DNA from: Salegentibacter salinarum
Lineage (GTDB): Bacteria > Bacteroidota > Bacteroidia > Flavobacteriales > Flavobacteriaceae
Direction: 5' to 3'
Assembly (NCBI RefSeq): GCF_900168115.1
Contig: NZ_FUZC01000001.1
Location: 310,001 to 374,000, forward strand
Length of the DNA stretch: 64,000 bases
Shown here: in pieces, positions 1-64,000 of the stretch
Layout: every line of letters starts with the position of its first letter
How positions within the stretch are numbered: the first letter of the stretch is position 1
Translations under genes and position numbers: made by a program
The notes under the pieces: generated by a model
Database searches by the model: none
What the model was told of the DNA's origin: nothing
What the model saw: only the letters and a program-made list of their open reading frames with translations

Positions 1-2424
1 GCGATAAAATTCAGGCGCATTATCAAACAACTGGTTTGTTGCCCCGTGAATAATCCCGTCTTCTGTGGGGATATTACCGACTTCATTTTCATTATAAGCA
101 CCGTTTACACTAACATTATAACTAAAATCACCGTGACTTTTTCCGTAACCAATTGCGAGCTCTATACCTCTGTTAGTTACATCTCCTCCATTGATAAAAG
201 GTGCATCTGCACCGGCGGTAGCCAGAATTGGAGCTCTAATTAACCAATCTCTTGTAGTCTTATTATAAAGATCCAGGTTTATATTCAGGCTATTGTTAAA
301 AAGCCTTGCATCCAGACCAATATTAGCTTGCTCAGAAGTTTCCCATTGCAGATCAGGATTTGCAAGTCTGCTTGGATACGCACCAGGTGTTAGCACGCCT
401 TCTTCATCTCCGAAATTATAGTTAGTATTGGCAAAGGTAATTGGTGCCAGGTATTGGAATGCTCCTGCGTTTTGATTACCTACCTGTCCCCAACTTGCTC
501 GAAATTTAAGAAAGCTGATCGTTTCGGAATCTATTAGAAAATCTTCTTCGGAAGCAATCCAACCGGCAGATATAGATGGGAAATAACCCCATCGATTGCC
601 CTGCCCAAAGTTTGAGGATCCATCTGCCCTAAAGGTGGCATTTATTAAATATTTATCCAGGTAGCTATAATTTAACCTGCCAAAGTAAGACATGCGTTTA
701 TTTTCGGCATTTGGCCCACCGCCAATTTGAATTTGTGAAGCATCTGAATTATTTAGGGCATTATCTAACCAACTATGTTTTAAATCGTTAAAAATTAGAT
801 CTACATTACTCCCATCCATATAAGTTCCCTTGTAAGAATAGGCTTCACTACCTAACAAAACTTCAAATTCGTGATCTTCAAATAGATTAAAATCATAGGT
901 TAATAAGTTATTCCACAATAAGGAATGTCCTTTACTTTGAGACTGATATACTCTATCCCTGTTTCTAAATGAATAAACCGATAGTTGATAAATAGGCTGG
1001 TAAGAATGGCCTTCTGACGCAAAATAGTCTAACCCAAGGCTGGTTCTGAATTTTAAGTTGTCCAGAATTTGAATTTCAGCATAAACATTTCCCAGTAATT
1101 TTTGATTGTTGCTCTCGTTCTGATTGTTATAAACCATAGAAGCATAAGGGTTAGCCCACTGGGTTAACCAGGGATCAGAATCATTGGAAGTATCATAATA
1201 ATCACCTTCTTCATTATACATTGGAACTAATGAAGGCACCCCAAAAGCATTACGAAGGGTATTGCTATATTGATTTCCCACGCTTACGCCATTACTATTT
1301 ATATAAGCGAAAGTCAGGTTTTCTCCAAAAGTTATAAGTCCATCATATAATTTATGTTCTGAATTTAACCGAAAGTTGATTCTCTCATAATTGGAAAGGT
1401 CTTTCCCCCCCACAACACCTTCATCTCCAGTATAGGCAAGAGAAGATGAGAAAGTAGAAGTCTCACTTCCGCCAGAGAAGCTTAATGTATAATTTTCGGT
1501 TATTGCATTGTCTACAAACATCTCATCCATCCAATTGGTTCCTTCTCCCAATTCTGCAATTTCCTCATTACTGAAAAATCGCTGACTTCCGGAATTCAAA
1601 GCGGCTTCATTTATAATTGTTGCGTATTCACGGGAGTCTAATAAATCTATTTTATCTGGTACGCTTTGAAATCCATAGTAAGTATCTAAGGTTATTCTTG
1701 AAGTTCCACTCTTCCCACTTTTAGTAGTCACTAAAACTACCCCGTTTGAAGCCTGGGAACCATATATAGCGGCCGAAGCTGCATCTTTAAGTACCGAAAT
1801 AGATTCAATATCGGCATTATTCAAATAAGATATATCTCCTGTAAGAACCCCATCTACTACATACAGAGGAGAATTATCACCGGTAGATCCCATACCTCTA
1901 ATTACAACATCCATTCCTGAACCCGGCTGGCCCGACGTTGAGGTTATTTGCACACCGGGGGTTTGACCCTGCAAAGCCTGTAAAGCATTTGTAGTACTTT
2001 GGTTTTGTATATCATCTCCGTCTACCTGAACGTTTGCCCCGGTAACTAAAGTTCTTCTTTGCGTTCCATATCCTACTACTATCACCTCATCTAATTCAGA
2101 TGAATCAACCTCCATGGAAATATTTAGTTCAGATTGCCCGTTTACCGGAACTTCCTTGGTAGTAAAACCCATGTAGCTAAAAACAAGTACACTATTAGGT
2201 GCAGCTGTAATTTCATAATTTCCGTCGAAATCTGTAGAAGTTCCCTGGTTTGTACCTTGTATTAAAATTGTAACCCCGGGAATAGGTAAACCATCATCGG
2301 CTGAAGTTACGGTTCCTGTTATTATAAGTTCATCTTCCTGTGCCTTCACCGTACCGGTAAAAACTAAAAAAGATAAAATCATTAAAAACAGAAACCTGGA
2401 ATGTTTTTGTAATTTCCTTATCAT
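1..2424 (-). CDS. SusC/RagA-family TonB-dependent receptor (3' end outside window)
   Basis: This is an outer-membrane TonB-dependent transporter of the SusC type. The reading frame is open from an ATG at 2422-2424 down to base 1, giving 808 residues of a protein usually about 1000 long, so the barrel's C-terminus lies outside. The N-terminus is a signal peptide ending near VKAQ. A carboxypeptidase-D-like beta-sandwich follows, recognisable by DDGLPIPGVTILIQG and STDFDGNYEI, then the plug domain with DEVIVVGYGTQRR, GMDVVIRGMGS and DIESISVLKDAASAAIYG. The rest is barrel sequence. A SusD partner would be expected downstream, outside the window. The hybrid sensor-regulator just upstream on the same strand is probably its regulator. 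The substrate cannot be read from the sequence. Confidence 0.95.
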   Translation of the reverse strand, partial: MIRKLQKHSRFLFLMILSFLVFTGTVKAQEDELIITGTVTSADDGLPIPGVTILIQGTNQGTSTDFDGNYEITAAPNSVLVFSYMGFTTKEVPVNGQSELNISMEVDSSELDEVIVVGYGTQRRTLVTGANVQVDGDDIQNQSTTNALQALQGQTPGVQITSTSGQPGSGMDVVIRGMGSTGDNSPLYVVDGVLTGDISYLNNADIESISVLKDAASAAIYGSQASNGVVLVTTKSGKSGTSRITLDTYYGFQSVPDKIDLLDSREYATIINEAALNSGSQRFFSNEEIAELGEGTNWMDEMFVDNAITENYTLSFSGGSETSTFSSSLAYTGDEGVVGGKDLSNYERINFRLNSEHKLYDGLITFGENLTFAYINSNGVSVGNQYSNTLRNAFGVPSLVPMYNEEGDYYDTSNDSDPWLTQWANPYASMVYNNQNESNNQKLLGNVYAEIQILDNLKFRTSLGLDYFASEGHSYQPIYQLSVYSFRNRDRVYQSQSKGHSLLWNNLLTYDFNLFEDHEFEVLLGSEAYSYKGTYMDGSNVDLIFNDLKHSWLDNALNNSDASQIQIGGGPNAENKRMSYFGRLNYSYLDKYLINATFRADGSSNFGQGNRWGYFPSISAGWIASEEDFLIDSETISFLKFRASWGQVGNQNAGAFQYLAPITFANTNYNFGDEEGVLTPGAYPSRLANPDLQWETSEQANIGLDARLFNNSLNINLDLYNKTTRDWLIRAPILATAGADAPFINGGDVTNRGIELAIGYGKSHGDFSYNVSVNGAYNENEVGNIPTEDGIIHGATNQLFDNAPEFYR

Positions 2425-2535
2425 AATTTAATGAATTAAAGTTTAATTATTTCCAACTACCTGAAGTGTCTTCTCTCAAACGTTGTAGTGGTTATTTTCA
2501 ATTTTGAAATGTACCAAAAAGATAAAGTTAGGTAG

Positions 2536-2567
2536 GGGTATAAAATCGTTATGATAAGGGATAAAAT
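2536..2567 (-). promoter_or_regulatory. candidate HTCS-binding direct repeat upstream of susC
   Basis: Read on the minus strand, ATTTTATCCC (2558-2567) and ATTTTATACCC (2536-2546) form a direct repeat 21 bp apart, two helical turns. That spacing suits an AraC-type dimer such as the neighbouring HTCS. A weak -7-like TACATTTC lies a little further downstream. This is seen in sequence only; binding is inferred. Confidence 0.35.
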
Positions 2568-2644
2568 GTTTACACCCATTGAAAAACAATGAGTTATAAA
2601 TGAAGTTTTGCTAAAATTGACTTAATATATTGCAATATAAAAAT

Positions 2645-5600
2645 TTATCGGGGTGTATTTCTTCGAACTTTAGATCTATACTGAGAAGGTAAAATATGGA
2701 ATTGTTTCTTGAAATTCTTAGTGAAATATTTAGGATTATTAAATCCTACTTCAAATGCAATTTCTGAAATAGTAAGATTACTTTTTATCAATAATTCTTT
2801 TCCCCGGCTTAAACGAATATCACGAATTAATTCCTGCGGAGATTTCTCCATTTTAGTTACTAATTTGTTATATAAAAAAGTTCTACTCACTCCTAACTGG
2901 CAGGAAAGACTTTCTACAGAAAATTCGGGATTTCCAATATTTTCTTCTATAACATTTAAAACCCTTCTAATAAATTTTTCTTCCTGAGATTCTATAGTAA
3001 TCTCTTTCTCTTCTATATTGATCTTTTTGGAGTAGGCAGATTGAAAAGCCTTTCGTTGTGCAATAAGATTTTTTACCCGTGATAAGAGCGATTCAAAATT
3101 AAATGGCTTGGTTATATAATCACTAACACCGGTTTTTAGAGCAAAAAGCTTCTTCTCTTCCTGTTTATTTGCCGTAAGAAGTATAAAAGGAATATGTTTT
3201 GTCCTGTTGTCCCGGCGTATTTTTCTACATAAATCTACCCCATTCATTTCGCGCATAGCCCAATCTGAAATTATTAAATCTGGCTGTACAGAAAGCGTCT
3301 TTTTCCATCCTTTTTCCCCATTGGTTGCCACAAATACATCATAGAATTGTTCGAATTCCCTGGTTAAATAATTGAGAAAATCAATATCATCCTCAATGAT
3401 AAGAATTGAAGATACATTTTCCTCAATATCAGATTCTTTTAGGCCAGTGACTTCTTCTTTCCAGTCATTCTTAATTTCCTGCGCCACTTTTTGCTCCTCT
3501 TTAATTATTGGCAAAGGAAGTTGAAGTAAAAATGTTGTTCCAAAACCTTGCTTACTTTCTACTTTAATCTCGCCTTTATAAAGGGCTACATACTCTTTTA
3601 CCAGAGAAAGACCAATGCCACTCCCCGAGGTAGATTTAAAGTTAGGATCATCTACTTTATAAAATCTTTCAAAAATATTTTCCTGGTCTTCTTTAGAAAT
3701 ACCTATACCCGAATCTTTTACCAGAATGTTTAAATCTTTATATTCTGTGCGAGCGCTGTTTTTTACTAAACATTTTATAGTAATTTCCCCTCCTTTGGGT
3801 GTAAATTTAAAGGCGTTAGAAAGTAGGTTAAAAATTATTTTATCTAATTTATCCCTGTCAAAAGAGGTGAAAAAATCTTTTTCTTCTAGCTGTATTTTAT
3901 AATTTATATCCTTTTTTTCTGCCAGGCTCTCAAAGGATTTAGCGCTTTCTTCTATACTTTTTATTATGTTAGCTTTAGAAGTAGCGAGTAAAGATTCATT
4001 TTTAATATTGCCCAAATCCAATACCTGATTAATTAAATTTAAAAGGCGATCTGCATTCTTATTTACTAATTCTAATTGTTCTTTGGTAGCTTGCTGAAGA
4101 GACCTTGTTTTTAATTTTTCAACTATTGCTAAAATTAAAGATAGTGGGGTTTTAAATTCATGACTAATATTGGTGAAGAACCTTATCTTCATAAGGTCCA
4201 TTTTATGTAAATAATCGGCCTCTCTTTTTTCCTGTTCAATTTGAAACTGACGCCTGTGCTTTTCAATAATTCTCTTACGGGCCAAGTAGAGTATCATTAC
4301 AAGCACAAGAAAATAAACCAGGTAAGCATAATAGGTTTGGTACCATGGTGGCAACACTTCAATATTAAGACTGGCAGGATTGTTATTCCAAATTTTGTCA
4401 TTATTAGAAGCTTTTACTAAAAAAGTATAAGTTCCGGGGTCAAGGTTGGTATAGGTCACTTTCCGATTATTACTACCTGTTTCCTGCCAATTCAAATCAA
4501 ACCCATCTAGTTTGTATTTGTAGCTATTTTTAGAAGGCTGGAAAAAATCCAAGGCCGCAAATTCTATTGAGAATAAATTCTCATTATGTTTTAAAGTTAT
4601 ATTAGAAGTTTCATCTATTGATTTATTAAGGATTACCCTGCCATTCACTTCCTGCCTGGGTTTTAAAGACTGATTAAATAAATCAAAAGAGGTAAAGACA
4701 ATTTCAGGTTTATTCTGATTAAAGTTAAAACTATCTGGCAGGAACAAATTGTAACCATTTAAACCACCGGCCAGTATTTCCCCTTTACTTGTTTTAAATA
4801 GTGCATTTGCATTAAAAAGTTTTCCTTGCAAACCGTCTTTATTGTCATAAACCCTAAAATCTGGAAATAATCTACCCGATCCTTCAACCAAAGAATCTTT
4901 ATGGAATTGAATAAGGCCATAAGAGGAACTCAACCAAAGGTCTTCGTTATTGTCTTCAATAATTGCCAGAACATTGGTGCCGGGCAAACCATCATTTTCG
5001 TTGTAATTATAAAAACACGTAGTTGTGGGGTTAAAAAGATCTAAACCATCTTCTGTACCTATCCAAATTAAATCTTTACTATCCCTGTAAATGGAGATAA
5101 TATAGTTACTCCCAATACTATTTTTTTCAGTATCAGAAGATATCCTGGTATGCTTTTGAGTATCGGGATTAAAAACATCTATTCCATTTACTCCACCAAC
5201 CCAAATATTTCCGTCTTTATCTTCAGTAATGGCAGAGATATAACCATCGTTTTGAAGTTGAGTACCTTTATAAACATCGTTTATATGTTGAAATTCATTT
5301 TCATCTTGCCTCAACAAATAAAGCCCGCCTTGTAAAGTCCCGGCCCATAGAATCCCCCTTGAATCTCTGTATAATTCCCAAACACTTTTAACTTCTACTG
5401 AAGATGAATCTGTATTTTTAAACTTAAGTTTTTCAAACTCATTTCCATTATATCTACAAAGGCCACCAAGATAAGTTCCTATCCAGAGATGATTGTTTTC
5501 CTGAAGCAGACTAACAACAATGTCACTACTAATACTCTTAGAGTTTTCGGGTAGGTTTTTATACTGTGTATAAGATTTTTTCTCTCGGTTATATTCAATT

Positions 5601-6781
5601 AAACCGCCACCATTGGTCCCAATCCAAAGATCACCTTCATTATCTTCTGAAAATACATTCACATCGTTAAAAGGAAGACTCTTATCGTCTGAAATCAAGT
5701 TTTCGTAGTTTGGAAACCTTAGAATATTCTCATGATAATAATCTACCCCGTTTTTAAATGTGCCAATCCAAATAATTCCGTCGTAATCTTTATAGAGCGA
5801 AGTAAGACTGTTGTGAGAAAGGCTATTTTCTATTTCTACCTGGTTAAGAATATAAGTAGTTTCGGCTTTCTCTTTATCAATAACCGTAATCCCACCGTGA
5901 TCTGTTGCCACCCAAATTCTGCCATTGGGAGCCACCACAATATCACTTATTAAATTGCTGTTTAATTTGAGTTGAGAAGATTCTTTATCAAAATGTTTAA
6001 ATTCACTTTTTCCCTGATTATAATAAAACATCCCGTGTTCTCCGTATAGGTGAATCCACAAGTCATCATCCTTATCTACAACAAGTTTATATTCCTGCAA
6101 ATCATTATTAAAACGATTATTGAGGAAATCTTCTTTGGCTTTTACCTTTAGAGTATTGCCATCTAATTTTTCCAGGATACCATTGGCGTACAGCACCCAA
6201 AAATCTCCTTCACTATTTTCTTCGAAATCAGAAATTCTAGAAATTGCCAGGCTATTCTCGTTTTTAGAAACATCTATTTGCTCGACTTCTTCATTATTCG
6301 GGTTATACCGTGTTAGTCCCCCATTCGAGTGAATAAACAAAAAATTACCTTTTGAATCCTGTTTGATATTTTCTACTTCTTTTAAAGGGATTCCAAACTT
6401 TTGGAGGATTTTGAATTGATCACTTGAAAAATTACTGGTGGTGGGGTCAAAAATATAAGTGCCCCAGGAGGTTACGGCCCAAATATTTCCAACAGGATCT
6501 TCAAAAATATTACTGTAATTCTTAGAATGAATAGTGAGCGTATCGGCAGGGCGCGGATTAAAAACCTTTACCTCATAGCCATCATACCTGTTTAAACCAG
6601 ATGATGTGCCAATCCACAGAAAACCTTTACTGTCTTTAAAAAAACTATTGATAGATCCGGGAGAAAGCCCGTCTGAAACACTAATATGGGAAAATCTATA
6701 GGCTTCTTTTTCTTCCGGTGATTGTGCGAGCACTACCGGACTAAAAACGTAAGTAAATAATATAATTAGGGCTCGAATCAA
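2645..6781 (-). CDS. hybrid two-component system sensor/response regulator (HTCS)
   Basis: This 1378-residue protein carries a whole signalling pathway in one chain. A signal peptide (about 1-20) leads into a periplasmic sensor of two-component-regulator propeller repeats (about 30-700; repeated LWIGT, GNIWVGG and similar). Then come a Y_Y_Y domain (about 745-810), one membrane helix (about 818-836), and a histidine kinase with ISHEFKTPL (His at about 874) and ATPase boxes NLLSNAFKFTPKGG and GSGIGLSLV. A receiver domain follows (IEDD at about 1130, phospho-acceptor Asp at about 1173 in IISDWAMREM), and finally an AraC-type helix-turn-helix (about 1270-1375). The family senses glycans or breakdown products and activates adjacent susCD genes. 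The start is TTG: an in-frame TAA lies just upstream and no ATG precedes the signal peptide. It sits 220 bp upstream of susC in the same direction. Confidence 0.93.
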   Translation of the reverse strand: MIRALIILFTYVFSPVVLAQSPEEKEAYRFSHISVSDGLSPGSINSFFKDSKGFLWIGTSSGLNRYDGYEVKVFNPRPADTLTIHSKNYSNIFEDPVGNIWAVTSWGTYIFDPTTSNFSSDQFKILQKFGIPLKEVENIKQDSKGNFLFIHSNGGLTRYNPNNEEVEQIDVSKNENSLAISRISDFEENSEGDFWVLYANGILEKLDGNTLKVKAKEDFLNNRFNNDLQEYKLVVDKDDDLWIHLYGEHGMFYYNQGKSEFKHFDKESSQLKLNSNLISDIVVAPNGRIWVATDHGGITVIDKEKAETTYILNQVEIENSLSHNSLTSLYKDYDGIIWIGTFKNGVDYYHENILRFPNYENLISDDKSLPFNDVNVFSEDNEGDLWIGTNGGGLIEYNREKKSYTQYKNLPENSKSISSDIVVSLLQENNHLWIGTYLGGLCRYNGNEFEKLKFKNTDSSSVEVKSVWELYRDSRGILWAGTLQGGLYLLRQDENEFQHINDVYKGTQLQNDGYISAITEDKDGNIWVGGVNGIDVFNPDTQKHTRISSDTEKNSIGSNYIISIYRDSKDLIWIGTEDGLDLFNPTTTCFYNYNENDGLPGTNVLAIIEDNNEDLWLSSSYGLIQFHKDSLVEGSGRLFPDFRVYDNKDGLQGKLFNANALFKTSKGEILAGGLNGYNLFLPDSFNFNQNKPEIVFTSFDLFNQSLKPRQEVNGRVILNKSIDETSNITLKHNENLFSIEFAALDFFQPSKNSYKYKLDGFDLNWQETGSNNRKVTYTNLDPGTYTFLVKASNNDKIWNNNPASLNIEVLPPWYQTYYAYLVYFLVLVMILYLARKRIIEKHRRQFQIEQEKREADYLHKMDLMKIRFFTNISHEFKTPLSLILAIVEKLKTRSLQQATKEQLELVNKNADRLLNLINQVLDLGNIKNESLLATSKANIIKSIEESAKSFESLAEKKDINYKIQLEEKDFFTSFDRDKLDKIIFNLLSNAFKFTPKGGEITIKCLVKNSARTEYKDLNILVKDSGIGISKEDQENIFERFYKVDDPNFKSTSGSGIGLSLVKEYVALYKGEIKVESKQGFGTTFLLQLPLPIIKEEQKVAQEIKNDWKEEVTGLKESDIEENVSSILIIEDDIDFLNYLTREFEQFYDVFVATNGEKGWKKTLSVQPDLIISDWAMREMNGVDLCRKIRRDNRTKHIPFILLTANKQEEKKLFALKTGVSDYITKPFNFESLLSRVKNLIAQRKAFQSAYSKKINIEEKEITIESQEEKFIRRVLNVIEENIGNPEFSVESLSCQLGVSRTFLYNKLVTKMEKSPQELIRDIRLSRGKELLIKSNLTISEIAFEVGFNNPKYFTKNFKKQFHILPSQYRSKVRRNTPR

Positions 6782-6793
6782 GTCGATTATCAG

Positions 6794-6824
6794 GTTTAAA
6801 TTGAATGCATATTACAATTTAAAC
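6794..6824. promoter_or_regulatory. inverted repeat upstream of the HTCS gene
   Basis: GTTTAAATTG (6794-6803) and CAATTTAAAC (6815-6824) are perfect 10-bp inverted arms around an 11-nt spacer, starting 12 bp upstream of the HTCS start codon. It could be an operator or a 5' leader hairpin. No regulator can be assigned. Confidence 0.35.
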
Positions 6825-6925
6825 TTTAAAAAGATAATTCCTAAATCACGAGGCCTGTTTTTTAATATATCTTGAAAAACTACAATTAATTTTTGTTTTT
6901 ATAAATTTCGTTGTACAATTATTAG

Positions 6926-7272
6926 TTAATTTTTGTTTGGTATGTGGCCAATATTAAACAAGCCATCTCCTTTTTTAATTGGTGGATTAAAAACTTTTAT
7001 AAAGTATAAAGCCATCAACAGGTGCATATATAGTTTCAAGTTTGTTTCCGAAGAGATCGGTAACATAACCCAGTTCCATACCTTTCTTTATATAAACCCC
7101 ACTACTTATATTACTATAGAAAAATCCCTCATGGTTACTTTCCACGGTAGTACGCTCAGAAATTAACACCATTTATTTCTTCCCCATTAAAAGAAAAACT
7201 GGTTTGCTGTGCCTGAATTTTAGTAGCTAAACTTAGCGCTATAAGGACTATTATTAATTTAAAATTTTGCAT
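6926..7272 (-). pseudogene. collapsed succinylglutamate desuccinylase/aspartoacylase-like gene
   Basis: Two ends of one secreted protein survive without its middle. From an ATG at 7272 the frame encodes a signal peptide (MQNFKLIIVLIALSLATKIQ, then AQQTSF) and stops after 38 codons. A second frame starting near 7172 carries ERTTVESNHEGFFYSNIS, KKGMELGYVTDLFGN and IYAPVDGFILYK, the C-terminal beta-barrel of the AspA/AstE (M14-like) family. A further shift near 7000 is needed to reach the conserved tail FNPPIKKGDGLFNIG, with its stop at 6926. The zinc-binding catalytic domain, normally more than 200 residues, is missing. The gene therefore has a large internal deletion plus a frameshift and should make no active enzyme. 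The family assignment rests on the C-terminal motif alone. Confidence 0.72.
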
Positions 7273-7329
7273 AAGAGATTTGGAGTGCTGATTATTAAAG
7301 GTCAAACACCCCTATTTTTAGAGTTATAT

Positions 7330-7362
7330 AAATATGGGCTACAAATTTTGTAGCCCATATTT
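7330..7362 (-). terminator. strong hairpin terminator after the metal-uptake operon
   Basis: AAATATGGGCTACAAA and TTTGTAGCCCATATTT are perfect 16-base arms around a single base. In the minus direction the hairpin begins about 15 bp after the DUF4625 gene's stop. Near-perfect symmetry means it could act in both directions. Confidence 0.8.
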
Positions 7363-7377
7363 AATTAATTGTGATCA

Positions 7378-7890
7378 TTAATGGTCGTGGTCATGATCTT
7401 CGTCTTCGTGATCGTCGTGGTCCTCTTCTCCTTCAATATGAAGTTCTAGAAAAGCCTGGGATTCATTCCCAGCCGTATCGGTAACAAACACACCAAAATG
7501 ATAATGTCCCTCACTAATTGGTTGTCCATTAATTTCTGCAGGAACCGGGATATGCATATGAGCTTCATGAATCGTATTTCCTGCTTCAATTTCAAAAACT
7601 TCATTATAACTCCACGGATTATTTTCACTCTCGCTTTGTTTTACAGAGGCGTGGGTATGATCATCAAAAGAATTATGTACTTCCAACTTAAATGAAGCAA
7701 GCTCAACATTATCTGTGAAAATAGCGTCAAAGTGTATTTCTCCTCCAGGAGCAATCTCTTCTTCTTCAACTGGATCGGCTATGCTAATTTCGGGTGCCTG
7801 GGTATCCATATTCGCGTCATCATCTTCACTACAAGAAGTAATTAACAAAGTGGCTGTAATACTGAATAAATAAATTAACCTGGTTTTCAT
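7378..7890 (-). CDS. His-rich DUF4625-type lipoprotein
   Basis: This is a 170-residue secreted lipoprotein with lipobox LLITSC (Cys20) followed by an acidic linker. The body is an Ig-like fold of the DUF4625 kind: QAPEISIADP near the start, then FTDNVELASFKLEVHNSFDD and HYHFGVFVTDTAGNESQ. Histidines occur as DDHTHAS, HEAHMHIP and HYHF, and the tail is an alternating His/Asp/Glu stretch (about 155-170). That composition suggests divalent-metal binding, which is inference. It is the last gene of a leftward operon behind a TonB receptor and a small secreted protein, 36 bp after the latter. A likely role is surface metal capture or hand-over to the receptor. No enzymatic motif is seen. Confidence 0.8.
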   Translation of the reverse strand: MKTRLIYLFSITATLLITSCSEDDDANMDTQAPEISIADPVEEEEIAPGGEIHFDAIFTDNVELASFKLEVHNSFDDHTHASVKQSESENNPWSYNEVFEIEAGNTIHEAHMHIPVPAEINGQPISEGHYHFGVFVTDTAGNESQAFLELHIEGEEDHDDHEDEDHDHDH

Positions 7891-7926
7891 TTTTATAATT
7901 TTATGTGTTCTAAGTGTACTTATATT

Positions 7927-8274
7927 TTAATTTAATAGTGCGGTAAGTACTGTCACGGGAGGACCCCTTAAAAGGAAATTATAATCGGGTTGATGTACAT
8001 AGTTTTCAAGACAGCAAAATTTTATTTTTACTCCCTGCAAATTTGTTTTAATAAACTTTTCACTCCCCGAATTACCAAGAATTGATGGTGAAACCCCGTT
8101 TAAGTGATAGGTACAGGAATGGTATTCAAAATTATTAGATACCTTGATAGTAATTTTTTTGCCGGACTTGTAATTATTATGTGGCACTACCCAATAATGC
8201 AACGCACTCGTAACTTGAGGGATTAGAAACCCCACCAGTAAAAAGATTGTAATATGTATTTTAAACCTGGACAT
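7927..8274 (-). CDS. small secreted His/Cys protein with LRGPP tail
   Basis: This 115-residue protein has a signal peptide ending near VTSA, so it is exported. Its ATG overlaps the stop of the TonB receptor gene by one base (TAATG), which implies translational coupling. Possible metal ligands are ALHYWVVPHNN, HSCTYH and FCCLENYVH. The C-terminal part contains FLLRGPPV. The small protein encoded upstream of the receptor ends in a very similar FQLRAPPA, so the two may be diverged members of one family flanking the receptor. I do not recognise a named domain. A periplasmic or surface metal-binding accessory is my inference from ligands and context. Confidence 0.75.
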   Translation of the reverse strand: MSRFKIHITIFLLVGFLIPQVTSALHYWVVPHNNYKSGKKITIKVSNNFEYHSCTYHLNGVSPSILGNSGSEKFIKTNLQGVKIKFCCLENYVHQPDYNFLLRGPPVTVLTALLN

Positions 8275-10652
8275 TATTTGATGGGTATTTTAACCAGGAG
8301 TTGAATATTCCGGCCCATTTCCGGAATTTCCAATGCACGGTAAAAACTGGTATGATTAAAATATTTAGTATTAAATATATTGGTTGCCTGAAGGTTAACA
8401 CTGGCTCTAAAATTCCCTATTTTGAGATTGGTACGAAAACCTCCACCAAAAATGCTGTATCCGGGAGTTATTTCTTCATTCTGCGCTATTCTATCCTGTT
8501 CAAATGCAAAAACCGTATTGCCAAAAATTTCGGTATCCTCAAATGTTTTTGAACCTTCAAGGAAATCATAGCCTATTTCCGCAAATCCGTTAACTGGTGG
8601 CGTAAATGGAAGCGGGAAATTCCGCGAAGTATCCGATGTTAATTGTTGGTTATATAAATATTCAAAGGTAAGCTGGGTATGCCAATTCCTAAAAAAGTTG
8701 GTGCTAACATCAAATTCAATACCTGCAAGCACGGCTTCACTTTGGGTAAACTTATAAATCTGCCCTGCGTGGGGGAGGATGGAAAACTGGCCGCTTGGGT
8801 TTAAAAAAATATAATTATCGAAATAATAAGCATAAGGGCTTAGAGATACCTGAAAAGATTTTTTCTTATAGTTGAGTTTTGCATCAAACACATATCCTTT
8901 TTCGGCCTCCAGGTTTGGATCCCCTTGTTCGTGCCTAAAAGAGCCGTGATGTATTCCGTTTGCTCCTAACTCTATTGCGGTGGGCAACCTGAAACTGGTT
9001 CCAGTATTGATGGAGAAATCCCAGTGCTTTTTAAAATTATAAAGTAGTCCACCCATCAAATTCATATTGTTGAAATTTCTTTGTGTTGGGGAACTTCGGG
9101 TTGCATTTTCATTTGCACTTGCCTCTGTACTACCGTTTTCGATTAAATATTGGTATAGATTTTCGTCATAAAACCCTTCAATGTCAATCTTACTAATATC
9201 CAATCTCCCACCGAAATTAAGCTTGAGTTTTTCGGTTAGCTGGTAGGAATGGGTTCCATATATACCCTGATTTATTCGGACATATTCGGGTAGTAAAAAA
9301 TTGAATCCGCTTATATTGTTATCCTGAAGCTGGGTTTGTAAGCCCAGGCTTGTAGTATGATTTTCACCCAGGTCTTTGGAGAATTTTGCCTGCAGGTCGT
9401 AGGTATTCAAATTAAAATTCAATTCAAGGTCGGGATTAACTGATGGAGCAACCTGCCCGGTATAGTGTGTATGGAAACGACTCCATTCCTGCCTGTGGTT
9501 ATTTTGAAAACCTAACACAACTTCAAGGCTGGAATCGTGAAAAAACCATTCGTTTTTATTAATGAATTTCATATGGTTCACTCGCTGAAATGGATACTCT
9601 ATATTTCGGTAGTCGCCATCATGCTGAACCCTACTTGTAGATGGAATACCATGAGAACCTGGGAAAAACCCTGATTTCATATAAACATTACTAACGCTAA
9701 ATGTTCCTTTATAATGCGTACCCTGAAATCCTATTTGGCCATATAAATCATTTTCTTTTCCAGCGGTATTTTTTAGTTTCTGATTGTATATAGGAATATT
9801 CCGGCTTAAGTAAACAATGTTGTTGGTAGGCACTGAGTAATCTCCAAATTCACTAGCTGTAGCCTTAATTTTGTAAAAAAACTTGTCCTCTTTTAATGCC
9901 AGGTTAGTTGAAATTGCAAGGGTATTGTTTACGCTCTTGGTAAGACCTATCACTTCTCCCGAAATCCCATCATCCTTGGGCACTCCATCGTTTATTATTT
10001 TGATTACCCCACCAATGGCATCGCTCCCGTGCTCTATAGCTCCAACACCTTTTATAATTTCAATATTCTCCACGGAAAAAGCATCAATTTCGAGTCCGTG
10101 ATCTGCGCCCCATTGCTGGCCTTCCTGTTTAATACCGTTTTCGCTTACCGCTACACGGTTGAACCCAAGCCCACGAATTATAGGTTTGGAAGATCCCGAC
10201 CCAATTTCTGCCGCATTTACCCCGGGAAGTCTTTCCAAGGTATTGGCCAATGATCCCGAAAATTGCTCCTGTAGGAATTCTTTGTTTACCTTTTCTGTAT
10301 TTTCTGAGGAAGAACGCCTGGCACTACCATTTAATAAAATGGCTTCAAGGGCAGCTGCGTCTTCCTGTAGTTTAAAATTAACCACAGTATTTTCTCTTAA
10401 TGAGATTATCGTATCTGAGGTTCTAAAACCAATAAAAGAAACCCTAATACGGTACTCACCTCTTTTTAAATTACCTATGCGGTAAAGACCATCTTCATTG
10501 GCTAAGACAAACCTATTATTAATATGAACATGGGCGCTTTCTAGTGGCCGCTCCTCCCTGTCTACAACTTTACCCTGTAGATTTAAATGTTGGGAATAGG
10601 TGAAAAATGGTAAAATGGTAAAAAGCAATAAAACAAATTGAGTTTGCTTCAT
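8274..10652 (-). CDS. TonB-dependent receptor, probable metal (zinc/copper) uptake
   Basis: This 792-residue outer-membrane receptor has a signal peptide (about 1-20, ending TYSQ), a carboxypeptidase-regulatory-like domain (LQGKVVDREERPLESAHVHI) and a plug with TLERLPGVNAAEIG, KPIIRGLGFNRVAV and EGQQWGADHGLEIDAFSVEN. A 22-strand-type barrel follows and the protein ends in LLVKIPIK. It is shorter than SusC proteins and has no SusD partner. The QQWGADHGLEID stretch, the absence of SusD, and the flanking His/Cys-rich small proteins and DUF4625 lipoprotein point to metal-ion uptake of the ZnuD/copper-receptor kind. The choice of metal is not visible. It is co-transcribed with the two downstream genes, and a hairpin lies between it and the upstream small gene. 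Confidence 0.87.
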   Translation of the reverse strand: MKQTQFVLLLFTILPFFTYSQHLNLQGKVVDREERPLESAHVHINNRFVLANEDGLYRIGNLKRGEYRIRVSFIGFRTSDTIISLRENTVVNFKLQEDAAALEAILLNGSARRSSSENTEKVNKEFLQEQFSGSLANTLERLPGVNAAEIGSGSSKPIIRGLGFNRVAVSENGIKQEGQQWGADHGLEIDAFSVENIEIIKGVGAIEHGSDAIGGVIKIINDGVPKDDGISGEVIGLTKSVNNTLAISTNLALKEDKFFYKIKATASEFGDYSVPTNNIVYLSRNIPIYNQKLKNTAGKENDLYGQIGFQGTHYKGTFSVSNVYMKSGFFPGSHGIPSTSRVQHDGDYRNIEYPFQRVNHMKFINKNEWFFHDSSLEVVLGFQNNHRQEWSRFHTHYTGQVAPSVNPDLELNFNLNTYDLQAKFSKDLGENHTTSLGLQTQLQDNNISGFNFLLPEYVRINQGIYGTHSYQLTEKLKLNFGGRLDISKIDIEGFYDENLYQYLIENGSTEASANENATRSSPTQRNFNNMNLMGGLLYNFKKHWDFSINTGTSFRLPTAIELGANGIHHGSFRHEQGDPNLEAEKGYVFDAKLNYKKKSFQVSLSPYAYYFDNYIFLNPSGQFSILPHAGQIYKFTQSEAVLAGIEFDVSTNFFRNWHTQLTFEYLYNQQLTSDTSRNFPLPFTPPVNGFAEIGYDFLEGSKTFEDTEIFGNTVFAFEQDRIAQNEEITPGYSIFGGGFRTNLKIGNFRASVNLQATNIFNTKYFNHTSFYRALEIPEMGRNIQLLVKIPIK

Positions 10653-10685
10653 GGTAAAAACACTGTGATTAATTAAAAAAGACTG

Positions 10686-10722
10686 GTTTTAAAACAGCAG
10701 CAAAATGCTGACAGTTTAAAAC
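10686..10722 (-). terminator. intercistronic hairpin before the TonB receptor
   Basis: Read on the minus strand, an imperfect stem from GTTTTAAACTG to AAAAC encloses GTCAGCATTTTGCTGCTG and is followed by CAGTCTTTTTT. It lies between the 108-residue gene and the receptor start. It could be a partial terminator, attenuator or RNA-stability element, lowering receptor expression relative to the first gene. Confidence 0.45.
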
Positions 10723-10731
10723 ATTATTATT

Positions 10732-11058
10732 TTAACCAATCATAGCCGGGGGTGCCCGAAGTTGAAACAGTCGAAAAGGATAAGGATTTACTTTATCTTC
10801 AAGAGAAACTATGTAAATCTCTTCCTTGAGTGGAGCGTATAAAGTGTAAGAATAGAATTCAGGAACATCTGAAGTAGTAAGATGAAACGAACAGACATCA
10901 CAACCCAGTTCAGCATCCAGATGAGAAATATGAACAGATGAAATATCATCCTCCGCTAAAGAGGTCTCGTGGGAAAGTGAATGTAAGGCAGGTAATAGGC
11001 TAGCAATAAGTATAGCAATACCTAAAAAAGCGCTGATATTTATTTTGATTCTTTCCAC
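10732..11058 (-). CDS. small secreted or membrane-anchored His/Cys protein with LRAPP tail
   Basis: This 108-residue protein has a long N-terminal hydrophobic segment (about 8-25), probably a signal peptide or anchor. The start used is GTG at 11058; the frame stays open upstream but offers no ATG. Clustered potential metal ligands follow: LHSLSHE, VHISHLDAELGCDVCSFH. The C-terminus FQLRAPPAMIG parallels FLLRGPPV in the small protein downstream of the TonB receptor. It is the first gene of the presumed metal-uptake operon, 79 bp upstream of the receptor with a hairpin between. I know no characterised relative. Similar small CxxC/His proteins often sit beside TonB receptors in Bacteroidota (general knowledge). 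The metal-binding function is inferred. Confidence 0.68.
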   Translation of the reverse strand: MERIKINISAFLGIAILIASLLPALHSLSHETSLAEDDISSVHISHLDAELGCDVCSFHLTTSDVPEFYSYTLYAPLKEEIYIVSLEDKVNPYPFRLFQLRAPPAMIG

Positions 11059-11197
11059 TTCGGCAAATTTAGAAATCCTTCTTTTATAAACTACTATTAT
11101 TTGGATATTTTATAAAGTAAACCCTGTAGCAAATTTTTAGGATTTTTTATTCAGCAATAATGAAGCTTTTTTTATTCTTTGCTTAGGTACCCGCCGC

Positions 11198-11461
11198 TTA
11201 TTTTTTAGATTGTGATCTAATACAAATTTTGTCTTCCAGAATATGGCATTGAAACCCGTGATTATTTACAAGCGAAATTAGTTTTTCAGAATCAATTATG
11301 GAACCTTCAACCCGTATAATACTATGATCGCAAGGATAATTTATAATTGGCACTTCGAGGTCAAAATCAGTTTCTAATTCCGGGAAAATCGCCTTGATAT
11401 TCTTCATTATTTGATCACCTACAGTTTGAGTAGGAATATCTGTGGTGAATACTTCTATCAT
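11198..11461 (-). CDS. small HMA-like hypothetical protein
   Basis: This is an 87-residue protein when started at the ATG 11459-11461. A longer reading would run back into the end of the upstream reductase gene and is unlikely. The sequence MIEVFTTDI, IKAIFPELETDFDLE, SIIRVEG and LISLVNNHGFQCHILED has the beta-alpha-beta-beta-alpha-beta rhythm of heavy-metal-associated (ferredoxin-like) domains. It lacks the CxxC metal loop, having a single Cys-Asp-His instead (NYPCDHSIIR). It starts 10 bp after the stop of the thioredoxin-reductase-like gene, so the two are probably co-expressed and controlled by the adjacent TetR. It may be a redox or metal partner of the flavoprotein. The fold assignment is tentative. 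Confidence 0.7.
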   Translation of the reverse strand: MIEVFTTDIPTQTVGDQIMKNIKAIFPELETDFDLEVPIINYPCDHSIIRVEGSIIDSEKLISLVNNHGFQCHILEDKICIRSQSKK

Positions 11462-11471
11462 AGTTATATTT

Positions 11472-12377
11472 TTAAAACTGTTCCTGGGTAAGATTGTGAT
11501 TAACCATTGCACCGGTAAGGTTTCCACTGGCAACTGCACTGGCCACCGACCGCATCATAGCTGAATTGTCTCCACAAGAATAAACTCCCTCAATTGTAGT
11601 TTGCTGTAATTCGTTTATTTTAATATAACCGTGCTCAGTTAATTCACAGCCTAGTGAAACGGGGATACTGCTATGTTGTTCGAAGGGGAAACCTGCATAA
11701 ATTGCATCAAAGGAAATTTCTTTTCCATCAGTAAAAATTAAACTTTTAATAGCTCCATCCTTATGCTCTAATTCAGAAATTTTATTCTCAATAATATCTA
11801 CATTATTGGCTTTTAATTTAGCGATTTGTTCCTGCGTGAAATCGGGGTTTCCATTGGTAAGAATACTTACTTTATCAGTTAAATTCTTTACCAAAGAAGC
11901 TAAGTGAAAGGCCCGGTCTCCATTGGTCAGAATGCCTGTTCTTTTATTTCGAAATTCGTAGCCGTGGCAGTATGGACAGTGTATCATAGAAATGCCCCAA
12001 CATTCTTTAAATCCTTTTATTTCTGGAATCATGTCTTTTATCCCTGTAGCAAAAATGAGCTTCTTTCCTATAAAATCACCATTTGATTTAGTAGTAATGT
12101 GGAAATTATTCTTTTTCTTCTTAGCACCCACTGCGAGATCCTTTAAGGATTCTACGGTCTTGTATTCTAGTACCTGTTTTCTGGCTATAGCTGATATCTC
12201 ACCAGGTGCTACGCCGTCCTGGGTGATAAAATTATGGGATTTTGGGGTTTGTTGGTTGCAAGGTTTTTCACTGTCAATTATTAAAACTTTTCGCATAGAT
12301 CGCCCCAGGGCCATTGCTGCGGACAGGCCGGCATAACTGCCTCCAATAATGATTACATCATAATTACTAGTTTTCAT
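11472..12377 (-). CDS. thioredoxin-reductase-like NAD(P)/FAD-dependent oxidoreductase
   Basis: This 301-residue flavoprotein begins with an FAD-binding Rossmann motif, VIIIGGSYAGLSAAMALGRS (about 9-28). The active-site region reads HCPYCHGYE (about 133-141), at the place where thioredoxin reductase has its CxxC disulfide. A second nucleotide-binding region follows, though its glycine motif is degenerate (TGILTNGDRAFHLASLV), and the C-terminal FAD motif is GVYSCGDNS. It belongs to the branch of pyridine nucleotide-disulfide oxidoreductases with an HCPYCHGYE site, whose physiological partner is generally unknown. A palindromic operator lies just upstream of its start (12420-12445) and the TetR gene immediately before that. 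A small HMA-like protein follows. A role in detoxification or redox defence is inferred. Confidence 0.87.
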   Translation of the reverse strand: MKTSNYDVIIIGGSYAGLSAAMALGRSMRKVLIIDSEKPCNQQTPKSHNFITQDGVAPGEISAIARKQVLEYKTVESLKDLAVGAKKKKNNFHITTKSNGDFIGKKLIFATGIKDMIPEIKGFKECWGISMIHCPYCHGYEFRNKRTGILTNGDRAFHLASLVKNLTDKVSILTNGNPDFTQEQIAKLKANNVDIIENKISELEHKDGAIKSLIFTDGKEISFDAIYAGFPFEQHSSIPVSLGCELTEHGYIKINELQQTTIEGVYSCGDNSAMMRSVASAVASGNLTGAMVNHNLTQEQF

Positions 12378-12419
12378 ACACTATTTATTTAAAAGTTAGT
12401 TTAATACATTCTTCTCCGT

Positions 12420-12445
12420 TATATGTCTCAAAAATGAGACATATA
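12420..12445. promoter_or_regulatory. TetR operator 1
   Basis: TATATGTCTCA-N4-TGAGACATATA is a perfect palindrome with 11-bp arms. It lies 43 bp upstream of the oxidoreductase start, between that gene and the TetR stop. A second, looser copy with the same core and spacer lies upstream of tetR, so both are probably bound by this TetR. Confidence 0.72.
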
Positions 12446-12458
12446 GTAGTAAATTTTT

Positions 12459-13016
12459 TTAAGGTGCAATAGCTTTTATATAGGAAGTCCAGGCTAAAGT
12501 TTTGATCTCCTGAAAATCCTTTGTGGGATGATGCCTGGCATTCACTGTGCTTTCAATAATTCCAGAATGCAATACCTGGATCCACTGCGCAGACATGTCA
12601 GAATTAACTTTTCCGTTTTTCTGAAGCTGTAGAATGATTTGATGGAAGTGCTGATAGATATAATCATAATCAGCGCAATTCTTATTCTCGGTGTTATGCT
12701 TATGATCCTTACTTTGATGCAACTTATAGAAAAAAGAATATTTGGCCCCGCAATCAATTCCTGCGTAAAGCATATTTTCTAACTGGGTAAGTGGATCATT
12801 ACTACTTTGAATGGCCGCTATCATGGCTTTCCTGCAACTGGTTTCAATGGCTTTTTCACAAACTGCCACAAGTTCATTCCGGTCACTAAAATACCTATGC
12901 AAGGTCCTTCTGGTTACCGATGCCTTATCTGCTACCCTTTGTAAAGGGGCAGAAAGGTCTTCATTAAAGACCTGAATGGCGGATTCTATAATTCTTTTTT
13001 TAGTTGCTGTTATCAT
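12459..13016 (-). CDS. TetR/AcrR-family transcriptional repressor
   Basis: This protein is 185 residues from the ATG at 13014-13016; an upstream TTG would add four residues but would lie closer to the operator. The N-terminal helix-turn-helix is KKRIIESAIQVFNEDLSAPLQRVADKASVTRRTLHRYFSDRNELV in character, with the typical LHRYFSDRNEL recognition and stabilising helices (about residues 35-50). The remainder is an alpha-helical ligand-binding domain. It is co-directional with, and just upstream of, the oxidoreductase and HMA-like genes. Palindromes with the core TGTCTCA occur both in front of itself and in front of the oxidoreductase, which argues for autoregulation and a small local regulon. 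The inducer is unknown. Confidence 0.88.
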   Translation of the reverse strand: MITATKKRIIESAIQVFNEDLSAPLQRVADKASVTRRTLHRYFSDRNELVAVCEKAIETSCRKAMIAAIQSSNDPLTQLENMLYAGIDCGAKYSFFYKLHQSKDHKHNTENKNCADYDYIYQHFHQIILQLQKNGKVNSDMSAQWIQVLHSGIIESTVNARHHPTKDFQEIKTLAWTSYIKAIAP

Positions 13017-13037
13017 AATATCGAACAAATATACAAG

Positions 13038-13059
13038 AATGTCTCAAATTAGTGACATT
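13038..13059. promoter_or_regulatory. TetR operator 2 (autoregulatory)
   Basis: AATGTCTCA-N4-AGTGACATT has the same half-site and 4-bp spacer as the perfect palindrome at 12420-12445, with two mismatches. It starts about 22 bp upstream of the tetR ATG, where a repressor would block its own promoter. Confidence 0.6.
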
Positions 13060-13432
13060 TAGATGCGATTAATTTTTTATGACTCTATTAAGTGTAAGAG
13101 ATTGGGTTCAAAAGAGGTTTACCACACTAAATACTCAGTTAATGTTAAGCTAAAGTCATCAGAAGAATATTTTATGTTAATAAAAATGAAGATGAAAAGG
13201 TTTTCGTATTAGTTGTAGAATTAAAATTTCGTTATTAAAAAATTGTTTGGGTGTTACCAAAAATAATATTCTATCAAAACTTTTTAACTGAAGGATAATC
13301 TCGTACTAAACTTTAATAGAGACATTTTATATTAATTCGCAGTGGTAACTTAAGTGTTAAAATACACTTAATAAAATAGTAATTTCTAACCACTTAAAAT
13401 AATACGCATGGAATAAAATTAAGCATAAAAAT
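13060..13432. other. intergenic region upstream of organophosphate locus A
   Basis: I see no gene here. The most regular element is the palindrome TAAGTGT-N6-ACACTTA at 13351-13370, about 125 bp upstream of susC and a candidate operator. An open stretch near 13110-13215 reads somewhat like protein but lacks a start and matches nothing I know. A promoter of the TAnnTTTG type was not found. Confidence 0.45.
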
Positions 13433-13459
13433 ACCGCAGTTGCTACCAACAACTGCGGT
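13433..13459 (+). promoter_or_regulatory. leader hairpin upstream of susC (locus A)
   Basis: ACCGCAGTTG (13433-13442) and CAACTGCGGT (13450-13459) form a perfect 10-bp stem with a 7-nt loop, 36 nt before the susC ATG. There is no U-tract after it on the plus strand, so it is not a normal terminator. A hairpin of the same geometry but different sequence precedes the susC at 34845. Confidence 0.6.
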
Positions 13460-13495
13460 CAAAAATTAAGCAATGTCAAATCAATCACTTAAAAA

Positions 13496-16400
13496 ATGTA
13501 TTTTAAATTTAAACAAAAAAAACCGAACAGGCTAATTATCGGTCTTTCTGTTTTACTGATCACACAGGCAGGAAATTCAGCTCCTATTTTTGACGAATCT
13601 TTTCTAATTAAAAAGAACAACGAGGAGAGTATCCAGCAAACAATTAATGGAACAGTCCTGGATGAAAATGGAATTCCTTTACCCGGAGCTACTGTGCAGG
13701 TAAAAGAAACCAACCGTGGGGTAACCACTAACTTTGACGGAGAATTTTCTATTGAAGCCCAGGAAGGAGATACTCTTCAGATTTCCTTCGTAGGATTTGA
13801 AACCCATGAAATTCTAATCTCTGATAAGTCTTATTTTGAAATCCAGTTGGAAACGGATAGTGCTTCTTTGGATGAAGTTGTGATTGTTGGATATGGAACA
13901 CAAAAAAAGTCTGATCTAACAGGAGCTGTAAGTTCCGTGGACAGTGAGGAATTTAATAAAGGTATAGTTTCAAATCCCGGAGACCTTTTGCAAGGGAAAG
14001 TTTCGGGTTTAAATGTAACCAATAGCAGTGGTGAACCCGGTGCTGGTCAGGATATTGTGATTAGAGGTGTAAGTACCTTACGTTCCGGAACTTCTCCACT
14101 CTATGTGATAGATGGTTTTGTTTTAGATAATTCCTCTATAGGTGTTCCCACAAACCCTTTAAACTTCATCAATACCCAGGATATTGAATCGATTAACGTA
14201 CTTAAAGATGCTTCGGCAGCTGCCATCTATGGTTCCAGGGCTGCTAACGGTGTAGTTGTAATCACTACCAAACAGGGGAAAAAGGGTAGGGCGCAAATGA
14301 ATCTAACCGCTTCGACAGGTATTTCCAATATAGCCAATAAAATAGATGTTTTCTCGGCTGAAGAATTTAGAAACGTTGTCCAGGAGATAGGAGGGAGCCT
14401 AAGCGATAACGGCGGAAATACTGACTGGCAGGAAGAACTCACCAGGACCGCAGTCTCAAATAACATAAACTTTTCTATGAGTGGCGGTTCCGAACAAACC
14501 TCTTACTTCGCTTCCCTGGGTGCCCAGGACCAGGAAGGAATTCTTAACAATAGCGAACTTCAACGGTATTCGGCACGAGTAAACGTTTCTCAAACAGGTT
14601 TAAAAGATAGATTAAAGGTTGATTTAAATCTTACGGCTTCCCGAGTTGAGAATGAGCGGCCTAATGCCAACAGTATTATTCCCGGCATGCTCCAGCTAAA
14701 TCCCACCACACCTGCATATACAAATGGTGAACCTACAGTTTTCGGGACAGGCATCAACCCTTTAATTATTGAAAACATCTTCGGAGACTATAGTAACAAT
14801 AACAGGATGATTGCCAATATTTCTCCTTCCCTCGAGATTCTCGAAGGTTTAACATACAAACTTAACTTTGGGGTAGATTACTCTAAAACAGACAGGGACA
14901 TCCAGTTTATTCCATATTCTCAGGATCCTGATTTTGCCCTTGGATCACTTGAAACAAGTTTTACTACTAATAGAAATACTTTAATAGAAAACACTCTTAA
15001 TTACGAAGTTGAAAGGGGAGACCATTCTCTGAATTTACTGGCCGGGCACTCTTTTCAGCAATTTTTTATTGAAGCAAAGGGGTTTTATTTTTCAGACTTC
15101 CCCGATAATGGTGTTGAACCCAGGTACCAGCTTGGAGAAGCCCGGGGAGAAGATGCTACCCACTGGTCGAATGCAACAAAAAATGAATTGCAATCAGTCT
15201 TTGGCCGGGTCAATTATACATTTAAAGACAGGTATTTAATCACAGGTACCTTACGTTCGGACGGCTCCACAAAATTTGGAGAAAACAATAAGTATGCTAC
15301 TTTCCCTTCCCTGGCATTAGGATGGAATATACACAGGGAAAGTTTTATGGAAAATTCCATTTTCTCTAATTTAAAATTAAGAGCAAGTTGGGGAAAATCA
15401 GGAAACCAGGAAATTCCATCCAAGCAAACGCAACCTAGTTATGGTGAAAGTTTTGAGGACAATGATATTTACCCATTAGATGAGAATATTCTTACCAGGG
15501 AGAATTATCCTTATGGGTTGGTTTTCGCCCGAACTGCTAATCCTGACCTACAATGGGAAGAAACAACACAGAGCAATATCGGGATAGATTTTGGAATATT
15601 AAATTCCAGGTTCACCGGTACCTTCGATTACTTTATCAAGGAAACCAACGATGTATTATTATATTTTTCGACCCAGGACCCTATAGACGAAGTAGGTTTC
15701 AGATGGCAAAATATCCCGGGGATGAAAATTAAGAACAACGGACTTGAAGTTGCTTTAGATTACCAAAGTGACCAAAGTCGTAATTTTTCTTATAACCTAG
15801 GAGGAAACTTCTCCTATATAACCAATGAAATTACCGATTCCCCTTTTACTATTGTTACAACTGGTTCTGCCAGCGGGGCAGGGCAAACCGGGGCTACTAT
15901 TAATGGTTACATGAATAACAGGCCAATCGGGAATTTTTTCCTTCGGGAATTTAATGGTATTGGAGAAGATGGATTTAACAGCTTTACCGATGTAAATGGG
16001 GATGGACAGATTGATAATAGTGACCGAATATCTGCCGGTAGTGCTATTCCTGATATTATTTACGCTTTTTACACCAATTTCAGGTATAAAAACTTTGACC
16101 TTGGTCTAAATTTCAACGGGGTAAGTGGAAATAAAATATATAACCACACGAGGATGAGTTTGTTCAATAAAACACAAATTTCAAACTCTCTTAATACCAC
16201 TGAACAGGCTATTGAATTTCCCAATGAAGACCCAAGTAATTCCAATACTGTATCAACCCGTTATTTGGAAGATGGTAGTTTTCTTCGCTTAAACAACGCT
16301 ACCCTGGCTTATAACCTTGATCCTAATTTAATAGGCCTGAATAATATGTTCACCAATATAGGTTTTTCCCTTACCGGCCAGAATTTGTTTGTAATCACAG

Positions 16401-16525
16401 ATTACAGTGGTTTTGACCCGGAATTAAATACCGGAAACTCCGGCGATTCTAAGTCTTATGGAATCGATTATTACACCTATCCTACGCCAAGAACATTCAC
16501 TTTTGGTTTAAACATAGCATTCTAA
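13496..16525 (+). CDS. SusC/RagA-family TonB-dependent receptor (organophosphate locus A)
   Basis: This 1009-residue receptor forms the outer-membrane barrel of a SusCD pair. The N-terminus is a signal sequence (LIIGLSVLLITQAGNSA). The carboxypeptidase-like domain (about 50-120) is marked by LPGATVQVKETNRG and TNFDGEFSIEA, and the plug by DEVVIVGYGTQKKSDLTGAV, DIVIRGVSTLR and DIESINVLKDASAAAIYG. A calcium-binding-like DVNGDGQIDNSD loop occurs near 840. The C-terminus PTPRTFTFGLNIAF is typical of the family. SusD follows after 17 bp, then two alkaline-phosphatase-type genes in the same direction. The likely cargo is therefore a phosphorylated organic compound rather than a plain glycan; that is inference from context. 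A hairpin lies in the leader. Confidence 0.95.
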   Translation: MYFKFKQKKPNRLIIGLSVLLITQAGNSAPIFDESFLIKKNNEESIQQTINGTVLDENGIPLPGATVQVKETNRGVTTNFDGEFSIEAQEGDTLQISFVGFETHEILISDKSYFEIQLETDSASLDEVVIVGYGTQKKSDLTGAVSSVDSEEFNKGIVSNPGDLLQGKVSGLNVTNSSGEPGAGQDIVIRGVSTLRSGTSPLYVIDGFVLDNSSIGVPTNPLNFINTQDIESINVLKDASAAAIYGSRAANGVVVITTKQGKKGRAQMNLTASTGISNIANKIDVFSAEEFRNVVQEIGGSLSDNGGNTDWQEELTRTAVSNNINFSMSGGSEQTSYFASLGAQDQEGILNNSELQRYSARVNVSQTGLKDRLKVDLNLTASRVENERPNANSIIPGMLQLNPTTPAYTNGEPTVFGTGINPLIIENIFGDYSNNNRMIANISPSLEILEGLTYKLNFGVDYSKTDRDIQFIPYSQDPDFALGSLETSFTTNRNTLIENTLNYEVERGDHSLNLLAGHSFQQFFIEAKGFYFSDFPDNGVEPRYQLGEARGEDATHWSNATKNELQSVFGRVNYTFKDRYLITGTLRSDGSTKFGENNKYATFPSLALGWNIHRESFMENSIFSNLKLRASWGKSGNQEIPSKQTQPSYGESFEDNDIYPLDENILTRENYPYGLVFARTANPDLQWEETTQSNIGIDFGILNSRFTGTFDYFIKETNDVLLYFSTQDPIDEVGFRWQNIPGMKIKNNGLEVALDYQSDQSRNFSYNLGGNFSYITNEITDSPFTIVTTGSASGAGQTGATINGYMNNRPIGNFFLREFNGIGEDGFNSFTDVNGDGQIDNSDRISAGSAIPDIIYAFYTNFRYKNFDLGLNFNGVSGNKIYNHTRMSLFNKTQISNSLNTTEQAIEFPNEDPSNSNTVSTRYLEDGSFLRLNNATLAYNLDPNLIGLNNMFTNIGFSLTGQNLFVITDYSGFDPELNTGNSGDSKSYGIDYYTYPTPRTFTFGLNIAF

Positions 16526-16542
16526 TTTCAAAAAAATTTAAA

Positions 16543-18339
16543 ATGAAAAATAAAATTCTAACTGTAATTTTTGGCCTGGGTGCCTTAGTATTTACCAGTT
16601 GCACTGATTTGGAAGAAGAAATCCTTGATGAATCTTTGACTGGAACCGATGGACTAGCCGAACCTGTCTCCGGGACTTTGGCAGCGGCTTATGGAATATT
16701 ACCACAAACTTTCCGCCATACCAGGTATTTCGGTTTACAGGAGATAGCTTCGGATGAAGCCATTTTACCACCCAGAACCGGATTAGGTGGTACGCAGTGG
16801 GCAGATAACGATGTGTACACTACCGCTCACAGGCATACTATGTCTGCCAATAATAGTTTAGTTACCGGAACCTGGAGTTATTTAACAACCGCACTTTTTA
16901 GAACCGTTGCAGCTATTGAAGTACTTACGCCTCTAGCTGACAAGGGAAATATGGAAGCACAGCAGGCACTCGCTGAGATGAAAGCCTTAAGAGCCTATGA
17001 AAACATGCTGTTCCTGGATAGTTGGGGACTTGCTTTTAAAAAGGAAAGTACTTCCGGCACTTCTGAAATACTTAGAGGAGAAGATGCGGTTAACTATATC
17101 GAGGACGAATTCCTATCAATAGTAGATGTAATCAATACTGATAAGGGCCCTGGAAGAATGACCCAATCGGCTGTATATGGTTTCCTGGCAAAATTATATT
17201 TAAATGCAGGTGTATATAGAGCTCCGTACGGGACTCCCAATTTCACGAATTCAGATATGGACAATGTAATCACCTATACCAGTCTTGTTATAAATGAAGG
17301 TGGTTTCTCATTATCCCCGGAATATTTTGATCTTTTTAACGACGAAAATCACAATAATTCGGAAATTATCTTCTCTCTTGACCAAAGAGGAGTTCTTAAT
17401 AACGATCATAACCGCTGGGCCTACTGGTCGATGTCCGGATCACTATTCCCAAGACCGGGAGAGGACTATTTAAGTATGGATGGAACAGATGGTCCTGCAG
17501 CTACCCCCGATTTCTACCAGACATGGGTTGATGCATATGGCGATGTGGATCCTGCAGACGCAGACGCGAGGTTTTACCAAAAAAATGCTATGGTACCTGA
17601 AGAACTGGAAGATATAGAAGGTCTTACTCCATACAAAAATGACACCTTAGGTTTACGAAGTGATAAAGATCATTACTTTCTAGCTGATGCTGACTTTGAA
17701 ATTGACCGGGGCATCATAAGGGGTACAATGTGGGCACCGCGAAAGGAAAATTTTAGATCTGGTGATTTTATGACTGGTTCCGGCGGGCAATACAGAATTT
17801 ATCCACTGGCTGAAGCAAGGGAAAACGGCTCTGACATTGAAGATATTTGGTACTATGTGGATCATACTTTAGATATAAGTATTCAAAACCAGAATAGCTA
17901 TGCTGGCGGATATAGATTTGCAAAATGGCAATTCAGTAAAACTTCTCCAAATGGAAATAACTACAGTAACGTAGACTTGATTCTTTTAAGACTTGCAGAT
18001 ATATACCTGATGCGGGCAGAAGCTAACCTTAGAAAAGGGGATAATGCGAGCGCACTAGCCGATGTTAATACCGTTAGAACCTCCAGGAACGCTCGCCCTG
18101 AGCAAACTCCAGCTGAATTATCCTCCATCAATCTGGAAACTTTATACCGCGAACGTGGCTTTGAATTCTACTGGGAAATGTCCCGTAGGACAGACCAAAT
18201 TCGTTTTGGAACCTATGAAGATTCCTGGACTTCCAAAACAGATAGTGATGTAAACCATAGGTTGTTCCCAATTCCTCAGGAGGCTATAGATGGGGCATCT
18301 AATGTAGATGGCTATTTGGAACAAAATTCTGGATATTAA
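16543..18339 (+). CDS. SusD/RagB-family surface lipoprotein (locus A)
   Basis: This 598-residue lipoprotein has lipobox VFTSC (Cys20) and pairs with the SusC encoded 17 bp upstream as its substrate-capturing lid. Typical SusD features are the N-terminal LTGTDGLAEPVSGTLAAAYG, the TPR-like helical motifs MKALRAYENMLFLDSWG and VYGFLAKLYLNAG, and the C-terminal LRLADIYLMRAEANLR, ERGFEFYWEMSRRTDQIRFG and RLFPIPQEAI. The product sits on the outer face of the outer membrane. A terminator follows, so the downstream phosphatases may depend on read-through or their own promoter. The ligand is unknown; phospho-organic matter is suggested by the neighbours. Confidence 0.94.
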   Translation: MKNKILTVIFGLGALVFTSCTDLEEEILDESLTGTDGLAEPVSGTLAAAYGILPQTFRHTRYFGLQEIASDEAILPPRTGLGGTQWADNDVYTTAHRHTMSANNSLVTGTWSYLTTALFRTVAAIEVLTPLADKGNMEAQQALAEMKALRAYENMLFLDSWGLAFKKESTSGTSEILRGEDAVNYIEDEFLSIVDVINTDKGPGRMTQSAVYGFLAKLYLNAGVYRAPYGTPNFTNSDMDNVITYTSLVINEGGFSLSPEYFDLFNDENHNNSEIIFSLDQRGVLNNDHNRWAYWSMSGSLFPRPGEDYLSMDGTDGPAATPDFYQTWVDAYGDVDPADADARFYQKNAMVPEELEDIEGLTPYKNDTLGLRSDKDHYFLADADFEIDRGIIRGTMWAPRKENFRSGDFMTGSGGQYRIYPLAEARENGSDIEDIWYYVDHTLDISIQNQNSYAGGYRFAKWQFSKTSPNGNNYSNVDLILLRLADIYLMRAEANLRKGDNASALADVNTVRTSRNARPEQTPAELSSINLETLYRERGFEFYWEMSRRTDQIRFGTYEDSWTSKTDSDVNHRLFPIPQEAIDGASNVDGYLEQNSGY

Positions 18340-18366
18340 ACTTAATGTGTGTGTTAGTTTTTTACT

Positions 18367-18404
18367 GAGTGGTAGAAGGCCCAGGCTTTCTGCCACTCTT
18401 TTTA
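18367..18404 (+). terminator. terminator after susD (locus A)
   Basis: GAGTGGTAGAA and TTCTGCCACTC (one G-U pair) enclose a short loop and are followed by TTTTT. It lies between susD and the alkaline phosphatase gene, which begins 11 bp later. It could work as a partial terminator that lowers phosphatase expression relative to susCD. Confidence 0.75.
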
Positions 18405-18414
18405 TTAGAAAGAA

Positions 18415-19545
18415 ATGAAAAAAATAAAGATAAATTTTAGTTTATTAGTTCTTGCTACAACATTATGGAGTTGTGGGAATATTTCTGAAGAAAAAGATTC
18501 AGAGAATAAAGAAAAAGGAAATCATCAAGCCTTAAATATAATTCTAATGGTAGGTGATGGTATGGGGATTCCACAGGTTTCCAGTGCATTCTATTTTGGG
18601 GAGAACACCCCGAATTTTAAACAGTTCAAAACCATTGGTCTTAGTAACACTACCAGTCTTAGTCATTTAATTACAGATTCGGCGTCAGGGGGTACTGCAA
18701 TTGCTACTGGAGAAAAGACCTATAAAAGGGCTATAGGTGTTTCAAAAGACAGCCTTCCTCTCCCCAGCATTCTGGAGAATTTACAGGAAAGAAATTATAA
18801 AACGGGGCTGGTAAGTTTAACCTCGATAACTCACGCCACCCCTGCTTCTTTTTATGCCCATGTTAAAGACAGGGATATGCATGTGGAAATTGCAGAGCAG
18901 TTGGTTGAAGCAAATATTGATTTTTTCACCGGCGGAGGAAGAAAATATTTTGGCACATCGAAAGATGGTGTTAGTCTTTTTGACAAACTCATCGATAAAA
19001 ATTACCACCTTGATACTTTAGAGTTAGGAAGTGTGGATCTATCTCGGAAAAACGCATTTATCCTCGCCGAAGATGGATTGCCTTCAAAAACACAAGGACG
19101 AAAAGATTACCTGCAAACCGCAACACAAAAAGGCCTTGATTATTTTAGCAAGCATGAACAACCCTTCTTTTTTATGATTGAAGGTTCCTATATTGATTGG
19201 GGTGGACATGCCAAAGATGATGAAATGATGATCCAGGAGGTCCTTGATTTTGATAAGACATTAGGTGTTGTATTAGATTTTATAGCCTCCCATCCCAATA
19301 CTTTATTGGTAGTTACAGCTGATCATGAAACGGGGGGAGTTAGTATTGGAAAATCCTATGATGAGCAGCAGCAGGAAGTTCCTAAAAAAGTTCAGGTATA
19401 TTTTAACGACGACCAACATAGCGCAGAATTGGTGCCTGTTTTTGCTAAAGGTAGTCAAGAACAACTTTTTTCGGGTATTTACGAAAATAATGAAATCTAT
19501 CACAAGCTAATCCAAGCCATAAACAACCATTCCTATGAAAAATAA
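18415..19545 (+). CDS. alkaline phosphatase (PhoA family) lipoprotein
   Basis: This is a 376-residue phosphomonoesterase with lipobox TLWSC (Cys20), so it is probably membrane-anchored outside the cytoplasm. Alkaline-phosphatase motifs in order are ILMVGDGMGIPQVS (metal Asp at about 48), TDSASGGTAIATGEKT (catalytic Ser at about 89), HATPASFYAHVKDRDM, FFTGGGRKYF, IEGSYIDWGGHAKDD and VTADHETGGVSIG. The length is compact compared with E. coli PhoA (about 470). It would release inorganic phosphate from phosphate monoesters. It overlaps the next gene, a phosphodiesterase-phosphatase fusion, by 11 bp, so the pair is translationally coupled. The upstream SusCD probably delivers the substrate. Confidence 0.93.
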   Translation: MKKIKINFSLLVLATTLWSCGNISEEKDSENKEKGNHQALNIILMVGDGMGIPQVSSAFYFGENTPNFKQFKTIGLSNTTSLSHLITDSASGGTAIATGEKTYKRAIGVSKDSLPLPSILENLQERNYKTGLVSLTSITHATPASFYAHVKDRDMHVEIAEQLVEANIDFFTGGGRKYFGTSKDGVSLFDKLIDKNYHLDTLELGSVDLSRKNAFILAEDGLPSKTQGRKDYLQTATQKGLDYFSKHEQPFFFMIEGSYIDWGGHAKDDEMMIQEVLDFDKTLGVVLDFIASHPNTLLVVTADHETGGVSIGKSYDEQQQEVPKKVQVYFNDDQHSAELVPVFAKGSQEQLFSGIYENNEIYHKLIQAINNHSYEK

Positions 19546-21304
19546 AATTATAATGTGGGCGTCCCTGTTTTTCTATTTATGCAATTTTTTCCTGCCAGTT
19601 GAGGCCCAAGAGTCTTATCAGTTTCATTCTCATAACGATTATAAACAGGAATTCCCTTTCTGGAAAGCCTATACTAATAAGGCAGCTTCTATTGAAGTTG
19701 ATGTTTTTTTGAAAGACAATCGCCTATATGTGGCACATACTGAAGATGAAATCCAGGATGAAAACCGCCTTGAGAACTTGTATTTAGATCCCCTGAAGAG
19801 CCTGGCTAAATCAACGCAACTGAGAGAAATTCAGCTTTTAATTGATATAAAAACCGAAGCAGAAAATACGCTAACTAAACTAATGGAAGTCCTGGAGGGG
19901 TATCCGCAATTGACCCAAGCTAAACAGCTTTCCATCGTTATTTCCGGGAACAGGCCTAAAGTCGTAAATTATAGCGACTATCCGGATTTTGTAAAATTTG
20001 ACCATCAGGATTTAAACAACCTTGAACAGATTAATTTAGCTAAAATTGCTTTGATCAGCACCAATTTCAGAACCTATTCCCAATGGAACGGACTGGGGCG
20101 ACTGACTGCCGAAGATCTCGAAAAGGTAAAAAATGTGATTGCCAAAGTCAAAAAAGTTGATAAGCCTTTTCGGTTTTGGGGAGCACCTGATACCAAAACA
20201 GCCTGGAGCAGGTTTGCAAAAATGGGGGTAGATTTAATTAATACTGATAATCCTGCTGGAGCTTCTGCTTATTTACAAAGTTTAGATAAGCATACTTTTA
20301 GGTTAAAGGATGCAGTTCCTGTCTATAAACCAGAATTTAAAATACCTACAGCAGCCAGGCCAGAAAATATTATTCTAATGATCGGTGATGGCAACGGATT
20401 GAATCAAATTTCTTCAGGAATGATCGCTAACCAGGGGGAACTTACGCTGACACAATTAAAGGATATTGGCCTGGTAAAGACTTCCTCTTATGATGACCTA
20501 GTAACTGATTCTGCCGCCGGTGGAACAGCCATAGCTACTGGAAATAAAACTAACAACCGCGCTATTGGTACCGGACCGATGGGGGAATCTTTAAAGGGGC
20601 TCCCGGAAATTCTTGCCCCTCGGGGTTTTATTAACGGGATAATTACCAATGATAAAATTACAGGAGCTACTCCTTCCTCCTTTTATGCCCATGTTAAAGA
20701 ACGCGACAATAGTGCACAAATTCTGGAAGACTTAAAACAAAGTCACATTAATTTCTTTATCGCTAACGGGAAAGATACTTTCAATACTGTAGCGGATGTC
20801 TTTAATAAAAAAGAGCTTTCTGATTTTGTTGCTGTAAAAGGAAGGACGGCTATCTTTCTTTCTAACGATGAAAGACTTTACAAAGGAAACCAATTTGCAT
20901 TCCATGTCAAAAAGGCACTTCAAAACCTGGAAAGCCAGGATAAACCCTACTTTTTAATGATTGAGGGAGCTAAGATAGATAGCAATGGACATACCAATAA
21001 TTTTGCGGGCATTGTTCAGGAGGTAATTGACTTTGACCTTGCAGTGGCAGAAGCATTAAAAGTTGCAGATAATAACAAAAAGACCTTAGTAGTGGTCACT
21101 GCAGATCATGAGACTTCGGGTTTAGGCATTATGCAAGGTGATCTTGAAACAAGGAAATTGGAAGCCGGTTTTTTAACCAATGACCATACTGCTACTATGG
21201 TCCCTATCTTTTCCTATGGTCCAAAATCAGGTATCTTTAGGGGAGTTTACGAAAACACTGCCATTTTTAGCAAGATTTTAGAAGCTTTGGAAATACCAGA
21301 ATAA
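19535..21304 (+). CDS. GDPD/PI-PLC-like phosphodiesterase fused to alkaline phosphatase
   Basis: This 589-residue secreted fusion has a signal peptide ending VEAQ. The N-terminal domain (about 27-250) belongs to the PLC-like phosphodiesterase TIM barrels: FHSHNDYKQEFPFWKAY with the first His near 31, ASIEVDVFLKDNRLYVAH, and late FRFWGAPDTKTAW and VDLINTDNP. The C-terminal domain (about 275-589) is a PhoA-type alkaline phosphatase with ILMIGDGNGLNQIS, TDSAAGGTAIATGNKT (catalytic Ser at about 326), GATPSSFYAHVKERD, IEGAKIDSNGHTNN and VTADHETSGLGI. One chain could cut a phosphodiester such as a glycerophosphodiester and then remove the phosphate from the monoester product. The coupling to the preceding phosphatase and convergent metallophosphoesterase supports phosphorus scavenging. 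The actual substrate is inferred. Confidence 0.88.
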   Translation: MKNKIIMWASLFFYLCNFFLPVEAQESYQFHSHNDYKQEFPFWKAYTNKAASIEVDVFLKDNRLYVAHTEDEIQDENRLENLYLDPLKSLAKSTQLREIQLLIDIKTEAENTLTKLMEVLEGYPQLTQAKQLSIVISGNRPKVVNYSDYPDFVKFDHQDLNNLEQINLAKIALISTNFRTYSQWNGLGRLTAEDLEKVKNVIAKVKKVDKPFRFWGAPDTKTAWSRFAKMGVDLINTDNPAGASAYLQSLDKHTFRLKDAVPVYKPEFKIPTAARPENIILMIGDGNGLNQISSGMIANQGELTLTQLKDIGLVKTSSYDDLVTDSAAGGTAIATGNKTNNRAIGTGPMGESLKGLPEILAPRGFINGIITNDKITGATPSSFYAHVKERDNSAQILEDLKQSHINFFIANGKDTFNTVADVFNKKELSDFVAVKGRTAIFLSNDERLYKGNQFAFHVKKALQNLESQDKPYFLMIEGAKIDSNGHTNNFAGIVQEVIDFDLAVAEALKVADNNKKTLVVVTADHETSGLGIMQGDLETRKLEAGFLTNDHTATMVPIFSYGPKSGIFRGVYENTAIFSKILEALEIPE

Positions 21305-21305
21305 G

Positions 21306-23150
21306 TTATTTAACTTCCTTAATCTCTCCGGTCTTTAAATCAATAGATAAATTATTGGCTGGCAAACCATTTATAAACTTATTAAAAATGCTCAAAAACT
21401 CGTATAGCTTTTGAGCATTTCCATTTTTACTACTAGCTAAATTAGGATTGTTTAAAGCATAAGAAATTATGGTGCTATACTGGTCTATACGTTCTGTGTT
21501 AATATCATTGAAGGCCAACTTATCGGCATTTCGGATTTTATAAAAATCCAAAATCATGGTGTCCCCTTTCCAATGCTCATAATCTTGAAGATTGATGGTG
21601 GTAGAAAGTTTCTTTGCTTGCTTAGCTATCGCCTTTTTATTATTCAGGAATTCGCTAGAAGTTTTTTTGCCCGTATAGGTTGAGAGTAACAGGATTTCTT
21701 TTCCACTTAATCCGGATAAGAATTCACGGAATTCAGCTGGCCAGTCATTTGGTAAAAACCGAAGTTTTACAAGGTTTTTCAGGTGATGAACAGTAAAATC
21801 GTGGTAGTTCCTACTGTCCAGAATATCATCATTCCAAACTTCTTTTCCTGATTCCTTCAAATACTTGTGTTCAAGACGGTAAAGCGGAAACAATTCCTTA
21901 AAACCACTAACCTCCTTAATATTTACAGTTTCAATTTCTGCAAAGGTTTTATTCAGGCGTAAAATTTTATACCCGGGAATATAGGCGGCCAGTGATGGCG
22001 TTTGAATATTTATTAAAAATTCACCTTCTTTAAAATCCCTTTTACCCGTATCGTTGATATGCATATGTCCCGAAAAGTGGATTTTTATACCTGCTTCTGC
22101 CAAAGTTTTTGCAATCCCTTCTTCAGGCACACGGTTTAATTGCCATTTATTTTCCCCTAAAAACTCCCTAAGATCGACCGAGGCATCATCGTTAAAATCT
22201 ACAGCGGGATAATGACTGAAAGCCACCAGGATTTTACCTGATTTTTTGGCCCTGTCTGCCACATCTTTTATCCATTTAAACAAATGTTTTTTATGGTTTA
22301 TGGCATTATTATAACCCTCTCTGGCACCACTTAAATTTACATTTTTAGTCGGGACATAGGTATTTCCATCAATGGCCAATAGCCATAAATCCTTAACAGG
22401 TTCAACCAGGTACGAAGCATCTGGTATCTGAAGGGAATCGGTTTGTTGGTACATCCGGTTGGTTATTAGGGATGCCTTTTGTGCATTCTCAAAAGAATAG
22501 GTTTTTGCGGTATAGTCTGAAAAAGGGGTTTCCCAATAAATGTAATTACGCTGGGGAAAAAATCCATGTTCTCCTAATGTTTTTAGAATTTCTTTATACC
22601 CTGCCATACTAAGTTTGGGTTCTATAATTACCTCATTTTCACCTGGCTTTGCATTATAAAGTCCCGGTTCACTATATATGGGTTGGTTTCTTCCATCGCT
22701 TCCCAGGAAGTCATGTTTACCCCCAGGTACAGAGGTAGGTCTTACCGGGTCGTGGTTCCCCGTGGTTATAAAAAAATTGATTTCGTGGGTTTCGTTGTAT
22801 TCCTTTAAAATTTTATCAAGCCCATTAAGGTTTACTGGCTGTCCATCATCGGTATAATCTCCTGGAAAGGCGACTAACTTAATCCCACGACTCGCAATGT
22901 TATCAAGTACCGCCTTAAGAACAAAATAGTTTTCATTAAATAACCGGGTAGAATGTAATTGAGCATGCATTGTTCTAATCTTTGCTTTTCTATCTCTACC
23001 AGGAACACGCAAGCCTTCGAAATTCTCATATACACCATAAATATCCTGAAAATGAATATCTGCAACGAAGGCAATTTCCTGGGATAATCTTTCCTGGGAG
23101 TTCACTTCATATATAGGAGAAAGGAAAAGAAGAAGAATAAATAATCTCAT
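21306..23150 (-). CDS. secreted calcineurin-like metallophosphoesterase
   Basis: This 614-residue exported enzyme has a signal peptide (about 1-18). The metallophosphoesterase signature is complete: FVADIHFQD (about 28-36), FPGDYTDDGQ, TTGNHDPVRP, LVAFSHYPAVD and IHFSGHMHINDTGKRD. A C-terminal helical region of about 200 residues of unknown function follows. It hydrolyses phosphate mono- or diesters using two metal ions; specificity is not visible. It converges with the phosphodiesterase-phosphatase fusion gene, leaving one base between stop codons and no terminator, so the transcripts must overlap. The neighbourhood points to phosphate recovery from organic phosphates. A leader hairpin lies 24 bp upstream of its start. 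Confidence 0.9.
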   Translation of the reverse strand: MRLFILLLFLSPIYEVNSQERLSQEIAFVADIHFQDIYGVYENFEGLRVPGRDRKAKIRTMHAQLHSTRLFNENYFVLKAVLDNIASRGIKLVAFPGDYTDDGQPVNLNGLDKILKEYNETHEINFFITTGNHDPVRPTSVPGGKHDFLGSDGRNQPIYSEPGLYNAKPGENEVIIEPKLSMAGYKEILKTLGEHGFFPQRNYIYWETPFSDYTAKTYSFENAQKASLITNRMYQQTDSLQIPDASYLVEPVKDLWLLAIDGNTYVPTKNVNLSGAREGYNNAINHKKHLFKWIKDVADRAKKSGKILVAFSHYPAVDFNDDASVDLREFLGENKWQLNRVPEEGIAKTLAEAGIKIHFSGHMHINDTGKRDFKEGEFLINIQTPSLAAYIPGYKILRLNKTFAEIETVNIKEVSGFKELFPLYRLEHKYLKESGKEVWNDDILDSRNYHDFTVHHLKNLVKLRFLPNDWPAEFREFLSGLSGKEILLLSTYTGKKTSSEFLNNKKAIAKQAKKLSTTINLQDYEHWKGDTMILDFYKIRNADKLAFNDINTERIDQYSTIISYALNNPNLASSKNGNAQKLYEFLSIFNKFINGLPANNLSIDLKTGEIKEVK

Positions 23151-23174
23151 AACTTGTATTCAATTTTAAACAGA

Positions 23175-23205
23175 AAAGGGAAGCTCCATAATGACTCTTC
23201 CCTTT
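23175..23205 (-). promoter_or_regulatory. leader hairpin upstream of the metallophosphoesterase
   Basis: On the minus strand AAAGGGAAG and CTTCCCTTT form a perfect 9-bp stem around a 13-nt loop and are followed by TCTGTTT, ending 24 bp before the ATG. It could be an attenuator or RNA stabiliser. It resembles in placement, not in sequence, the hairpins before two susC genes. Confidence 0.5.
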
Positions 23206-23495
23206 CAATGGCTAATAAAAACTTTTATACAAAGCTATCATAGAATAATAGTTTTCATTTTAATTAACTGTGAACTTAACGAAGCTAAATTGTCAATTTT
23301 TATTCTTCCTTTTATTCAGCGAAATCCTTCAAATATTACTAATCTGGCTCACCATATATCAAATGATAACTTTTAGCGTTAGATTTAAAAATTATATATG
23401 CTAATTATTATTACCTTATATAGTTCACAAAATGTGATGGCTTTAAGGAATTGACTGCATTGCAGTACCTCAAAAAAATGATTAGTAATTTAAAA
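23206..23495. other. AT-rich intergenic region
   Basis: No gene is seen. The only regular element is the 13-bp odd palindrome ACTGCA-T-TGCAGT at 23454-23466. The region must hold the metallophosphoesterase promoter on the minus strand, but no TAnnTTTG match with good spacing was found. Confidence 0.4.
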
Positions 23496-23538
23496 AAACG
23501 GTTTTAAAAATGAGGGTTTCTCATTTCCAAAGCCGTTT
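23496..23538 (-). terminator. terminator of the metE-CWC operon
   Basis: On the minus strand AAACGGCTTT...AAAACCGTTT forms a long stem with inner pairing GAAATGAG/CTCATTTTT, followed by TTTTT. It begins 9 bp after the CWC gene's stop. Confidence 0.8.
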
Positions 23539-23547
23539 CTTAAAATA

Positions 23548-23802
23548 TCATTTCTGATTTTTTGGTGATCTATAAAATACGCCCAAGATATTTTTCAGTT
23601 TATCCTGGTAATTGCGGTTGTGAAACTCTGTTTTGAGTTCTTTCATACAGCTTGCGCAAAGGCAATTTTCATATAAATCACGAATGTACTCAAGTTCCTC
23701 ATTGTCTAACTTTATATCAGCGCATTGACAGAGCTGTATGGAACCAACTTTACATTCAAATGCTGTTTTACACCTTGGGCAGTATTTTTCTTCGTGCTTC
23801 AT
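23548..23802 (-). CDS. cysteine-rich CWC-family small protein
   Basis: This 84-residue protein has paired cysteines suited to a zinc site: KYCPRCKTAFECKVGSIQLC (about 7-26) continuing CQCADI, and a second cluster NCLCASCMKEL (about 46-56). The arrangement matches the cysteine-rich CWC family, although the central Trp of the namesake motif is Gln here (LCQC). It is encoded 28 bp after metE, so it is under the same cobalamin riboswitch and is followed by a terminator. Members occur near vitamin-B12-related genes in some Bacteroidota (general recollection, not checked). The function is unknown. Confidence 0.8.
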   Translation of the reverse strand: MKHEEKYCPRCKTAFECKVGSIQLCQCADIKLDNEELEYIRDLYENCLCASCMKELKTEFHNRNYQDKLKNILGVFYRSPKNQK

Positions 23803-23830
23803 AATGTTTATCTAAAATGATGCCCATTAT

Positions 23831-26134
23831 TTAATTTGTTACCACTGTAACTCGGGCCATTTTTGCAGCATTCACCATCGCTTTCAAAGCTTTTTCGGTT
23901 TCTTCCCACTTCCTGGTTTTTAAGCCGCAATCTGGATTTACCCAAAGTTGTTCTGCAGGAATCACTTTTTGAGCTTTGTCAAGCAAAGAAAGAATCTCTT
24001 CGGTTGAGGGCACCCTGGGGGAATGGATATCATACACTCCCGGACCGATTTCATTAGGATAATTATAGGTGGAGAAGGCATTTAGCAACTCCATTTGTGA
24101 ACGGGAGCATTCAATAGTGATCACATCGGCATCCATATAGGCTATATTTTCAATAATATCATTGAATTCAGAATAACACATATGGGTATGGATTTGTGTG
24201 GAATCTCCTACCGCGCTAGATGCAATTTTAAAACAATCTATGGCCCATTTTAAATAGTCCTGCCATTCTGCTTTACGTAAGGGAAGTCCTTCTCTAATTG
24301 CCGGTTCGTCTATTTGAATTATTCGTATTCCGGCTTTTTCCAAATCCCTTACTTCATCTCTAATTGCTAAAGCAATTTGTTTACAAGTTTGGGATCGGGG
24401 CTGATCGTCCCTTACAAATGACCACTGCAAAATAGTTACAGGACCGGTCAACATTCCCTTAACCCATTTTTTGGTTAAAGATTGTGCATACTGCGACCAA
24501 TAAACTGTCATTGATTCTGGACGAGAAACATCACCATATATAATAGGAGGCTTCACACATCGACTCCCGTAACTTTGCACCCAGCCCCTTTTTGAAAAGA
24601 GAACTCCTTCCAGCTGTTCTCCAAAATATTCCACCATATCATTTCGTTCGTATTCGCCGTGAACGAGTACATCCAGTCCTATTTCTTCCTGCCTGCGAAT
24701 GGCCTTTTCTGTTTCTCCTTTAATCAAAGTATCATATTGCTGCGCATTTAATTCCCCTTTCTTAAATTTTGCCCGCCAACTTCTAACTTCTTTGGTTTGG
24801 GGAAAGGAGCCAATGGTAGTTGTAGGAAACTGGGGAAGGCCTAAAGCTTCCTGCTGCTGAGTTTTTCTTAGGCTAAAAGGATTTTTCCTTAGCGTATCAT
24901 CTTCTGAAATTTCTTCCAGCCGCGATTTAACCGAGAGGTTATGAATCAGGGAAGAAGTTCTCCTACTTTTATGAGCGTTCTGATTATCTTTAAATTCTCC
25001 GATTCGCTTCTCGGCATTCCCATCGGCCAAATCCTGAAGTACTTTTAACTCCTGCAGCTTTTGTTTGGCAAAAGCCATCCAATTTTTGATTTCAGGAATT
25101 AATCCCGTTTCCAGCTCCAGATCGTAGGGCACATGTAACAAAGAACACGAAGGAGCAAGAAAGATCCGGTTTGAATCCAACTTCTCCTTTGTTTTCTGAA
25201 TCAGTTCCAGAGATTTTGCAAAATCATTTTTCCAGATATTACGCCCATCTACAATTCCCAGGGACAAACTTAAATCTTTTGGTAATTCCCTAATTATAGC
25301 ATCTAACTCAGAGGGACCGCGAACCAGGTCAATGTGCAAAACATCTACGGGAAGGTTCAAGCAAAAAGACCGATTGTCCTTTAAACCTTCAAAATACGTA
25401 GCGAGGATAAATTTCAGATCAGGGAATTGCTTTCTAATCTCCTCGTATACAAAAGTGAAAGCTGCCCTGCTCTTTTCATCTAGATCTAAAGCTAAAAAAG
25501 GTTCATCGAATTGAATATATTCTGCTCCTTCTTTTTGTAGAGCAGCTAAAAGATCAATGTAAACCGGTATTAGCCTATCCACCAAATCTAATTTATCAAA
25601 GCCTTCCTCTTTTTCTTTACCTAACAGAAGATAAGAAACCAAACCTATAATAACAGGTTTTGGTTTAATTCCGGCTTTCTTTGCTTCTATAAATTCATCA
25701 AGAATTTTGTCGTCACTAAGTTGGAATTGCTGATTTTTAGTAAACTCAGGAACGATATAGTGGTAATTAGTGTCAAACCATTTGGTCATTTCCATCGCAG
25801 TAATATCAAAACCATCTTTTTGAAAACCTCTGGCCATTGCAAAATATAAATCCAACTGTGCTATAGAAGATTTTTCTGCTATTACCTTATAACGTTCAGG
25901 AATAGCTCCCACGCTAAGGGTCATATCCAATACCTGGTCGTAATATGAAAAATCATTGCAGGGAATCAAATCGATTCCAGCCTCCTGTTGAAGTTTCCAG
26001 TTTTCCCTGCGACTTTCTCTTCCTGCCTGGAGAAGATCCTGTAGTTCGTTTTTGCCTGACCAATATTGCTCGCAGGCTTTTTTGAGTTCTCTGTTGCTAC
26101 CAATTCGCGGATAGCCAAGAATGTGCGTTTGCAT
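23831..26134 (-). CDS. metE: cobalamin-independent methionine synthase
   Basis: This 767-residue enzyme is the full usual length. It transfers a methyl group from 5-methyltetrahydropteroyl-tri-glutamate to homocysteine to make methionine in the cytoplasm. The N-terminal half starts THILGYPRIGSNRELKKACE. The catalytic C-terminal barrel contains TTTIGSFPQTKEVR, VHGEYERNDMVEYFGEQLEG and the zinc ligands in IHTHMCYSEF and NPDCGLKTRKWEE. The start is the ATG at 26134. A cobalamin riboswitch lies about 200 bp upstream, as expected for the isozyme that is needed only when B12 is lacking. This implies that a B12-dependent MetH exists elsewhere in the genome. Confidence 0.97.
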   Translation of the reverse strand: MQTHILGYPRIGSNRELKKACEQYWSGKNELQDLLQAGRESRRENWKLQQEAGIDLIPCNDFSYYDQVLDMTLSVGAIPERYKVIAEKSSIAQLDLYFAMARGFQKDGFDITAMEMTKWFDTNYHYIVPEFTKNQQFQLSDDKILDEFIEAKKAGIKPKPVIIGLVSYLLLGKEKEEGFDKLDLVDRLIPVYIDLLAALQKEGAEYIQFDEPFLALDLDEKSRAAFTFVYEEIRKQFPDLKFILATYFEGLKDNRSFCLNLPVDVLHIDLVRGPSELDAIIRELPKDLSLSLGIVDGRNIWKNDFAKSLELIQKTKEKLDSNRIFLAPSCSLLHVPYDLELETGLIPEIKNWMAFAKQKLQELKVLQDLADGNAEKRIGEFKDNQNAHKSRRTSSLIHNLSVKSRLEEISEDDTLRKNPFSLRKTQQQEALGLPQFPTTTIGSFPQTKEVRSWRAKFKKGELNAQQYDTLIKGETEKAIRRQEEIGLDVLVHGEYERNDMVEYFGEQLEGVLFSKRGWVQSYGSRCVKPPIIYGDVSRPESMTVYWSQYAQSLTKKWVKGMLTGPVTILQWSFVRDDQPRSQTCKQIALAIRDEVRDLEKAGIRIIQIDEPAIREGLPLRKAEWQDYLKWAIDCFKIASSAVGDSTQIHTHMCYSEFNDIIENIAYMDADVITIECSRSQMELLNAFSTYNYPNEIGPGVYDIHSPRVPSTEEILSLLDKAQKVIPAEQLWVNPDCGLKTRKWEETEKALKAMVNAAKMARVTVVTN

Positions 26135-26330
26135 TTCTAACTTTTAATAATTAAACAATTGTTTTTTAAAAGCCTTTAAAATGCTTCGTAATGCTAAGCG
26201 AAATGAAAAATGAAGGAAATAGGAGCATGCACCGAAAGGATATACCTTTTCTATAAAACGAAAAGTATTTTTGGTAGCACATCTCTAAGACCTGGGCTTC
26301 AAACCGCGGAAGCATTGTCCAATCAAAATA

Positions 26331-26472
26331 GGCAGGTCTCCTGACTTGTAACGGTTTCTGTCATCCTTCCCGCATTTCGCAGTGGATATTATAAGGACAG
26401 TACCTTTAAATTGTTACTTACAGTTGCGCGACAGTTCGTGATTTTCACACGATTCCCTATTAATCTACCTTA
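26331..26472 (-). ncRNA. cobalamin (B12) riboswitch upstream of metE
   Basis: Read on the minus strand this region carries AAGGTAGATTAATAGGGAA at the 5' side, GCGCAACTGT in the middle, then GCGGGAAGGATGACAGAAAC and AGTCAGGAGACCTGCC. The last is the hallmark of the adenosylcobalamin aptamer. It lies about 200 nt before metE. Binding of B12 should switch metE and the CWC gene off. The ends are approximate. Confidence 0.9.
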
Positions 26473-26839
26473 AGTAAAACCTATTCTGTTTGATGAAGTA
26501 TGTAAAGAACTTATGAGTGATAAACTTAGGGATTATTTATTAAATTTCTAGCTATTCATTAAGTTTAAATGAAATTGCAAGTGTTTTAAATTTAGAAAAA
26601 GTTGCTCTTCATAGCTTTTTGACTAGTGTCCAAATCAATTTATAATGAACCTTTTTTGCTAAAAGGAAGCCTTTGTGAAATGAAAGGAAAATTGGTGAAT
26701 GGCCAGGTTAAATTCATTTTTCCGTAAAATATTTCCCGAATTTACTGGGCTACCAGCAATTTCTAGTGAATAACTTTTCGTTCATTTTTTGAAATATTAA
26801 TTTTCTCTGCTTTTAACCAATAAAAATTATCTGCCGGTA
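26473..26839. other. intergenic region, nothing recognised
   Basis: No gene, clear hairpin terminator or repeat is visible between the metE riboswitch and the end of the thiamine operon. The metE promoter must lie at its left end on the minus strand. A terminator for the thiamine operon was looked for near 26790-26839 and not found. Confidence 0.4.
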
Positions 26840-27898
26840 TCAATTTTTTACATTTTTAAGTCCACCTTCCAGATTGTAAATCTTCTTATCACTAAATTTA
26901 TTTTTGAGTTCAGAGATAGCCCTGGAACTCCTTAGACCGGAGGCGCAATAAACCACCAAATTATCTTCTGAAGCTAATTCTTCACTCCTGTTTCTTAATT
27001 CTGAAAGGGGAATATGTAGCCCACCGAGGTTAAATGAGTTTCGTTCTTCAGGATTTCTAACATCAAGTAAGGTAAAAGATGAACTGGACTCTAAATACTC
27101 TTGATAAGAGATTGAATCGCCAGGTATAGTTTCACAGGAAAAAGTAATTTCCTTTAATCTTGTTATCCTCAAACCAGAATTTTTTGAGAATGGCAAGATT
27201 CGGATTTGCATTTCAAGCGAATCGAAAATGAGCAATTTTCCCGACAATACGTTTCCTATTCCCAGGACCATCTTCAGCACTTCGTTTGCCTGCAGATTCC
27301 CCACTATACCTGGGAGGATCCCCAAAACTCCAACTTCACTGCAGGAAGGCATTTCTTCTACAGACCCTGGTTCAGGAAATAGGCAGCGATAGGTGGGTCC
27401 ATTCCGGTAATTGAAAACCGACACCTGCCCCTCAAACTTAAAAATTGAGCCAAATACCAGGGGCTTTCCTGCTAAAACTGCGGCATCATTTGCTAGGTAT
27501 TTGGTGGTAAAATTATCACTCCCTTCCACTATGATGTCATATAGGAAAAATAAATCAACCGCATTTTTTGCCGTAAGTCGCTCATTATAAGCCTCTATTT
27601 CTATCGAAGAATTCATCTCCTGAAGCCTGTTTTTTGCAGTTATTACCTTCGGCTCCCCAATATTTTTTTCTGAAAAAAGGATCTGCCGATGTAAATTGGA
27701 ACTGTCAACCACATCATCATCTATTACCCCTATTTTTCCAACTCCGGCTGCGGTAAGGTATTGTAATACAGGACATCCAAGTCCGCCCGCGCCTATAACC
27801 AGTACCCTCGCCTTCTTGAGTTTTAGTTGCCCTACTTCCCCAATTTCCTTCAGTAGGATATGCCTTAGATAGCGCTGTTTTTCTTTTTTTGTTAACAT
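26840..27898 (-). CDS. thiF: ThiF/MoeB-family adenylyltransferase with rhodanese domain
   Basis: This is a 352-residue protein from the ATG at 27898, two bases after the thiH stop; the longer frame would overlap thiH. The N-terminal E1-like domain (about 1-235) has RYLRHILLKEIGEVGQLKL, ATP-binding VLVIGAGGLGCPVLQYL, HRQILFSEKNIG and EGSDNFTTKYLAND. The C-terminal rhodanese domain (about 260-350) contains TLLDVRNPEERNSF and the active-site loop VVYCASGLRSSRA with its Cys. It adenylates the C-terminal Gly of ThiS, and the rhodanese may supply persulfide sulfur, giving ThiS thiocarboxylate for the thiazole. It is the last gene of the thi operon. The expected CxxC zinc pairs are not obvious. Confidence 0.9.
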   Translation of the reverse strand: MLTKKEKQRYLRHILLKEIGEVGQLKLKKARVLVIGAGGLGCPVLQYLTAAGVGKIGVIDDDVVDSSNLHRQILFSEKNIGEPKVITAKNRLQEMNSSIEIEAYNERLTAKNAVDLFFLYDIIVEGSDNFTTKYLANDAAVLAGKPLVFGSIFKFEGQVSVFNYRNGPTYRCLFPEPGSVEEMPSCSEVGVLGILPGIVGNLQANEVLKMVLGIGNVLSGKLLIFDSLEMQIRILPFSKNSGLRITRLKEITFSCETIPGDSISYQEYLESSSSFTLLDVRNPEERNSFNLGGLHIPLSELRNRSEELASEDNLVVYCASGLRSSRAISELKNKFSDKKIYNLEGGLKNVKN

Positions 27899-27900
27899 CT

Positions 27901-29010
27901 TTACCAGCTTTTTTCCCAATCTTTCCAAACAGGCTCAATTCCGCTTTTCGAAAGCATTTTTGCAATAATTTCTGTACTCCTTTCGTCGGAAATTTCAAAC
28001 TGCTCCAGAGATTGCGGCTCAACCACATAACCCCCGGGATTTGTTTTGGATTCGGCGCTCATCGAAGTGATTCCCAGGTGAACCACATTATTTCTAAAGA
28101 TTTCACTTTCCCGGGTAGAAATAGACAATTCTACTTCTTCATCCAGCAACCTGTAGGCACAAATAACCTGAAGCAAATCGGGATCTGTCATTTCTATTTT
28201 AGGTTCGAGTCCGCCGCTGAAAGGCCGCAAACGTGGAAATGAAATGGAATATCTGGTTTTCCAATAGGTCTTTTGCAAATATTTTAGATGCAAAGCAGTG
28301 AAAAAGCTATCTGCCCTCCAGTCTTCGAGTCCGAAAAGCGCTCCTATCCCAATTTTATGGATTCCTGCTCTTCCCAAACGATCTGCGGTTTCCAGACGGT
28401 AATCAAAATTCGATTTTTTACCCTTGGGGTGATGGATCTTATATGTTTCCCGGTGATAAGTTTCCTGATAAACCAGCGTAGCGTAAAGTCCGTTTTCTAT
28501 CAACTTCTCATATTCATCCTGATCTAAAGGCTGGATTTCAATAGAAATATTAGAAAAATATGGCCTAAGCAGCTTAACCGCATTACACATATAATCAACC
28601 CCCACAGTTTTGTTCGCTTCTCCAGTCACTAATAGAATATGGTCGTAGCCTTTTGATTTTAAAAATTCGGCTTCCTTGATTATTTCGGCATCGCTTAAAG
28701 TTTTTCTCGGAATTTTATTCGTCATACTAAAGCCGCAATAGGTACAAATATTCTGGCATTCATTGCTCAGGTACATGGGAGCGTACATTTGGATTGTATT
28801 TCCGAAGCGTTTTTTTGAAATCGTCTTGCTCTGCTGGGCCATTTGTTCCAGAAAAGGTTTTGCGGAAGGAGAAATATGGGCTTTAAAATCCTCAAGATTC
28901 CTTTTCCTGCTCTGCAGGGCCGAACGTACATCGGCTTCTGTTTTGGAGAAAATGCTTTGCAGCACCTCGTTCCAGGAATATTTGCTTAAAGTATCTTTGA
29001 AACTACTCAT
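27901..29010 (-). CDS. thiH: 2-iminoacetate synthase (radical SAM)
   Basis: This 369-residue radical SAM enzyme cleaves tyrosine to give dehydroglycine (2-iminoacetate) for the thiazole ring. The iron-sulfur motif is [11 protein letters not shown], with the CxxxCxxC spacing, near residue 93. Other family features are [16 protein letters not shown] before it, and [14 protein letters not shown] and [14 protein letters not shown] after it. It overlaps thiG by 8 bp and is followed by thiF after 2 bp. Anaerobic-type thiazole synthesis via ThiH, rather than glycine oxidase ThiO, is thus used. Confidence 0.96.
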
Positions 29011-29782
29011 AAAGAAACTGTGTTAAAGGGCTACTTGCTTGGGCTTGTTGTCTTTGTTGAGCGAGTTTCGCGGTGTAGGCGAGCCTTCCTGCTTCCACAG
29101 CGAGTTTAAAGGCTTTTGCTATTTCTACCGGATTTGGGGAAACGGCAATTGCAGTATTCACCAGCACGGCATCGGCGCCTATCTCCATCGCCTGAGCGGC
29201 GTGAGACGGGCTTCCAATTCCCGCATCTACAATCACCGGCACGTTGCTTTGTTCAATTATAATCTCAAGGAAATCCTGTGTTTTCAAACCTTTATTACTA
29301 CCTATAGGAGCTCCCAAAGGCATTACACACTGCGCCCCCACTTCTTCCAGGCGTTTGCACAAAACCGGATCGGCGTGGATGTAGGGCATTACCACAAATC
29401 CCAGTTTCACCAATTCTTCACAGGCTTTTAAAGTCTCTATAGGGTCCGGTAATAAATATTTAGGATCGGGATGTATTTCCACTTTCACCCAATTTGTTTC
29501 AAGGGCTTCCCTGGCCATTAGAGCAGCAAATACAGCTTCTTTGGCATCCCGCACACCCGAGGTATTAGGGAGAAGGCTTAGACGTGTGTTCTTTAAAGCT
29601 GCGATCATCTGGTCATCGTCATTGCCAGGTTCCACCCTTTTCAAAGCGACGGTAACAAGTTCACTTTCTGAACCTAAAACTGCTTGCTGCATTACTTCTG
29701 AAGAGCTGAATTTTCCTGTACCCGTAAATAAGCGGGAAGAAAAAGTTTTGTCTGCTATTTTTAATTGATCTGTGTTGCTCAT
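29003..29782 (-). CDS. thiG: thiazole synthase
   Basis: This 259-residue TIM-barrel enzyme assembles the thiazole phosphate from deoxyxylulose phosphate, the ThiS thiocarboxylate and dehydroglycine. Recognisable parts are [14 protein letters not shown] near the start, [32 protein letters not shown] (the Lys in VKVE is the likely Schiff-base residue), [14 protein letters not shown] and [20 protein letters not shown]. It overlaps thiE upstream by 4 bp and thiH downstream by 8 bp. The length is standard. Confidence 0.97.
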
Positions 29783-30414
29783 AATTGTTTTTCTGAAAAT
29801 TGTTGTTGGATTTTCCGCAAGATTAATTCAGGTTTTGGATGCGTAGTAAGCCATCCGGAAATGGCCACACCATGAACTCCGCATTCTGCTAAAACCGGAA
29901 GATCTTCCGGTACGATTCCACCAATAGCAATCACCGGCATTGATCTTCCTCTCGCATTTAGGTTGCTTAGCAGCTTCCGGTAACCTGCTGCTCCCAATAT
30001 TGGACTGAGTTTCTTCTTGGTGGTAGTAAAGTGGAAGGGCCCAAGGCCAATATAATCTACCTCTTTTTCGCAAAGTTTTTCACAGTCCTCTAGCGTATTT
30101 GCCGTTCCGCCAATGATTTTGTCTGGTCCCAGTAGCTTTCTGGCCTGCAAAGGGCAGCTGTCCTCTTTACCTAGATGAACGCCATTCGCATTTATTTTTT
30201 GTGTTATTTCCGTAAAGTCATTTATGATTAATTTTACCTTAAATTCATCACAAATGACTTTAGCTGCTTTTGCTGTTTCGAGCACCACTTCATAAGCTTC
30301 ATTTTTAAGACGCAATTGAACCCAGTCTGCCCCGGCGATACATATCCGGCGGATGTTTTTAAGATGTTCTTCGGGAGTTTCTCCCTGTGATATATAATGT
30401 AAGTTGGAGATCAT
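29779..30414 (-). CDS. thiE: thiamine-phosphate synthase
   Basis: This 211-residue enzyme joins HMP diphosphate and thiazole phosphate. Key ThiE features are all present: [17 protein letters not shown] with the Mg-binding Asp, [48 protein letters not shown] and [19 protein letters not shown]. These contrast with the second, ThiE-like protein in this operon, which lacks several of them, so this is the true ThiE. It overlaps both neighbours by 4 bp. Confidence 0.95.
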
Positions 30415-31184
30415 AAGTTATGGTATGCTAATAATGTTTTATTTGATGCTAATATTTTTTCGATATAATCTTTTGTTTTCTGGGCAGCTGTGGGAAGTGA
30501 ATCACCCAAAGCCAATTGTGCTGCAAGTGCGGATGATAAAACGCATCCACTACCGTGCTTTTCCGAACAATCTGTTCGGCCCGGCTTAAAACTCAGATAT
30601 TCCCCATCCTTGGTAAAAAGTTCATCAAGGCCAACAGCTTCCTGTCTATGCCCTCCTTTAAAATATAAATTGGTTTGGCTGCTTATTTTCCGAATCGTTT
30701 CTTCCATATTTAATTCAGGATAAAACAGTTGCAACTCATTAAAATTCGGAGTGAAAAGAAAAACTCTTACCAGAACCGATTCCATATTATTCTGAAATTC
30801 AATTAGTTCCTGAAATGAGAATCCGCTACTGGATTTTATAACCGGATCCCAGATGATCCTCATACTTTTGTTTTTCAACAGCAGTTTATCGATCACTTTG
30901 TTCAAAACCTGAAGGTTCTCTACAATTCCAATTTTTACCACCCCTACCGGAAATCTTTCCAGTAAAAGTTCCAGTTGCTGAAGAATAATAGCGTCAGAAG
31001 TCCAGTGACAGGTATCGAATTTTTTATCATTCTGAATCGTATTTGCAGTATTTACCGCCAGTCCGTAACAGCCCAGCATTTCAAAAGTTTTGGTATCTGC
31101 TAACAATCCAGCTCCTCCTGAAGGGTCGAATCCTGCGATACTTAAAACAAATGGTCTTTTAGTGGTAGACATTTCTGTATTCAT
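30411..31184 (-). CDS. thiD: hydroxymethylpyrimidine/phosphomethylpyrimidine kinase
   Basis: This ribokinase-fold enzyme phosphorylates HMP and HMP phosphate. Motifs are VLSIAGFDPSGGAGLLADTKTFE, GCYGLAVNTANTIQND, VKIGIVENLQVL, IIWDPVIKSSSGFSF and SEKHGSGCVLSSALAA with the catalytic loop GSGC. The start at the ATG 31182-31184 is preferred, giving 258 codons; a longer frame begins with TTG. Either way the gene overlaps the end of the TenI-like gene. An alternative ATG at 31172 would reduce the overlap to 14 bp. Confidence 0.95.
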   Translation of the reverse strand: MNTEMSTTKRPFVLSIAGFDPSGGAGLLADTKTFEMLGCYGLAVNTANTIQNDKKFDTCHWTSDAIILQQLELLLERFPVGVVKIGIVENLQVLNKVIDKLLLKNKSMRIIWDPVIKSSSGFSFQELIEFQNNMESVLVRVFLFTPNFNELQLFYPELNMEETIRKISSQTNLYFKGGHRQEAVGLDELFTKDGEYLSFKPGRTDCSEKHGSGCVLSSALAAQLALGDSLPTAAQKTKDYIEKILASNKTLLAYHNL

Positions 31185-31755
31185 TATAAATTCCAATAAA
31201 AGCCTCCTCCTTATTTTTAGCGAGCCAAACGGCTCCCAGTACTGCTACTCCGGCATATCTCAATTCTTTTGTTCTTCTAATTTTATCTGCTTCAATTCCA
31301 CCTAAGGCGAGAGCTTTACAGGAAATATTCTCCACATTAAAAGTCTGACCTTCATATCCTTTTTTGGAAACAGAAGTAAACACCGGACTCAAAAAAACAT
31401 AATCAAATGAGGAAGCATTATTTTTCAACTGTTCTAAGTCGTGAAATGAGGAACTGACCGTAAAGCCCTTTGATTTGTACCCCTCAACATATCCAGCTAA
31501 ATCTTTTTGATTGCTGCGAAAGCTTTCCTTCAAATGAATTCCTTTTACCGGAAAAATTTCTGCCAGGTGATGATGGTGATGAAGTACCATTTTTTGAAGG
31601 TATTTTTCTTCAAATTTTGATAACCAACACTTCATTTCTTCTTCGACCATTCCCGGTTTTCGAACGTGCAAAAGGGGCAGCCCATTCTCAAAAAAATGAA
31701 GGAGCTGTTCCTTTTCCACACTGTTGCTTTTTTCCGAAGTAATAAGGATGAGCAT
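31159..31755 (-). CDS. ThiE/TenI-family protein, probable thiazole tautomerase
   Basis: This 198-residue TIM barrel is related to ThiE but diverged: LLHVRKPG replaces QLRLK, MVLHHHHHLAEIF stands where ThiE has the IINDF metal-binding Asp, and GIHLKESF replaces GVHLGKED. The loops FDYVFLSPVF and LALGGIEADKI are kept. Loss of the magnesium and pyrophosphate ligands with retention of the fold is characteristic of TenI, the thiazole tautomerase that converts the ThiG product to its aromatic isomer. The call is therefore TenI-like rather than a second ThiE; this is inference from residues. It lies between thiC and thiD. A run of five His (about 59-63) is unusual. Confidence 0.8.
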   Translation of the reverse strand: MLILITSEKSNSVEKEQLLHFFENGLPLLHVRKPGMVEEEMKCWLSKFEEKYLQKMVLHHHHHLAEIFPVKGIHLKESFRSNQKDLAGYVEGYKSKGFTVSSSFHDLEQLKNNASSFDYVFLSPVFTSVSKKGYEGQTFNVENISCKALALGGIEADKIRRTKELRYAGVAVLGAVWLAKNKEEAFIGIYNEYRNVYH

Positions 31756-31766
31756 CTCATTTTAAT

Positions 31767-33635
<1,869 letters not shown>

Positions 33636-33680
33636 TTAATATTGGTATTTCTGGCGTTCGGAAATTCTTCCGAAGCACAT

Positions 33681-33884
33681 TTATCCTCCCTGAGTGGCCC
33701 TGATAATGAGTATGTTTTCACCATCGCCTAATTCACGCCGGTTCCAGTCGCTTTTGGAAATAATCTGATTGTTGACAGCTACAGCAATTCCTGTTTCCGA
33801 AATATCAAGCTGCGTCAAAAGGTCCTGAAGATTGGATAGTGAATTAAAAGTGTGGGCAGTGTTGTTTACGTTTACAGTTATCAT
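33681..33884 (-). CDS. thiS: sulfur carrier protein
   Basis: This is a 67-residue ubiquitin-like protein from the ATG at 33882-33884. The longer frame adds 20 residues unlike ThiS and is rejected. It begins MITVNVNN and ends ENILIIRATQGG; the C-terminal Gly-Gly is the site adenylated by ThiF and converted to thiocarboxylate for ThiG. It is the first gene after the TPP riboswitch. Confidence 0.95.
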   Translation of the reverse strand: MITVNVNNTAHTFNSLSNLQDLLTQLDISETGIAVAVNNQIISKSDWNRRELGDGENILIIRATQGG

Positions 33885-33989
33885 TTGTTGATATTTAATA
33901 GCTGTAAACTGCAGGGGATTCCCTAAAGAAAAAAGTAAATACAAACCAGAATTCCTTCAAAAGCGGAATTATGAAAAAAATATGTAGAT

Positions 33990-34075
33990 AACACTTTTCC
34001 CTTCGCGGGTATTAACCGGATCAGGTTCAAAGGGTTTTATCTCAGCCGATTGCTACCAATCAGCACCCCTAAAGT
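33990..34075 (-). ncRNA. TPP (thiamine pyrophosphate) riboswitch
   Basis: On the minus strand the THI-box elements are GGGGTGCTGATT, GGCTGAGATAAAACCCTTT and GAACCTGATCCGGTTAATAC followed by CGCGAAGGGAA. It lies about 105 nt upstream of thiS and should turn the whole eight-gene operon off when TPP is plentiful. The ends are approximate. Confidence 0.96.
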
Positions 34076-34778
34076 TTACGTTTTCAAATGTAACGGAATT
34101 TTACTGGGAAATAAAAATTTTAGGCTGATAGTGTAATAAGAAAATTGTAAATTTTAAATACGTGTATCAAAGTCCATGTGTCGCTACTTACCGTTACCAC
34201 GGGTTGCCTCGTACAACGTGTTGCCGTCATACATGGCGGAAAATCTTGGTTGAAGAAATCGGTAAAAGAGAAAAAAGCAACCTAATCAATCAAATTTCAG
34301 AAACCCATAGATCTCTATAACAGGAAGAAAGAAACGCTGCAAAACCTTAAAATCCAATCCTTGGCACACTCTTCTTGATTTTTCGCATAGGGGAGCAAGT
34401 GAATTATTGCTGAAGTAGTCTGGATATATGGAGAATTTTCCGCTAAAGGGTGGGATGGTGATTTATTTTAAAATAAACCTTGTCTACCAAGAATATAAAT
34501 AAATAATATTCGATAAGACTGGATGTAGATTTATTTATCTCAAACTATTTGTCTGTTGTAAAATTTACCCATTTGATTTCAACGAATCTAAATCATTTCC
34601 TATCAAAAGACTTACCTAGCACCAATTTAAAATTAAGTTAATAGTATCTTAAACTAGAAACAATCTTTCGGGAGAAAGAAGTTTATAGTTTTGAGCAAAC
34701 CTATTCAGAACCCATAGAATCTAACTCTAAATAATATTTATAAGAAAAAACACTCCTTTGAATTAGCTAAAAAAAACA
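34076..34778. other. long intergenic region upstream of locus B
   Basis: No gene is recognised between the divergent TPP riboswitch and susC. A less AT-rich patch at 34174-34236 is bounded by CCATGT and ACATGG inverted arms and contains TACAACG; its nature is unknown. Following bases to about 34320 are open for some 25 codons (EIGKREKSNLINQIS) with no start and no match known to me. The right end holds a candidate susC promoter. Confidence 0.45.
34686..34693 (+). promoter_or_regulatory. candidate -7 element for the locus B susC
   Basis: TAGTTTTG fits the Bacteroidota -7 consensus TAnnTTTG. It lies about 150 bp upstream of the susC ATG, so the leader would include the hairpin at 34779-34804. 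No good -33 TTG was found at the usual distance. Confidence 0.35.
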
Positions 34779-34804
34779 GCCCATTCTGCTGCAACAGAAT
34801 GGGC
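34779..34804 (+). promoter_or_regulatory. leader hairpin upstream of susC (locus B)
   Basis: GCCCATTCTG (34779-34788) and CAGAATGGGC (34795-34804) form a perfect 10-bp stem with a 6-nt loop, 40 nt before the susC ATG. On the plus strand there is an A-run before it but no U-tract after it, so it does not look like a plus-strand terminator. It matches the placement and size of the hairpin before the locus A susC. Confidence 0.6.
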
Positions 34805-34844
34805 CTTATTAAGACTACAAATAATTAATTTATAGCCACTTGTA

Positions 34845-37800
34845 ATGGATACAAAAATACATTTTTTTTTAAAGAAAGCATATATCATATGCTTTCTATT
34901 GATTTTCACAGAAGCTTTTCCTTCCAATTTTAATCCTAAGGCAATACCTGGATTCGGTGATTTTCAACAAACTGTTCAAGGAAAAGTTTTAGATGAGCAA
35001 GGTTTACCCCTTCCAGGAGCAACTGTAAGAGAAAAGGGAAGTTCCAACGGCACCAATACCGACTTTGATGGGAACTTTAGTATTGAAACCACTTCCAATT
35101 CTTCCGTTCTAGAAATTTCTTTTATGGGATATATTACCCAGGAGTTAATCCCTCAGGGCACTGAGGAAATTACAGTGAAACTGATGCCTGATAAGAATGC
35201 CCTTGAAGAAGTTGTTGTAGTTGGTTATGGCGAGACCAGTAGAGAAAATTTATCAACTGCTGTTAGTACTGTAAATACCACAAATATCGCAGAACGCCCT
35301 GTCGCCGATATTAGTTCAAGTTTGCAAGGGCTTAGTCCTGGTTTAAACGTGACCCAATCTACCGGAAAGGTGGGAGCAGATCCTCGTATCAATATTCGCG
35401 GATTTACCTCTATAAATGGAGGAACACCTTTAATTCTTATAGATGGAGTAGAAGGAGACTTGAGTAATCTTAATCCTAATGACGTAGAATCGATAAGTGT
35501 TTTAAAAGATGCTGGTTCTGCCGCTATTTACGGCGCTAGAGCGGCGTTTGGAGTTGTATTAGTAACTACAAAGAATGCTAAGAAAGGTAATATTGTTGTC
35601 AATATGGGTGCTACTATGGCTGTTAGTTACCCTACAATGAATACAGATTTTGTTACCGATCCCTATCAAGCGGTAAGCATCGTCGATGAAGCGTTTAGAA
35701 ATAACAGCGGCGCTTCATATACTGGTTATACCGAGGACGATATGGAAGCCCTTCTGGAGGTATCTCAAGACCCATCACTAGCAAGAGTAATTGTAGATCA
35801 ACGCAATGGCCGAGAGCAATATGTCCACTATGGTAGCACCGATTGGTGGAATACCTTTTTTAGAAAAACTTATCCTTCACAAATTTATACCGGTTCCATT
35901 TCAGGAGGGTCGGAAAAAATCAATGCTTATTTCTCTTATCGTAACTTTCAATCTACAGGAATATTGAAAGTACAGGATGATAAGTATCAAAAGTACAACC
36001 TAAGGGGCAAACTAGATATTGAAGCTACAGATTGGCTTACCTTTTCCACTAATATGCAATACAATAGCTCTTCAGATTTGGAACATGGGGGAACGCAATA
36101 TGGTTACAGAGATGTGTGGGGAAGTATGATTTGGGTTCATGCCTTGCCATCTTATATGCCTACCAATCCAGATGGTAGTGCTTTATGGAGAACGGAACTT
36201 AACAATTATACTATTGGAGACGGGATCTATGCTTCTTTACTCCAAGGAAGTTCACAACAAGAGACAAATGATAATGGCTTCTCGAATATAGCAACGGCTG
36301 AGATAAAACCTTTTGACTTTTTAACATTCAATGCTAGTTACGCCATCAGAAGAAATAATTATTCTCAGTATGAGCGCTCTACCAGGATTCCCTATTCCAT
36401 ATATCCCGGTCAAATAGATTTAATGGGTTATGATTATTTAAATGAATACAGAACAGAAAGTAAATATGACGCACTGAACGTTTATGGAGAATACAGAACA
36501 TTTCTTGGCAACCATAGTTTAAAAGCGGTGTTGGGGTACAATCACGAAACATTTCTTAGAAAAAGTATTTCAGCCGGTAAACAGAATCTTATTTCCAATG
36601 ATCTCAATTCCCTTGGATTGGCTACAATTAGTCCTTCTGCAGACGGTAGTGCTTCCGAATGGGCTTTACAGGGATTGTTTTACAGGTTATCTTATGATTA
36701 TAATGATAAGTATTTACTGGAACTTAACGGCCGGTATGATGCTACCTCACGATTTCCATCTGATTATCGATGGGGGTTTTTTCCATCCGCATCAGCGGGT
36801 TGGTTGTTAAATAAAGAAAAATTCTTTAGTGAATTCACTAACGACTCCTTTGACATTTTCAAATTACGAGGTTCCTACGGTTCTCTGGGTAACCAAAACA
36901 TAAATGATTATGCCTATTTCGCAACCCTTCCAAATGGACTGTATGACTACCCTATGAATGGCAGTAGATTGAATTATATTGAATCACCGGCTTTAAACCC
37001 AACAGAAATTACCTGGGAAGAAGTCAGCACTTTTAACCTTGGAACTGACATTGCTTTATTCAACAATCGATTATCAATGGTTTTTGACTGGTTCCAACGG
37101 GATACTGAAGGAATGTTGGCACCGGGGGCTACGCTGCCAAGTGTTTTAGGAGCAGAATCTCCCCTGGAGAATGCAGCCGACTTAAGAACCAGAGGTTTTG
37201 AAATTTCTTTGACCTATGGTGATTCTTTTAATGTAGCCAAGAATCCGTTATCGTTTTCAATAACCGGAAATTTATCAAATTCAGTAACTAAAATTACAAG
37301 ATTTGAAAATCCAAATTTAAGCCTTTTTGATTTTTATGAAGGGATGACTATTGGCGAACTTTGGGGATACCGCCTAGACGGCTTGTTTATATCTGAAGAA
37401 GAAATAGCCAATCATGCCGATCAGAGTTTCGTATCTAACCGTATTACTTCTGGTGGGGGTTTAAAGCCTGGGGATCTGAAATATTTTGATTTAAATGGAG
37501 ATGGGGTGATAAATGAGGGTGAGAATACTGTGAATAACCCCGGAGATAAAGAAATCATTGGTAATTCAGCACCTCAGTACCTGTACAGTTTCAATCTTAA
37601 TACCCACTGGAAAGGATTTGATCTTTCAGCCTTTTTTCAAGGAGTAGGCAAACAAGACTGGTATCCTAACTCCGACTCCCGGCTATTTTGGGGACCTTTC
37701 AACAGGCCCTACAATTCTTTTATAAGAAAAGACCTTGCAAATAATATATGGTCTCCTGAAAATCCTGATGCTTATTTTCCAAGAAATTATGGGTATATAG

Positions 37801-38111
37801 CTCTGGGGGGGTCTTTAGAAAAGGTTAATGACAGATACTTGCAGAGTGTAGCTTACCTGCGATTGAAGAACCTTACTCTCGGTTACACCTTGCCAAAAGG
37901 AGTTATATCCAATTCAGATTCAACAAAGCTTCGTATTTATTTTAGCGGTGAAAATATTCTCACGTTTTCCCCTTTAACAGATTATATAGATCCCGAGGCG
38001 GCCAGTAATTCAGTTAATTTAAACCAGCCTACTACTTCTTCCAACAGAAGTACGGCCCAAACTGTACCTTTTTCCAAAACATATTCATTAGGAGTGTCAT
38101 TTCAATTTTAA
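34845..38111 (+). CDS. SusC/RagA-family TonB-dependent receptor (organophosphate locus B)
   Basis: This is a 1088-residue outer-membrane receptor. The N-terminus has a hydrophobic export signal (about 10-24). The carboxypeptidase-like domain shows VQGKVLDEQGLPLPGATVRE and TNTDFDGNFSIET, and the plug DALEEVVVVGYGE-type sequence, INIRGFTSINGG and DVESISVLKDAGSAAIYGAR. The barrel ends with KTYSLGVSFQF. A DLNGDGVINEGENT loop near 880 resembles a calcium site. SusD follows 11 bp later, then phosphatase/nuclease-type enzymes in the same direction, so the cargo is probably a phosphate ester or nucleic-acid-derived compound (inference). The residue before LEEVVVVGYG is Ala, as in many SusC proteins. 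Confidence 0.95.
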   Translation: MDTKIHFFLKKAYIICFLLIFTEAFPSNFNPKAIPGFGDFQQTVQGKVLDEQGLPLPGATVREKGSSNGTNTDFDGNFSIETTSNSSVLEISFMGYITQELIPQGTEEITVKLMPDKNALEEVVVVGYGETSRENLSTAVSTVNTTNIAERPVADISSSLQGLSPGLNVTQSTGKVGADPRINIRGFTSINGGTPLILIDGVEGDLSNLNPNDVESISVLKDAGSAAIYGARAAFGVVLVTTKNAKKGNIVVNMGATMAVSYPTMNTDFVTDPYQAVSIVDEAFRNNSGASYTGYTEDDMEALLEVSQDPSLARVIVDQRNGREQYVHYGSTDWWNTFFRKTYPSQIYTGSISGGSEKINAYFSYRNFQSTGILKVQDDKYQKYNLRGKLDIEATDWLTFSTNMQYNSSSDLEHGGTQYGYRDVWGSMIWVHALPSYMPTNPDGSALWRTELNNYTIGDGIYASLLQGSSQQETNDNGFSNIATAEIKPFDFLTFNASYAIRRNNYSQYERSTRIPYSIYPGQIDLMGYDYLNEYRTESKYDALNVYGEYRTFLGNHSLKAVLGYNHETFLRKSISAGKQNLISNDLNSLGLATISPSADGSASEWALQGLFYRLSYDYNDKYLLELNGRYDATSRFPSDYRWGFFPSASAGWLLNKEKFFSEFTNDSFDIFKLRGSYGSLGNQNINDYAYFATLPNGLYDYPMNGSRLNYIESPALNPTEITWEEVSTFNLGTDIALFNNRLSMVFDWFQRDTEGMLAPGATLPSVLGAESPLENAADLRTRGFEISLTYGDSFNVAKNPLSFSITGNLSNSVTKITRFENPNLSLFDFYEGMTIGELWGYRLDGLFISEEEIANHADQSFVSNRITSGGGLKPGDLKYFDLNGDGVINEGENTVNNPGDKEIIGNSAPQYLYSFNLNTHWKGFDLSAFFQGVGKQDWYPNSDSRLFWGPFNRPYNSFIRKDLANNIWSPENPDAYFPRNYGYIALGGSLEKVNDRYLQSVAYLRLKNLTLGYTLPKGVISNSDSTKLRIYFSGENILTFSPLTDYIDPEAASNSVNLNQPTTSSNRSTAQTVPFSKTYSLGVSFQF

Positions 38112-38122
38112 AAAATAATGTT

Positions 38123-39859
38123 ATGAATTATAAACGCTTATTATTTATCGCCGCTATTTGCTTTAGCTTGTTTGCTTGTAGCAAAGAATTTCTGGATAAA
38201 GAGCCTTTGTCTGAGGTAACTCCCGAAAATTTCTTCTCAACAGCAAGTGATCTCCAACTGTACACAAATGGATTCTACAGAATGTTTCCTCATACTTCCA
38301 TTTACAATGGTGATTCCAGAACAGATAATATTATACAGAACCAACTCAGCGATGAGATGAGAGGAACCAGACTAATTCCAACATCTGGAGGAGGCTGGAG
38401 CTGGGAATATTTACGAGATATCAATTTCTTCCTTGAAAACTATGAAAGAAGCAATGATGAAGCAGCTAAAAATCACTATGGAGGTGTAGCACGTTTTTTT
38501 AGAGCATACTTTTACTTCGAGAAATTACAGCGTTTCGGAAAAGTTCCATGGTATGATTCCACCATTGATCCTACAGATAAAGAATCACTGACAAAACCAA
38601 GGGATAACCGTCAATTTGTAGTGGATAAAATTTTAGAAGATTTAGATTGGGCCATTGAAAATATGAAGGCAGATCAACAAGTGTATGAAATTACAAAATA
38701 TACAGCTTTAGCGCTAAAGTCAAGAGTTGGGCTTTATGAAGGTACTTATGAAAAGTACCGTGATATTGATGGTTATCAGAAATACTTAGAGGCTTCTATA
38801 AAAGCTTCGGAAGAACTTATCAATAACTCGCCTTATGCTGTCTATAACACGGGAAATGCGCAGGCTGATTATTCAAGTCTGTTCAATTCTCATGCTGCCA
38901 TAGACACTGAAATAATCCTGGCCAAAGCATATTCCGAAGCATTGAATATTGGACATAATGTAAATTATTACACCACGACATCCTCTTATGGGAGACCGGG
39001 AATGCCAAAGGATCTTGTGAACAGCTATTTAAATACTGATGGCTCGCGTTTCACAGATCAGGAAAATTATAATCAGATATTTTTCACTGATGAAGTGGAT
39101 AACCGTGATCTGCGTCTATCACAAACCATAAGGACACCCGGCTATTCCAGGAAAGGCCAATCTATGGAACTAGCACCCAACCTGGGAGCTACAGTTACAG
39201 GCTACCAGATTACAAAATATGTAACAGAACCTGTTTATGATACCAATGGACAGTCTATTACTGATTTGCCATTATTCAGGTTTGGAGAAGTAGTATTAAA
39301 TTATGCCGAAGCAAAAGCAGAACTAAATACGCTAAGCCAGGAGGATTTAGATCATTCCCTAAACTTACTAAGGTCCAGGGTGGATATGCCTAGCTTATCA
39401 CTTGAAATGGCCAATAACAATCCTGATCCCTTTATAGGCTACCAATATCCTAATGTAGACGGAAGTAACAAAGGGGCAATTCTGGAAATCAGAAGAGAAA
39501 GGCGTATCGAGCTTTATATGGAAAACTTTAGATGGGATGATATTGTGCGGTGGAAAGCAGGAGAAGCTTTGACTCAACCTATACGTGGAATGTATCTTCC
39601 GGGTCCCGGAGAATATGACCTAACCGAAGACGGTGAAATAAACGTGGTACTGTATGAAGGAGAACGTCCTGATAATTTAATTACAGGAATTCAATATTAT
39701 GAAGTAGGTTCAGATCTATCTCTGGATGAGAACAATTTAATAGAACCGCATCCCGATTTTGATAACCGCACATTTAACGAGAATAAAGATTATCTCTATC
39801 CCATTCCGCGTATAGAATTACAATTAAATCCTAATATAGAACAAAATCCAGGATGGTAA
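38123..39859 (+). CDS. SusD/RagB-family surface lipoprotein (locus B)
   Basis: This is a 578-residue lipoprotein with lipobox LFACS (Cys19). SusD features include FLDKEPLSEVTPENFFSTAS, the helical GGVARFFRAYFYFEKLQRFG, and the C-terminal FRFGEVVLNYAEAKAEL, EIRRERRIELYMENFRWDDI and YLYPIPRIELQLNPNIEQNP. It forms the surface lid of the SusC encoded 11 bp upstream. Its stop codon TAA overlaps the ATG of the next gene by one base, so the phosphatase-like enzyme is translationally coupled to it. Confidence 0.95.
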   Translation: MNYKRLLFIAAICFSLFACSKEFLDKEPLSEVTPENFFSTASDLQLYTNGFYRMFPHTSIYNGDSRTDNIIQNQLSDEMRGTRLIPTSGGGWSWEYLRDINFFLENYERSNDEAAKNHYGGVARFFRAYFYFEKLQRFGKVPWYDSTIDPTDKESLTKPRDNRQFVVDKILEDLDWAIENMKADQQVYEITKYTALALKSRVGLYEGTYEKYRDIDGYQKYLEASIKASEELINNSPYAVYNTGNAQADYSSLFNSHAAIDTEIILAKAYSEALNIGHNVNYYTTTSSYGRPGMPKDLVNSYLNTDGSRFTDQENYNQIFFTDEVDNRDLRLSQTIRTPGYSRKGQSMELAPNLGATVTGYQITKYVTEPVYDTNGQSITDLPLFRFGEVVLNYAEAKAELNTLSQEDLDHSLNLLRSRVDMPSLSLEMANNNPDPFIGYQYPNVDGSNKGAILEIRRERRIELYMENFRWDDIVRWKAGEALTQPIRGMYLPGPGEYDLTEDGEINVVLYEGERPDNLITGIQYYEVGSDLSLDENNLIEPHPDFDNRTFNENKDYLYPIPRIELQLNPNIEQNPGW

Positions 39860-40725
39860 TGAAAAAATTAATAATTATAGCTTTTCTATTATTTGGTATC
39901 GTGATTAATGCTCAAAATGATGAAAGTGATTTAACGGTTGCATCCTATAATATAAGATGGAACAGTCCTGATGACGGAATTAATATATGGGAAAACAGAA
40001 AAGAATGGCTGACTCAGAGCATCAAGTTTTTTGAGGTTGATATTTTTGGTGCACAGGAAGTTACCTTTACCCAGTTAAAAGATATGGCTGGATTTCTTCC
40101 TGCATATCAATATATTGGAGAAGGTAGGGAAGGTGGGGCTAAAGGAGAGTACAGTCCCATTTTCTATGCTAAGGATCGTCTGGAGGTATTGGATAGTAGT
40201 ACATTTTGGCTTTCTGAAACTCCACAAACAACAGCTTCAAAAGGATGGGATGCCGCATTACCCCGAATAGTTACATGGGCAAAATTTAGAGATAAAAAAG
40301 ACGGGGATATTTTTTACTTTTTTAATACTCATTTTGATCATAGAGGGGTAATTGCAAGAAAGAAGAGCGCTGAATTAATCGCATATAAAATCAACGAAAT
40401 TGCAGGAGACGGGCCTGTAATCCTTTCAGGTGATTTTAATACAGCACCAGATTCTAAGCCCCATAAGATTTTATTGAAAAATAAGCTTGAAGATACTTTC
40501 TTAAGCCTGTCTCAGGAACAAAGATATACTCCCGGATACACCTTTAACAGTTGGGATGTAGAAGCAAGTGGTGACCGTTACAGGATTGATTATATATTTT
40601 ATAGAGGAGAAGAATTATCCCCGTTAAAATACCATGTTCTGGATGGACAACGGGGAAAGCGGTTTATTTCCGACCATTTTCCTGTAATTGTAAAGTTTGA
40701 GTGGACAAATACCGCCGAAAAATAA
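39859..40725 (+). CDS. secreted endonuclease/exonuclease/phosphatase-family enzyme
   Basis: This is a 288-residue exported enzyme from the ATG at 39859, which overlaps the susD stop (TAATG). The reading from 39853 adds two residues and is less likely. A signal peptide ends NAQ near residue 19. EEP-fold motifs in order are VASYNIRWNSPDDG, FGAQEVTFTQL (catalytic Glu), FNTHFDHRG, VILSGDFNTAPDSKPH, YRIDYIFYRG and FISDHFPVIVKF (catalytic Asp-His). The superfamily includes DNase I-like nucleases, sphingomyelinases and inositol-polyphosphate phosphatases; short bacterial secreted members like this are usually phosphodiesterases of unknown target. In this locus it probably cuts an organic phosphate handled by SusCD. 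Confidence 0.9.
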   Translation: MKKLIIIAFLLFGIVINAQNDESDLTVASYNIRWNSPDDGINIWENRKEWLTQSIKFFEVDIFGAQEVTFTQLKDMAGFLPAYQYIGEGREGGAKGEYSPIFYAKDRLEVLDSSTFWLSETPQTTASKGWDAALPRIVTWAKFRDKKDGDIFYFFNTHFDHRGVIARKKSAELIAYKINEIAGDGPVILSGDFNTAPDSKPHKILLKNKLEDTFLSLSQEQRYTPGYTFNSWDVEASGDRYRIDYIFYRGEELSPLKYHVLDGQRGKRFISDHFPVIVKFEWTNTAEK

Positions 40726-40737
40726 TTCTTTTTAAAA

Positions 40738-41603
40738 ATGAAAAGTCTAACGCTAATACAGGTGGTTCTCTATATGATTCCCACCTTTCTTTCTACACCG
40801 GAGAATAAAGATATTTTCTATTCCCATTCTGAAAAGGGAATTTTGGACCTGAATGAAAATCAGGTTAATCTAAAAGTGATGGCTTATAACATACACCATG
40901 CAAATCCACCTTCTAAACCTGATACTATCGATATTGATGCCATTATTAAAACGATACAAGGACAGGATCCTGACATAGTTGCCCTTCAGGAAATCGATGC
41001 GAATACAACAAGATCGGGCGAAGGAAATCAGGCTGAGATATTAGAAGAAAGACTGGGAATGAACGTTTTCTTTAGTAAAGCCATAAATTATGACGGATGA
41101 GAATATGGAGTTGCTGTTTTATCAAAACACCCTATTTCAGAGCAAAAAGTACATTACCTTCCAACAGTCCAGGGAACTAATAGTGAATCCAGAGTTTTGG
41201 CGACCGTTAAAATTACTCTACCTAATATGGATTATTCATCCGATTTGGTAGCACTCATCTGGATTCACAACGAACCAATACCAATCGTTTACTTCAGATG
41301 AAAGAATTAGCGACCATTACTTCGGAAGAAAAATTGCCAATGATAGTGGCAGGAGATTTTAATGCCCCTCCAAACTCCAAAGTAATAAATATTTTAGAGA
41401 AAAATTTTACTAGAACCTGCACTAGTTGTGAACCTACAATTCCAGTTCAGAACCCGGTTAAAGCAATTGATTTTATTGCTTTAAAATCGAAGGAAATTTT
41501 TAGCATAAAATGTCATAAAGTAATCAATGAAATCTATGCTTCAGATCACCTTCCCATTTTGGCTGTTTTAAAGGTTAAACAATTGCAAACTTTATCAAAA
41601 TGA
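40738..41603 (+). pseudogene. second endonuclease/exonuclease/phosphatase-family gene, disrupted
   Basis: The ORF starts MKSLTLIQVV and carries EEP motifs VMAYNIHHANPP and VALQEIDANTTRSG, then meets an in-frame TGA at 41098-41100, directly before EYGVAVLSKHPIS, where relatives continue without a break. A second lesion, a frameshift near 41225-41240, lies between LPNMDY and the restored frame FGSTHLDSQRTNTNRLLQ. After that MIVAGDFNAPPNSK, KAIDFIALKS and YASDHLPILAVLK complete the fold up to the stop at 41603. All catalytic motifs remain recognisable, so inactivation looks recent. The end overlaps the next ATG by 4 bp, as in an operon. Sequencing error is possible but would need two independent errors. 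Confidence 0.85.
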
Positions 41604-43174
41604 AAATACTTTTCACTAAGTGCGTTTTATGCTTTTCACTAAATCTTTTGGCACAAACCACTGCCATGGGTTATGTTTTTGAAGATACTAATGAAAATGG
41701 CAAAAAAGACCGTCGCGAGCAAGGAATCGCTGAGGTAGCTGTAACTAATGGCATCAAGGTCGTTCTTACCAATCAAGAAGGAAAATACGAATTGCCCGTG
41801 GGTGAAGATAATATTATTTCGGTGATAAAGCCTTCAGGATATAAAGTTGGTATAAACGAAGGTAACCTGCCGCAGTTCTTTTATATCCATAAACCAAATG
41901 GTTCACCAGATTTAAAATTTAAGGGAGTGGAACCAACCGGGATACTACCAAATTCAGTTGACTTTGCTTTAATTTCTTCCGAAGAAAAAGAAGATTTTAC
42001 CGCGCTTATTTTTGGAGACCCACAACCATATACCCAGCAGCAAGTAAATTATTTTGCTGAAGGAATTGTAGCAGAATTAGAAGGTATAGAAAAAGTTCCG
42101 TTTGGATTAAGTCTGGGAGATCTGGTAGGAGATGATCTCGATCTATTTAATCCGTATATAAAAGCGGTTAAAAACGTGAGTATTCCTTGGTATAATTTAC
42201 TGGGCAACCACGATATCAACTTCGATTTGGAAAATGATACGCTTTCCGATGAGACTTACGAGGCACATTTTGGCCCTGCCAACTATGCTTTTAATTATGG
42301 GAAGGTGCATTTCCTAGTTTTGGACGATGTTTTATATCCAGATCCTCGAGATGGAAAAGGTTACTGGGGCGGTTTTAGAGAAGACCAGTTCCAGTTTATC
42401 GAAAATGATTTAAAACATGTTACTAAAGATCATTTGATAGTAGTTGCATTGCATATTCCGCTTAGTGAGCCAGATGGCAGGGATACCTTTCGCGATGAAG
42501 ACAGGGAAAGACTTTTTAAACTTTTAAAATACTTCCCAAATACTCTTTCGCTTTCGGCTCATACGCATATACAGCGTCAGGACTTTTTCCAAAAAGAAGA
42601 GGGATGGCAACAGGATAAACCGCACCACCACTATAATGTTGGGACAACTTTTGGAGATTGGTATTCTGGAAAATTAGACGAAAAAAATGTTCCAATTTCC
42701 ACTATGCGTGACGGAACCCCGAAAGGTTATGCATTTATAAATTTCGATGGAAATGAGTATAGTATTGATTATAAAGTAGCGGGGAAACCAGCCGATTATC
42801 AAATGGAAGTTTTTGCTTCAAAGGTAGTCGCCAAAGGTAGAGGAACCAAGGCAGGAATTTATGTGAATTTCTTTATGGGGACCGAAGGCGATGAGGTTTT
42901 ATACAGAATAGATGATGGGGAATGGAAAGAAATGCAGTATATGGAAGATTATGATCCATCTTATATAGAAATGGTCTACGAATGGGATTCTACCGAAGAA
43001 TTAATGCCCGGCAGGAGATCTTCCAACCCTATTATAAGTGAGCATTTGTGGCGTGGTAATATTCCCACTAAACTTGAAGCCGGTGAGCATAGCATTGAAA
43101 TAAAAGCTGCCGATATATTCGAAAAAACACATACAGCCAAAAGTAGTTACCGATTAGCTGAACCCGTTGAATAG
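41600..43174 (+). CDS. three-domain calcineurin-like phosphoesterase
   Basis: This is a 524-residue secreted enzyme with a signal peptide (about 1-19, ending LLAQ). Domain 1 (about 22-110) is the beta-sandwich typical of these proteins: GYVFEDTNENGKKDRREQGI, VVLTNQEGKYELPVG. Domain 2 (about 130-360) is the metallophosphoesterase core, with ALIFGDPQPYTQQQ, GLSLGDLVGDDLD, WYNLLGNHDINFD, VVALHIPLSEPDG and LSLSAHTHIQRQD. Domain 3 (about 380-520) is a C-terminal beta domain with IYVNFFMGTEGDEVLYRIDD. This matches the N-, core- and C-domain order of a common Bacteroidota phosphoesterase. It is the last gene of locus B, followed by a strong terminator. It should release phosphate or cut phosphodiesters at or outside the outer membrane. 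Confidence 0.92.
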   Translation: MKILFTKCVLCFSLNLLAQTTAMGYVFEDTNENGKKDRREQGIAEVAVTNGIKVVLTNQEGKYELPVGEDNIISVIKPSGYKVGINEGNLPQFFYIHKPNGSPDLKFKGVEPTGILPNSVDFALISSEEKEDFTALIFGDPQPYTQQQVNYFAEGIVAELEGIEKVPFGLSLGDLVGDDLDLFNPYIKAVKNVSIPWYNLLGNHDINFDLENDTLSDETYEAHFGPANYAFNYGKVHFLVLDDVLYPDPRDGKGYWGGFREDQFQFIENDLKHVTKDHLIVVALHIPLSEPDGRDTFRDEDRERLFKLLKYFPNTLSLSAHTHIQRQDFFQKEEGWQQDKPHHHYNVGTTFGDWYSGKLDEKNVPISTMRDGTPKGYAFINFDGNEYSIDYKVAGKPADYQMEVFASKVVAKGRGTKAGIYVNFFMGTEGDEVLYRIDDGEWKEMQYMEDYDPSYIEMVYEWDSTEELMPGRRSSNPIISEHLWRGNIPTKLEAGEHSIEIKAADIFEKTHTAKSSYRLAEPVE

Positions 43175-43202
43175 TTGATAGTTAGCTTTTGTGTTTAGTT
43201 GA

Positions 43203-43243
43203 AAAGGCCTGCCCAGAGTTCTCTATTTTTACGGCAGGCCTTT
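43203..43243 (+). terminator. terminator of organophosphate locus B
   Basis: AAAGGCCTGCC (43203-43213) and GGCAGGCCTTT (43233-43243) form a perfect 11-bp stem followed by ATTTT. It starts 28 bp after the phosphoesterase stop. Confidence 0.88.
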
Positions 43244-43258
43244 ATTTTAAAATTTAAG

Positions 43259-43363
43259 AAAATAAAATTTATAAAAACCGTATTGCTATTATTTTTAGTT
43301 GTTGCTATTGGTTGTAAAAACAATAAGGAGCAGACAAAGAAATCAGTTCCTTACGATCTATGA
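43259..43363 (+). pseudogene. lipoprotein signal-peptide remnant
   Basis: A frame without an ATG encodes KIKFIKTVLLLFLVVAIGC followed by KNNKEQTKKSVPYDL and a stop. It is a perfect lipoprotein signal with lipobox Cys but almost no mature protein. It lies just after the terminator of locus B. It is probably the 5' scrap of a deleted gene; the identity is unknown. Confidence 0.5.
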
Positions 43364-43473
43364 AAAAAGGGTCAGACATTAAAAAAAGTCCATCCCCTGT
43401 TATTTTAACTTTACGCACTTTGCGGGATAGTGTCATCTTAAGAAATAGATTGCTTTAACTTAATTATTTTTAT

Positions 43474-44229
43474 TTAAAGTAGGGCTAAACCAATACTTCT
43501 GTATTTTTGAAGTTCCGGTGCGTTGGGATCTAGTTCAGTAATTAAGGTGTCTACTGCCATGGTATCGCAAACTTTAAAGCGATTATAGGTGTTGAGCTTT
43601 TTAGAAATGGTAAGTGAAACCAATTTTTTGGAAGATTTAACCATGGCTTTTTTCATTTGCGCAACCTCCCAATCCAGTTCAGTAACACCTTTTGCAATAT
43701 CCATATAACCGGTACCTAAAAAGCAGATATCGGCGGTGATTTCAGATAAAAGATTAATAGCGCTTCCACCTGCGGCAAGTTGTGATCCTCTTGATAATTT
43801 TCCTCCTATAAGATGTACTTCATCATTTTTAGAAGCGTTGTTTAACAGTTCTACCGCCATAGGTAGGCTGGGAGTAAAGAAGGTTAAATTCATTTTCTTG
43901 GGTAGTAATTTTGCAAGTTCCAAATTAGTAGAACCCCCGCTAATAAGCAATACATCACCGTGGTTTAGAAGTTCTACTCCTTTCTTTGCAATAATAGACT
44001 TGTTTTCGTATTCGTATACTTCCCGTGTATTATCGGAATGAAGATTAAACCCGTTGGAAACCGCTCCTCCGTGAACTTTCTTTAAGTGTTTTGATTTATC
44101 CAATTCCATGAGATCTCTTCTTACAGTATCCATGGATACGTTAAGAGTTCTGGTTAGGTCACTTAGTAACACCCTGTTATGTAGATGTACTTCGTCAAGA
44201 ATAATTTGATGGCGCTCAGTTTTTTTCAT
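43474..44229 (-). CDS. DeoR/GlpR-family sugar-phosphate-responsive repressor
   Basis: This is 251 residues from the ATG at 44227-44229; the longer frame adds 16 unrelated residues. The N-terminal winged helix is typical of DeoR: RHQIILDEVHLHNRVLLSDL, then TLNVSMDTVRRDLMELD and LKKVHGGAVSNG. The C-terminal sensor domain resembles ribose-phosphate isomerase folds: LLISGGSTNLELAKLLP, FFTPSLPMAVELLN, VHLIGGKLSRGSQLAAGG and ICFLGTGYMDIAKGVTELD. The family binds phosphorylated sugars. It is divergent from susC-susD-murQ, and two near-identical palindromes in the intergenic region are probably its operators. MurNAc-6-phosphate or GlcNAc-6-phosphate is therefore a reasonable guess at the inducer. Confidence 0.9.
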   Translation of the reverse strand: MKKTERHQIILDEVHLHNRVLLSDLTRTLNVSMDTVRRDLMELDKSKHLKKVHGGAVSNGFNLHSDNTREVYEYENKSIIAKKGVELLNHGDVLLISGGSTNLELAKLLPKKMNLTFFTPSLPMAVELLNNASKNDEVHLIGGKLSRGSQLAAGGSAINLLSEITADICFLGTGYMDIAKGVTELDWEVAQMKKAMVKSSKKLVSLTISKKLNTYNRFKVCDTMAVDTLITELDPNAPELQKYRSIGLALL

Positions 44230-44362
44230 ATTAAATCTTAAGAATTGGTTCTTGGGTTTAAAAGCAGTATATAACAAAATTAGCTCGAATCGTATTAATA
44301 TGTTAAAATTTTTGAATTACTTTTTTAAAAGGAGGATAACTTTATTTCTATCAAAATTAGGT

Positions 44363-44385
44363 ATATGCAACTAAAAATTGCATAT
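44363..44385. promoter_or_regulatory. DeoR-type operator O1
   Basis: ATATGCAA-N7-TTGCATAT is a perfect inverted repeat with 8-bp arms in the region between the divergent deoR-type gene and susC. It shares the TGCAACT...AATTG core and 7-bp spacer with the site at 44425-44449, and the two centres are 63 bp apart, about six helical turns. Confidence 0.7.
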
Positions 44386-44424
44386 TTTATATTCAAATAA
44401 TAAGTAATCCCGCAAAAATATAGA

Positions 44425-44449
44425 TAATTGCAACTTTTAATTGTAATTA
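44425..44449. promoter_or_regulatory. DeoR-type operator O2
   Basis: TAATTGCAA-N7-TTGTAATTA is an inverted repeat with one mismatch, with the same layout as O1. Its right arm contains the TTG at 44441-44443 that serves as a -33 element for susC, so occupancy should block transcription. Confidence 0.7.
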
Positions 44450-44471
44450 GTTAATTAATATGATATGTTTG
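44441..44471 (+). promoter_or_regulatory. susC promoter of the murQ locus
   Basis: A -33 TTG (44441-44443) and a -7 TATGTTTG (44464-44471) are separated by 20 bp, a good match to the Bacteroidota consensus TTG...TAnnTTTG. The susC ATG follows 28 bp later. Confidence 0.65.
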
Positions 44472-44499
44472 TTTCATAATCAATTGTTAATTTAATAAT

Positions 44500-47400
44500 A
44501 TGGGAAAAAAATTTCGTACATCGATCTTAATTTTGTTTTGCTTGTTTTCCATTCAAGTGTGGGCACAAGAGCGGGAAGTTTCAGGGACTGTAGTAGATGA
44601 AAAAGGTTTACCTCTACCTGGAGTAAATGTTATTGAAAAAAATACCAGTAATGGAACGGTAACTGATTTTGACGGAAACTTCAGTCTAACAATACCCGAT
44701 AAAGATGAAACTATTTTAGTTTTTTCTTCTTTAGGTTTTGTAGAAGAAGAAATTATTATTGGAGATAGAACTAACATAGAAGTTTCTATGGGTACAGATA
44801 CGGAAAGCTTGAATGAAGTGGTAGTGACAGCTTTTGGTATTGAGAGACAGGAAAAAGCTTTAGGTTATGCTGTACAAGAGGTGCAATCTGATGAAATTCT
44901 TGAAGGTAATCAAACGAATGTAGTAAGTGGACTTCAGGGAAAGGTATCCGGGGTTACAATCTCCAATTCGGGAGGTGCTCCAGGTTCTTCTACAGCCATA
45001 CTAATTAGAGGAGGTACTTCTATTACCGGGAATAATCAGCCATTATTTGTGGTAGATGGTATTCCGATTGATAACTCTACAAGTTCAAGTCTTACTGTAG
45101 CCAGTATAAACAGGGCAGCAGATTTAAACCCGGAGGATATTGAAAGCATTTCGGTATTAAAGGGACCTGCGGCTGCAGCATTATATGGAATACAAGCGGC
45201 TGAAGGAGCTATCATTATCACAACAAAAAAAGGAAAAGCTGGTGTTAGTACAATTTCGTATTCCGGAACTTTCTCTGTAGATGAAGTTTTGGGAACTCCT
45301 AATGTGCAACAAGAATTTGGGCAGGGTACTCAGATTTTGAGTACTGATGGATTTAGTTATGAAAATGAATCAAATTTCAGCTGGGGTCCTTCTGTAGGAA
45401 GCGAGGAAACTTATAATCATATTGATAATTTCTACGAAACAGCCATAACACAAAATCACAATGTTAGTTATTCGGGAGGAACAGAGAAGAGTACCTTGTA
45501 CCTTTCTATTGGAGATCTTTCTCAAAATGGAGTTATAGAAGGGACTAATTATGATAAAACTTCATTTAAAATAAATACTTCTTCTCAATTGGGAGATAAT
45601 CTTACAGTAGGAGCTTCAGCAAACTATATTGTAACTGAGGTGGGTAGTACTAAACAAGGTAATGCTTCTGGTAGTAGCTATAGTAGTTTACTATCTTATC
45701 CCATAAATGTAGACATTCAGGATTTTTATGCAGAAGATGGGTCGCAGAGAATGTTTTATTCAGATCAAACTTTTGATAATCCTTATTGGAGTTTAGAAAA
45801 TAGTCCTAATGATAACAAGGTTAATAGGTTAATAGGAATTGTAAGTATTAATTACAACTTTCTAAACGATTTTAATCTATCTTATAAACTGGGAACAGAT
45901 TATTTCTCAGAAACCAGTAAACGTGTAATTGGCACAGGATCTCTTATTGAAAATCGGTCAGAAGGTTATATAAGTCAATTTCAGCGTGAGAACCGAAAAA
46001 CAACCTCAAACCTTATTTTAAGCTATAACAAAGAGATAAGCGAAGATTTTGAAATAGATGCTTTGGTAGGTAATATGGTTGAAGATTACAGAGTACATAG
46101 TGTCTATACTTACGGAGATGGATTTCAGGCTCCTGGAATTTATAGTATTGGAAACGTTTCACAAGAGAACCAGTCAATTACCGAATTAATTACAAGAAGA
46201 AGAGCAGTAGGGGTTTTTGGAGAGTTAAAGTTTGGTTGGAGAGATGCAGTTTTCCTCAATCTTACAGGAAGAAACGACTGGTCCTCAACATTGCCAGAAG
46301 ATAAAAGATCTTTCTTTTATCCGTCTATAGGATCATCGGTTGTAATAACTGATTTATTCGAGCAGGCTGGAAATGATATTACAAGCGACAATGGTTTGTC
46401 CTTTATGAAATTTAGGGCTACCTGGGCTCAGGCAGGAAAAGATGCGCCAATAGGAGCTTTAAATAGTTTCCTGGGTACAAATATAAATCCGCTTGCAAGT
46501 TCAGCTTATACTTATAACGGTGTAGATATTGGTAATCCTGCTTTAGAGCCGGAATTTACCGATAGTTACGAGGGTGGAATTGATGCTCGATTCTTTAAAA
46601 ACAGATTAGGTTTAGATCTAAGTGTGTATTATAGTAAATCAAAGAATCAAATTCTTGAAGATATTAGGGTTCCACCTTCGGCAGGTACATTTTATGCTAC
46701 CTTAAATGGTGGATCTATTATAAACAAAGGAATTGAGGCCTTGATAACTGCGAAGTTATTTGACAGGAATAATGTTTTTCAATGGAATATGACTTATAAT
46801 TTCGGACTTAATAAAAGTGATGTTGTGGAATTACCCGGGCAGCTTGATGAGGTTTACCTGTCAGATTCCTGGACTTTTAGTAATACAGCTGCCGGTGCAG
46901 CTATTTTAGACGGATCTTTATTTGGACTTAGAGGTTACAAAGCTGTAAGAAACGAGCAGAATGAACTTATTATAGGAGCTGATGGTTTACCCGAACTTGA
47001 AACTGTAATCTTCGAAGATGTTAACCGTCTTCCAGATTGGACATTGGGTATTACTAATAATTTATCCTACAAAAACTTTAATTTTTCATTTTTACTTGAT
47101 CTAGTTCAAGGTCAGGAAGCATACAATGCTACAAATTCGGCATTTATTTATTATGGGCTTGGAGAGGAAACCTTAAATAGATCTCAAGATGGAGTTAGAG
47201 TTGTGGAAGGAGTTTTAGCGAATGGAGAACCTAATACTACGCAAGTTACAGATCAGCAATATTATCAACAGTATTATTCACAAAATGCAGAAAATTTTAT
47301 TGAAGATGCTTCCTTTGCGAGACTGCGTTATGCTACATTAAGCTATAACTTACCTACTACATTGTTAGATAGATTAAATATTGTATCAGGACAAATTTCT

Positions 47401-47562
47401 GTGACCGGTAGAAATTTATTTACAATTACCGACTACTCTGGAGTAGATCCTGAAGTTAATACTTATGGTGCCGGAATTCAGGGAGCGGGATCAATGGGTA
47501 TAGATAACTTAGGAACTCCGAATACCACAGGTTTTGATTTAGGTTTAAGATTTAAATTTTAA
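44500..47562 (+). CDS. SusC/RagA-family TonB-dependent receptor (murQ locus)
   Basis: This is a 1020-residue outer-membrane receptor. The signal peptide ends VWAQ (about residue 23). The carboxypeptidase-like domain has VSGTVVDEKGLPLPGVNVIE and TVTDFDGNFSLTI, and the plug LNEVVVTAFGIERQEKALGY, STAILIRGGTSITG and DIESISVLKGPAAAALYGIQ. The barrel closes with NTTGFDLGLRFKF. The plug begins VVVTAFGI rather than VVVGYGT, a subgroup that usually pairs with SusD-like_2-type lipoproteins, and just such a partner follows after one base. With a DeoR repressor upstream and murQ downstream, the cargo is probably a peptidoglycan fragment or MurNAc-containing sugar (inference). Confidence 0.95.
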   Translation: MGKKFRTSILILFCLFSIQVWAQEREVSGTVVDEKGLPLPGVNVIEKNTSNGTVTDFDGNFSLTIPDKDETILVFSSLGFVEEEIIIGDRTNIEVSMGTDTESLNEVVVTAFGIERQEKALGYAVQEVQSDEILEGNQTNVVSGLQGKVSGVTISNSGGAPGSSTAILIRGGTSITGNNQPLFVVDGIPIDNSTSSSLTVASINRAADLNPEDIESISVLKGPAAAALYGIQAAEGAIIITTKKGKAGVSTISYSGTFSVDEVLGTPNVQQEFGQGTQILSTDGFSYENESNFSWGPSVGSEETYNHIDNFYETAITQNHNVSYSGGTEKSTLYLSIGDLSQNGVIEGTNYDKTSFKINTSSQLGDNLTVGASANYIVTEVGSTKQGNASGSSYSSLLSYPINVDIQDFYAEDGSQRMFYSDQTFDNPYWSLENSPNDNKVNRLIGIVSINYNFLNDFNLSYKLGTDYFSETSKRVIGTGSLIENRSEGYISQFQRENRKTTSNLILSYNKEISEDFEIDALVGNMVEDYRVHSVYTYGDGFQAPGIYSIGNVSQENQSITELITRRRAVGVFGELKFGWRDAVFLNLTGRNDWSSTLPEDKRSFFYPSIGSSVVITDLFEQAGNDITSDNGLSFMKFRATWAQAGKDAPIGALNSFLGTNINPLASSAYTYNGVDIGNPALEPEFTDSYEGGIDARFFKNRLGLDLSVYYSKSKNQILEDIRVPPSAGTFYATLNGGSIINKGIEALITAKLFDRNNVFQWNMTYNFGLNKSDVVELPGQLDEVYLSDSWTFSNTAAGAAILDGSLFGLRGYKAVRNEQNELIIGADGLPELETVIFEDVNRLPDWTLGITNNLSYKNFNFSFLLDLVQGQEAYNATNSAFIYYGLGEETLNRSQDGVRVVEGVLANGEPNTTQVTDQQYYQQYYSQNAENFIEDASFARLRYATLSYNLPTTLLDRLNIVSGQISVTGRNLFTITDYSGVDPEVNTYGAGIQGAGSMGIDNLGTPNTTGFDLGLRFKF

Positions 47563-47563
47563 G

Positions 47564-49069
47564 ATGATGAAAAAATATTATAAATACTTTCTACTACTTA
47601 GTACAGTAATTATTGCTGGTTCTTGTAGTGACGATTATTTCGACGTAAACGATTCGGTAACCCAGCCAACAACTACAGAGCTTCCTCCACAATACCGCAT
47701 TGAGGGAGCTATAGAAAATGCGGTGGCTACTGCTCAATATAGAGGAGTGAGAGAAGTCTTAGGGGTAGTACAATATGGCTCTCAAAATACACCGGCGTAT
47801 TATTCTGAATCATGGAATACTTTTCTAACCACAGGTAGTTATTTTTTATGGCAAAATGTATATGTTTATGCGCTTCCAAATACTGCAGATCTTATTTATT
47901 TAGGAGAAAAATTTAACTCTCCGCATTATACCGCAATAGGAAAAATTTTAAGGGCATATCTATTGGGAATGACTACTGACCAATATGGATCTATAGTTTT
48001 AGACGATAGTTATAATCCTGAAGAATCCATTAAACTAGAGCCAGAATTCGTGTCTCAAGAAGTTGTCTATGAAAAAATTTTTAAGATTCTTGATGAGGCT
48101 GTGGTGGAATTAGACCAGGAAAGTGAATTGGGCCTTAATGATGAAGGAGGAGATATTTTATATAATGGCGATGTGGAACAGTGGAAAAAATTTGCATATT
48201 CAATTAAAGCTCGCTATTTAAATCACCTCACTAAGAAGACTTCTGGAGAACATGCTTATAGCCCTCAAATGGTTTTAGAGGCAGTGCAAAAAGGTTTTAG
48301 CTCTAATGCAGATAATGCTTACATAACTTATGGAGGAGGAGAAGCTTCTAATGATAATCAACCATTTAGTACAAGCGGTTATGGTTCTACAAGGTTCGAT
48401 TATTTCTCCGAGTTTTTTGTGGATTTATTACAAGATCCTTTAAATGAATACGCAGATGTTCAGGACCCAAGACTTCCAGTGATTGTAACAGAAGCTGTAA
48501 ACGGAGGTTACCAGGGTGTTAAAACCGGTGCTGGTGTACCAGGTGGAGAGGGAGATAACTATTCTATTGGTTATGGCGGTTTCTATACTTCTCCAGATTC
48601 TCCAACTTTTATGATGACATATAGCGAAGTAAAGTTTATTGAAGCAGAGGCTAAATTTAGGAGTAATGACGAATCTGGTGCGTATCAGGCGTATTTAGAA
48701 GGTGTTGAAGCCGATTTAAATAAACTAGATATATCCCAGGAAAAGACTTCAGCATATTTAGAAACTATAGATGAAGAAATTTCTATGGACGAATTTGGTC
48801 TATCACAAATTTTTGTTCAAAAATACATAGCGAACATGCTAAATCCAGAAACCTGGGTAGATTTTAGAAGAATGGACTATAGTTCAGATATTTACCCTGG
48901 ATTGAAGAGACCTGAAAATGTTAATGTAACTCTTTTCCCTGGAGAAAACGATTGGATAAGAGCTATGATGTATGAATACAATGAAGAAGATCGTAACTAT
49001 GAAAACATGCCAGATAACGACCCATATGTTAGATTAACGACACCTTTGTGGTGGGATACCGAAGAATAA
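47564..49069 (+). CDS. SusD/RagB-like lipoprotein, SusD-like_2 type (murQ locus)
   Basis: This 501-residue lipoprotein has lipobox IIAGSC (Cys21). It belongs to the shorter SusD-like group: DDYFDVNDSVTQPTTTELPP, GKILRAYLLGMTTDQYGSIV, WKKFAYSIKARYLNHLTKK, YSEVKFIEAEAKFRSND and NPETWVDFRRMDYSSDIYPG. It sits one base after the susC stop and acts as its surface substrate-binding lid. A terminator follows, so the pair forms the main transcript. Confidence 0.93.
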   Translation: MMKKYYKYFLLLSTVIIAGSCSDDYFDVNDSVTQPTTTELPPQYRIEGAIENAVATAQYRGVREVLGVVQYGSQNTPAYYSESWNTFLTTGSYFLWQNVYVYALPNTADLIYLGEKFNSPHYTAIGKILRAYLLGMTTDQYGSIVLDDSYNPEESIKLEPEFVSQEVVYEKIFKILDEAVVELDQESELGLNDEGGDILYNGDVEQWKKFAYSIKARYLNHLTKKTSGEHAYSPQMVLEAVQKGFSSNADNAYITYGGGEASNDNQPFSTSGYGSTRFDYFSEFFVDLLQDPLNEYADVQDPRLPVIVTEAVNGGYQGVKTGAGVPGGEGDNYSIGYGGFYTSPDSPTFMMTYSEVKFIEAEAKFRSNDESGAYQAYLEGVEADLNKLDISQEKTSAYLETIDEEISMDEFGLSQIFVQKYIANMLNPETWVDFRRMDYSSDIYPGLKRPENVNVTLFPGENDWIRAMMYEYNEEDRNYENMPDNDPYVRLTTPLWWDTEE

Positions 49070-49090
49070 TTAGGGTTAATATTATATCAT

Positions 49091-49124
49091 AAGTCCTTCA
49101 GAATTTTTCTGAGGGACTTTTTTG
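49091..49124 (+). terminator. terminator after susD (murQ locus)
   Basis: AAGTCCTTCAGAA and TTCTGAGGGACTT (one G-U pair) form a hairpin followed by TTTTTTG. It separates susCD from the decayed gene and murQ. Confidence 0.85.
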
Positions 49125-49511
49125 TTACTGTCAAACCGCTCAGGAAGCGGCATCAACTTAACCTCCGAACTTGAAAAAGTAGTTAAAGAAATCGTATAGA
49201 AATTGCTATTCCTGATAAAATTTCAAAAGAAGAAGTAGTATAAGATCCAATCCCCAAAGAATATTTAAGAATTCCGTACAGCTTGGACCACTACCGGAGA
49301 TTATTTACACATAAGGGGGTGATGAATAGAAGATGAACGTTACAAGGAATTTGTAGTAAAAGCTGATTCTATTATTCAGAATTTTGGTAAAACAACTTTA
49401 GGCCAGGAAGAAGTAACTCAGGCAGTAGATAGTACTTTTATGAGTCAGCCTTGGAATAGCGACCCTAAAAAAGGGATTTTTTCAGATTTTATACCTAAAT
49501 CTAAATTTTAA
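49125..49511 (+). pseudogene. unrecognised gene remnant between susD and murQ
   Basis: Shifting between frames recovers protein-like text: SGINLTSELEKVVKEI, then IAIPDKISKEEVV, DPIPKEYLRI, AWTTTGDYLHIRG, then after two stop codons DERYKEFVVKADSIIQNFG, TTLGQEEVTQAVDSTFMSQP and DPKKGIFSDFIPKSKF with a stop at 49511. The last 60 codons are uninterrupted. This is evidently the 3' part of a gene that lost its 5' end and gained frameshifts. I do not recognise the family. Its place suggests it was part of the amino-sugar locus, for example an enzyme or transporter acting between SusCD and MurQ. Confidence 0.55.
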
Positions 49512-49585
49512 ATTATTTTAGATATTTTATTGAAAACATTTCTCCTCGAGTTATTGAGGGAGATATATTATAATTAAACTTACAA

Positions 49586-50419
49586 ATGGATAATAATAAT
49601 CCTGATACCGAAAAAACTTCGAAGTATAATGATTTGGAGAAAATGAGCACTTCAACTCTGCTTCACAATATACACAAAGAAGATAAAACCGTTCCAGAAA
49701 GTGTCGAAAAAGAACTTCCTGTAATTGAAAAATTAGTGGATGCCATAGTACCTAAAATGGAAGCCGATGGGAGATTATTTTATATTGGAGCTGGAACAAG
49801 TGGAAGACTGGGGGTTTTAGATGCTTCTGAGTGTCCTCCTACTTTTGGGGTATCAGATGAATTAGTTATAGGCTTAATTGCCGGAGGCGATATTGCGTTA
49901 AGAAATGCAATTGAAAATGCAGAAGATGATACCAACCAGGCCTGGAAAGATCTTCAAAAATTTGAAGTTTCAGAAAAAGATGTGATGGTAGGGATTGCTG
50001 CATCAGGAACTACTCCATACGTTATTGGCGGAATTAAGGATGCCAGAGCTAAAGGAATAATTACCGGTTGCGTAACCTGCAGTTCAGGCAGTCCTTTGGC
50101 TAAAGCAAGCGAGTTCCTAATAGAAGTGCTTACCGGCCCCGAGTTTGTAACCGGGAGTACAAGAATGAAAGCCGGTACTGCGCAAAAGCTGGTATTGAAT
50201 ATGATTTCAACCAGTGTAATGATAAAACTAGGCAGGGTAAAAGGCAATAAAATGGTAGATATGCAGCTTTCCAATAAGAAATTGGTAGGCCGCGGTATCA
50301 GGATGATTATGGAAGAACTAAATGTAGATGAAGCTGAAGCTTCTAGATTGCTTCAAACTTACAAAAGTGTTAGAAACGTTTTATCCAAGATATCGTTGAA
50401 CAAGACGTTTCTAACCTAG
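49586..50419 (+). CDS. murQ: N-acetylmuramic acid 6-phosphate etherase
   Basis: This 277-residue cytoplasmic enzyme removes D-lactate from MurNAc-6-phosphate to give GlcNAc-6-phosphate. SIS-fold motifs are LFYIGAGTSGRLGVLDASECPPTFG (residues about 66-90, catalytic Glu within), ALRNAIENAEDD, VMVGIAASGTTPYVIGGI and FVTGSTRMKAGTAQKLVLNMIST. The C-terminus VDEAEASRLLQTYKSVRNVL matches the family, but the last dozen residues (SKISLNKTFLT) are unusual. They coincide with an 11-bp perfect inverted repeat, so the tail may have been rewritten. It lies behind susCD under the same DeoR-type control in prospect, although a terminator and a gene remnant intervene. Confidence 0.93.
   Translation: MDNNNPDTEKTSKYNDLEKMSTSTLLHNIHKEDKTVPESVEKELPVIEKLVDAIVPKMEADGRLFYIGAGTSGRLGVLDASECPPTFGVSDELVIGLIAGGDIALRNAIENAEDDTNQAWKDLQKFEVSEKDVMVGIAASGTTPYVIGGIKDARAKGIITGCVTCSSGSPLAKASEFLIEVLTGPEFVTGSTRMKAGTAQKLVLNMISTSVMIKLGRVKGNKMVDMQLSNKKLVGRGIRMIMEELNVDEAEASRLLQTYKSVRNVLSKISLNKTFLT
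50369..50415. repeat. perfect inverted repeat at the 3' end of murQ
   Basis: GTTAGAAACGT (50369-50379) and ACGTTTCTAAC (50405-50415) are perfect 11-bp arms 25 nt apart, inside the last codons of murQ. No U-tract follows, so it is not a standard terminator. Confidence 0.6.
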
Positions 50420-50437
50420 CTTTAAAATATTTTGGTT

Positions 50438-51433
50438 CTAATGGCGAGATATAAGATTGACTATTACTTTGATCATCATTTCTTTATCACCCGGATGGCT
50501 TTCAGCAATTAATAAGGTCAATGCTACCAGCGCGTTGTCCGGGATTACTTTATTCCCGGTTTGGGTATAGAGTATCTGGTTCCGGTCTAGAAACCAGACA
50601 AATAAAAATGCAGCAATCCGCTTATTTCCATCGGAAAACGAATGGTTCTTAACCACAAAATACAGCAAATGAGCTGCTTTTTCTTCGGTTGTGGGATAGA
50701 GGTCCTCTCCTCCAAAGGTTTGATATATATTTTCTAGCGAACCCTTAAAGGAATCGTCCTTCTCCCGGCCAAAAAGTCCTTCGAATTTTGTTTGTCTTCC
50801 TAATTCATCTATAGCTTTTCGAGCTTCAATGTAGGTAATTTGAAAAACTTCTCGACTTCCTTCCTCCGGTACCTCCAGCCGCTGGTGGTCATAATCATCT
50901 AATAAATCCAGGGCACGAGAATACTGTGCAATAATTTTTATTAAACCTGCAGATTCATCAGTATTAAGGTCGTGTTCAGAAATAACTTTTTCCTGTAAGC
51001 GAACTACGTTTTTTAGTTCTTCGAGCTGGCGGGTTTTTTCTCGAAGTATTTTTTCATTGATGGAATATCCTTGTAGTAAGAATTCCTTTAGAACTTTATT
51101 AGCCCATTGTCTAAATAGAATACCGCGTTTAGAGTTAACCCGATAACCCACAGATATTACTACATCTAAATTATAGTGCATTCTATCTCTGGATACTTCT
51201 CTCTTTCCTTCCCGTTGAACCGTTCGGAATTTCCGAACAGTTGAATTATCATCTAACTCACCAGATGTGAATATGTGCTTAATATGTTCACTAATATTAG
51301 CCTTACTGGATTCAAATAATGAGATTATTTGAGCTTGTGTAAGCCAAACCGTTTCTTCTCCAAGCCTAACATCAATTTGAGTTTGCCCGGTCTCTGTTTT
51401 ATAAATCAGTATTTGATCCTGCTGCGATTCCAT
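50438..51433 (-). CDS. RhuM-family protein with C-terminal Fic/Doc domain
   Basis: This is a 331-residue cytoplasmic protein. The N-terminal half (about 1-180) is the RhuM (virulence protein) domain: ILIYKTETGQTQIDVRLGEE, TVWLTQAQIISLFESSKANI, STVRKFRTVQREGKREVSR, LDVVISVGYRVNSKRGILFR and WANKVLKEFLLQGYSIN. The C-terminal part has the Fic active-site loop HSFSDGNKRIAAFLF (His at about 264), with Lys at the place that in Doc kinases distinguishes them from AMP-transferring Fic enzymes. Such genes are scattered through bacterial accessory DNA, and some behave like toxins or phage-defence factors (general knowledge). It converges on murQ with 18 bp between, next to a TnpB remnant, so it was probably acquired. 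A small ORF lies 25 bp upstream. Confidence 0.88.
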   Translation of the reverse strand: MESQQDQILIYKTETGQTQIDVRLGEETVWLTQAQIISLFESSKANISEHIKHIFTSGELDDNSTVRKFRTVQREGKREVSRDRMHYNLDVVISVGYRVNSKRGILFRQWANKVLKEFLLQGYSINEKILREKTRQLEELKNVVRLQEKVISEHDLNTDESAGLIKIIAQYSRALDLLDDYDHQRLEVPEEGSREVFQITYIEARKAIDELGRQTKFEGLFGREKDDSFKGSLENIYQTFGGEDLYPTTEEKAAHLLYFVVKNHSFSDGNKRIAAFLFVWFLDRNQILYTQTGNKVIPDNALVALTLLIAESHPGDKEMMIKVIVNLISRH

Positions 51434-51458
51434 AATCCTTTCAGAATATAAATTATTT

Positions 51459-51605
51459 TTATCTTTTTGATTTTAAAATGAATATAAACATTTTAATTAT
51501 AGGTTTATTTAAGAGTGAGTAACAACTTAAGGCAAAGTTTTCTCCATATAAATATTGCCCATCTTCTATGCAGGAATGTTTAATTTCCTTTTTAGGTTTT
51601 CCCAT
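51459..51605 (-). CDS. possible 48-residue small protein upstream of RhuM-Fic
   Basis: An ATG frame encodes MGKPKKEIKHSC, then IEDGQYLYGENFALSCYSLL and a basic tail. It ends 25 bp before the RhuM-Fic start on the same strand. No family is recognised and it does not resemble Phd or other known antitoxins. It may be a real partner, a gene fragment, or chance. Confidence 0.25.
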   Translation of the reverse strand: MGKPKKEIKHSCIEDGQYLYGENFALSCYSLLNKPIIKMFIFILKSKR

Positions 51606-51719
51606 AAGTAGACCATTTTTATAATAACATTGAATTCAGTTTAACGATTACTTTCAGGCAATTGCTGAAATAAGAAATCTGGACTACTATCAAAAAATAA
51701 GAGCCCACGCCGTTGTATA

Positions 51720-52135
51720 TGCCAAGCGCATTCAGTGAGTGTATTTTTTTAACCTCACCTTATGGGTGTACAAGCACCCTCGAAATTCCATTTTCAGTCT
51801 GTTATCAGTTCAATGCCTGCCTTCTCAGCCTTGTATTTTATTTTGGCCATCAGTTCATAATAGCTCCAGTTCCTAAGCACAAATTCCTCCTCTTTGGCAA
51901 TTCCTATCTTATCATCCTAAAATAAGAGTGCCCTCCTGGTGTTTGATGCAAAAGTTGATTAATTTCCGACTGTAGAGGTGCAGCCTATTAGTCACGTAAT
52001 TCTTTTCCAGCTGGTGGAACCTTTGCACTGCTTTGGTTTTTCGTTTTCGTCCTTTACATGATCTTGCATAGGTAACCCCTTCCTCTGCCCTTTTCCGGCC
52101 AGCTTGTATCGCAAGCCTACGATAACCAATACCTA
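51720..52135 (-). pseudogene. remnant of an IS200/IS605-type TnpB gene
   Basis: Minus-strand translation from about 52135 gives GIGYRRLAIQAGRKRAEEGV, then RKRKTKAVQRFHQLEKNYVT and RLHLYSRKLINFCIKHQEGT, stopping at 51912-51914. In the next frame LRNWSYYELMAKIKYKAEKA continues GIELITD and stops. The order of a basic helical segment, an acidic patch and WSYYELMAKIKYKAEKAGIE is that of the central region of TnpB, the RNA-guided nuclease of IS200/IS605 elements. The N-terminal third, the CxxC zinc finger and the last RuvC Asp are gone. No tnpA or element ends were identified. It is dead, and marks the 50.4-52.5 kb patch as mobile-element territory. Confidence 0.7.
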
Positions 52136-52467
52136 TTTAACCAAAAAAAATTCTAAGGAATTCTCATTGATAAATATAATATTTGGAGAATAAGATCCCC
52201 AAAAAACGTAATATTTGGGGATTATAATCCCTGAATATTACTGGACGAGCTTTGAAAGGGAAAAAATACATCCATTTTTGCACTATATAACTCCTAATTC
52301 AGCCTACTGCCATATTTCGAAGCAATAAACTGGGAGATGCACATTTTAAATTTCAGAAGGAAATTTTATAAAAACCCCATTATTTAAGTCAGAATCCTTA
52401 TAATTGATTCTAAATGATTGTTTTTGACGCTAAAATAAAGTTAAAGAAATTGTATGTGCAAATGAAA

Positions 52468-52501
52468 AAAGGCTTCACAAGTAAAACCTCATGAAGCCTT
52501 T
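52468..52501 (-). terminator. terminator after the CAU tRNA
   Basis: AAAGGCTTCA and TGAAGCCTTT are perfect 10-bp arms, followed on the minus strand by TTTTCATTTG. It starts 10 bp after the tRNA 3' end. Confidence 0.85.
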
Positions 52502-52510
52502 ATCTATCTG

Positions 52511-52584
52511 TGGTCCCACCTGGGCTCGAACCAGGGACCCCTTGATTATGAGTCAAGTGCTCTAACCAGCTGAGCTATAGGACC
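52511..52584 (-). tRNA. tRNA with CAU anticodon (elongator Met or lysidine-modified Ile2)
   Basis: On the minus strand the acceptor arms GGTCCTA and TGGGACC pair, with discriminator A. The D-arm is GCTCAGCTGGTTAGAGC, the anticodon arm CTTGA-CTCATAA-TCAAG gives anticodon CAU, and the T-arm is CCTGGTTCGAGCCCAGG. CCA is not encoded. It is not initiator tRNA in appearance. Elongator Met and Ile2 share this anticodon and cannot be told apart safely by eye. Confidence 0.93.
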
Positions 52585-52672
52585 AATTCAAGTATTTCAA
52601 ACAATTCCCGAATTTTAGGAGTGCAATATTAGTATATATTTTCAATCTCTGCAAGACTAAACGCATTTTTCC

Positions 52673-53107
52673 TTAATCGTTCAGCAATGATTCTTTCTGA
52701 TTGGCAGTAGAGGCTTCCTGGCATAATTCTATCAACACACCATTCGCACTTTTTGGGTGCATAAATGCCACCAGCTTGTTATCGGCACCGGTTTTAGGCT
52801 CGGTATTTATCAGTTTAAAACCTTCTTTTTCCAGGCGGGCAATTTCAGCTTTAATATTGTCTACCGCAAAGGCTAGGTGATGAATCCCTTCGCCGCGTTT
52901 TTCAATAAACTTAGCAATCGGACTTTCAGAATTTGTGGCCGAAAGTAATTCAATTTTACTGTCGCCAATTCTAAAAAAGGAAGTATTTACACCTTCGCTT
53001 TCAACCGTTTCTGTTTTATAATGTTCACTGCCTAGAACCGCTTTGTATGTAGCATTTGCAGCTTCAAGATCCCTTACTGCAATTCCAATATGTTCAATTT
53101 TCTTCAT
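52673..53107 (-). CDS. mce: methylmalonyl-CoA epimerase
   Basis: This is 144 residues from the ATG at 53107; the longer frame opens with TTG. The VOC fold has paired half-motifs: KKIEHIGIAVRDLEAANATY with the first metal His, KIELLSAT, EGIHHLAFAVDNIKAEIARL with the second His, and GVLIELCQE with the Glu. It interconverts (R)- and (S)-methylmalonyl-CoA in propionyl-CoA metabolism. It is divergent from rbfA. Confidence 0.92.
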   Translation of the reverse strand: MKKIEHIGIAVRDLEAANATYKAVLGSEHYKTETVESEGVNTSFFRIGDSKIELLSATNSESPIAKFIEKRGEGIHHLAFAVDNIKAEIARLEKEGFKLINTEPKTGADNKLVAFMHPKSANGVLIELCQEASTANQKESLLND

Positions 53108-53226
53108 CTTACATCTTGTTTTGAGCAAAGTAAACGCCTATTTTTATATTAACAAAATAATCAGGCCACGTGCATCGTGATTCCACATCTTAGGTGCATA
53201 CCAATTTATTGTAGTATTTTTGCCGT

Positions 53227-53622
53227 ATGGAAGAGACAAACAGACAAAAGAAAATAGGAGGGGTTTTGCAGCGCGATCTAGCCGATATCCTGCAAAAAAA
53301 CCTTAAAGATGCCGGGAGAACAGGAGTGATTATTTCGGTCTCTAAAGTAAAAGTGACTACAGATCTTTCTATTGCGAAGGCTTATATCAGCATTTTTCCG
53401 CAGAAACACGCGCAAGAAGTTATAGAGGAAATAAACCTTGGCAAGTCTAAGATCAAGCATGAAATGGCGCAACGAACTAAAAATCAGTTGCGAAAAATGC
53501 CTGAAATCAATTATTATCTGGACGATTCGCTGGAGTATATAGAAAACATCGAAAAATCGATTAAAGGCGAGGAAAACCCAATCAGCGATCCTAATCTCCT
53601 GGAACGCCGGAAAAAATCTTAA
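53227..53622 (+). CDS. rbfA: 30S ribosome-binding factor A
   Basis: This is a 131-residue KH-like protein that helps 16S rRNA 5'-end maturation and cold adaptation. Typical features are RQKKIGGVLQRDLADILQKN, VIISVSKVKVTTDLSIAKAY, SIFPQ, RTKNQLRKMPEINYYLDDSL and YIENIEKSI. A permease gene starts one base after its stop, an arrangement that implies co-translation. Confidence 0.95.
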   Translation: MEETNRQKKIGGVLQRDLADILQKNLKDAGRTGVIISVSKVKVTTDLSIAKAYISIFPQKHAQEVIEEINLGKSKIKHEMAQRTKNQLRKMPEINYYLDDSLEYIENIEKSIKGEENPISDPNLLERRKKS

Positions 53623-53623
53623 T

Positions 53624-54829
53624 TTGAAGTTTCCCTTCTACATCGCCAGGCGCTATCTTTTTAGCAAAAGCAGCAATAATGCCATTAATATTATCACCAT
53701 TATTGCCGCCATAGGCGTTTTTGCAGGGGCTTTTTCATTGTTTATCGTACTCTCGGGTTTCGCCGGACTCAAAGATTTTAGTCTGTCGTTTTCGAATAAA
53801 TTTGATCCTGATTTAAAAATTCTCCCGTCAAGCGGAAAAACTTTTCAGTTTCCTGAAGACAAAGCCGTAAAACTTGCTGAAATTTCAGGAATTGCTGGAT
53901 TCAGTAAAATCATTGAGGAACGAATTTTTCTGGATTACCGGAATAAAAATCATACTGCGTTTATAAAAGGGGTAGATGATAATTACCGGCAGGTAACCCA
54001 AATAGACAGCGCGGTTTCGGGCTCATGGTTAACCAATAGTGAAGCCCAGGTTGTAGTGGGAAACAGGATTTCCCGAAAACTGGGCCTTAGCATTTTCAAT
54101 TATCAAGATCTCCTGAATGTGATGGTGCCGCGACCCGGAAAAGGGCAGATTACCGGCTTAGATCCCGGGCAGGCGTTTAATCAGGAAAAAGTAATTGTGA
54201 GCGGAATTTACAGCGTAAACGAAGAGCTTGACGATAAATATGTTTTTTCTAATCTGAATTTCGCCAGGAATCTTTTGGAATTAGATGAAAATACATTTTC
54301 TGCCGTAGAAATTAAAACAACTCCAAATGCCGATGCCGATGCCGTCACCGCTGAAATAAACGAACTTTTTGACAATGAAATTATTATAAAAAACCGGGCG
54401 CAACTCAACGAAACGCTTTATAAAATGCTCAATACCGAAAACCTTGCGGTATATCTCATTTTCACCCTGGTTTTAATAATTGCGCTATTTAATGTTGCCG
54501 GTTCTATCATTATGGTGATCCTTGATAAACGGGAGAATATCAAAACCTTATTTAGCCTGGGCGCTTCCGAAAGGCAAATCAAAAAAATATTCTTTACCCA
54601 GGGAATACTTATGACGATTATTGGCGGCGCGGTTGGCTTATCGGCTGCAGTTTTGATTGTTTACCTTCAACTGCAATTCAATCTCGTAATGATCACTCCA
54701 AGCTTACCATATCCGGTAGCCATAACTTTAGAAAATATCTTTATCGTAATATTCACAATAGGGATTCTAGGACTTATCGCTTCTTTTATCGCGTCTGGGA
54801 GTAGTAGAAAAGCTTTAAAAGCAGTTTAG
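53624..54829 (+). CDS. LolC/LolE-like ABC transporter permease (FtsX/MacB family)
   Basis: This 401-residue inner-membrane protein has a TTG start, one base after rbfA. The N-terminus FPFYIARRYLFSKSSNNAIN leads into a first membrane segment (about 20-45, IITIIAAIGVFAGAFSLFIV). A periplasmic domain (about 50-270) follows, then three C-terminal helices (about 275-395) with LYLIFTLVLIIALFNVAGSI, MVILDKRENIKTLFSLGAS and TIIGGAVGLSAAVLIVYL. This is the topology of lipoprotein-releasing LolC/E proteins. No ATPase is next to it. The expected role is lipoprotein release to the outer membrane, inferred by similarity. Confidence 0.87.
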   Translation: MKFPFYIARRYLFSKSSNNAINIITIIAAIGVFAGAFSLFIVLSGFAGLKDFSLSFSNKFDPDLKILPSSGKTFQFPEDKAVKLAEISGIAGFSKIIEERIFLDYRNKNHTAFIKGVDDNYRQVTQIDSAVSGSWLTNSEAQVVVGNRISRKLGLSIFNYQDLLNVMVPRPGKGQITGLDPGQAFNQEKVIVSGIYSVNEELDDKYVFSNLNFARNLLELDENTFSAVEIKTTPNADADAVTAEINELFDNEIIIKNRAQLNETLYKMLNTENLAVYLIFTLVLIIALFNVAGSIIMVILDKRENIKTLFSLGASERQIKKIFFTQGILMTIIGGAVGLSAAVLIVYLQLQFNLVMITPSLPYPVAITLENIFIVIFTIGILGLIASFIASGSSRKALKAV

Positions 54830-54831
54830 TC

Positions 54832-54880
54832 TCTACATGTCGCGAATTCACGAATTCCTTCTTTCTCAGGATGACGAAAG
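54832..54880. repeat. short intergenic repeat-like sequence A
   Basis: TAGTCTCTACATGTCGCGAA and the following CTTTCTCAGGATGACGAAAG lie between the convergent permease and dusB genes. The same GTCTCTAC element appears inverted at 55955-56040. It resembles the GTCA...TGACG palindromic repeats found at gene ends in flavobacteria. The function is unknown. Confidence 0.4.
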
Positions 54881-54886
54881 TTGTGA

Positions 54887-55879
54887 TTAAGCAAACTGAA
54901 AATCAGCGAAATCCCTTTCCACCTCATCAAAAGCAGCAAAAACATCAGCGGCATCGTCGCTGGTTACCATTTTCATTCGGTATTCTTTAAAATGCGGAAT
55001 TCCTTTAAAATAATTGGTATAATGGCGTCGGGTTTCAAACACCCCCAGCTTCTCCCCTTTCCAGTCAATCGCCATTTGTAGGTGACGCCGAGCAGCGTCT
55101 AAACGTTCCAACATATTTGGGGGCGCTAAATGTATACCGGTTTCAAAATAATGCTTTACTTCTCTGAAGAACCACGGATAACCAATACTTGCCCGGCCAA
55201 TCATCGCGCCATCAAGTCCGAACTTATCACGCATTTCCATAGCTCTTTCAGGTGTATCTACATCGCCGTTACCAAAAACCGGAATATGCATCCGTGGGTT
55301 GTTCTTTACCTCGGCAATTGGTGCCCAGTTGGCTTCGCCTTTATACATTTGTACACGAGTTCTTCCGTGAATAGAAATAGCCTTGCAACCAACATCCTGA
55401 AGTCTTTCAGCAACCTCAAGAATTTTTATAGAATCGTTGTCCCAGCCCAAACGAGTTTTGACGGTAATGGGAAGATTGGTATGTTTTACCATAGCTTCCG
55501 TAAGGGAAACCATTAGATCGATATTCTTTAAAATACCGGCACCGGCACCTTTGGAGACCACTTTTTTAACGGGACAACCAAAATTAATATCGATAATATC
55601 AGGATTGGATTTTTCTACAATCTCTACCGATTTCAACATAGAATCCAGCTCGGCTCCAAAAATTTGAATACCAACGGGACGTTCTTTTTCGTAAATATCC
55701 AATTTCATAGTGCTTTTCGCTGCATCGCGAATAAGCCCTTCTGAAGAGATAAATTCAGTGTAAACCACATCGGCACCCTGCTCTTTGCAAAGCGCGCGGA
55801 ATGGCGGGTCGCTCACATCTTCCATCGGTGCCAACAGCAACGGGAAGTCTCCTACATCTATATTTCCTATTTTAGCCAC
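54887..55879 (-). CDS. dusB: tRNA-dihydrouridine synthase
   Basis: This 330-residue flavoenzyme reduces uridines in the tRNA D-loop. Motifs: LLAPMEDVSDPPFRALCKEQ, VVYTEFISSEGLIRD, IDINFGCPVKKVVSKGAGAG with the catalytic Cys, ITVKTRLGWDND, ISIHGRTRVQMYKGEANW, VFGNGDVDTPERA and DGAMIGRASIGYPWFFRE. The start is GTG at 55879. It is DusB/DusA-type by overall look; the specific U site is not determined. Confidence 0.93.
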   Translation of the reverse strand: MAKIGNIDVGDFPLLLAPMEDVSDPPFRALCKEQGADVVYTEFISSEGLIRDAAKSTMKLDIYEKERPVGIQIFGAELDSMLKSVEIVEKSNPDIIDINFGCPVKKVVSKGAGAGILKNIDLMVSLTEAMVKHTNLPITVKTRLGWDNDSIKILEVAERLQDVGCKAISIHGRTRVQMYKGEANWAPIAEVKNNPRMHIPVFGNGDVDTPERAMEMRDKFGLDGAMIGRASIGYPWFFREVKHYFETGIHLAPPNMLERLDAARRHLQMAIDWKGEKLGVFETRRHYTNYFKGIPHFKEYRMKMVTSDDAADVFAAFDEVERDFADFQFA

Positions 55880-55954
55880 TTCGGTTTATTTTGAAGTGCA
55901 AAAGTACGAAAACCACCTATCTCCCAAAAATGGAATTTTAGCAAGTTTTCTTAA

Positions 55955-56040
55955 ACCCGTCATTCGGAATTTATCTTAGGATCTAACTAGATATAATTTA
56001 GTAGAGACTTAAGCTAAAGTAAGTTCAGCTTGACGGAACA
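55955..56040. repeat. palindromic intergenic repeat-like sequence B
   Basis: CCGTCATTCGGAATTTATCT at one end and AGTTCAGCTTGACGG at the other form imperfect inverted ends, with AGTAGAGACTTAAG between. It looks like a degenerate copy of a flavobacterial GTCATTC...GAATGAC-type repeat and shares GTAGAGAC (inverted) with the sequence at 54832-54880. Confidence 0.45.
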
Positions 56041-56052
56041 AAGAATTTCATG

Positions 56053-58458
56053 CTACAACCTATCTCTTTCGGCGGCGTCTATGCTGCGTTGGTTGTCTTC
56101 TAGCCTAAAGTTCCCGAAGTTATATTTAAATCCAACCCGCACATAACGCGTTTCTTCACGAGCAAAAAATGAATTATCCTGATTTAAATATTGCGATGTC
56201 AAACGGGTATTGGTGTTATTAAAAATATCGTTGATATTCAGGCTTAATTCCGCGCGGTTGTTCCAAAGGGTTTTTCTAAACCCAAGACTTAAAGTTGAAA
56301 AAGGATCAAAATTATAGGATCCCGAAATATAATCTGAAACATAAGTAAAGGTAAGAGCCCCTGAAAAAGTTCCATCTTTAGAAAGCGTAAAGGAATTATA
56401 TAATTGACCGAAAACAGCATCAATCTCGTTCGTAACCTCAACATTACCGCTTTCTACGGCTAAAAAGTTATTCTCTTCGTGAAACAGTGAAGCGTATAAC
56501 TGTGCATACCACCAGCTGGTAATCGAACGACCGTGTAAAATGTCAAGTCCGTAGCTTTTACTTTCCAGTAAATTGGCCTGCAACCTTCTAATGGTTAAGT
56601 TTTGATTGTCCTGAAAAGCCAAACTTGCCGGTGACCTTCCATTATCACGATAGTAAAAATCCAAAAAATACTGTCCTAAAAGTGTATAATTTAAATTGAT
56701 ATTATTACTAATAGCCGCCCGTAGATTGGGGTTTCCGGCATTAAAATCGTTTTCATTTAAGAAATATCTAAACGGATTTAGACTTTCATACCTGGGTCGT
56801 TCAATTCTTCGGCTGTAATCCAGCGTAAAACTGTGATTATCTGACGCTCTGTATTGCAAGTAAGCGGTAGGAAATAATTCAAAATATTCCTGACGGTTTC
56901 GCTGATCTGTTGAAAAAGACATTCCTAAAAGATCGGTGTATTCTCCTCTCAAACCACCTTGTACGCTCCATTTTTCCCAATCTCTGGAAGCACTGGCATA
57001 AACTGCAGAAACCGTTTCATTATAATGAAATTGATCAGAAAGGTTTTCATAAAGATCTTCAAGGCTTTCTGCATCAAAAAAATCGATCCCACTTTCCGAA
57101 TCTATATGGGAGAATTTTATTCCACTTTCAAATGCGGTTTCCCCAAGGCTGGTGCTAAGATCTATTTGCGCGGTAAAAATGTCGATATTCTGAATTGCTT
57201 CCGTATTAAATGCGATGTTATCAACAAGCTCCCCATTTTCCGAAAAATATTCGGTAGCAACCCTTTGGTCACGTTCCTGATCAAATTTTGTGTAGTGCGC
57301 TCCGGCAGATACATTTCCTCCATTACCGAATGTATGGGTGTAAGTAAGGTCCAAAGCTATATTACTATCATCAGTATTTACATCGCTATCGGTTATAAAA
57401 TTTGAAAATGCAGTATTTCCCATAGCGGAAACATCGGTTTGCACCGAATTATCAAAAGTTTTATCTGGCGAATACATGAAATTAGAGGAAAAACTCAGTT
57501 TATTTTTTTCATCAAAATCATAATCCAAGATCACATTGGCGTTGTGTGCCTGCGAGAGGGTAATTCTTTCAAAATCACTTTCCCACCTTTGACCGCCTTC
57601 CTGGTTTGGGCTAAAATTAATATAACTATCGTCCCGTTTTATCTCCTTTCGCGGGCTAAAGGTATAATTGGCAAAAACGTTGAGTTTATCGCCTTTCCAG
57701 TAATGACTGGTTCCAAACTGGTATTTCGGAACTATACCCTGCGTATAAGCCCCTTCTAAACTTCCCTTATAACCTGGAGAAATGGCCGAGGTGGTATTGA
57801 TATTTAAAATCGCTCCACCTTCAGCTTCATAACGTGCCGGCGGATTGGTGATCACTTCAACCGACTTAATATTTTCTGCTGAATAACTTTGTAAAAGAGT
57901 TTGTAATTCATCTGCTGTAAGCTGCACTTTGCGATCGTTAATATAGACCGTTACGCTCGAATTTCTTACCTGTAACTGTCCCTGGCTCATAATTACTCCG
58001 GGTGTTTGGCGTAAAACATCCCAACTGTTTCCGCTGGAAAGCATAGAATTTTCAACATCAAAAGTAATGCGGTCTATGCTTCTGGTAATTTTTGGTTTCC
58101 TGGTATTAATGGTAACTTCATCTAAATTTGAAGCGCCTTCTTTTATAGTGATTTCACCTAATTTCTTATCGGATTTGATTGATATCTGCTTAAGAAACTT
58201 CTCGTATCCTACGAAACTTACCTTTAGCAAATAATCGTTTGTTGTAATTTCTTCAAGTACAAATGCTCCATTATCTTCTGAAATAGTTCCTTTATAAACC
58301 GATGTAGAATCTTCTGCATTTAATAAAACAACATTGGCAAAAGCAATAGGTTCGTTGGTTTCGGTAACCAGTTTACCCTGTAAAGTGTGCTGGGCGATTA
58401 AAGAATTTGTAAATAAAAAAAGTAGGGCAACTAGAATTGGGAGGAAAGTTCTGGTCAT
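56053..58458 (-). CDS. TonB-dependent-receptor-like outer-membrane beta-barrel protein
   Basis: This is an 801-residue outer-membrane protein of the OMP_b-brl_3 type. A signal peptide (ending LIAQ near 22) precedes a carboxypeptidase-regulatory-like domain (LQGKLVTETNEPIAFANVVL, LLKVSFVGYEKFLKQI). A plug region follows with LDEVTINTRKPKITRSIDRI, VLRQTPGVIMSQGQLQVRNS, VTVYINDRKVQLTADELQTL and YSAENIKSVEVITNPPARYE, then a barrel ending RVGFKYNFGNF. This class differs from SusC: it has no SusD partner, and the substrate is generally unknown. It stands alone here, possibly in the same direction as the GH3 gene upstream. Confidence 0.9.
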   Translation of the reverse strand: MTRTFLPILVALLFLFTNSLIAQHTLQGKLVTETNEPIAFANVVLLNAEDSTSVYKGTISEDNGAFVLEEITTNDYLLKVSFVGYEKFLKQISIKSDKKLGEITIKEGASNLDEVTINTRKPKITRSIDRITFDVENSMLSSGNSWDVLRQTPGVIMSQGQLQVRNSSVTVYINDRKVQLTADELQTLLQSYSAENIKSVEVITNPPARYEAEGGAILNINTTSAISPGYKGSLEGAYTQGIVPKYQFGTSHYWKGDKLNVFANYTFSPRKEIKRDDSYINFSPNQEGGQRWESDFERITLSQAHNANVILDYDFDEKNKLSFSSNFMYSPDKTFDNSVQTDVSAMGNTAFSNFITDSDVNTDDSNIALDLTYTHTFGNGGNVSAGAHYTKFDQERDQRVATEYFSENGELVDNIAFNTEAIQNIDIFTAQIDLSTSLGETAFESGIKFSHIDSESGIDFFDAESLEDLYENLSDQFHYNETVSAVYASASRDWEKWSVQGGLRGEYTDLLGMSFSTDQRNRQEYFELFPTAYLQYRASDNHSFTLDYSRRIERPRYESLNPFRYFLNENDFNAGNPNLRAAISNNINLNYTLLGQYFLDFYYRDNGRSPASLAFQDNQNLTIRRLQANLLESKSYGLDILHGRSITSWWYAQLYASLFHEENNFLAVESGNVEVTNEIDAVFGQLYNSFTLSKDGTFSGALTFTYVSDYISGSYNFDPFSTLSLGFRKTLWNNRAELSLNINDIFNNTNTRLTSQYLNQDNSFFAREETRYVRVGFKYNFGNFRLEDNQRSIDAAERDRL

Positions 58459-58585
58459 ATATATTGAATGGTTTTTAAGGAAAAATCAAACAAAGATATA
58501 CTTTCTTAGATAAAATGTAAAAGTTTTAGCGATTCTATTCGCTAATTCAGAATTATTCTCAATGGTATCATGGAGTTTTTAAGTT

Positions 58586-61534
58586 TTATTCTATCGCATC
58601 ATACACAACCTGCTGAATGTTTGTCCTGGTATTTAATTGGTAAAGCCTGGTATTACTTCTACTTGGTAACACCCTGTTTGAAAGAAAAAGATAAAGTAAA
58701 TCTTCTTCAGGATCTACCCACGCGTAAATTCCGGTAAATCCGGTGTGCCCAAAACTGGCTTTACTGGCATCTTTTGCCGTATTGCTGCTTTCACCTTTGT
58801 ATTCTAAATATGGCTTATCAAAACCTATCCCGCGGTGATTATCGTTTTCAGGAAATTGTGTCGTACTCCATTCATTTAAAGTTTCTTCTTCAATATAACG
58901 TTCGCCGGCATATTCTCCCATGTTCAGATACATTTGCATCAGTTTTGCTAAATCGTTCGCGGTAGAAAAAAGCCCTGCATTGGCCGAAACTCCGCCCATC
59001 ATAATCGCACCTTCATCGTGCACCATTCCGTGAATTGGTTTTTTTCGGAATAAATAATCGTGTTCTGTAGGTACAATTCGGCTTTTTTCAAAGCGCTCTA
59101 ATGGATTATAACCTAAAGTTGTTGCTCCTAATTTATCGTAAAAATTTTCGTTGATATATTTCCTAAAATCTTCCCCGCTAATTTCTTCAACTATAGAAGG
59201 CAATAAATAAAATGTTAGGCCCGAATATTTATATTTTGCTTCCTCTTCTAACTCAGATTTTTTGATGGCTCTAAACATCTTTTTCTGATAATTCCTATGC
59301 AGCCAAAGGTTTTCACTGACTTTTACAGGAAATCTTGCCGAAGAATCTTTCTTAAAAGTGTACCATTTAAAGCTTCCGTTTTTACGTAGAGTGTTTTTCC
59401 AGTAAGGGATCCAGGGTTTAAACCTCGCCTGGTGGGTTAATATTTGCCTAAACGGAACACCCGCTTTATTGGAGTTTTTGAAATACGGCAAATAATCGTC
59501 TATCCCAGCTTCGAGGTCAAATTTTCCCTCGTCCTGCAATTTCATTAAAGCGGGTAAAGCCGAAGAAATTTTTGTTACCGAAGCCAAATCGTACAAATCG
59601 GTTTTCTTAACTTTTACCGTATCGCTGTATTCGTGGTATCCGTAGGCCTTATGTAACACGATTTTGCCATCTTTAGCGACTAAAATTTGCCCTCCCGGCG
59701 TCGCTTTTTTTTTAATAGCTTCCTGCATTAAAGAATCCACACCGTCATAAAGCTTTTCAGAATTCATTCCCACATCTTCGGGCATGGTGTATTTTAATCT
59801 AATTTTTCCTTTTACATCTAAACCATCACCAGATTTGAATTTTTCTCCCACACTCACAGGAAGTCTTCCGTTTGCTCCTACTCCTCCAAAAATAAGTTGC
59901 GCAGCAAGGTCTTGTGTAGTTTTAGTATCCTGATAAGTTAAAATCAACCCGGCAGCATTTTCAATCTTATCCAATTTATTTATGGAATAGGGATTTTTGA
60001 AATAGCTGAAAACCGTATTTCTTTCTTCAGAAAGTTCTGCTATAAAATCCTGTACCGGCTTCGAGAATTTCATAGTGTTCCGCGGGAAACGGCTATCGTC
60101 ATGAATTCCCCCAATTACAAGATTATATTCTGAAAGTTTTTCCTTGATTTTTTCTATTTCTGAAGCATTGGCATCAGCTTTTAACTGGAAGTTTTTTACT
60201 TCGGTATATAAATTCAGGGTTTTCTGAAATTCGGTTTGCTTTGCAGCTCCAAAAGAAATAGCAGCAATTTTCAATGTATCAAGCTTTCTTAAAGGCAGTA
60301 TACTTTTTTCATTTTTTATTACCGTTAAGGAAGCTTCTACCAGTTTTCGGTTAAGAAATTTGGCTTCGCCGGTATTTATTTCTTTCAGAATATTTTTAGG
60401 ACTTTGTTCCTTGTATTTATTTAAGCCAACCCATTGTTTAACCGCCAGGATTTTTCTAACCCGCTCGTCCAGCTGTTTTTGAGAAATTAAGCCCTGTTTG
60501 ATTGCTTTACTAATCTCATCTATGGCTTTTGGTACATCTTCGGTAAATTCCAGTAAATCGTTTCCGGCCAGAATCGCGTCTTTATCTACAATCCCCGGCT
60601 CGTTTCCTTTGGTTACACCTTTCATATTCATTGCATCGGTGACGATTAGACCTTCAAACCCTAAACTGTCTTTTAGAATTCCGGTAATTATAGATTTTGA
60701 TAAAGTAGAAGGAACCCCGGTAGAATCAAGTGCCGGAATATTTAAATGCGCCACCATTACGCCGCCAATTCCGGCGTCTATTAATTCTTTAAAAGGGTAC
60801 ATTTCCAAGGAATCCAATCTTTCAAAAGGATGATTTATCTGCGGAAGCGCATAATGTGAATCTGTATCTGTATCTCCGTGTCCAGGAAAATGTTTGGCGG
60901 TAGTTAGCAAATTGGCATCCTGCATCCCACGCATATAAGCAATACCCTTTGCTGAAACATTTTCTTTATTTTCCCCAAAAGAACGGTAATTGATTACCGG
61001 ATTATTCGGATTATTATTTACATCTACAACCGGCGCAAAATTAAGATGAAGACCGGTGCGTTTTATTTGCCGTGCAACTTCTTTTCCAAGGCCATAAACC
61101 AAACTATCCTCACGAATTGCACCCAACGCCATTTGGTAAGGATAGCTTATGGTATTGTCCAGGCGCATTCCTAACCCCCATTCGGCATCAATAGCACCCA
61201 GTAAAGGAACTTCAGAAGCTAACTGGTAATCATTCATCATTTTTAATTGCGATTCAGGGTCTCCCTGGAAAAAAATCAAGCCACCAATTTTTTGGTCGTT
61301 GATAAGTTTCAGAATTTCTTCTTTATGTGCATTATCCCTGTTGGAATATGCCGCTACCATAATTAGCTGCGCAATTCGCTCCTTTGGTGTAAGCTCCTGC
61401 ATAATGGAATCTACCCATTTGCTATTGGTGTATTGGAGAAATTCAGGAGATTTTTTAGCTTTTTCCTGAGCCTGAAGTGACAGCCCGAAAAATGCCATCG
61501 CAATTATGAATAAGAGAGAAGTTTTATTCTTCAT
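58586..61534 (-). CDS. GH3 beta-N-acetylglucosaminidase (NagZ type) fused to serine beta-lactamase-like domain
   Basis: This is 982 residues from the ATG at 61534; the longer frame starts at TTG inside the upstream gene. A signal peptide ends LQAQ. The GH3 domain (about 25-570) has the NagZ loop KHFPGHGDTDTDSHYALP (about 215-230), whose Asp-His dyad is the acid/base, and VTDAMNMKGV with the nucleophile Asp (about 298). The C-terminal domain (about 600-980) is a serine hydrolase of the class C beta-lactamase/DD-peptidase fold: LASVTKISSALPALM (S-x-x-K, Ser at about 652) and KYSGLTFYLLP. This fusion is known in Bacteroidota. It probably trims GlcNAc-MurNAc peptides in the periplasm. The acyltransferase gene lies directly upstream. 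Confidence 0.93.
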   Translation of the reverse strand: MKNKTSLLFIIAMAFFGLSLQAQEKAKKSPEFLQYTNSKWVDSIMQELTPKERIAQLIMVAAYSNRDNAHKEEILKLINDQKIGGLIFFQGDPESQLKMMNDYQLASEVPLLGAIDAEWGLGMRLDNTISYPYQMALGAIREDSLVYGLGKEVARQIKRTGLHLNFAPVVDVNNNPNNPVINYRSFGENKENVSAKGIAYMRGMQDANLLTTAKHFPGHGDTDTDSHYALPQINHPFERLDSLEMYPFKELIDAGIGGVMVAHLNIPALDSTGVPSTLSKSIITGILKDSLGFEGLIVTDAMNMKGVTKGNEPGIVDKDAILAGNDLLEFTEDVPKAIDEISKAIKQGLISQKQLDERVRKILAVKQWVGLNKYKEQSPKNILKEINTGEAKFLNRKLVEASLTVIKNEKSILPLRKLDTLKIAAISFGAAKQTEFQKTLNLYTEVKNFQLKADANASEIEKIKEKLSEYNLVIGGIHDDSRFPRNTMKFSKPVQDFIAELSEERNTVFSYFKNPYSINKLDKIENAAGLILTYQDTKTTQDLAAQLIFGGVGANGRLPVSVGEKFKSGDGLDVKGKIRLKYTMPEDVGMNSEKLYDGVDSLMQEAIKKKATPGGQILVAKDGKIVLHKAYGYHEYSDTVKVKKTDLYDLASVTKISSALPALMKLQDEGKFDLEAGIDDYLPYFKNSNKAGVPFRQILTHQARFKPWIPYWKNTLRKNGSFKWYTFKKDSSARFPVKVSENLWLHRNYQKKMFRAIKKSELEEEAKYKYSGLTFYLLPSIVEEISGEDFRKYINENFYDKLGATTLGYNPLERFEKSRIVPTEHDYLFRKKPIHGMVHDEGAIMMGGVSANAGLFSTANDLAKLMQMYLNMGEYAGERYIEEETLNEWSTTQFPENDNHRGIGFDKPYLEYKGESSNTAKDASKASFGHTGFTGIYAWVDPEEDLLYLFLSNRVLPSRSNTRLYQLNTRTNIQQVVYDAIE

Positions 61535-61550
61535 TTTATAAAAATTGATT

Positions 61551-62708
61551 TTATACTTTAATATAAATACGTTTTTTGTGCAACCAGTAACCAAGCAGCC
61601 ACATTAGTAGCATATAAGAAATGGCGAACAGCAACGAGGCGTTATAATTGTTTAGCCAGCTAAGATATAAGTTTTGGTAAAGCCAGGGTTTTAAGGCCTG
61701 TCCGTTAACATAAATAATATTCATGAGCATCACTACCAAACCAGACATTACAAAAACAAACAAAGGATTTTTTCCAAAAGCTTCAAAAAAGCTCGTCCAT
61801 TTCTTAAAGCCGAAAATTTCTATAATCAAAATTAAGACCGAAAGCACGAAAAGCGTCCACCCTGTACTGTAAATTACATACGAACTACTCCAAATAGGCT
61901 TATTAATTGGAAACCAAATACCCCAGATTTGCGCTACCACCAATAATACGACTCCAACAATACTCAACTTGATTACCGTTCTTATATTATTTCCCGATTT
62001 TTGAATAAAAACACCCGCAACATAACCTGCAATTACATTTACAACTGCCGGGAGCGTACTTAGTAAACCTTCGGGATCAAAAGGAAGGCCGTAGCCTTTA
62101 TAAAGATTGGCGTCATTAAAAATTAATCGGTCAAATTTCAATGCTGCATTGTTTTCTAAAGAAAGTGGATTAGGCTGATCTCCAAAAAACCACATAATTA
62201 CCCAATAAGCAAGCAAGATTAAAATTCCAACAATAATAGATTTTTTCAGTTTTAGATAATGCAGAATTAATGATGCAAAAAGATAGCAGAGTGCAATGCG
62301 TTGTAAGACACCCATAATTCGCATATTGGCCAGATTTTTAAAAACCAGCTCGCCTTCCTGTCGAAAAACAAACGGAAATGCGCTTAAAAACAACCCAATA
62401 AGGAAAATAAGTCCGGTTCGTTTAAATACTTTTCTTAAAAATGCGCTTTCCGAAATACTTTCGTATTTGCGAAGGCTAAAACTCATCGCGTTGCCAATTA
62501 CGAATAGAAATGAAGGGAAAACCCAATCGGTTGGAGTAAAACCATTCCAGGCTGCATGTTTAAATGGTGCATAAATATGCGACCAGCTTCCCGGCGTATT
62601 CACCAGTATCATTAGGGCTACGGTAAGTCCGCGCAAAACATCTAAAGCTAAATAACGCTGATTTTTGCCGATTTTTGCTTGCTTAAATAATTTATTGGCT
62701 TCAGTCAT
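61551..62708 (-). CDS. NagX-like membrane acyltransferase (heparan-alpha-glucosaminide N-acetyltransferase family)
   Basis: This 385-residue inner-membrane protein has about ten hydrophobic segments. The N-terminal signature RYLALDVLRGLTVALMILVN, PFKHAAWNGFTPTDWVFPSF and LFVIGNAMSFSLRKY matches the DUF5009/NagX group related to human HGSNAT. In other bacteria, NagX genes sit with N-acetylglucosamine uptake and use. It is co-directional with the GH3-beta-lactamase gene 16 bp downstream and divergent from a ROK regulator, which supports an amino-sugar role. Whether it acylates or transports sugar is not known. Confidence 0.87.
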   Translation of the reverse strand: MTEANKLFKQAKIGKNQRYLALDVLRGLTVALMILVNTPGSWSHIYAPFKHAAWNGFTPTDWVFPSFLFVIGNAMSFSLRKYESISESAFLRKVFKRTGLIFLIGLFLSAFPFVFRQEGELVFKNLANMRIMGVLQRIALCYLFASLILHYLKLKKSIIVGILILLAYWVIMWFFGDQPNPLSLENNAALKFDRLIFNDANLYKGYGLPFDPEGLLSTLPAVVNVIAGYVAGVFIQKSGNNIRTVIKLSIVGVVLLVVAQIWGIWFPINKPIWSSSYVIYSTGWTLFVLSVLILIIEIFGFKKWTSFFEAFGKNPLFVFVMSGLVVMLMNIIYVNGQALKPWLYQNLYLSWLNNYNASLLFAISYMLLMWLLGYWLHKKRIYIKV

Positions 62709-62922
62709 TCTCCTTTTCGGTACTCTTAAAGTTGAGGCTTAGATTTGAAAATTCGAGTTTATATTATTCCATAAAAGTATAAATTTCGATTAAATAATCA
62801 ATCTTTTATAAAAAAATAGAAAAAGTATTTTTAAAAATATTTTTTTTATATACTTTTAAATTCAAAATAAATTCATTTTTTTAAAAGCTTAAAACAAACC
62901 ATTAATGCTTTTATTTTAAAAT

Positions 62923-64000
62923 ATGACAACTCAAACTATGCCAACAGATCTACATGACTTTTTTATAGATGAAAAGAAACTTTCTACTATCAATAATGTA
63001 GAGCGGAAGAAATTTCTCCAGAAATTAAAGATCATCAAACATTTATTTTTGAATGGTGAAACCTCTAACGCCGAAGTTTGCCAGCGCTTTAATGTAAGCC
63101 TGCCAACTTCCATGTCTCTCCTCAATCAACTTATTGAAGAAGGCATAGTGATAAAAAAAGGACGGGGAAAATCTGAAGGTGGCCGTAAACCCGATCTATA
63201 CGGACTTGTAGAGAATTCATTTTTTGTAGTGAGTATTCATATAGAACGGTTTAGAATTAAGTTGGCAGTAATTGATAATAACCATACCATTCTTCACGAA
63301 AAATCCTGGCCCGCCGAGATTTCTTCAGATTCTAATATCGTAGATCTCTTATTTGGGTGGACCCAAGAATTATTAAAAGAAGCTAAAGTGAAACTGGACC
63401 AGGTAATGGGTGTTGGTATAAGCATGCCTGGACTGGTTTCTGCTGAAGCCGGTAAAAACTTCACTTATTATTTAAGCGAACAGGAACCCGAATCTCTTAA
63501 AAATAAATTTGAAAAAAAGTTTAAAAAGCCGGTTGCTATTTTAAATGATGCAAAAAGCGCCTGTTTAGCTGAATTTCGCTTTGGCACGGCCAAAAATAAA
63601 AGCAATGTTTTAGTAATTTCTATGGACTGGGGTATTGGTCTGGGAATTATTATGGGCGGAAGAATGCACTCCGGTGAGTCTGGTTTCGCGGGAGAATTCG
63701 GCCATATTCCAATGACAGAAGACGGCTTACTTTGCCACTGCGGGAAACGTGGCTGTCTGGAAACAGAAGCTTCGGGACTTGCCCTTGTTAGGAAGACCAA
63801 AGAGGGTTTAAAAGCAGGACAAACCTCGGTTTTAAACAATTTAAAAAAAGAAGAATTGGAGAAACTGGAGCCGGAAACGATTATAGATGCTGCTAATCGT
63901 GGCGACCAGTTTGCAATTAATGTACTTTCTGAAATAGGAATAAACCTTGGAAAAGGAATTGCAATTTTAATCCAGATCTTTAATCCAGAATTAGTGATTT
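62923..64000 (+). CDS. ROK-family transcriptional regulator (3' end outside window)
   Basis: The open frame from the ATG at 62923-62925 to the window end gives 359 residues. An N-terminal winged helix (about 30-90) reads KKFLQKLKIIKHLFLNGETS, NAEVCQRFNVSLPTSMSLLN and GRGKSEGGRKPDLYGL. The ROK sugar-kinase-like domain (about 100 on) has VGISMPGLVSAEAG, AILNDAKSACLAEFRFG and FGHIPMTEDGLLCHCGKRGC, whose His/Cys cluster is the ROK zinc site. Such proteins (NagC/Mlc-like) bind sugars or sugar phosphates and control their catabolic genes. It is divergent from NagX and GH3 over a 214-bp very AT-rich gap and probably regulates them. The ATP-binding site cannot be judged at the truncated end. Confidence 0.9.
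   Translation, partial: MTTQTMPTDLHDFFIDEKKLSTINNVERKKFLQKLKIIKHLFLNGETSNAEVCQRFNVSLPTSMSLLNQLIEEGIVIKKGRGKSEGGRKPDLYGLVENSFFVVSIHIERFRIKLAVIDNNHTILHEKSWPAEISSDSNIVDLLFGWTQELLKEAKVKLDQVMGVGISMPGLVSAEAGKNFTYYLSEQEPESLKNKFEKKFKKPVAILNDAKSACLAEFRFGTAKNKSNVLVISMDWGIGLGIIMGGRMHSGESGFAGEFGHIPMTEDGLLCHCGKRGCLETEASGLALVRKTKEGLKAGQTSVLNNLKKEELEKLEPETIIDAANRGDQFAINVLSEIGINLGKGIAILIQIFNPELVI

Follow-up and report, generated by a model that had tools for sequence, protein, structure and literature searches.

Gene calls and Pfam domain assignments place two SusCD loci with phosphoesterase genes in the 64,000-nucleotide stretch of the Salegentibacter salinarum genome analyzed here (the window): locus A at 13496-23150 and locus B at 34845-43174. 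They are separated by ~11 kb that holds metE and thiamine genes, which are unrelated to them. Because this DNA carries metE, preceded by a cobalamin riboswitch (window positions 26314-26499), together with an operon of thiamine genes in which a TPP riboswitch (33981-34080, minus strand) stands ahead of thiC, we treat the two loci as separate islands rather than as one region. We rejected the idea that A and B belong to a single system, as their SusC proteins are only 28% identical and fall into different clades, and the 11 kb of metE and thiamine genes between the loci contradicts it as well. Foreign origin was likewise discarded as a candidate, the GC content of 39.1% (locus A) and 38.0% (locus B) against 37.6% for the window giving no signal in base composition.

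Locus A begins with susC (13496-16525, plus strand), whose product has the TonB barrel, Plug, and CarbopepD_reg_2 domains of Pfam, followed by susD (16543-18339, plus strand; PF07980), encoding a protein with the lipobox TSC, assigned by eye, and a top solved match of modest score to 3ck7, a protein named SusD. The next gene (18415-19545, plus strand) encodes a PhoA-type alkaline phosphatase (PF00245, E 1e-64; E 1e-89 against PDB 2iuc), a probable lipoprotein whose leader ends in LWSC, read by eye as a lipobox. It is followed by a gene for a GDPD-like domain fused to a PhoA domain (19535-21304, plus strand; PF13653 GDPD_2 at residues 211-241 and PF00245) and by a convergent metallophosphoesterase gene (21306-23150, minus strand; PF00149), for whose product a solved relative was sought and none was found. 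Pfam agrees throughout with the first-pass annotation of this locus, which had coupled SusC/SusD to a PhoA-type lipoprotein, a phosphodiesterase-phosphatase fusion, and a convergent metallophosphoesterase. PhoX has 0 matches in this genome.

In an alignment of 15 fusion rows, residues H31, E54, D56, and H68 are invariant in the GDPD half, and we take these to be GDPD-type catalytic site residues. The PhoA half has D285, D325-S326, E477, D482, H486, D524-H525, and H551 as invariant positions, which presumably form a PhoA-type site. On the simplest reading, the fusion would be a two-step enzyme that converts a diester to a monoester and the monoester to phosphate.

Locus B lies entirely on the plus strand and consists of susC (34845-38111; Pfam), susD (38123-39859; PF07980 and PF14322), an intact EEP gene, EEP1 (39853-40725; PF03372), a second EEP gene, EEP2 (40738-41603), and a gene for a MetallophosN-Metallophos-MetallophosC phosphoesterase (41600-43174; PF16371, PF00149, PF16370). 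EEP2 is broken by an in-frame TGA (41098-41100) and by a frame change further on, and locus B is partly decayed. Its description in the first pass as SusC/SusD with two EEP enzymes and a three-domain phosphoesterase is thus confirmed by Pfam except that the second EEP gene is broken. No glycoside hydrolase domain was found by Pfam in the ORFs of at least 100 aa at either locus, as had been claimed, and neither has the glycoside hydrolase or lyase of a glycan PUL. Instead, both combine adjacent SusC and SusD with phosphomono- or phosphodiesterases and no CAZymes, as in a PusCD system, Pfam being the sole domain basis for this statement.

The GDPD-PhoA fusion and its SusCD partners

The genome has 30 matches to PF07980 (SusD), so a SusCD pair near some hydrolase is in itself unremarkable, and the question is whether particular pairings recur. 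The full-length fusion is present here and in 17 of 148 other sampled genomes of the family; close homologues of the fusion, and likewise of locus A and of locus B, are each found in 2 of 15 genomes of the genus, counting this one. The family-genome set was combined with 55 named loci among the best 80 of a longer list to give 72 fusion loci, species possibly being common to the two sets. Among the matches listed, 46 of the 72 fusion loci, versus 1 of 23 PhoA-only loci, have a SusCD pair at most 3 kb away (Fisher p 3e-7, from rows that are not phylogenetically independent). Within 8 kb, a pair is found at 55 of the 72 loci, and no labeled pair at 17 (both among the matches listed). The PhoA-only control rows are few and have flanks shorter than 5 kb in 11 of 23 cases versus 8 of 72 for the fusion (among the matches listed); removal of such rows by hand leaves a pair within 3 kb at 41 of 64 fusion loci (among the matches listed) and at 0 of 12 PhoA-only loci. 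L140 and L154 belong to neither class and were left out of this comparison. The first pass had proposed a comparison of gene order across genomes, and for locus A this comparison bears out its view, in that the pairing of fusion and SusCD recurs across Bacteroidota.

The SusC partners belong to several lineages. In a quickly built tree of 97 sequences, with several long branches, SusC A lies in a starred clade of 15 in which every member is within 8 kb of a fusion. Flavobacterium-type loci with the gene order of the published PUSII (see below) fall into a separate starred clade whose 28 members each have a fusion within 5 kb; the SusC of locus B and of a paralogous cluster on contig C37 group with this clade at a support of 87, without a star. 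When the tips are scored as near a fusion (52) or not (45), 8 changes are required on the tree, at least 5 of them forced by starred branches, compared with a mean of 32.3 for shuffled labels, and 0 of 500 shuffles gave a count as low as 8. Hence, the pairing shows strong clustering but extends over several SusC lineages, whose number depends on the sample, given that the non-fusion rows come mostly from loci fetched for MetallophosC and locus B.

Other phosphoesterases occur near the fusion at lower frequency. A homologue of the locus A metallophosphoesterase lies within 10 kb at 7 of the 72 loci, an EEP gene nearby at 3, and MetallophosC at 4 (all among the matches listed), the last two versus 0 of 23 PhoA-only loci each, numbers too small for a test. 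MetallophosC directly adjoins the fusion in L068, L070, L107, and L135, and an EEP1-type gene shares a cluster with it in Flagellimonas (L094), Dyadobacter (L141), and Dysgonomonas (L150). These last 3 of 72 loci, again among the matches listed, provide a hint that the enzymes of loci A and B may act on related substrates.

SusCD complexes induced by phosphate depletion were described and named PusCD by Lidbury et al. in 2020 (PMC8115612), and this idea is restated in PMC8812569; the central notion of a SusCD system for phosphoesters was therefore already known. The 2020 paper describes six forms of PusCD and calls PusD polyphyletic. Its Table 1 gives Flavobacterium johnsoniae PUSII as PusC2, PusD2, and PhoA1 (pf00245+pf13653; Fjoh_3251-3249), induced at low phosphate, and the authors predicted that PUSII reaches phosphodiesters too (PMC8115612). 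Locus A is like PUSII in that its SusCD stands beside a PhoA of the identical Pfam pair. It differs in having an additional PhoA lipoprotein and a metallophosphoesterase, and in having no ECF/FecR-size pair upstream; where PUSII has a FecR-like regulator directly upstream, the gene next upstream of susC A is TetR-like and on the opposite strand. The importer differs as well: in Flavobacterium loci of PUSII order (L129, L130, L132, L133, L135), the relatives by which F. johnsoniae is represented here, a 185-aa ORF and a ~306-aa ORF, assigned to an ECF sigma factor and FecR by size alone, precede SusC, SusD, and the fusion, and the SusC proteins are 31-32% identical to SusC A and lie in the other of the two starred clades. 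F. johnsoniae PUSI resembles the loci described here in having phosphodiesterases, including a pf00149 enzyme, alongside SusCD, and differs in that Table 1 gives it pf00149 and pf16670 enzymes with an ECF sigma factor and lists no EEP gene (PMC8115612). A literature search covering titles and the beginnings of abstracts, with figures, supplements, and subscription papers outside its scope, found no description of the locus A SusC lineage or of a C37-type cluster. As judged from its genes, locus A is a close counterpart of the published phosphate-scavenging type with a different importer lineage.

Features upstream of susC

Terminator-like hairpins facing antisense to susC are located upstream of susC A (13433-13459, minus strand), where the edge of the hairpin coincides with the start of the region singled out in the first pass, and of susC B (34778-34805, minus strand). 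Among fetched relatives, such a hairpin lies just upstream of 22 of 92 susC genes versus 10 of 541 other ORFs (Fisher p 7e-13, from rows that are not independent); it is missing at susC of locus C and at both C37 susC genes. DonS-type cis-antisense RNAs have been described in Bacteroides (PMC7366714, PMC11697453), and susC A and B share with them the antisense-facing terminator-like hairpin, any such RNA here being a candidate. By eye, a TGTTGCAGCA-like core is common to many of the hairpin loops upstream of susC.

In 24 upstream stretches examined for direct repeats with an 11-base period, none was found upstream of susC A. Loci L129, L130, L132, and L133 have in common the motif ATGTT, present twice, 11 bases apart, upstream of the ECF-size ORF, which is possibly a Pho-box candidate or else a mark of mere relatedness; the other loci have different direct repeats or none. 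With no repeat at susC A and varied ones elsewhere, the repeats do not support a common phosphate control that includes locus A. The regulators vary too. Nine fusion loci (L064, L066, L068, L069, L070, L075, L096, L106, and L107) encode a protein of ~1235 aa upstream of susC, of which that in L064, the only one scanned, is SusR-like, with Reg_prop, Y_Y_Y, and an AraC-type HTH and no kinase domain. Such domains, as found in ligand-sensing regulators, speak for probable control by substrate rather than by phosphate at that locus. Other relatives with a fusion locus have small upstream ORFs whose sizes match ECF and FecR.

Relatives of locus B

Orthologues of locus B are found in seven other genomes, with SusD proteins 67-83% identical. 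SusC-SusD-EEP1 forms a conserved core in all seven (7/7), and an EEP2-type gene follows EEP1 in three of them (L212-L214), where it is unbroken. MetallophosC is labeled in 0 of the 7; the copy in the window is 80-85% identical, over the longest piece, to copies in four genomes of the genus (L220, L222, L223, and L224), which sit with C37-type SusCD and a GDPD gene. The order SusC-SusD-MetallophosC-GDPD is intact in L220 and L223, while the SusC ORF is short in L222 and the MetallophosC ORF split in L224. MetallophosC occurs at 20 places in 14 of 149 sampled genomes; 16 neighborhoods were fetched, the other four being two in the present genome and two in fusion loci, and this gene order is present in 6 of the 16. 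From the universal core, the absence of MetallophosC from the orthologues, and its high identity to GDPD-linked copies, locus B resembles an EEP locus to which an enzyme of a GDPD locus has been added. The proposed comparison of gene order thus upholds the SusCD-EEP1 part of this locus and leaves out its MetallophosC. Split or short SusC and split MetallophosC ORFs in relatives (L073 6592-9540, L222 6997-8979, L224 8471-10083) represent either decay of such loci elsewhere or assembly errors.

EEP1 has solved matches in 3g6s, 3mpr, and 4c1r. The highest of these with a named activity is 4c1r, a 'mannosyl-6-phosphatase' (E 2.8e-47, EEP1 residues 27-251), presumably the enzyme from a Bacteroides thetaiotaomicron yeast-mannan locus, and EEP1 shares its family and motifs, an activity on mannose-6-phosphate being putative. 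Locus B could accordingly be a phosphoglycan system, in which SusCD would import a phosphorylated oligosaccharide, EEP1 would remove the sugar-6-phosphate, and the glycosidases would be encoded elsewhere. Such a role would fit with the retained EEP motifs and with the seven orthologous loci, which have no labeled GDPD-like gene, but the higher-scoring match, 3g6s, carries no assigned activity, and locus B, unlike what a glycan system would suggest, has no glycoside hydrolase by Pfam, which at the seven orthologous loci covered a minority of the flanking ORFs. Nor does Pfam find one in 15 neighboring ORFs (10 + 5) of distant B- and C37-type SusCD, where the enzymes have EEP, GDPD, PHP, GDSL esterase, and AP_endonuc_2 domains and the other proteins are of DUF, PKD, propeller, and FecR types. 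We regard a phosphoglycan role for locus B as possible, though unlikely. Sulfatase-like genes are present in three distant B- or C37-type loci (L225, L227, and L229).

The same genome has a paralogous cluster on contig C37 (C37:1-40000; L011, L012), with genes for DeoR, SusCD, a sulfatase, GDPD, GDSL, a PF01663 phosphodiesterase, GlpF, GlpK, and GlpD, as well as MetallophosC, LamG, Gfo/Idh, two 3-ketodisaccharide hydrolases, a second SusCD, EEP, MFS, and AraC. Compared with locus B, its proteins are 40% (SusC), 47% (SusD), and 63% (MetallophosC) identical, and the pieces of EEP2 63 and 46%. The cluster is partly conserved in G149 (L221) and G154 (L219). It looks like a cluster for the use of glycerophospho-compounds for carbon, and its paralogues beside GlpF, GlpK, and GlpD tie the families of locus B to glycerol use and hence to carbon.

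Proposed roles of the two loci

The reading that we consider probable, for the two loci jointly, is that locus A represents PusCD-type phosphoester import and locus B a related SusCD-EEP import system, now partly decayed. Its direct support consists of gene content, recurring neighborhoods, invariant candidate catalytic residues, and separate SusC lineages. Counting against it are the lack of PhoX in the genome, the match of EEP1 to a mannosyl-6-phosphatase, the protein named SusD as top solved match of SusD A, the occurrence of close homologues of each locus in 2 of 15 genomes of the genus, the SusR-like regulator of L064, and the fusion loci that have no labeled SusCD pair within 8 kb (17 of 72 among the matches listed). 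The first-pass view that both loci serve organic phosphate rather than glycans holds up for locus A, where the pairing recurs and the similar PUSII is induced by phosphate depletion (PMC8115612); for locus B it is not established, as EEP1 resembles 4c1r, MetallophosC is found in none of the orthologues, and one EEP gene is broken.

Transport, cellular place, substrate, reaction order, and regulation are the parts of this model that we infer. SusD and SusC of locus A would take small phosphodiesters across the outer membrane, most likely glycerophosphodiesters, i.e., deacylated lipid headgroups. In the periplasm, the GDPD domain of the fusion would release glycerol-3-phosphate or a related monoester, from which its PhoA domain would then free phosphate, and the PhoA lipoprotein and metallophosphoesterase may widen the range of substrates. 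The SusCD-EEP core of locus B would dephosphorylate a small phosphorylated molecule after its import, this locus having presumably gained a metallophosphoesterase like those of GDPD loci in the genus.

Acquisition of phosphate may, however, be half the story, since the C37 cluster ties these families to genes of glycerol catabolism and suggests a role in carbon supply too. Taken further, glycerophospho-compounds could be consumed for glycerol and the head group, with phosphate as a by-product. The content of C37 (GDPD, GlpF, GlpK, GlpD) and its partial retention in G149 and G154 are in line with such carbon acquisition, as are the DonS-like hairpins at susC A and B, DonS having been described at glycan loci (PMC7366714), but loci A and B themselves have no glycerol genes and F. 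johnsoniae PUSII responds to phosphate depletion (PMC8115612), so that we find carbon as the main purpose rather doubtful. That the phosphatases fell beside SusCD by chance, without shared function, is very improbable despite the 30 SusD matches in the genome, the recurrence of the fusion beside SusCD relative to PhoA-only loci and the retention of SusC-SusD-EEP1 in every orthologue largely refuting it for the locus A fusion and locus B EEP1, as far as gene neighborhoods can tell, and not for the locus B MetallophosC.

We tentatively put forward, with less confidence than for the two loci themselves, a phylum-wide class of SusCD systems that would consume deacylated phospholipid headgroups. 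Its signature would be the bifunctional GDPD-PhoA enzyme together with several SusCD lineages and different regulators (ECF/FecR-like, SusR-like, or none), and in some hosts, as at C37, related genes would feed glycerol catabolism, yielding carbon and phosphate. Annotation usually treats SusCD pairs as importers of glycans, and recognizing phosphoester SusCD loci, for which the fusion provides a searchable marker, would correct substrate predictions. Because one enzyme is found with several SusC lineages, the specificity of SusD becomes directly testable across SusD proteins expected to share a ligand. This raises the question of whether phospholipid headgroups are recycled by Bacteroidota as a source of carbon, of phosphate, or of both.

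Elsewhere in the window, positions 43474-50419 encode DeoR, SusC, SusD (SusD-like_2), and a SIS-domain MurQ-like protein, and positions 58586-62708 a GH3/beta-lactamase fusion and an HGSNAT-type protein; together, these genes possibly serve peptidoglycan (MurNAc) recycling. A RhuM/Fic-domain protein is encoded at 50438-51433, adjoining locus C.
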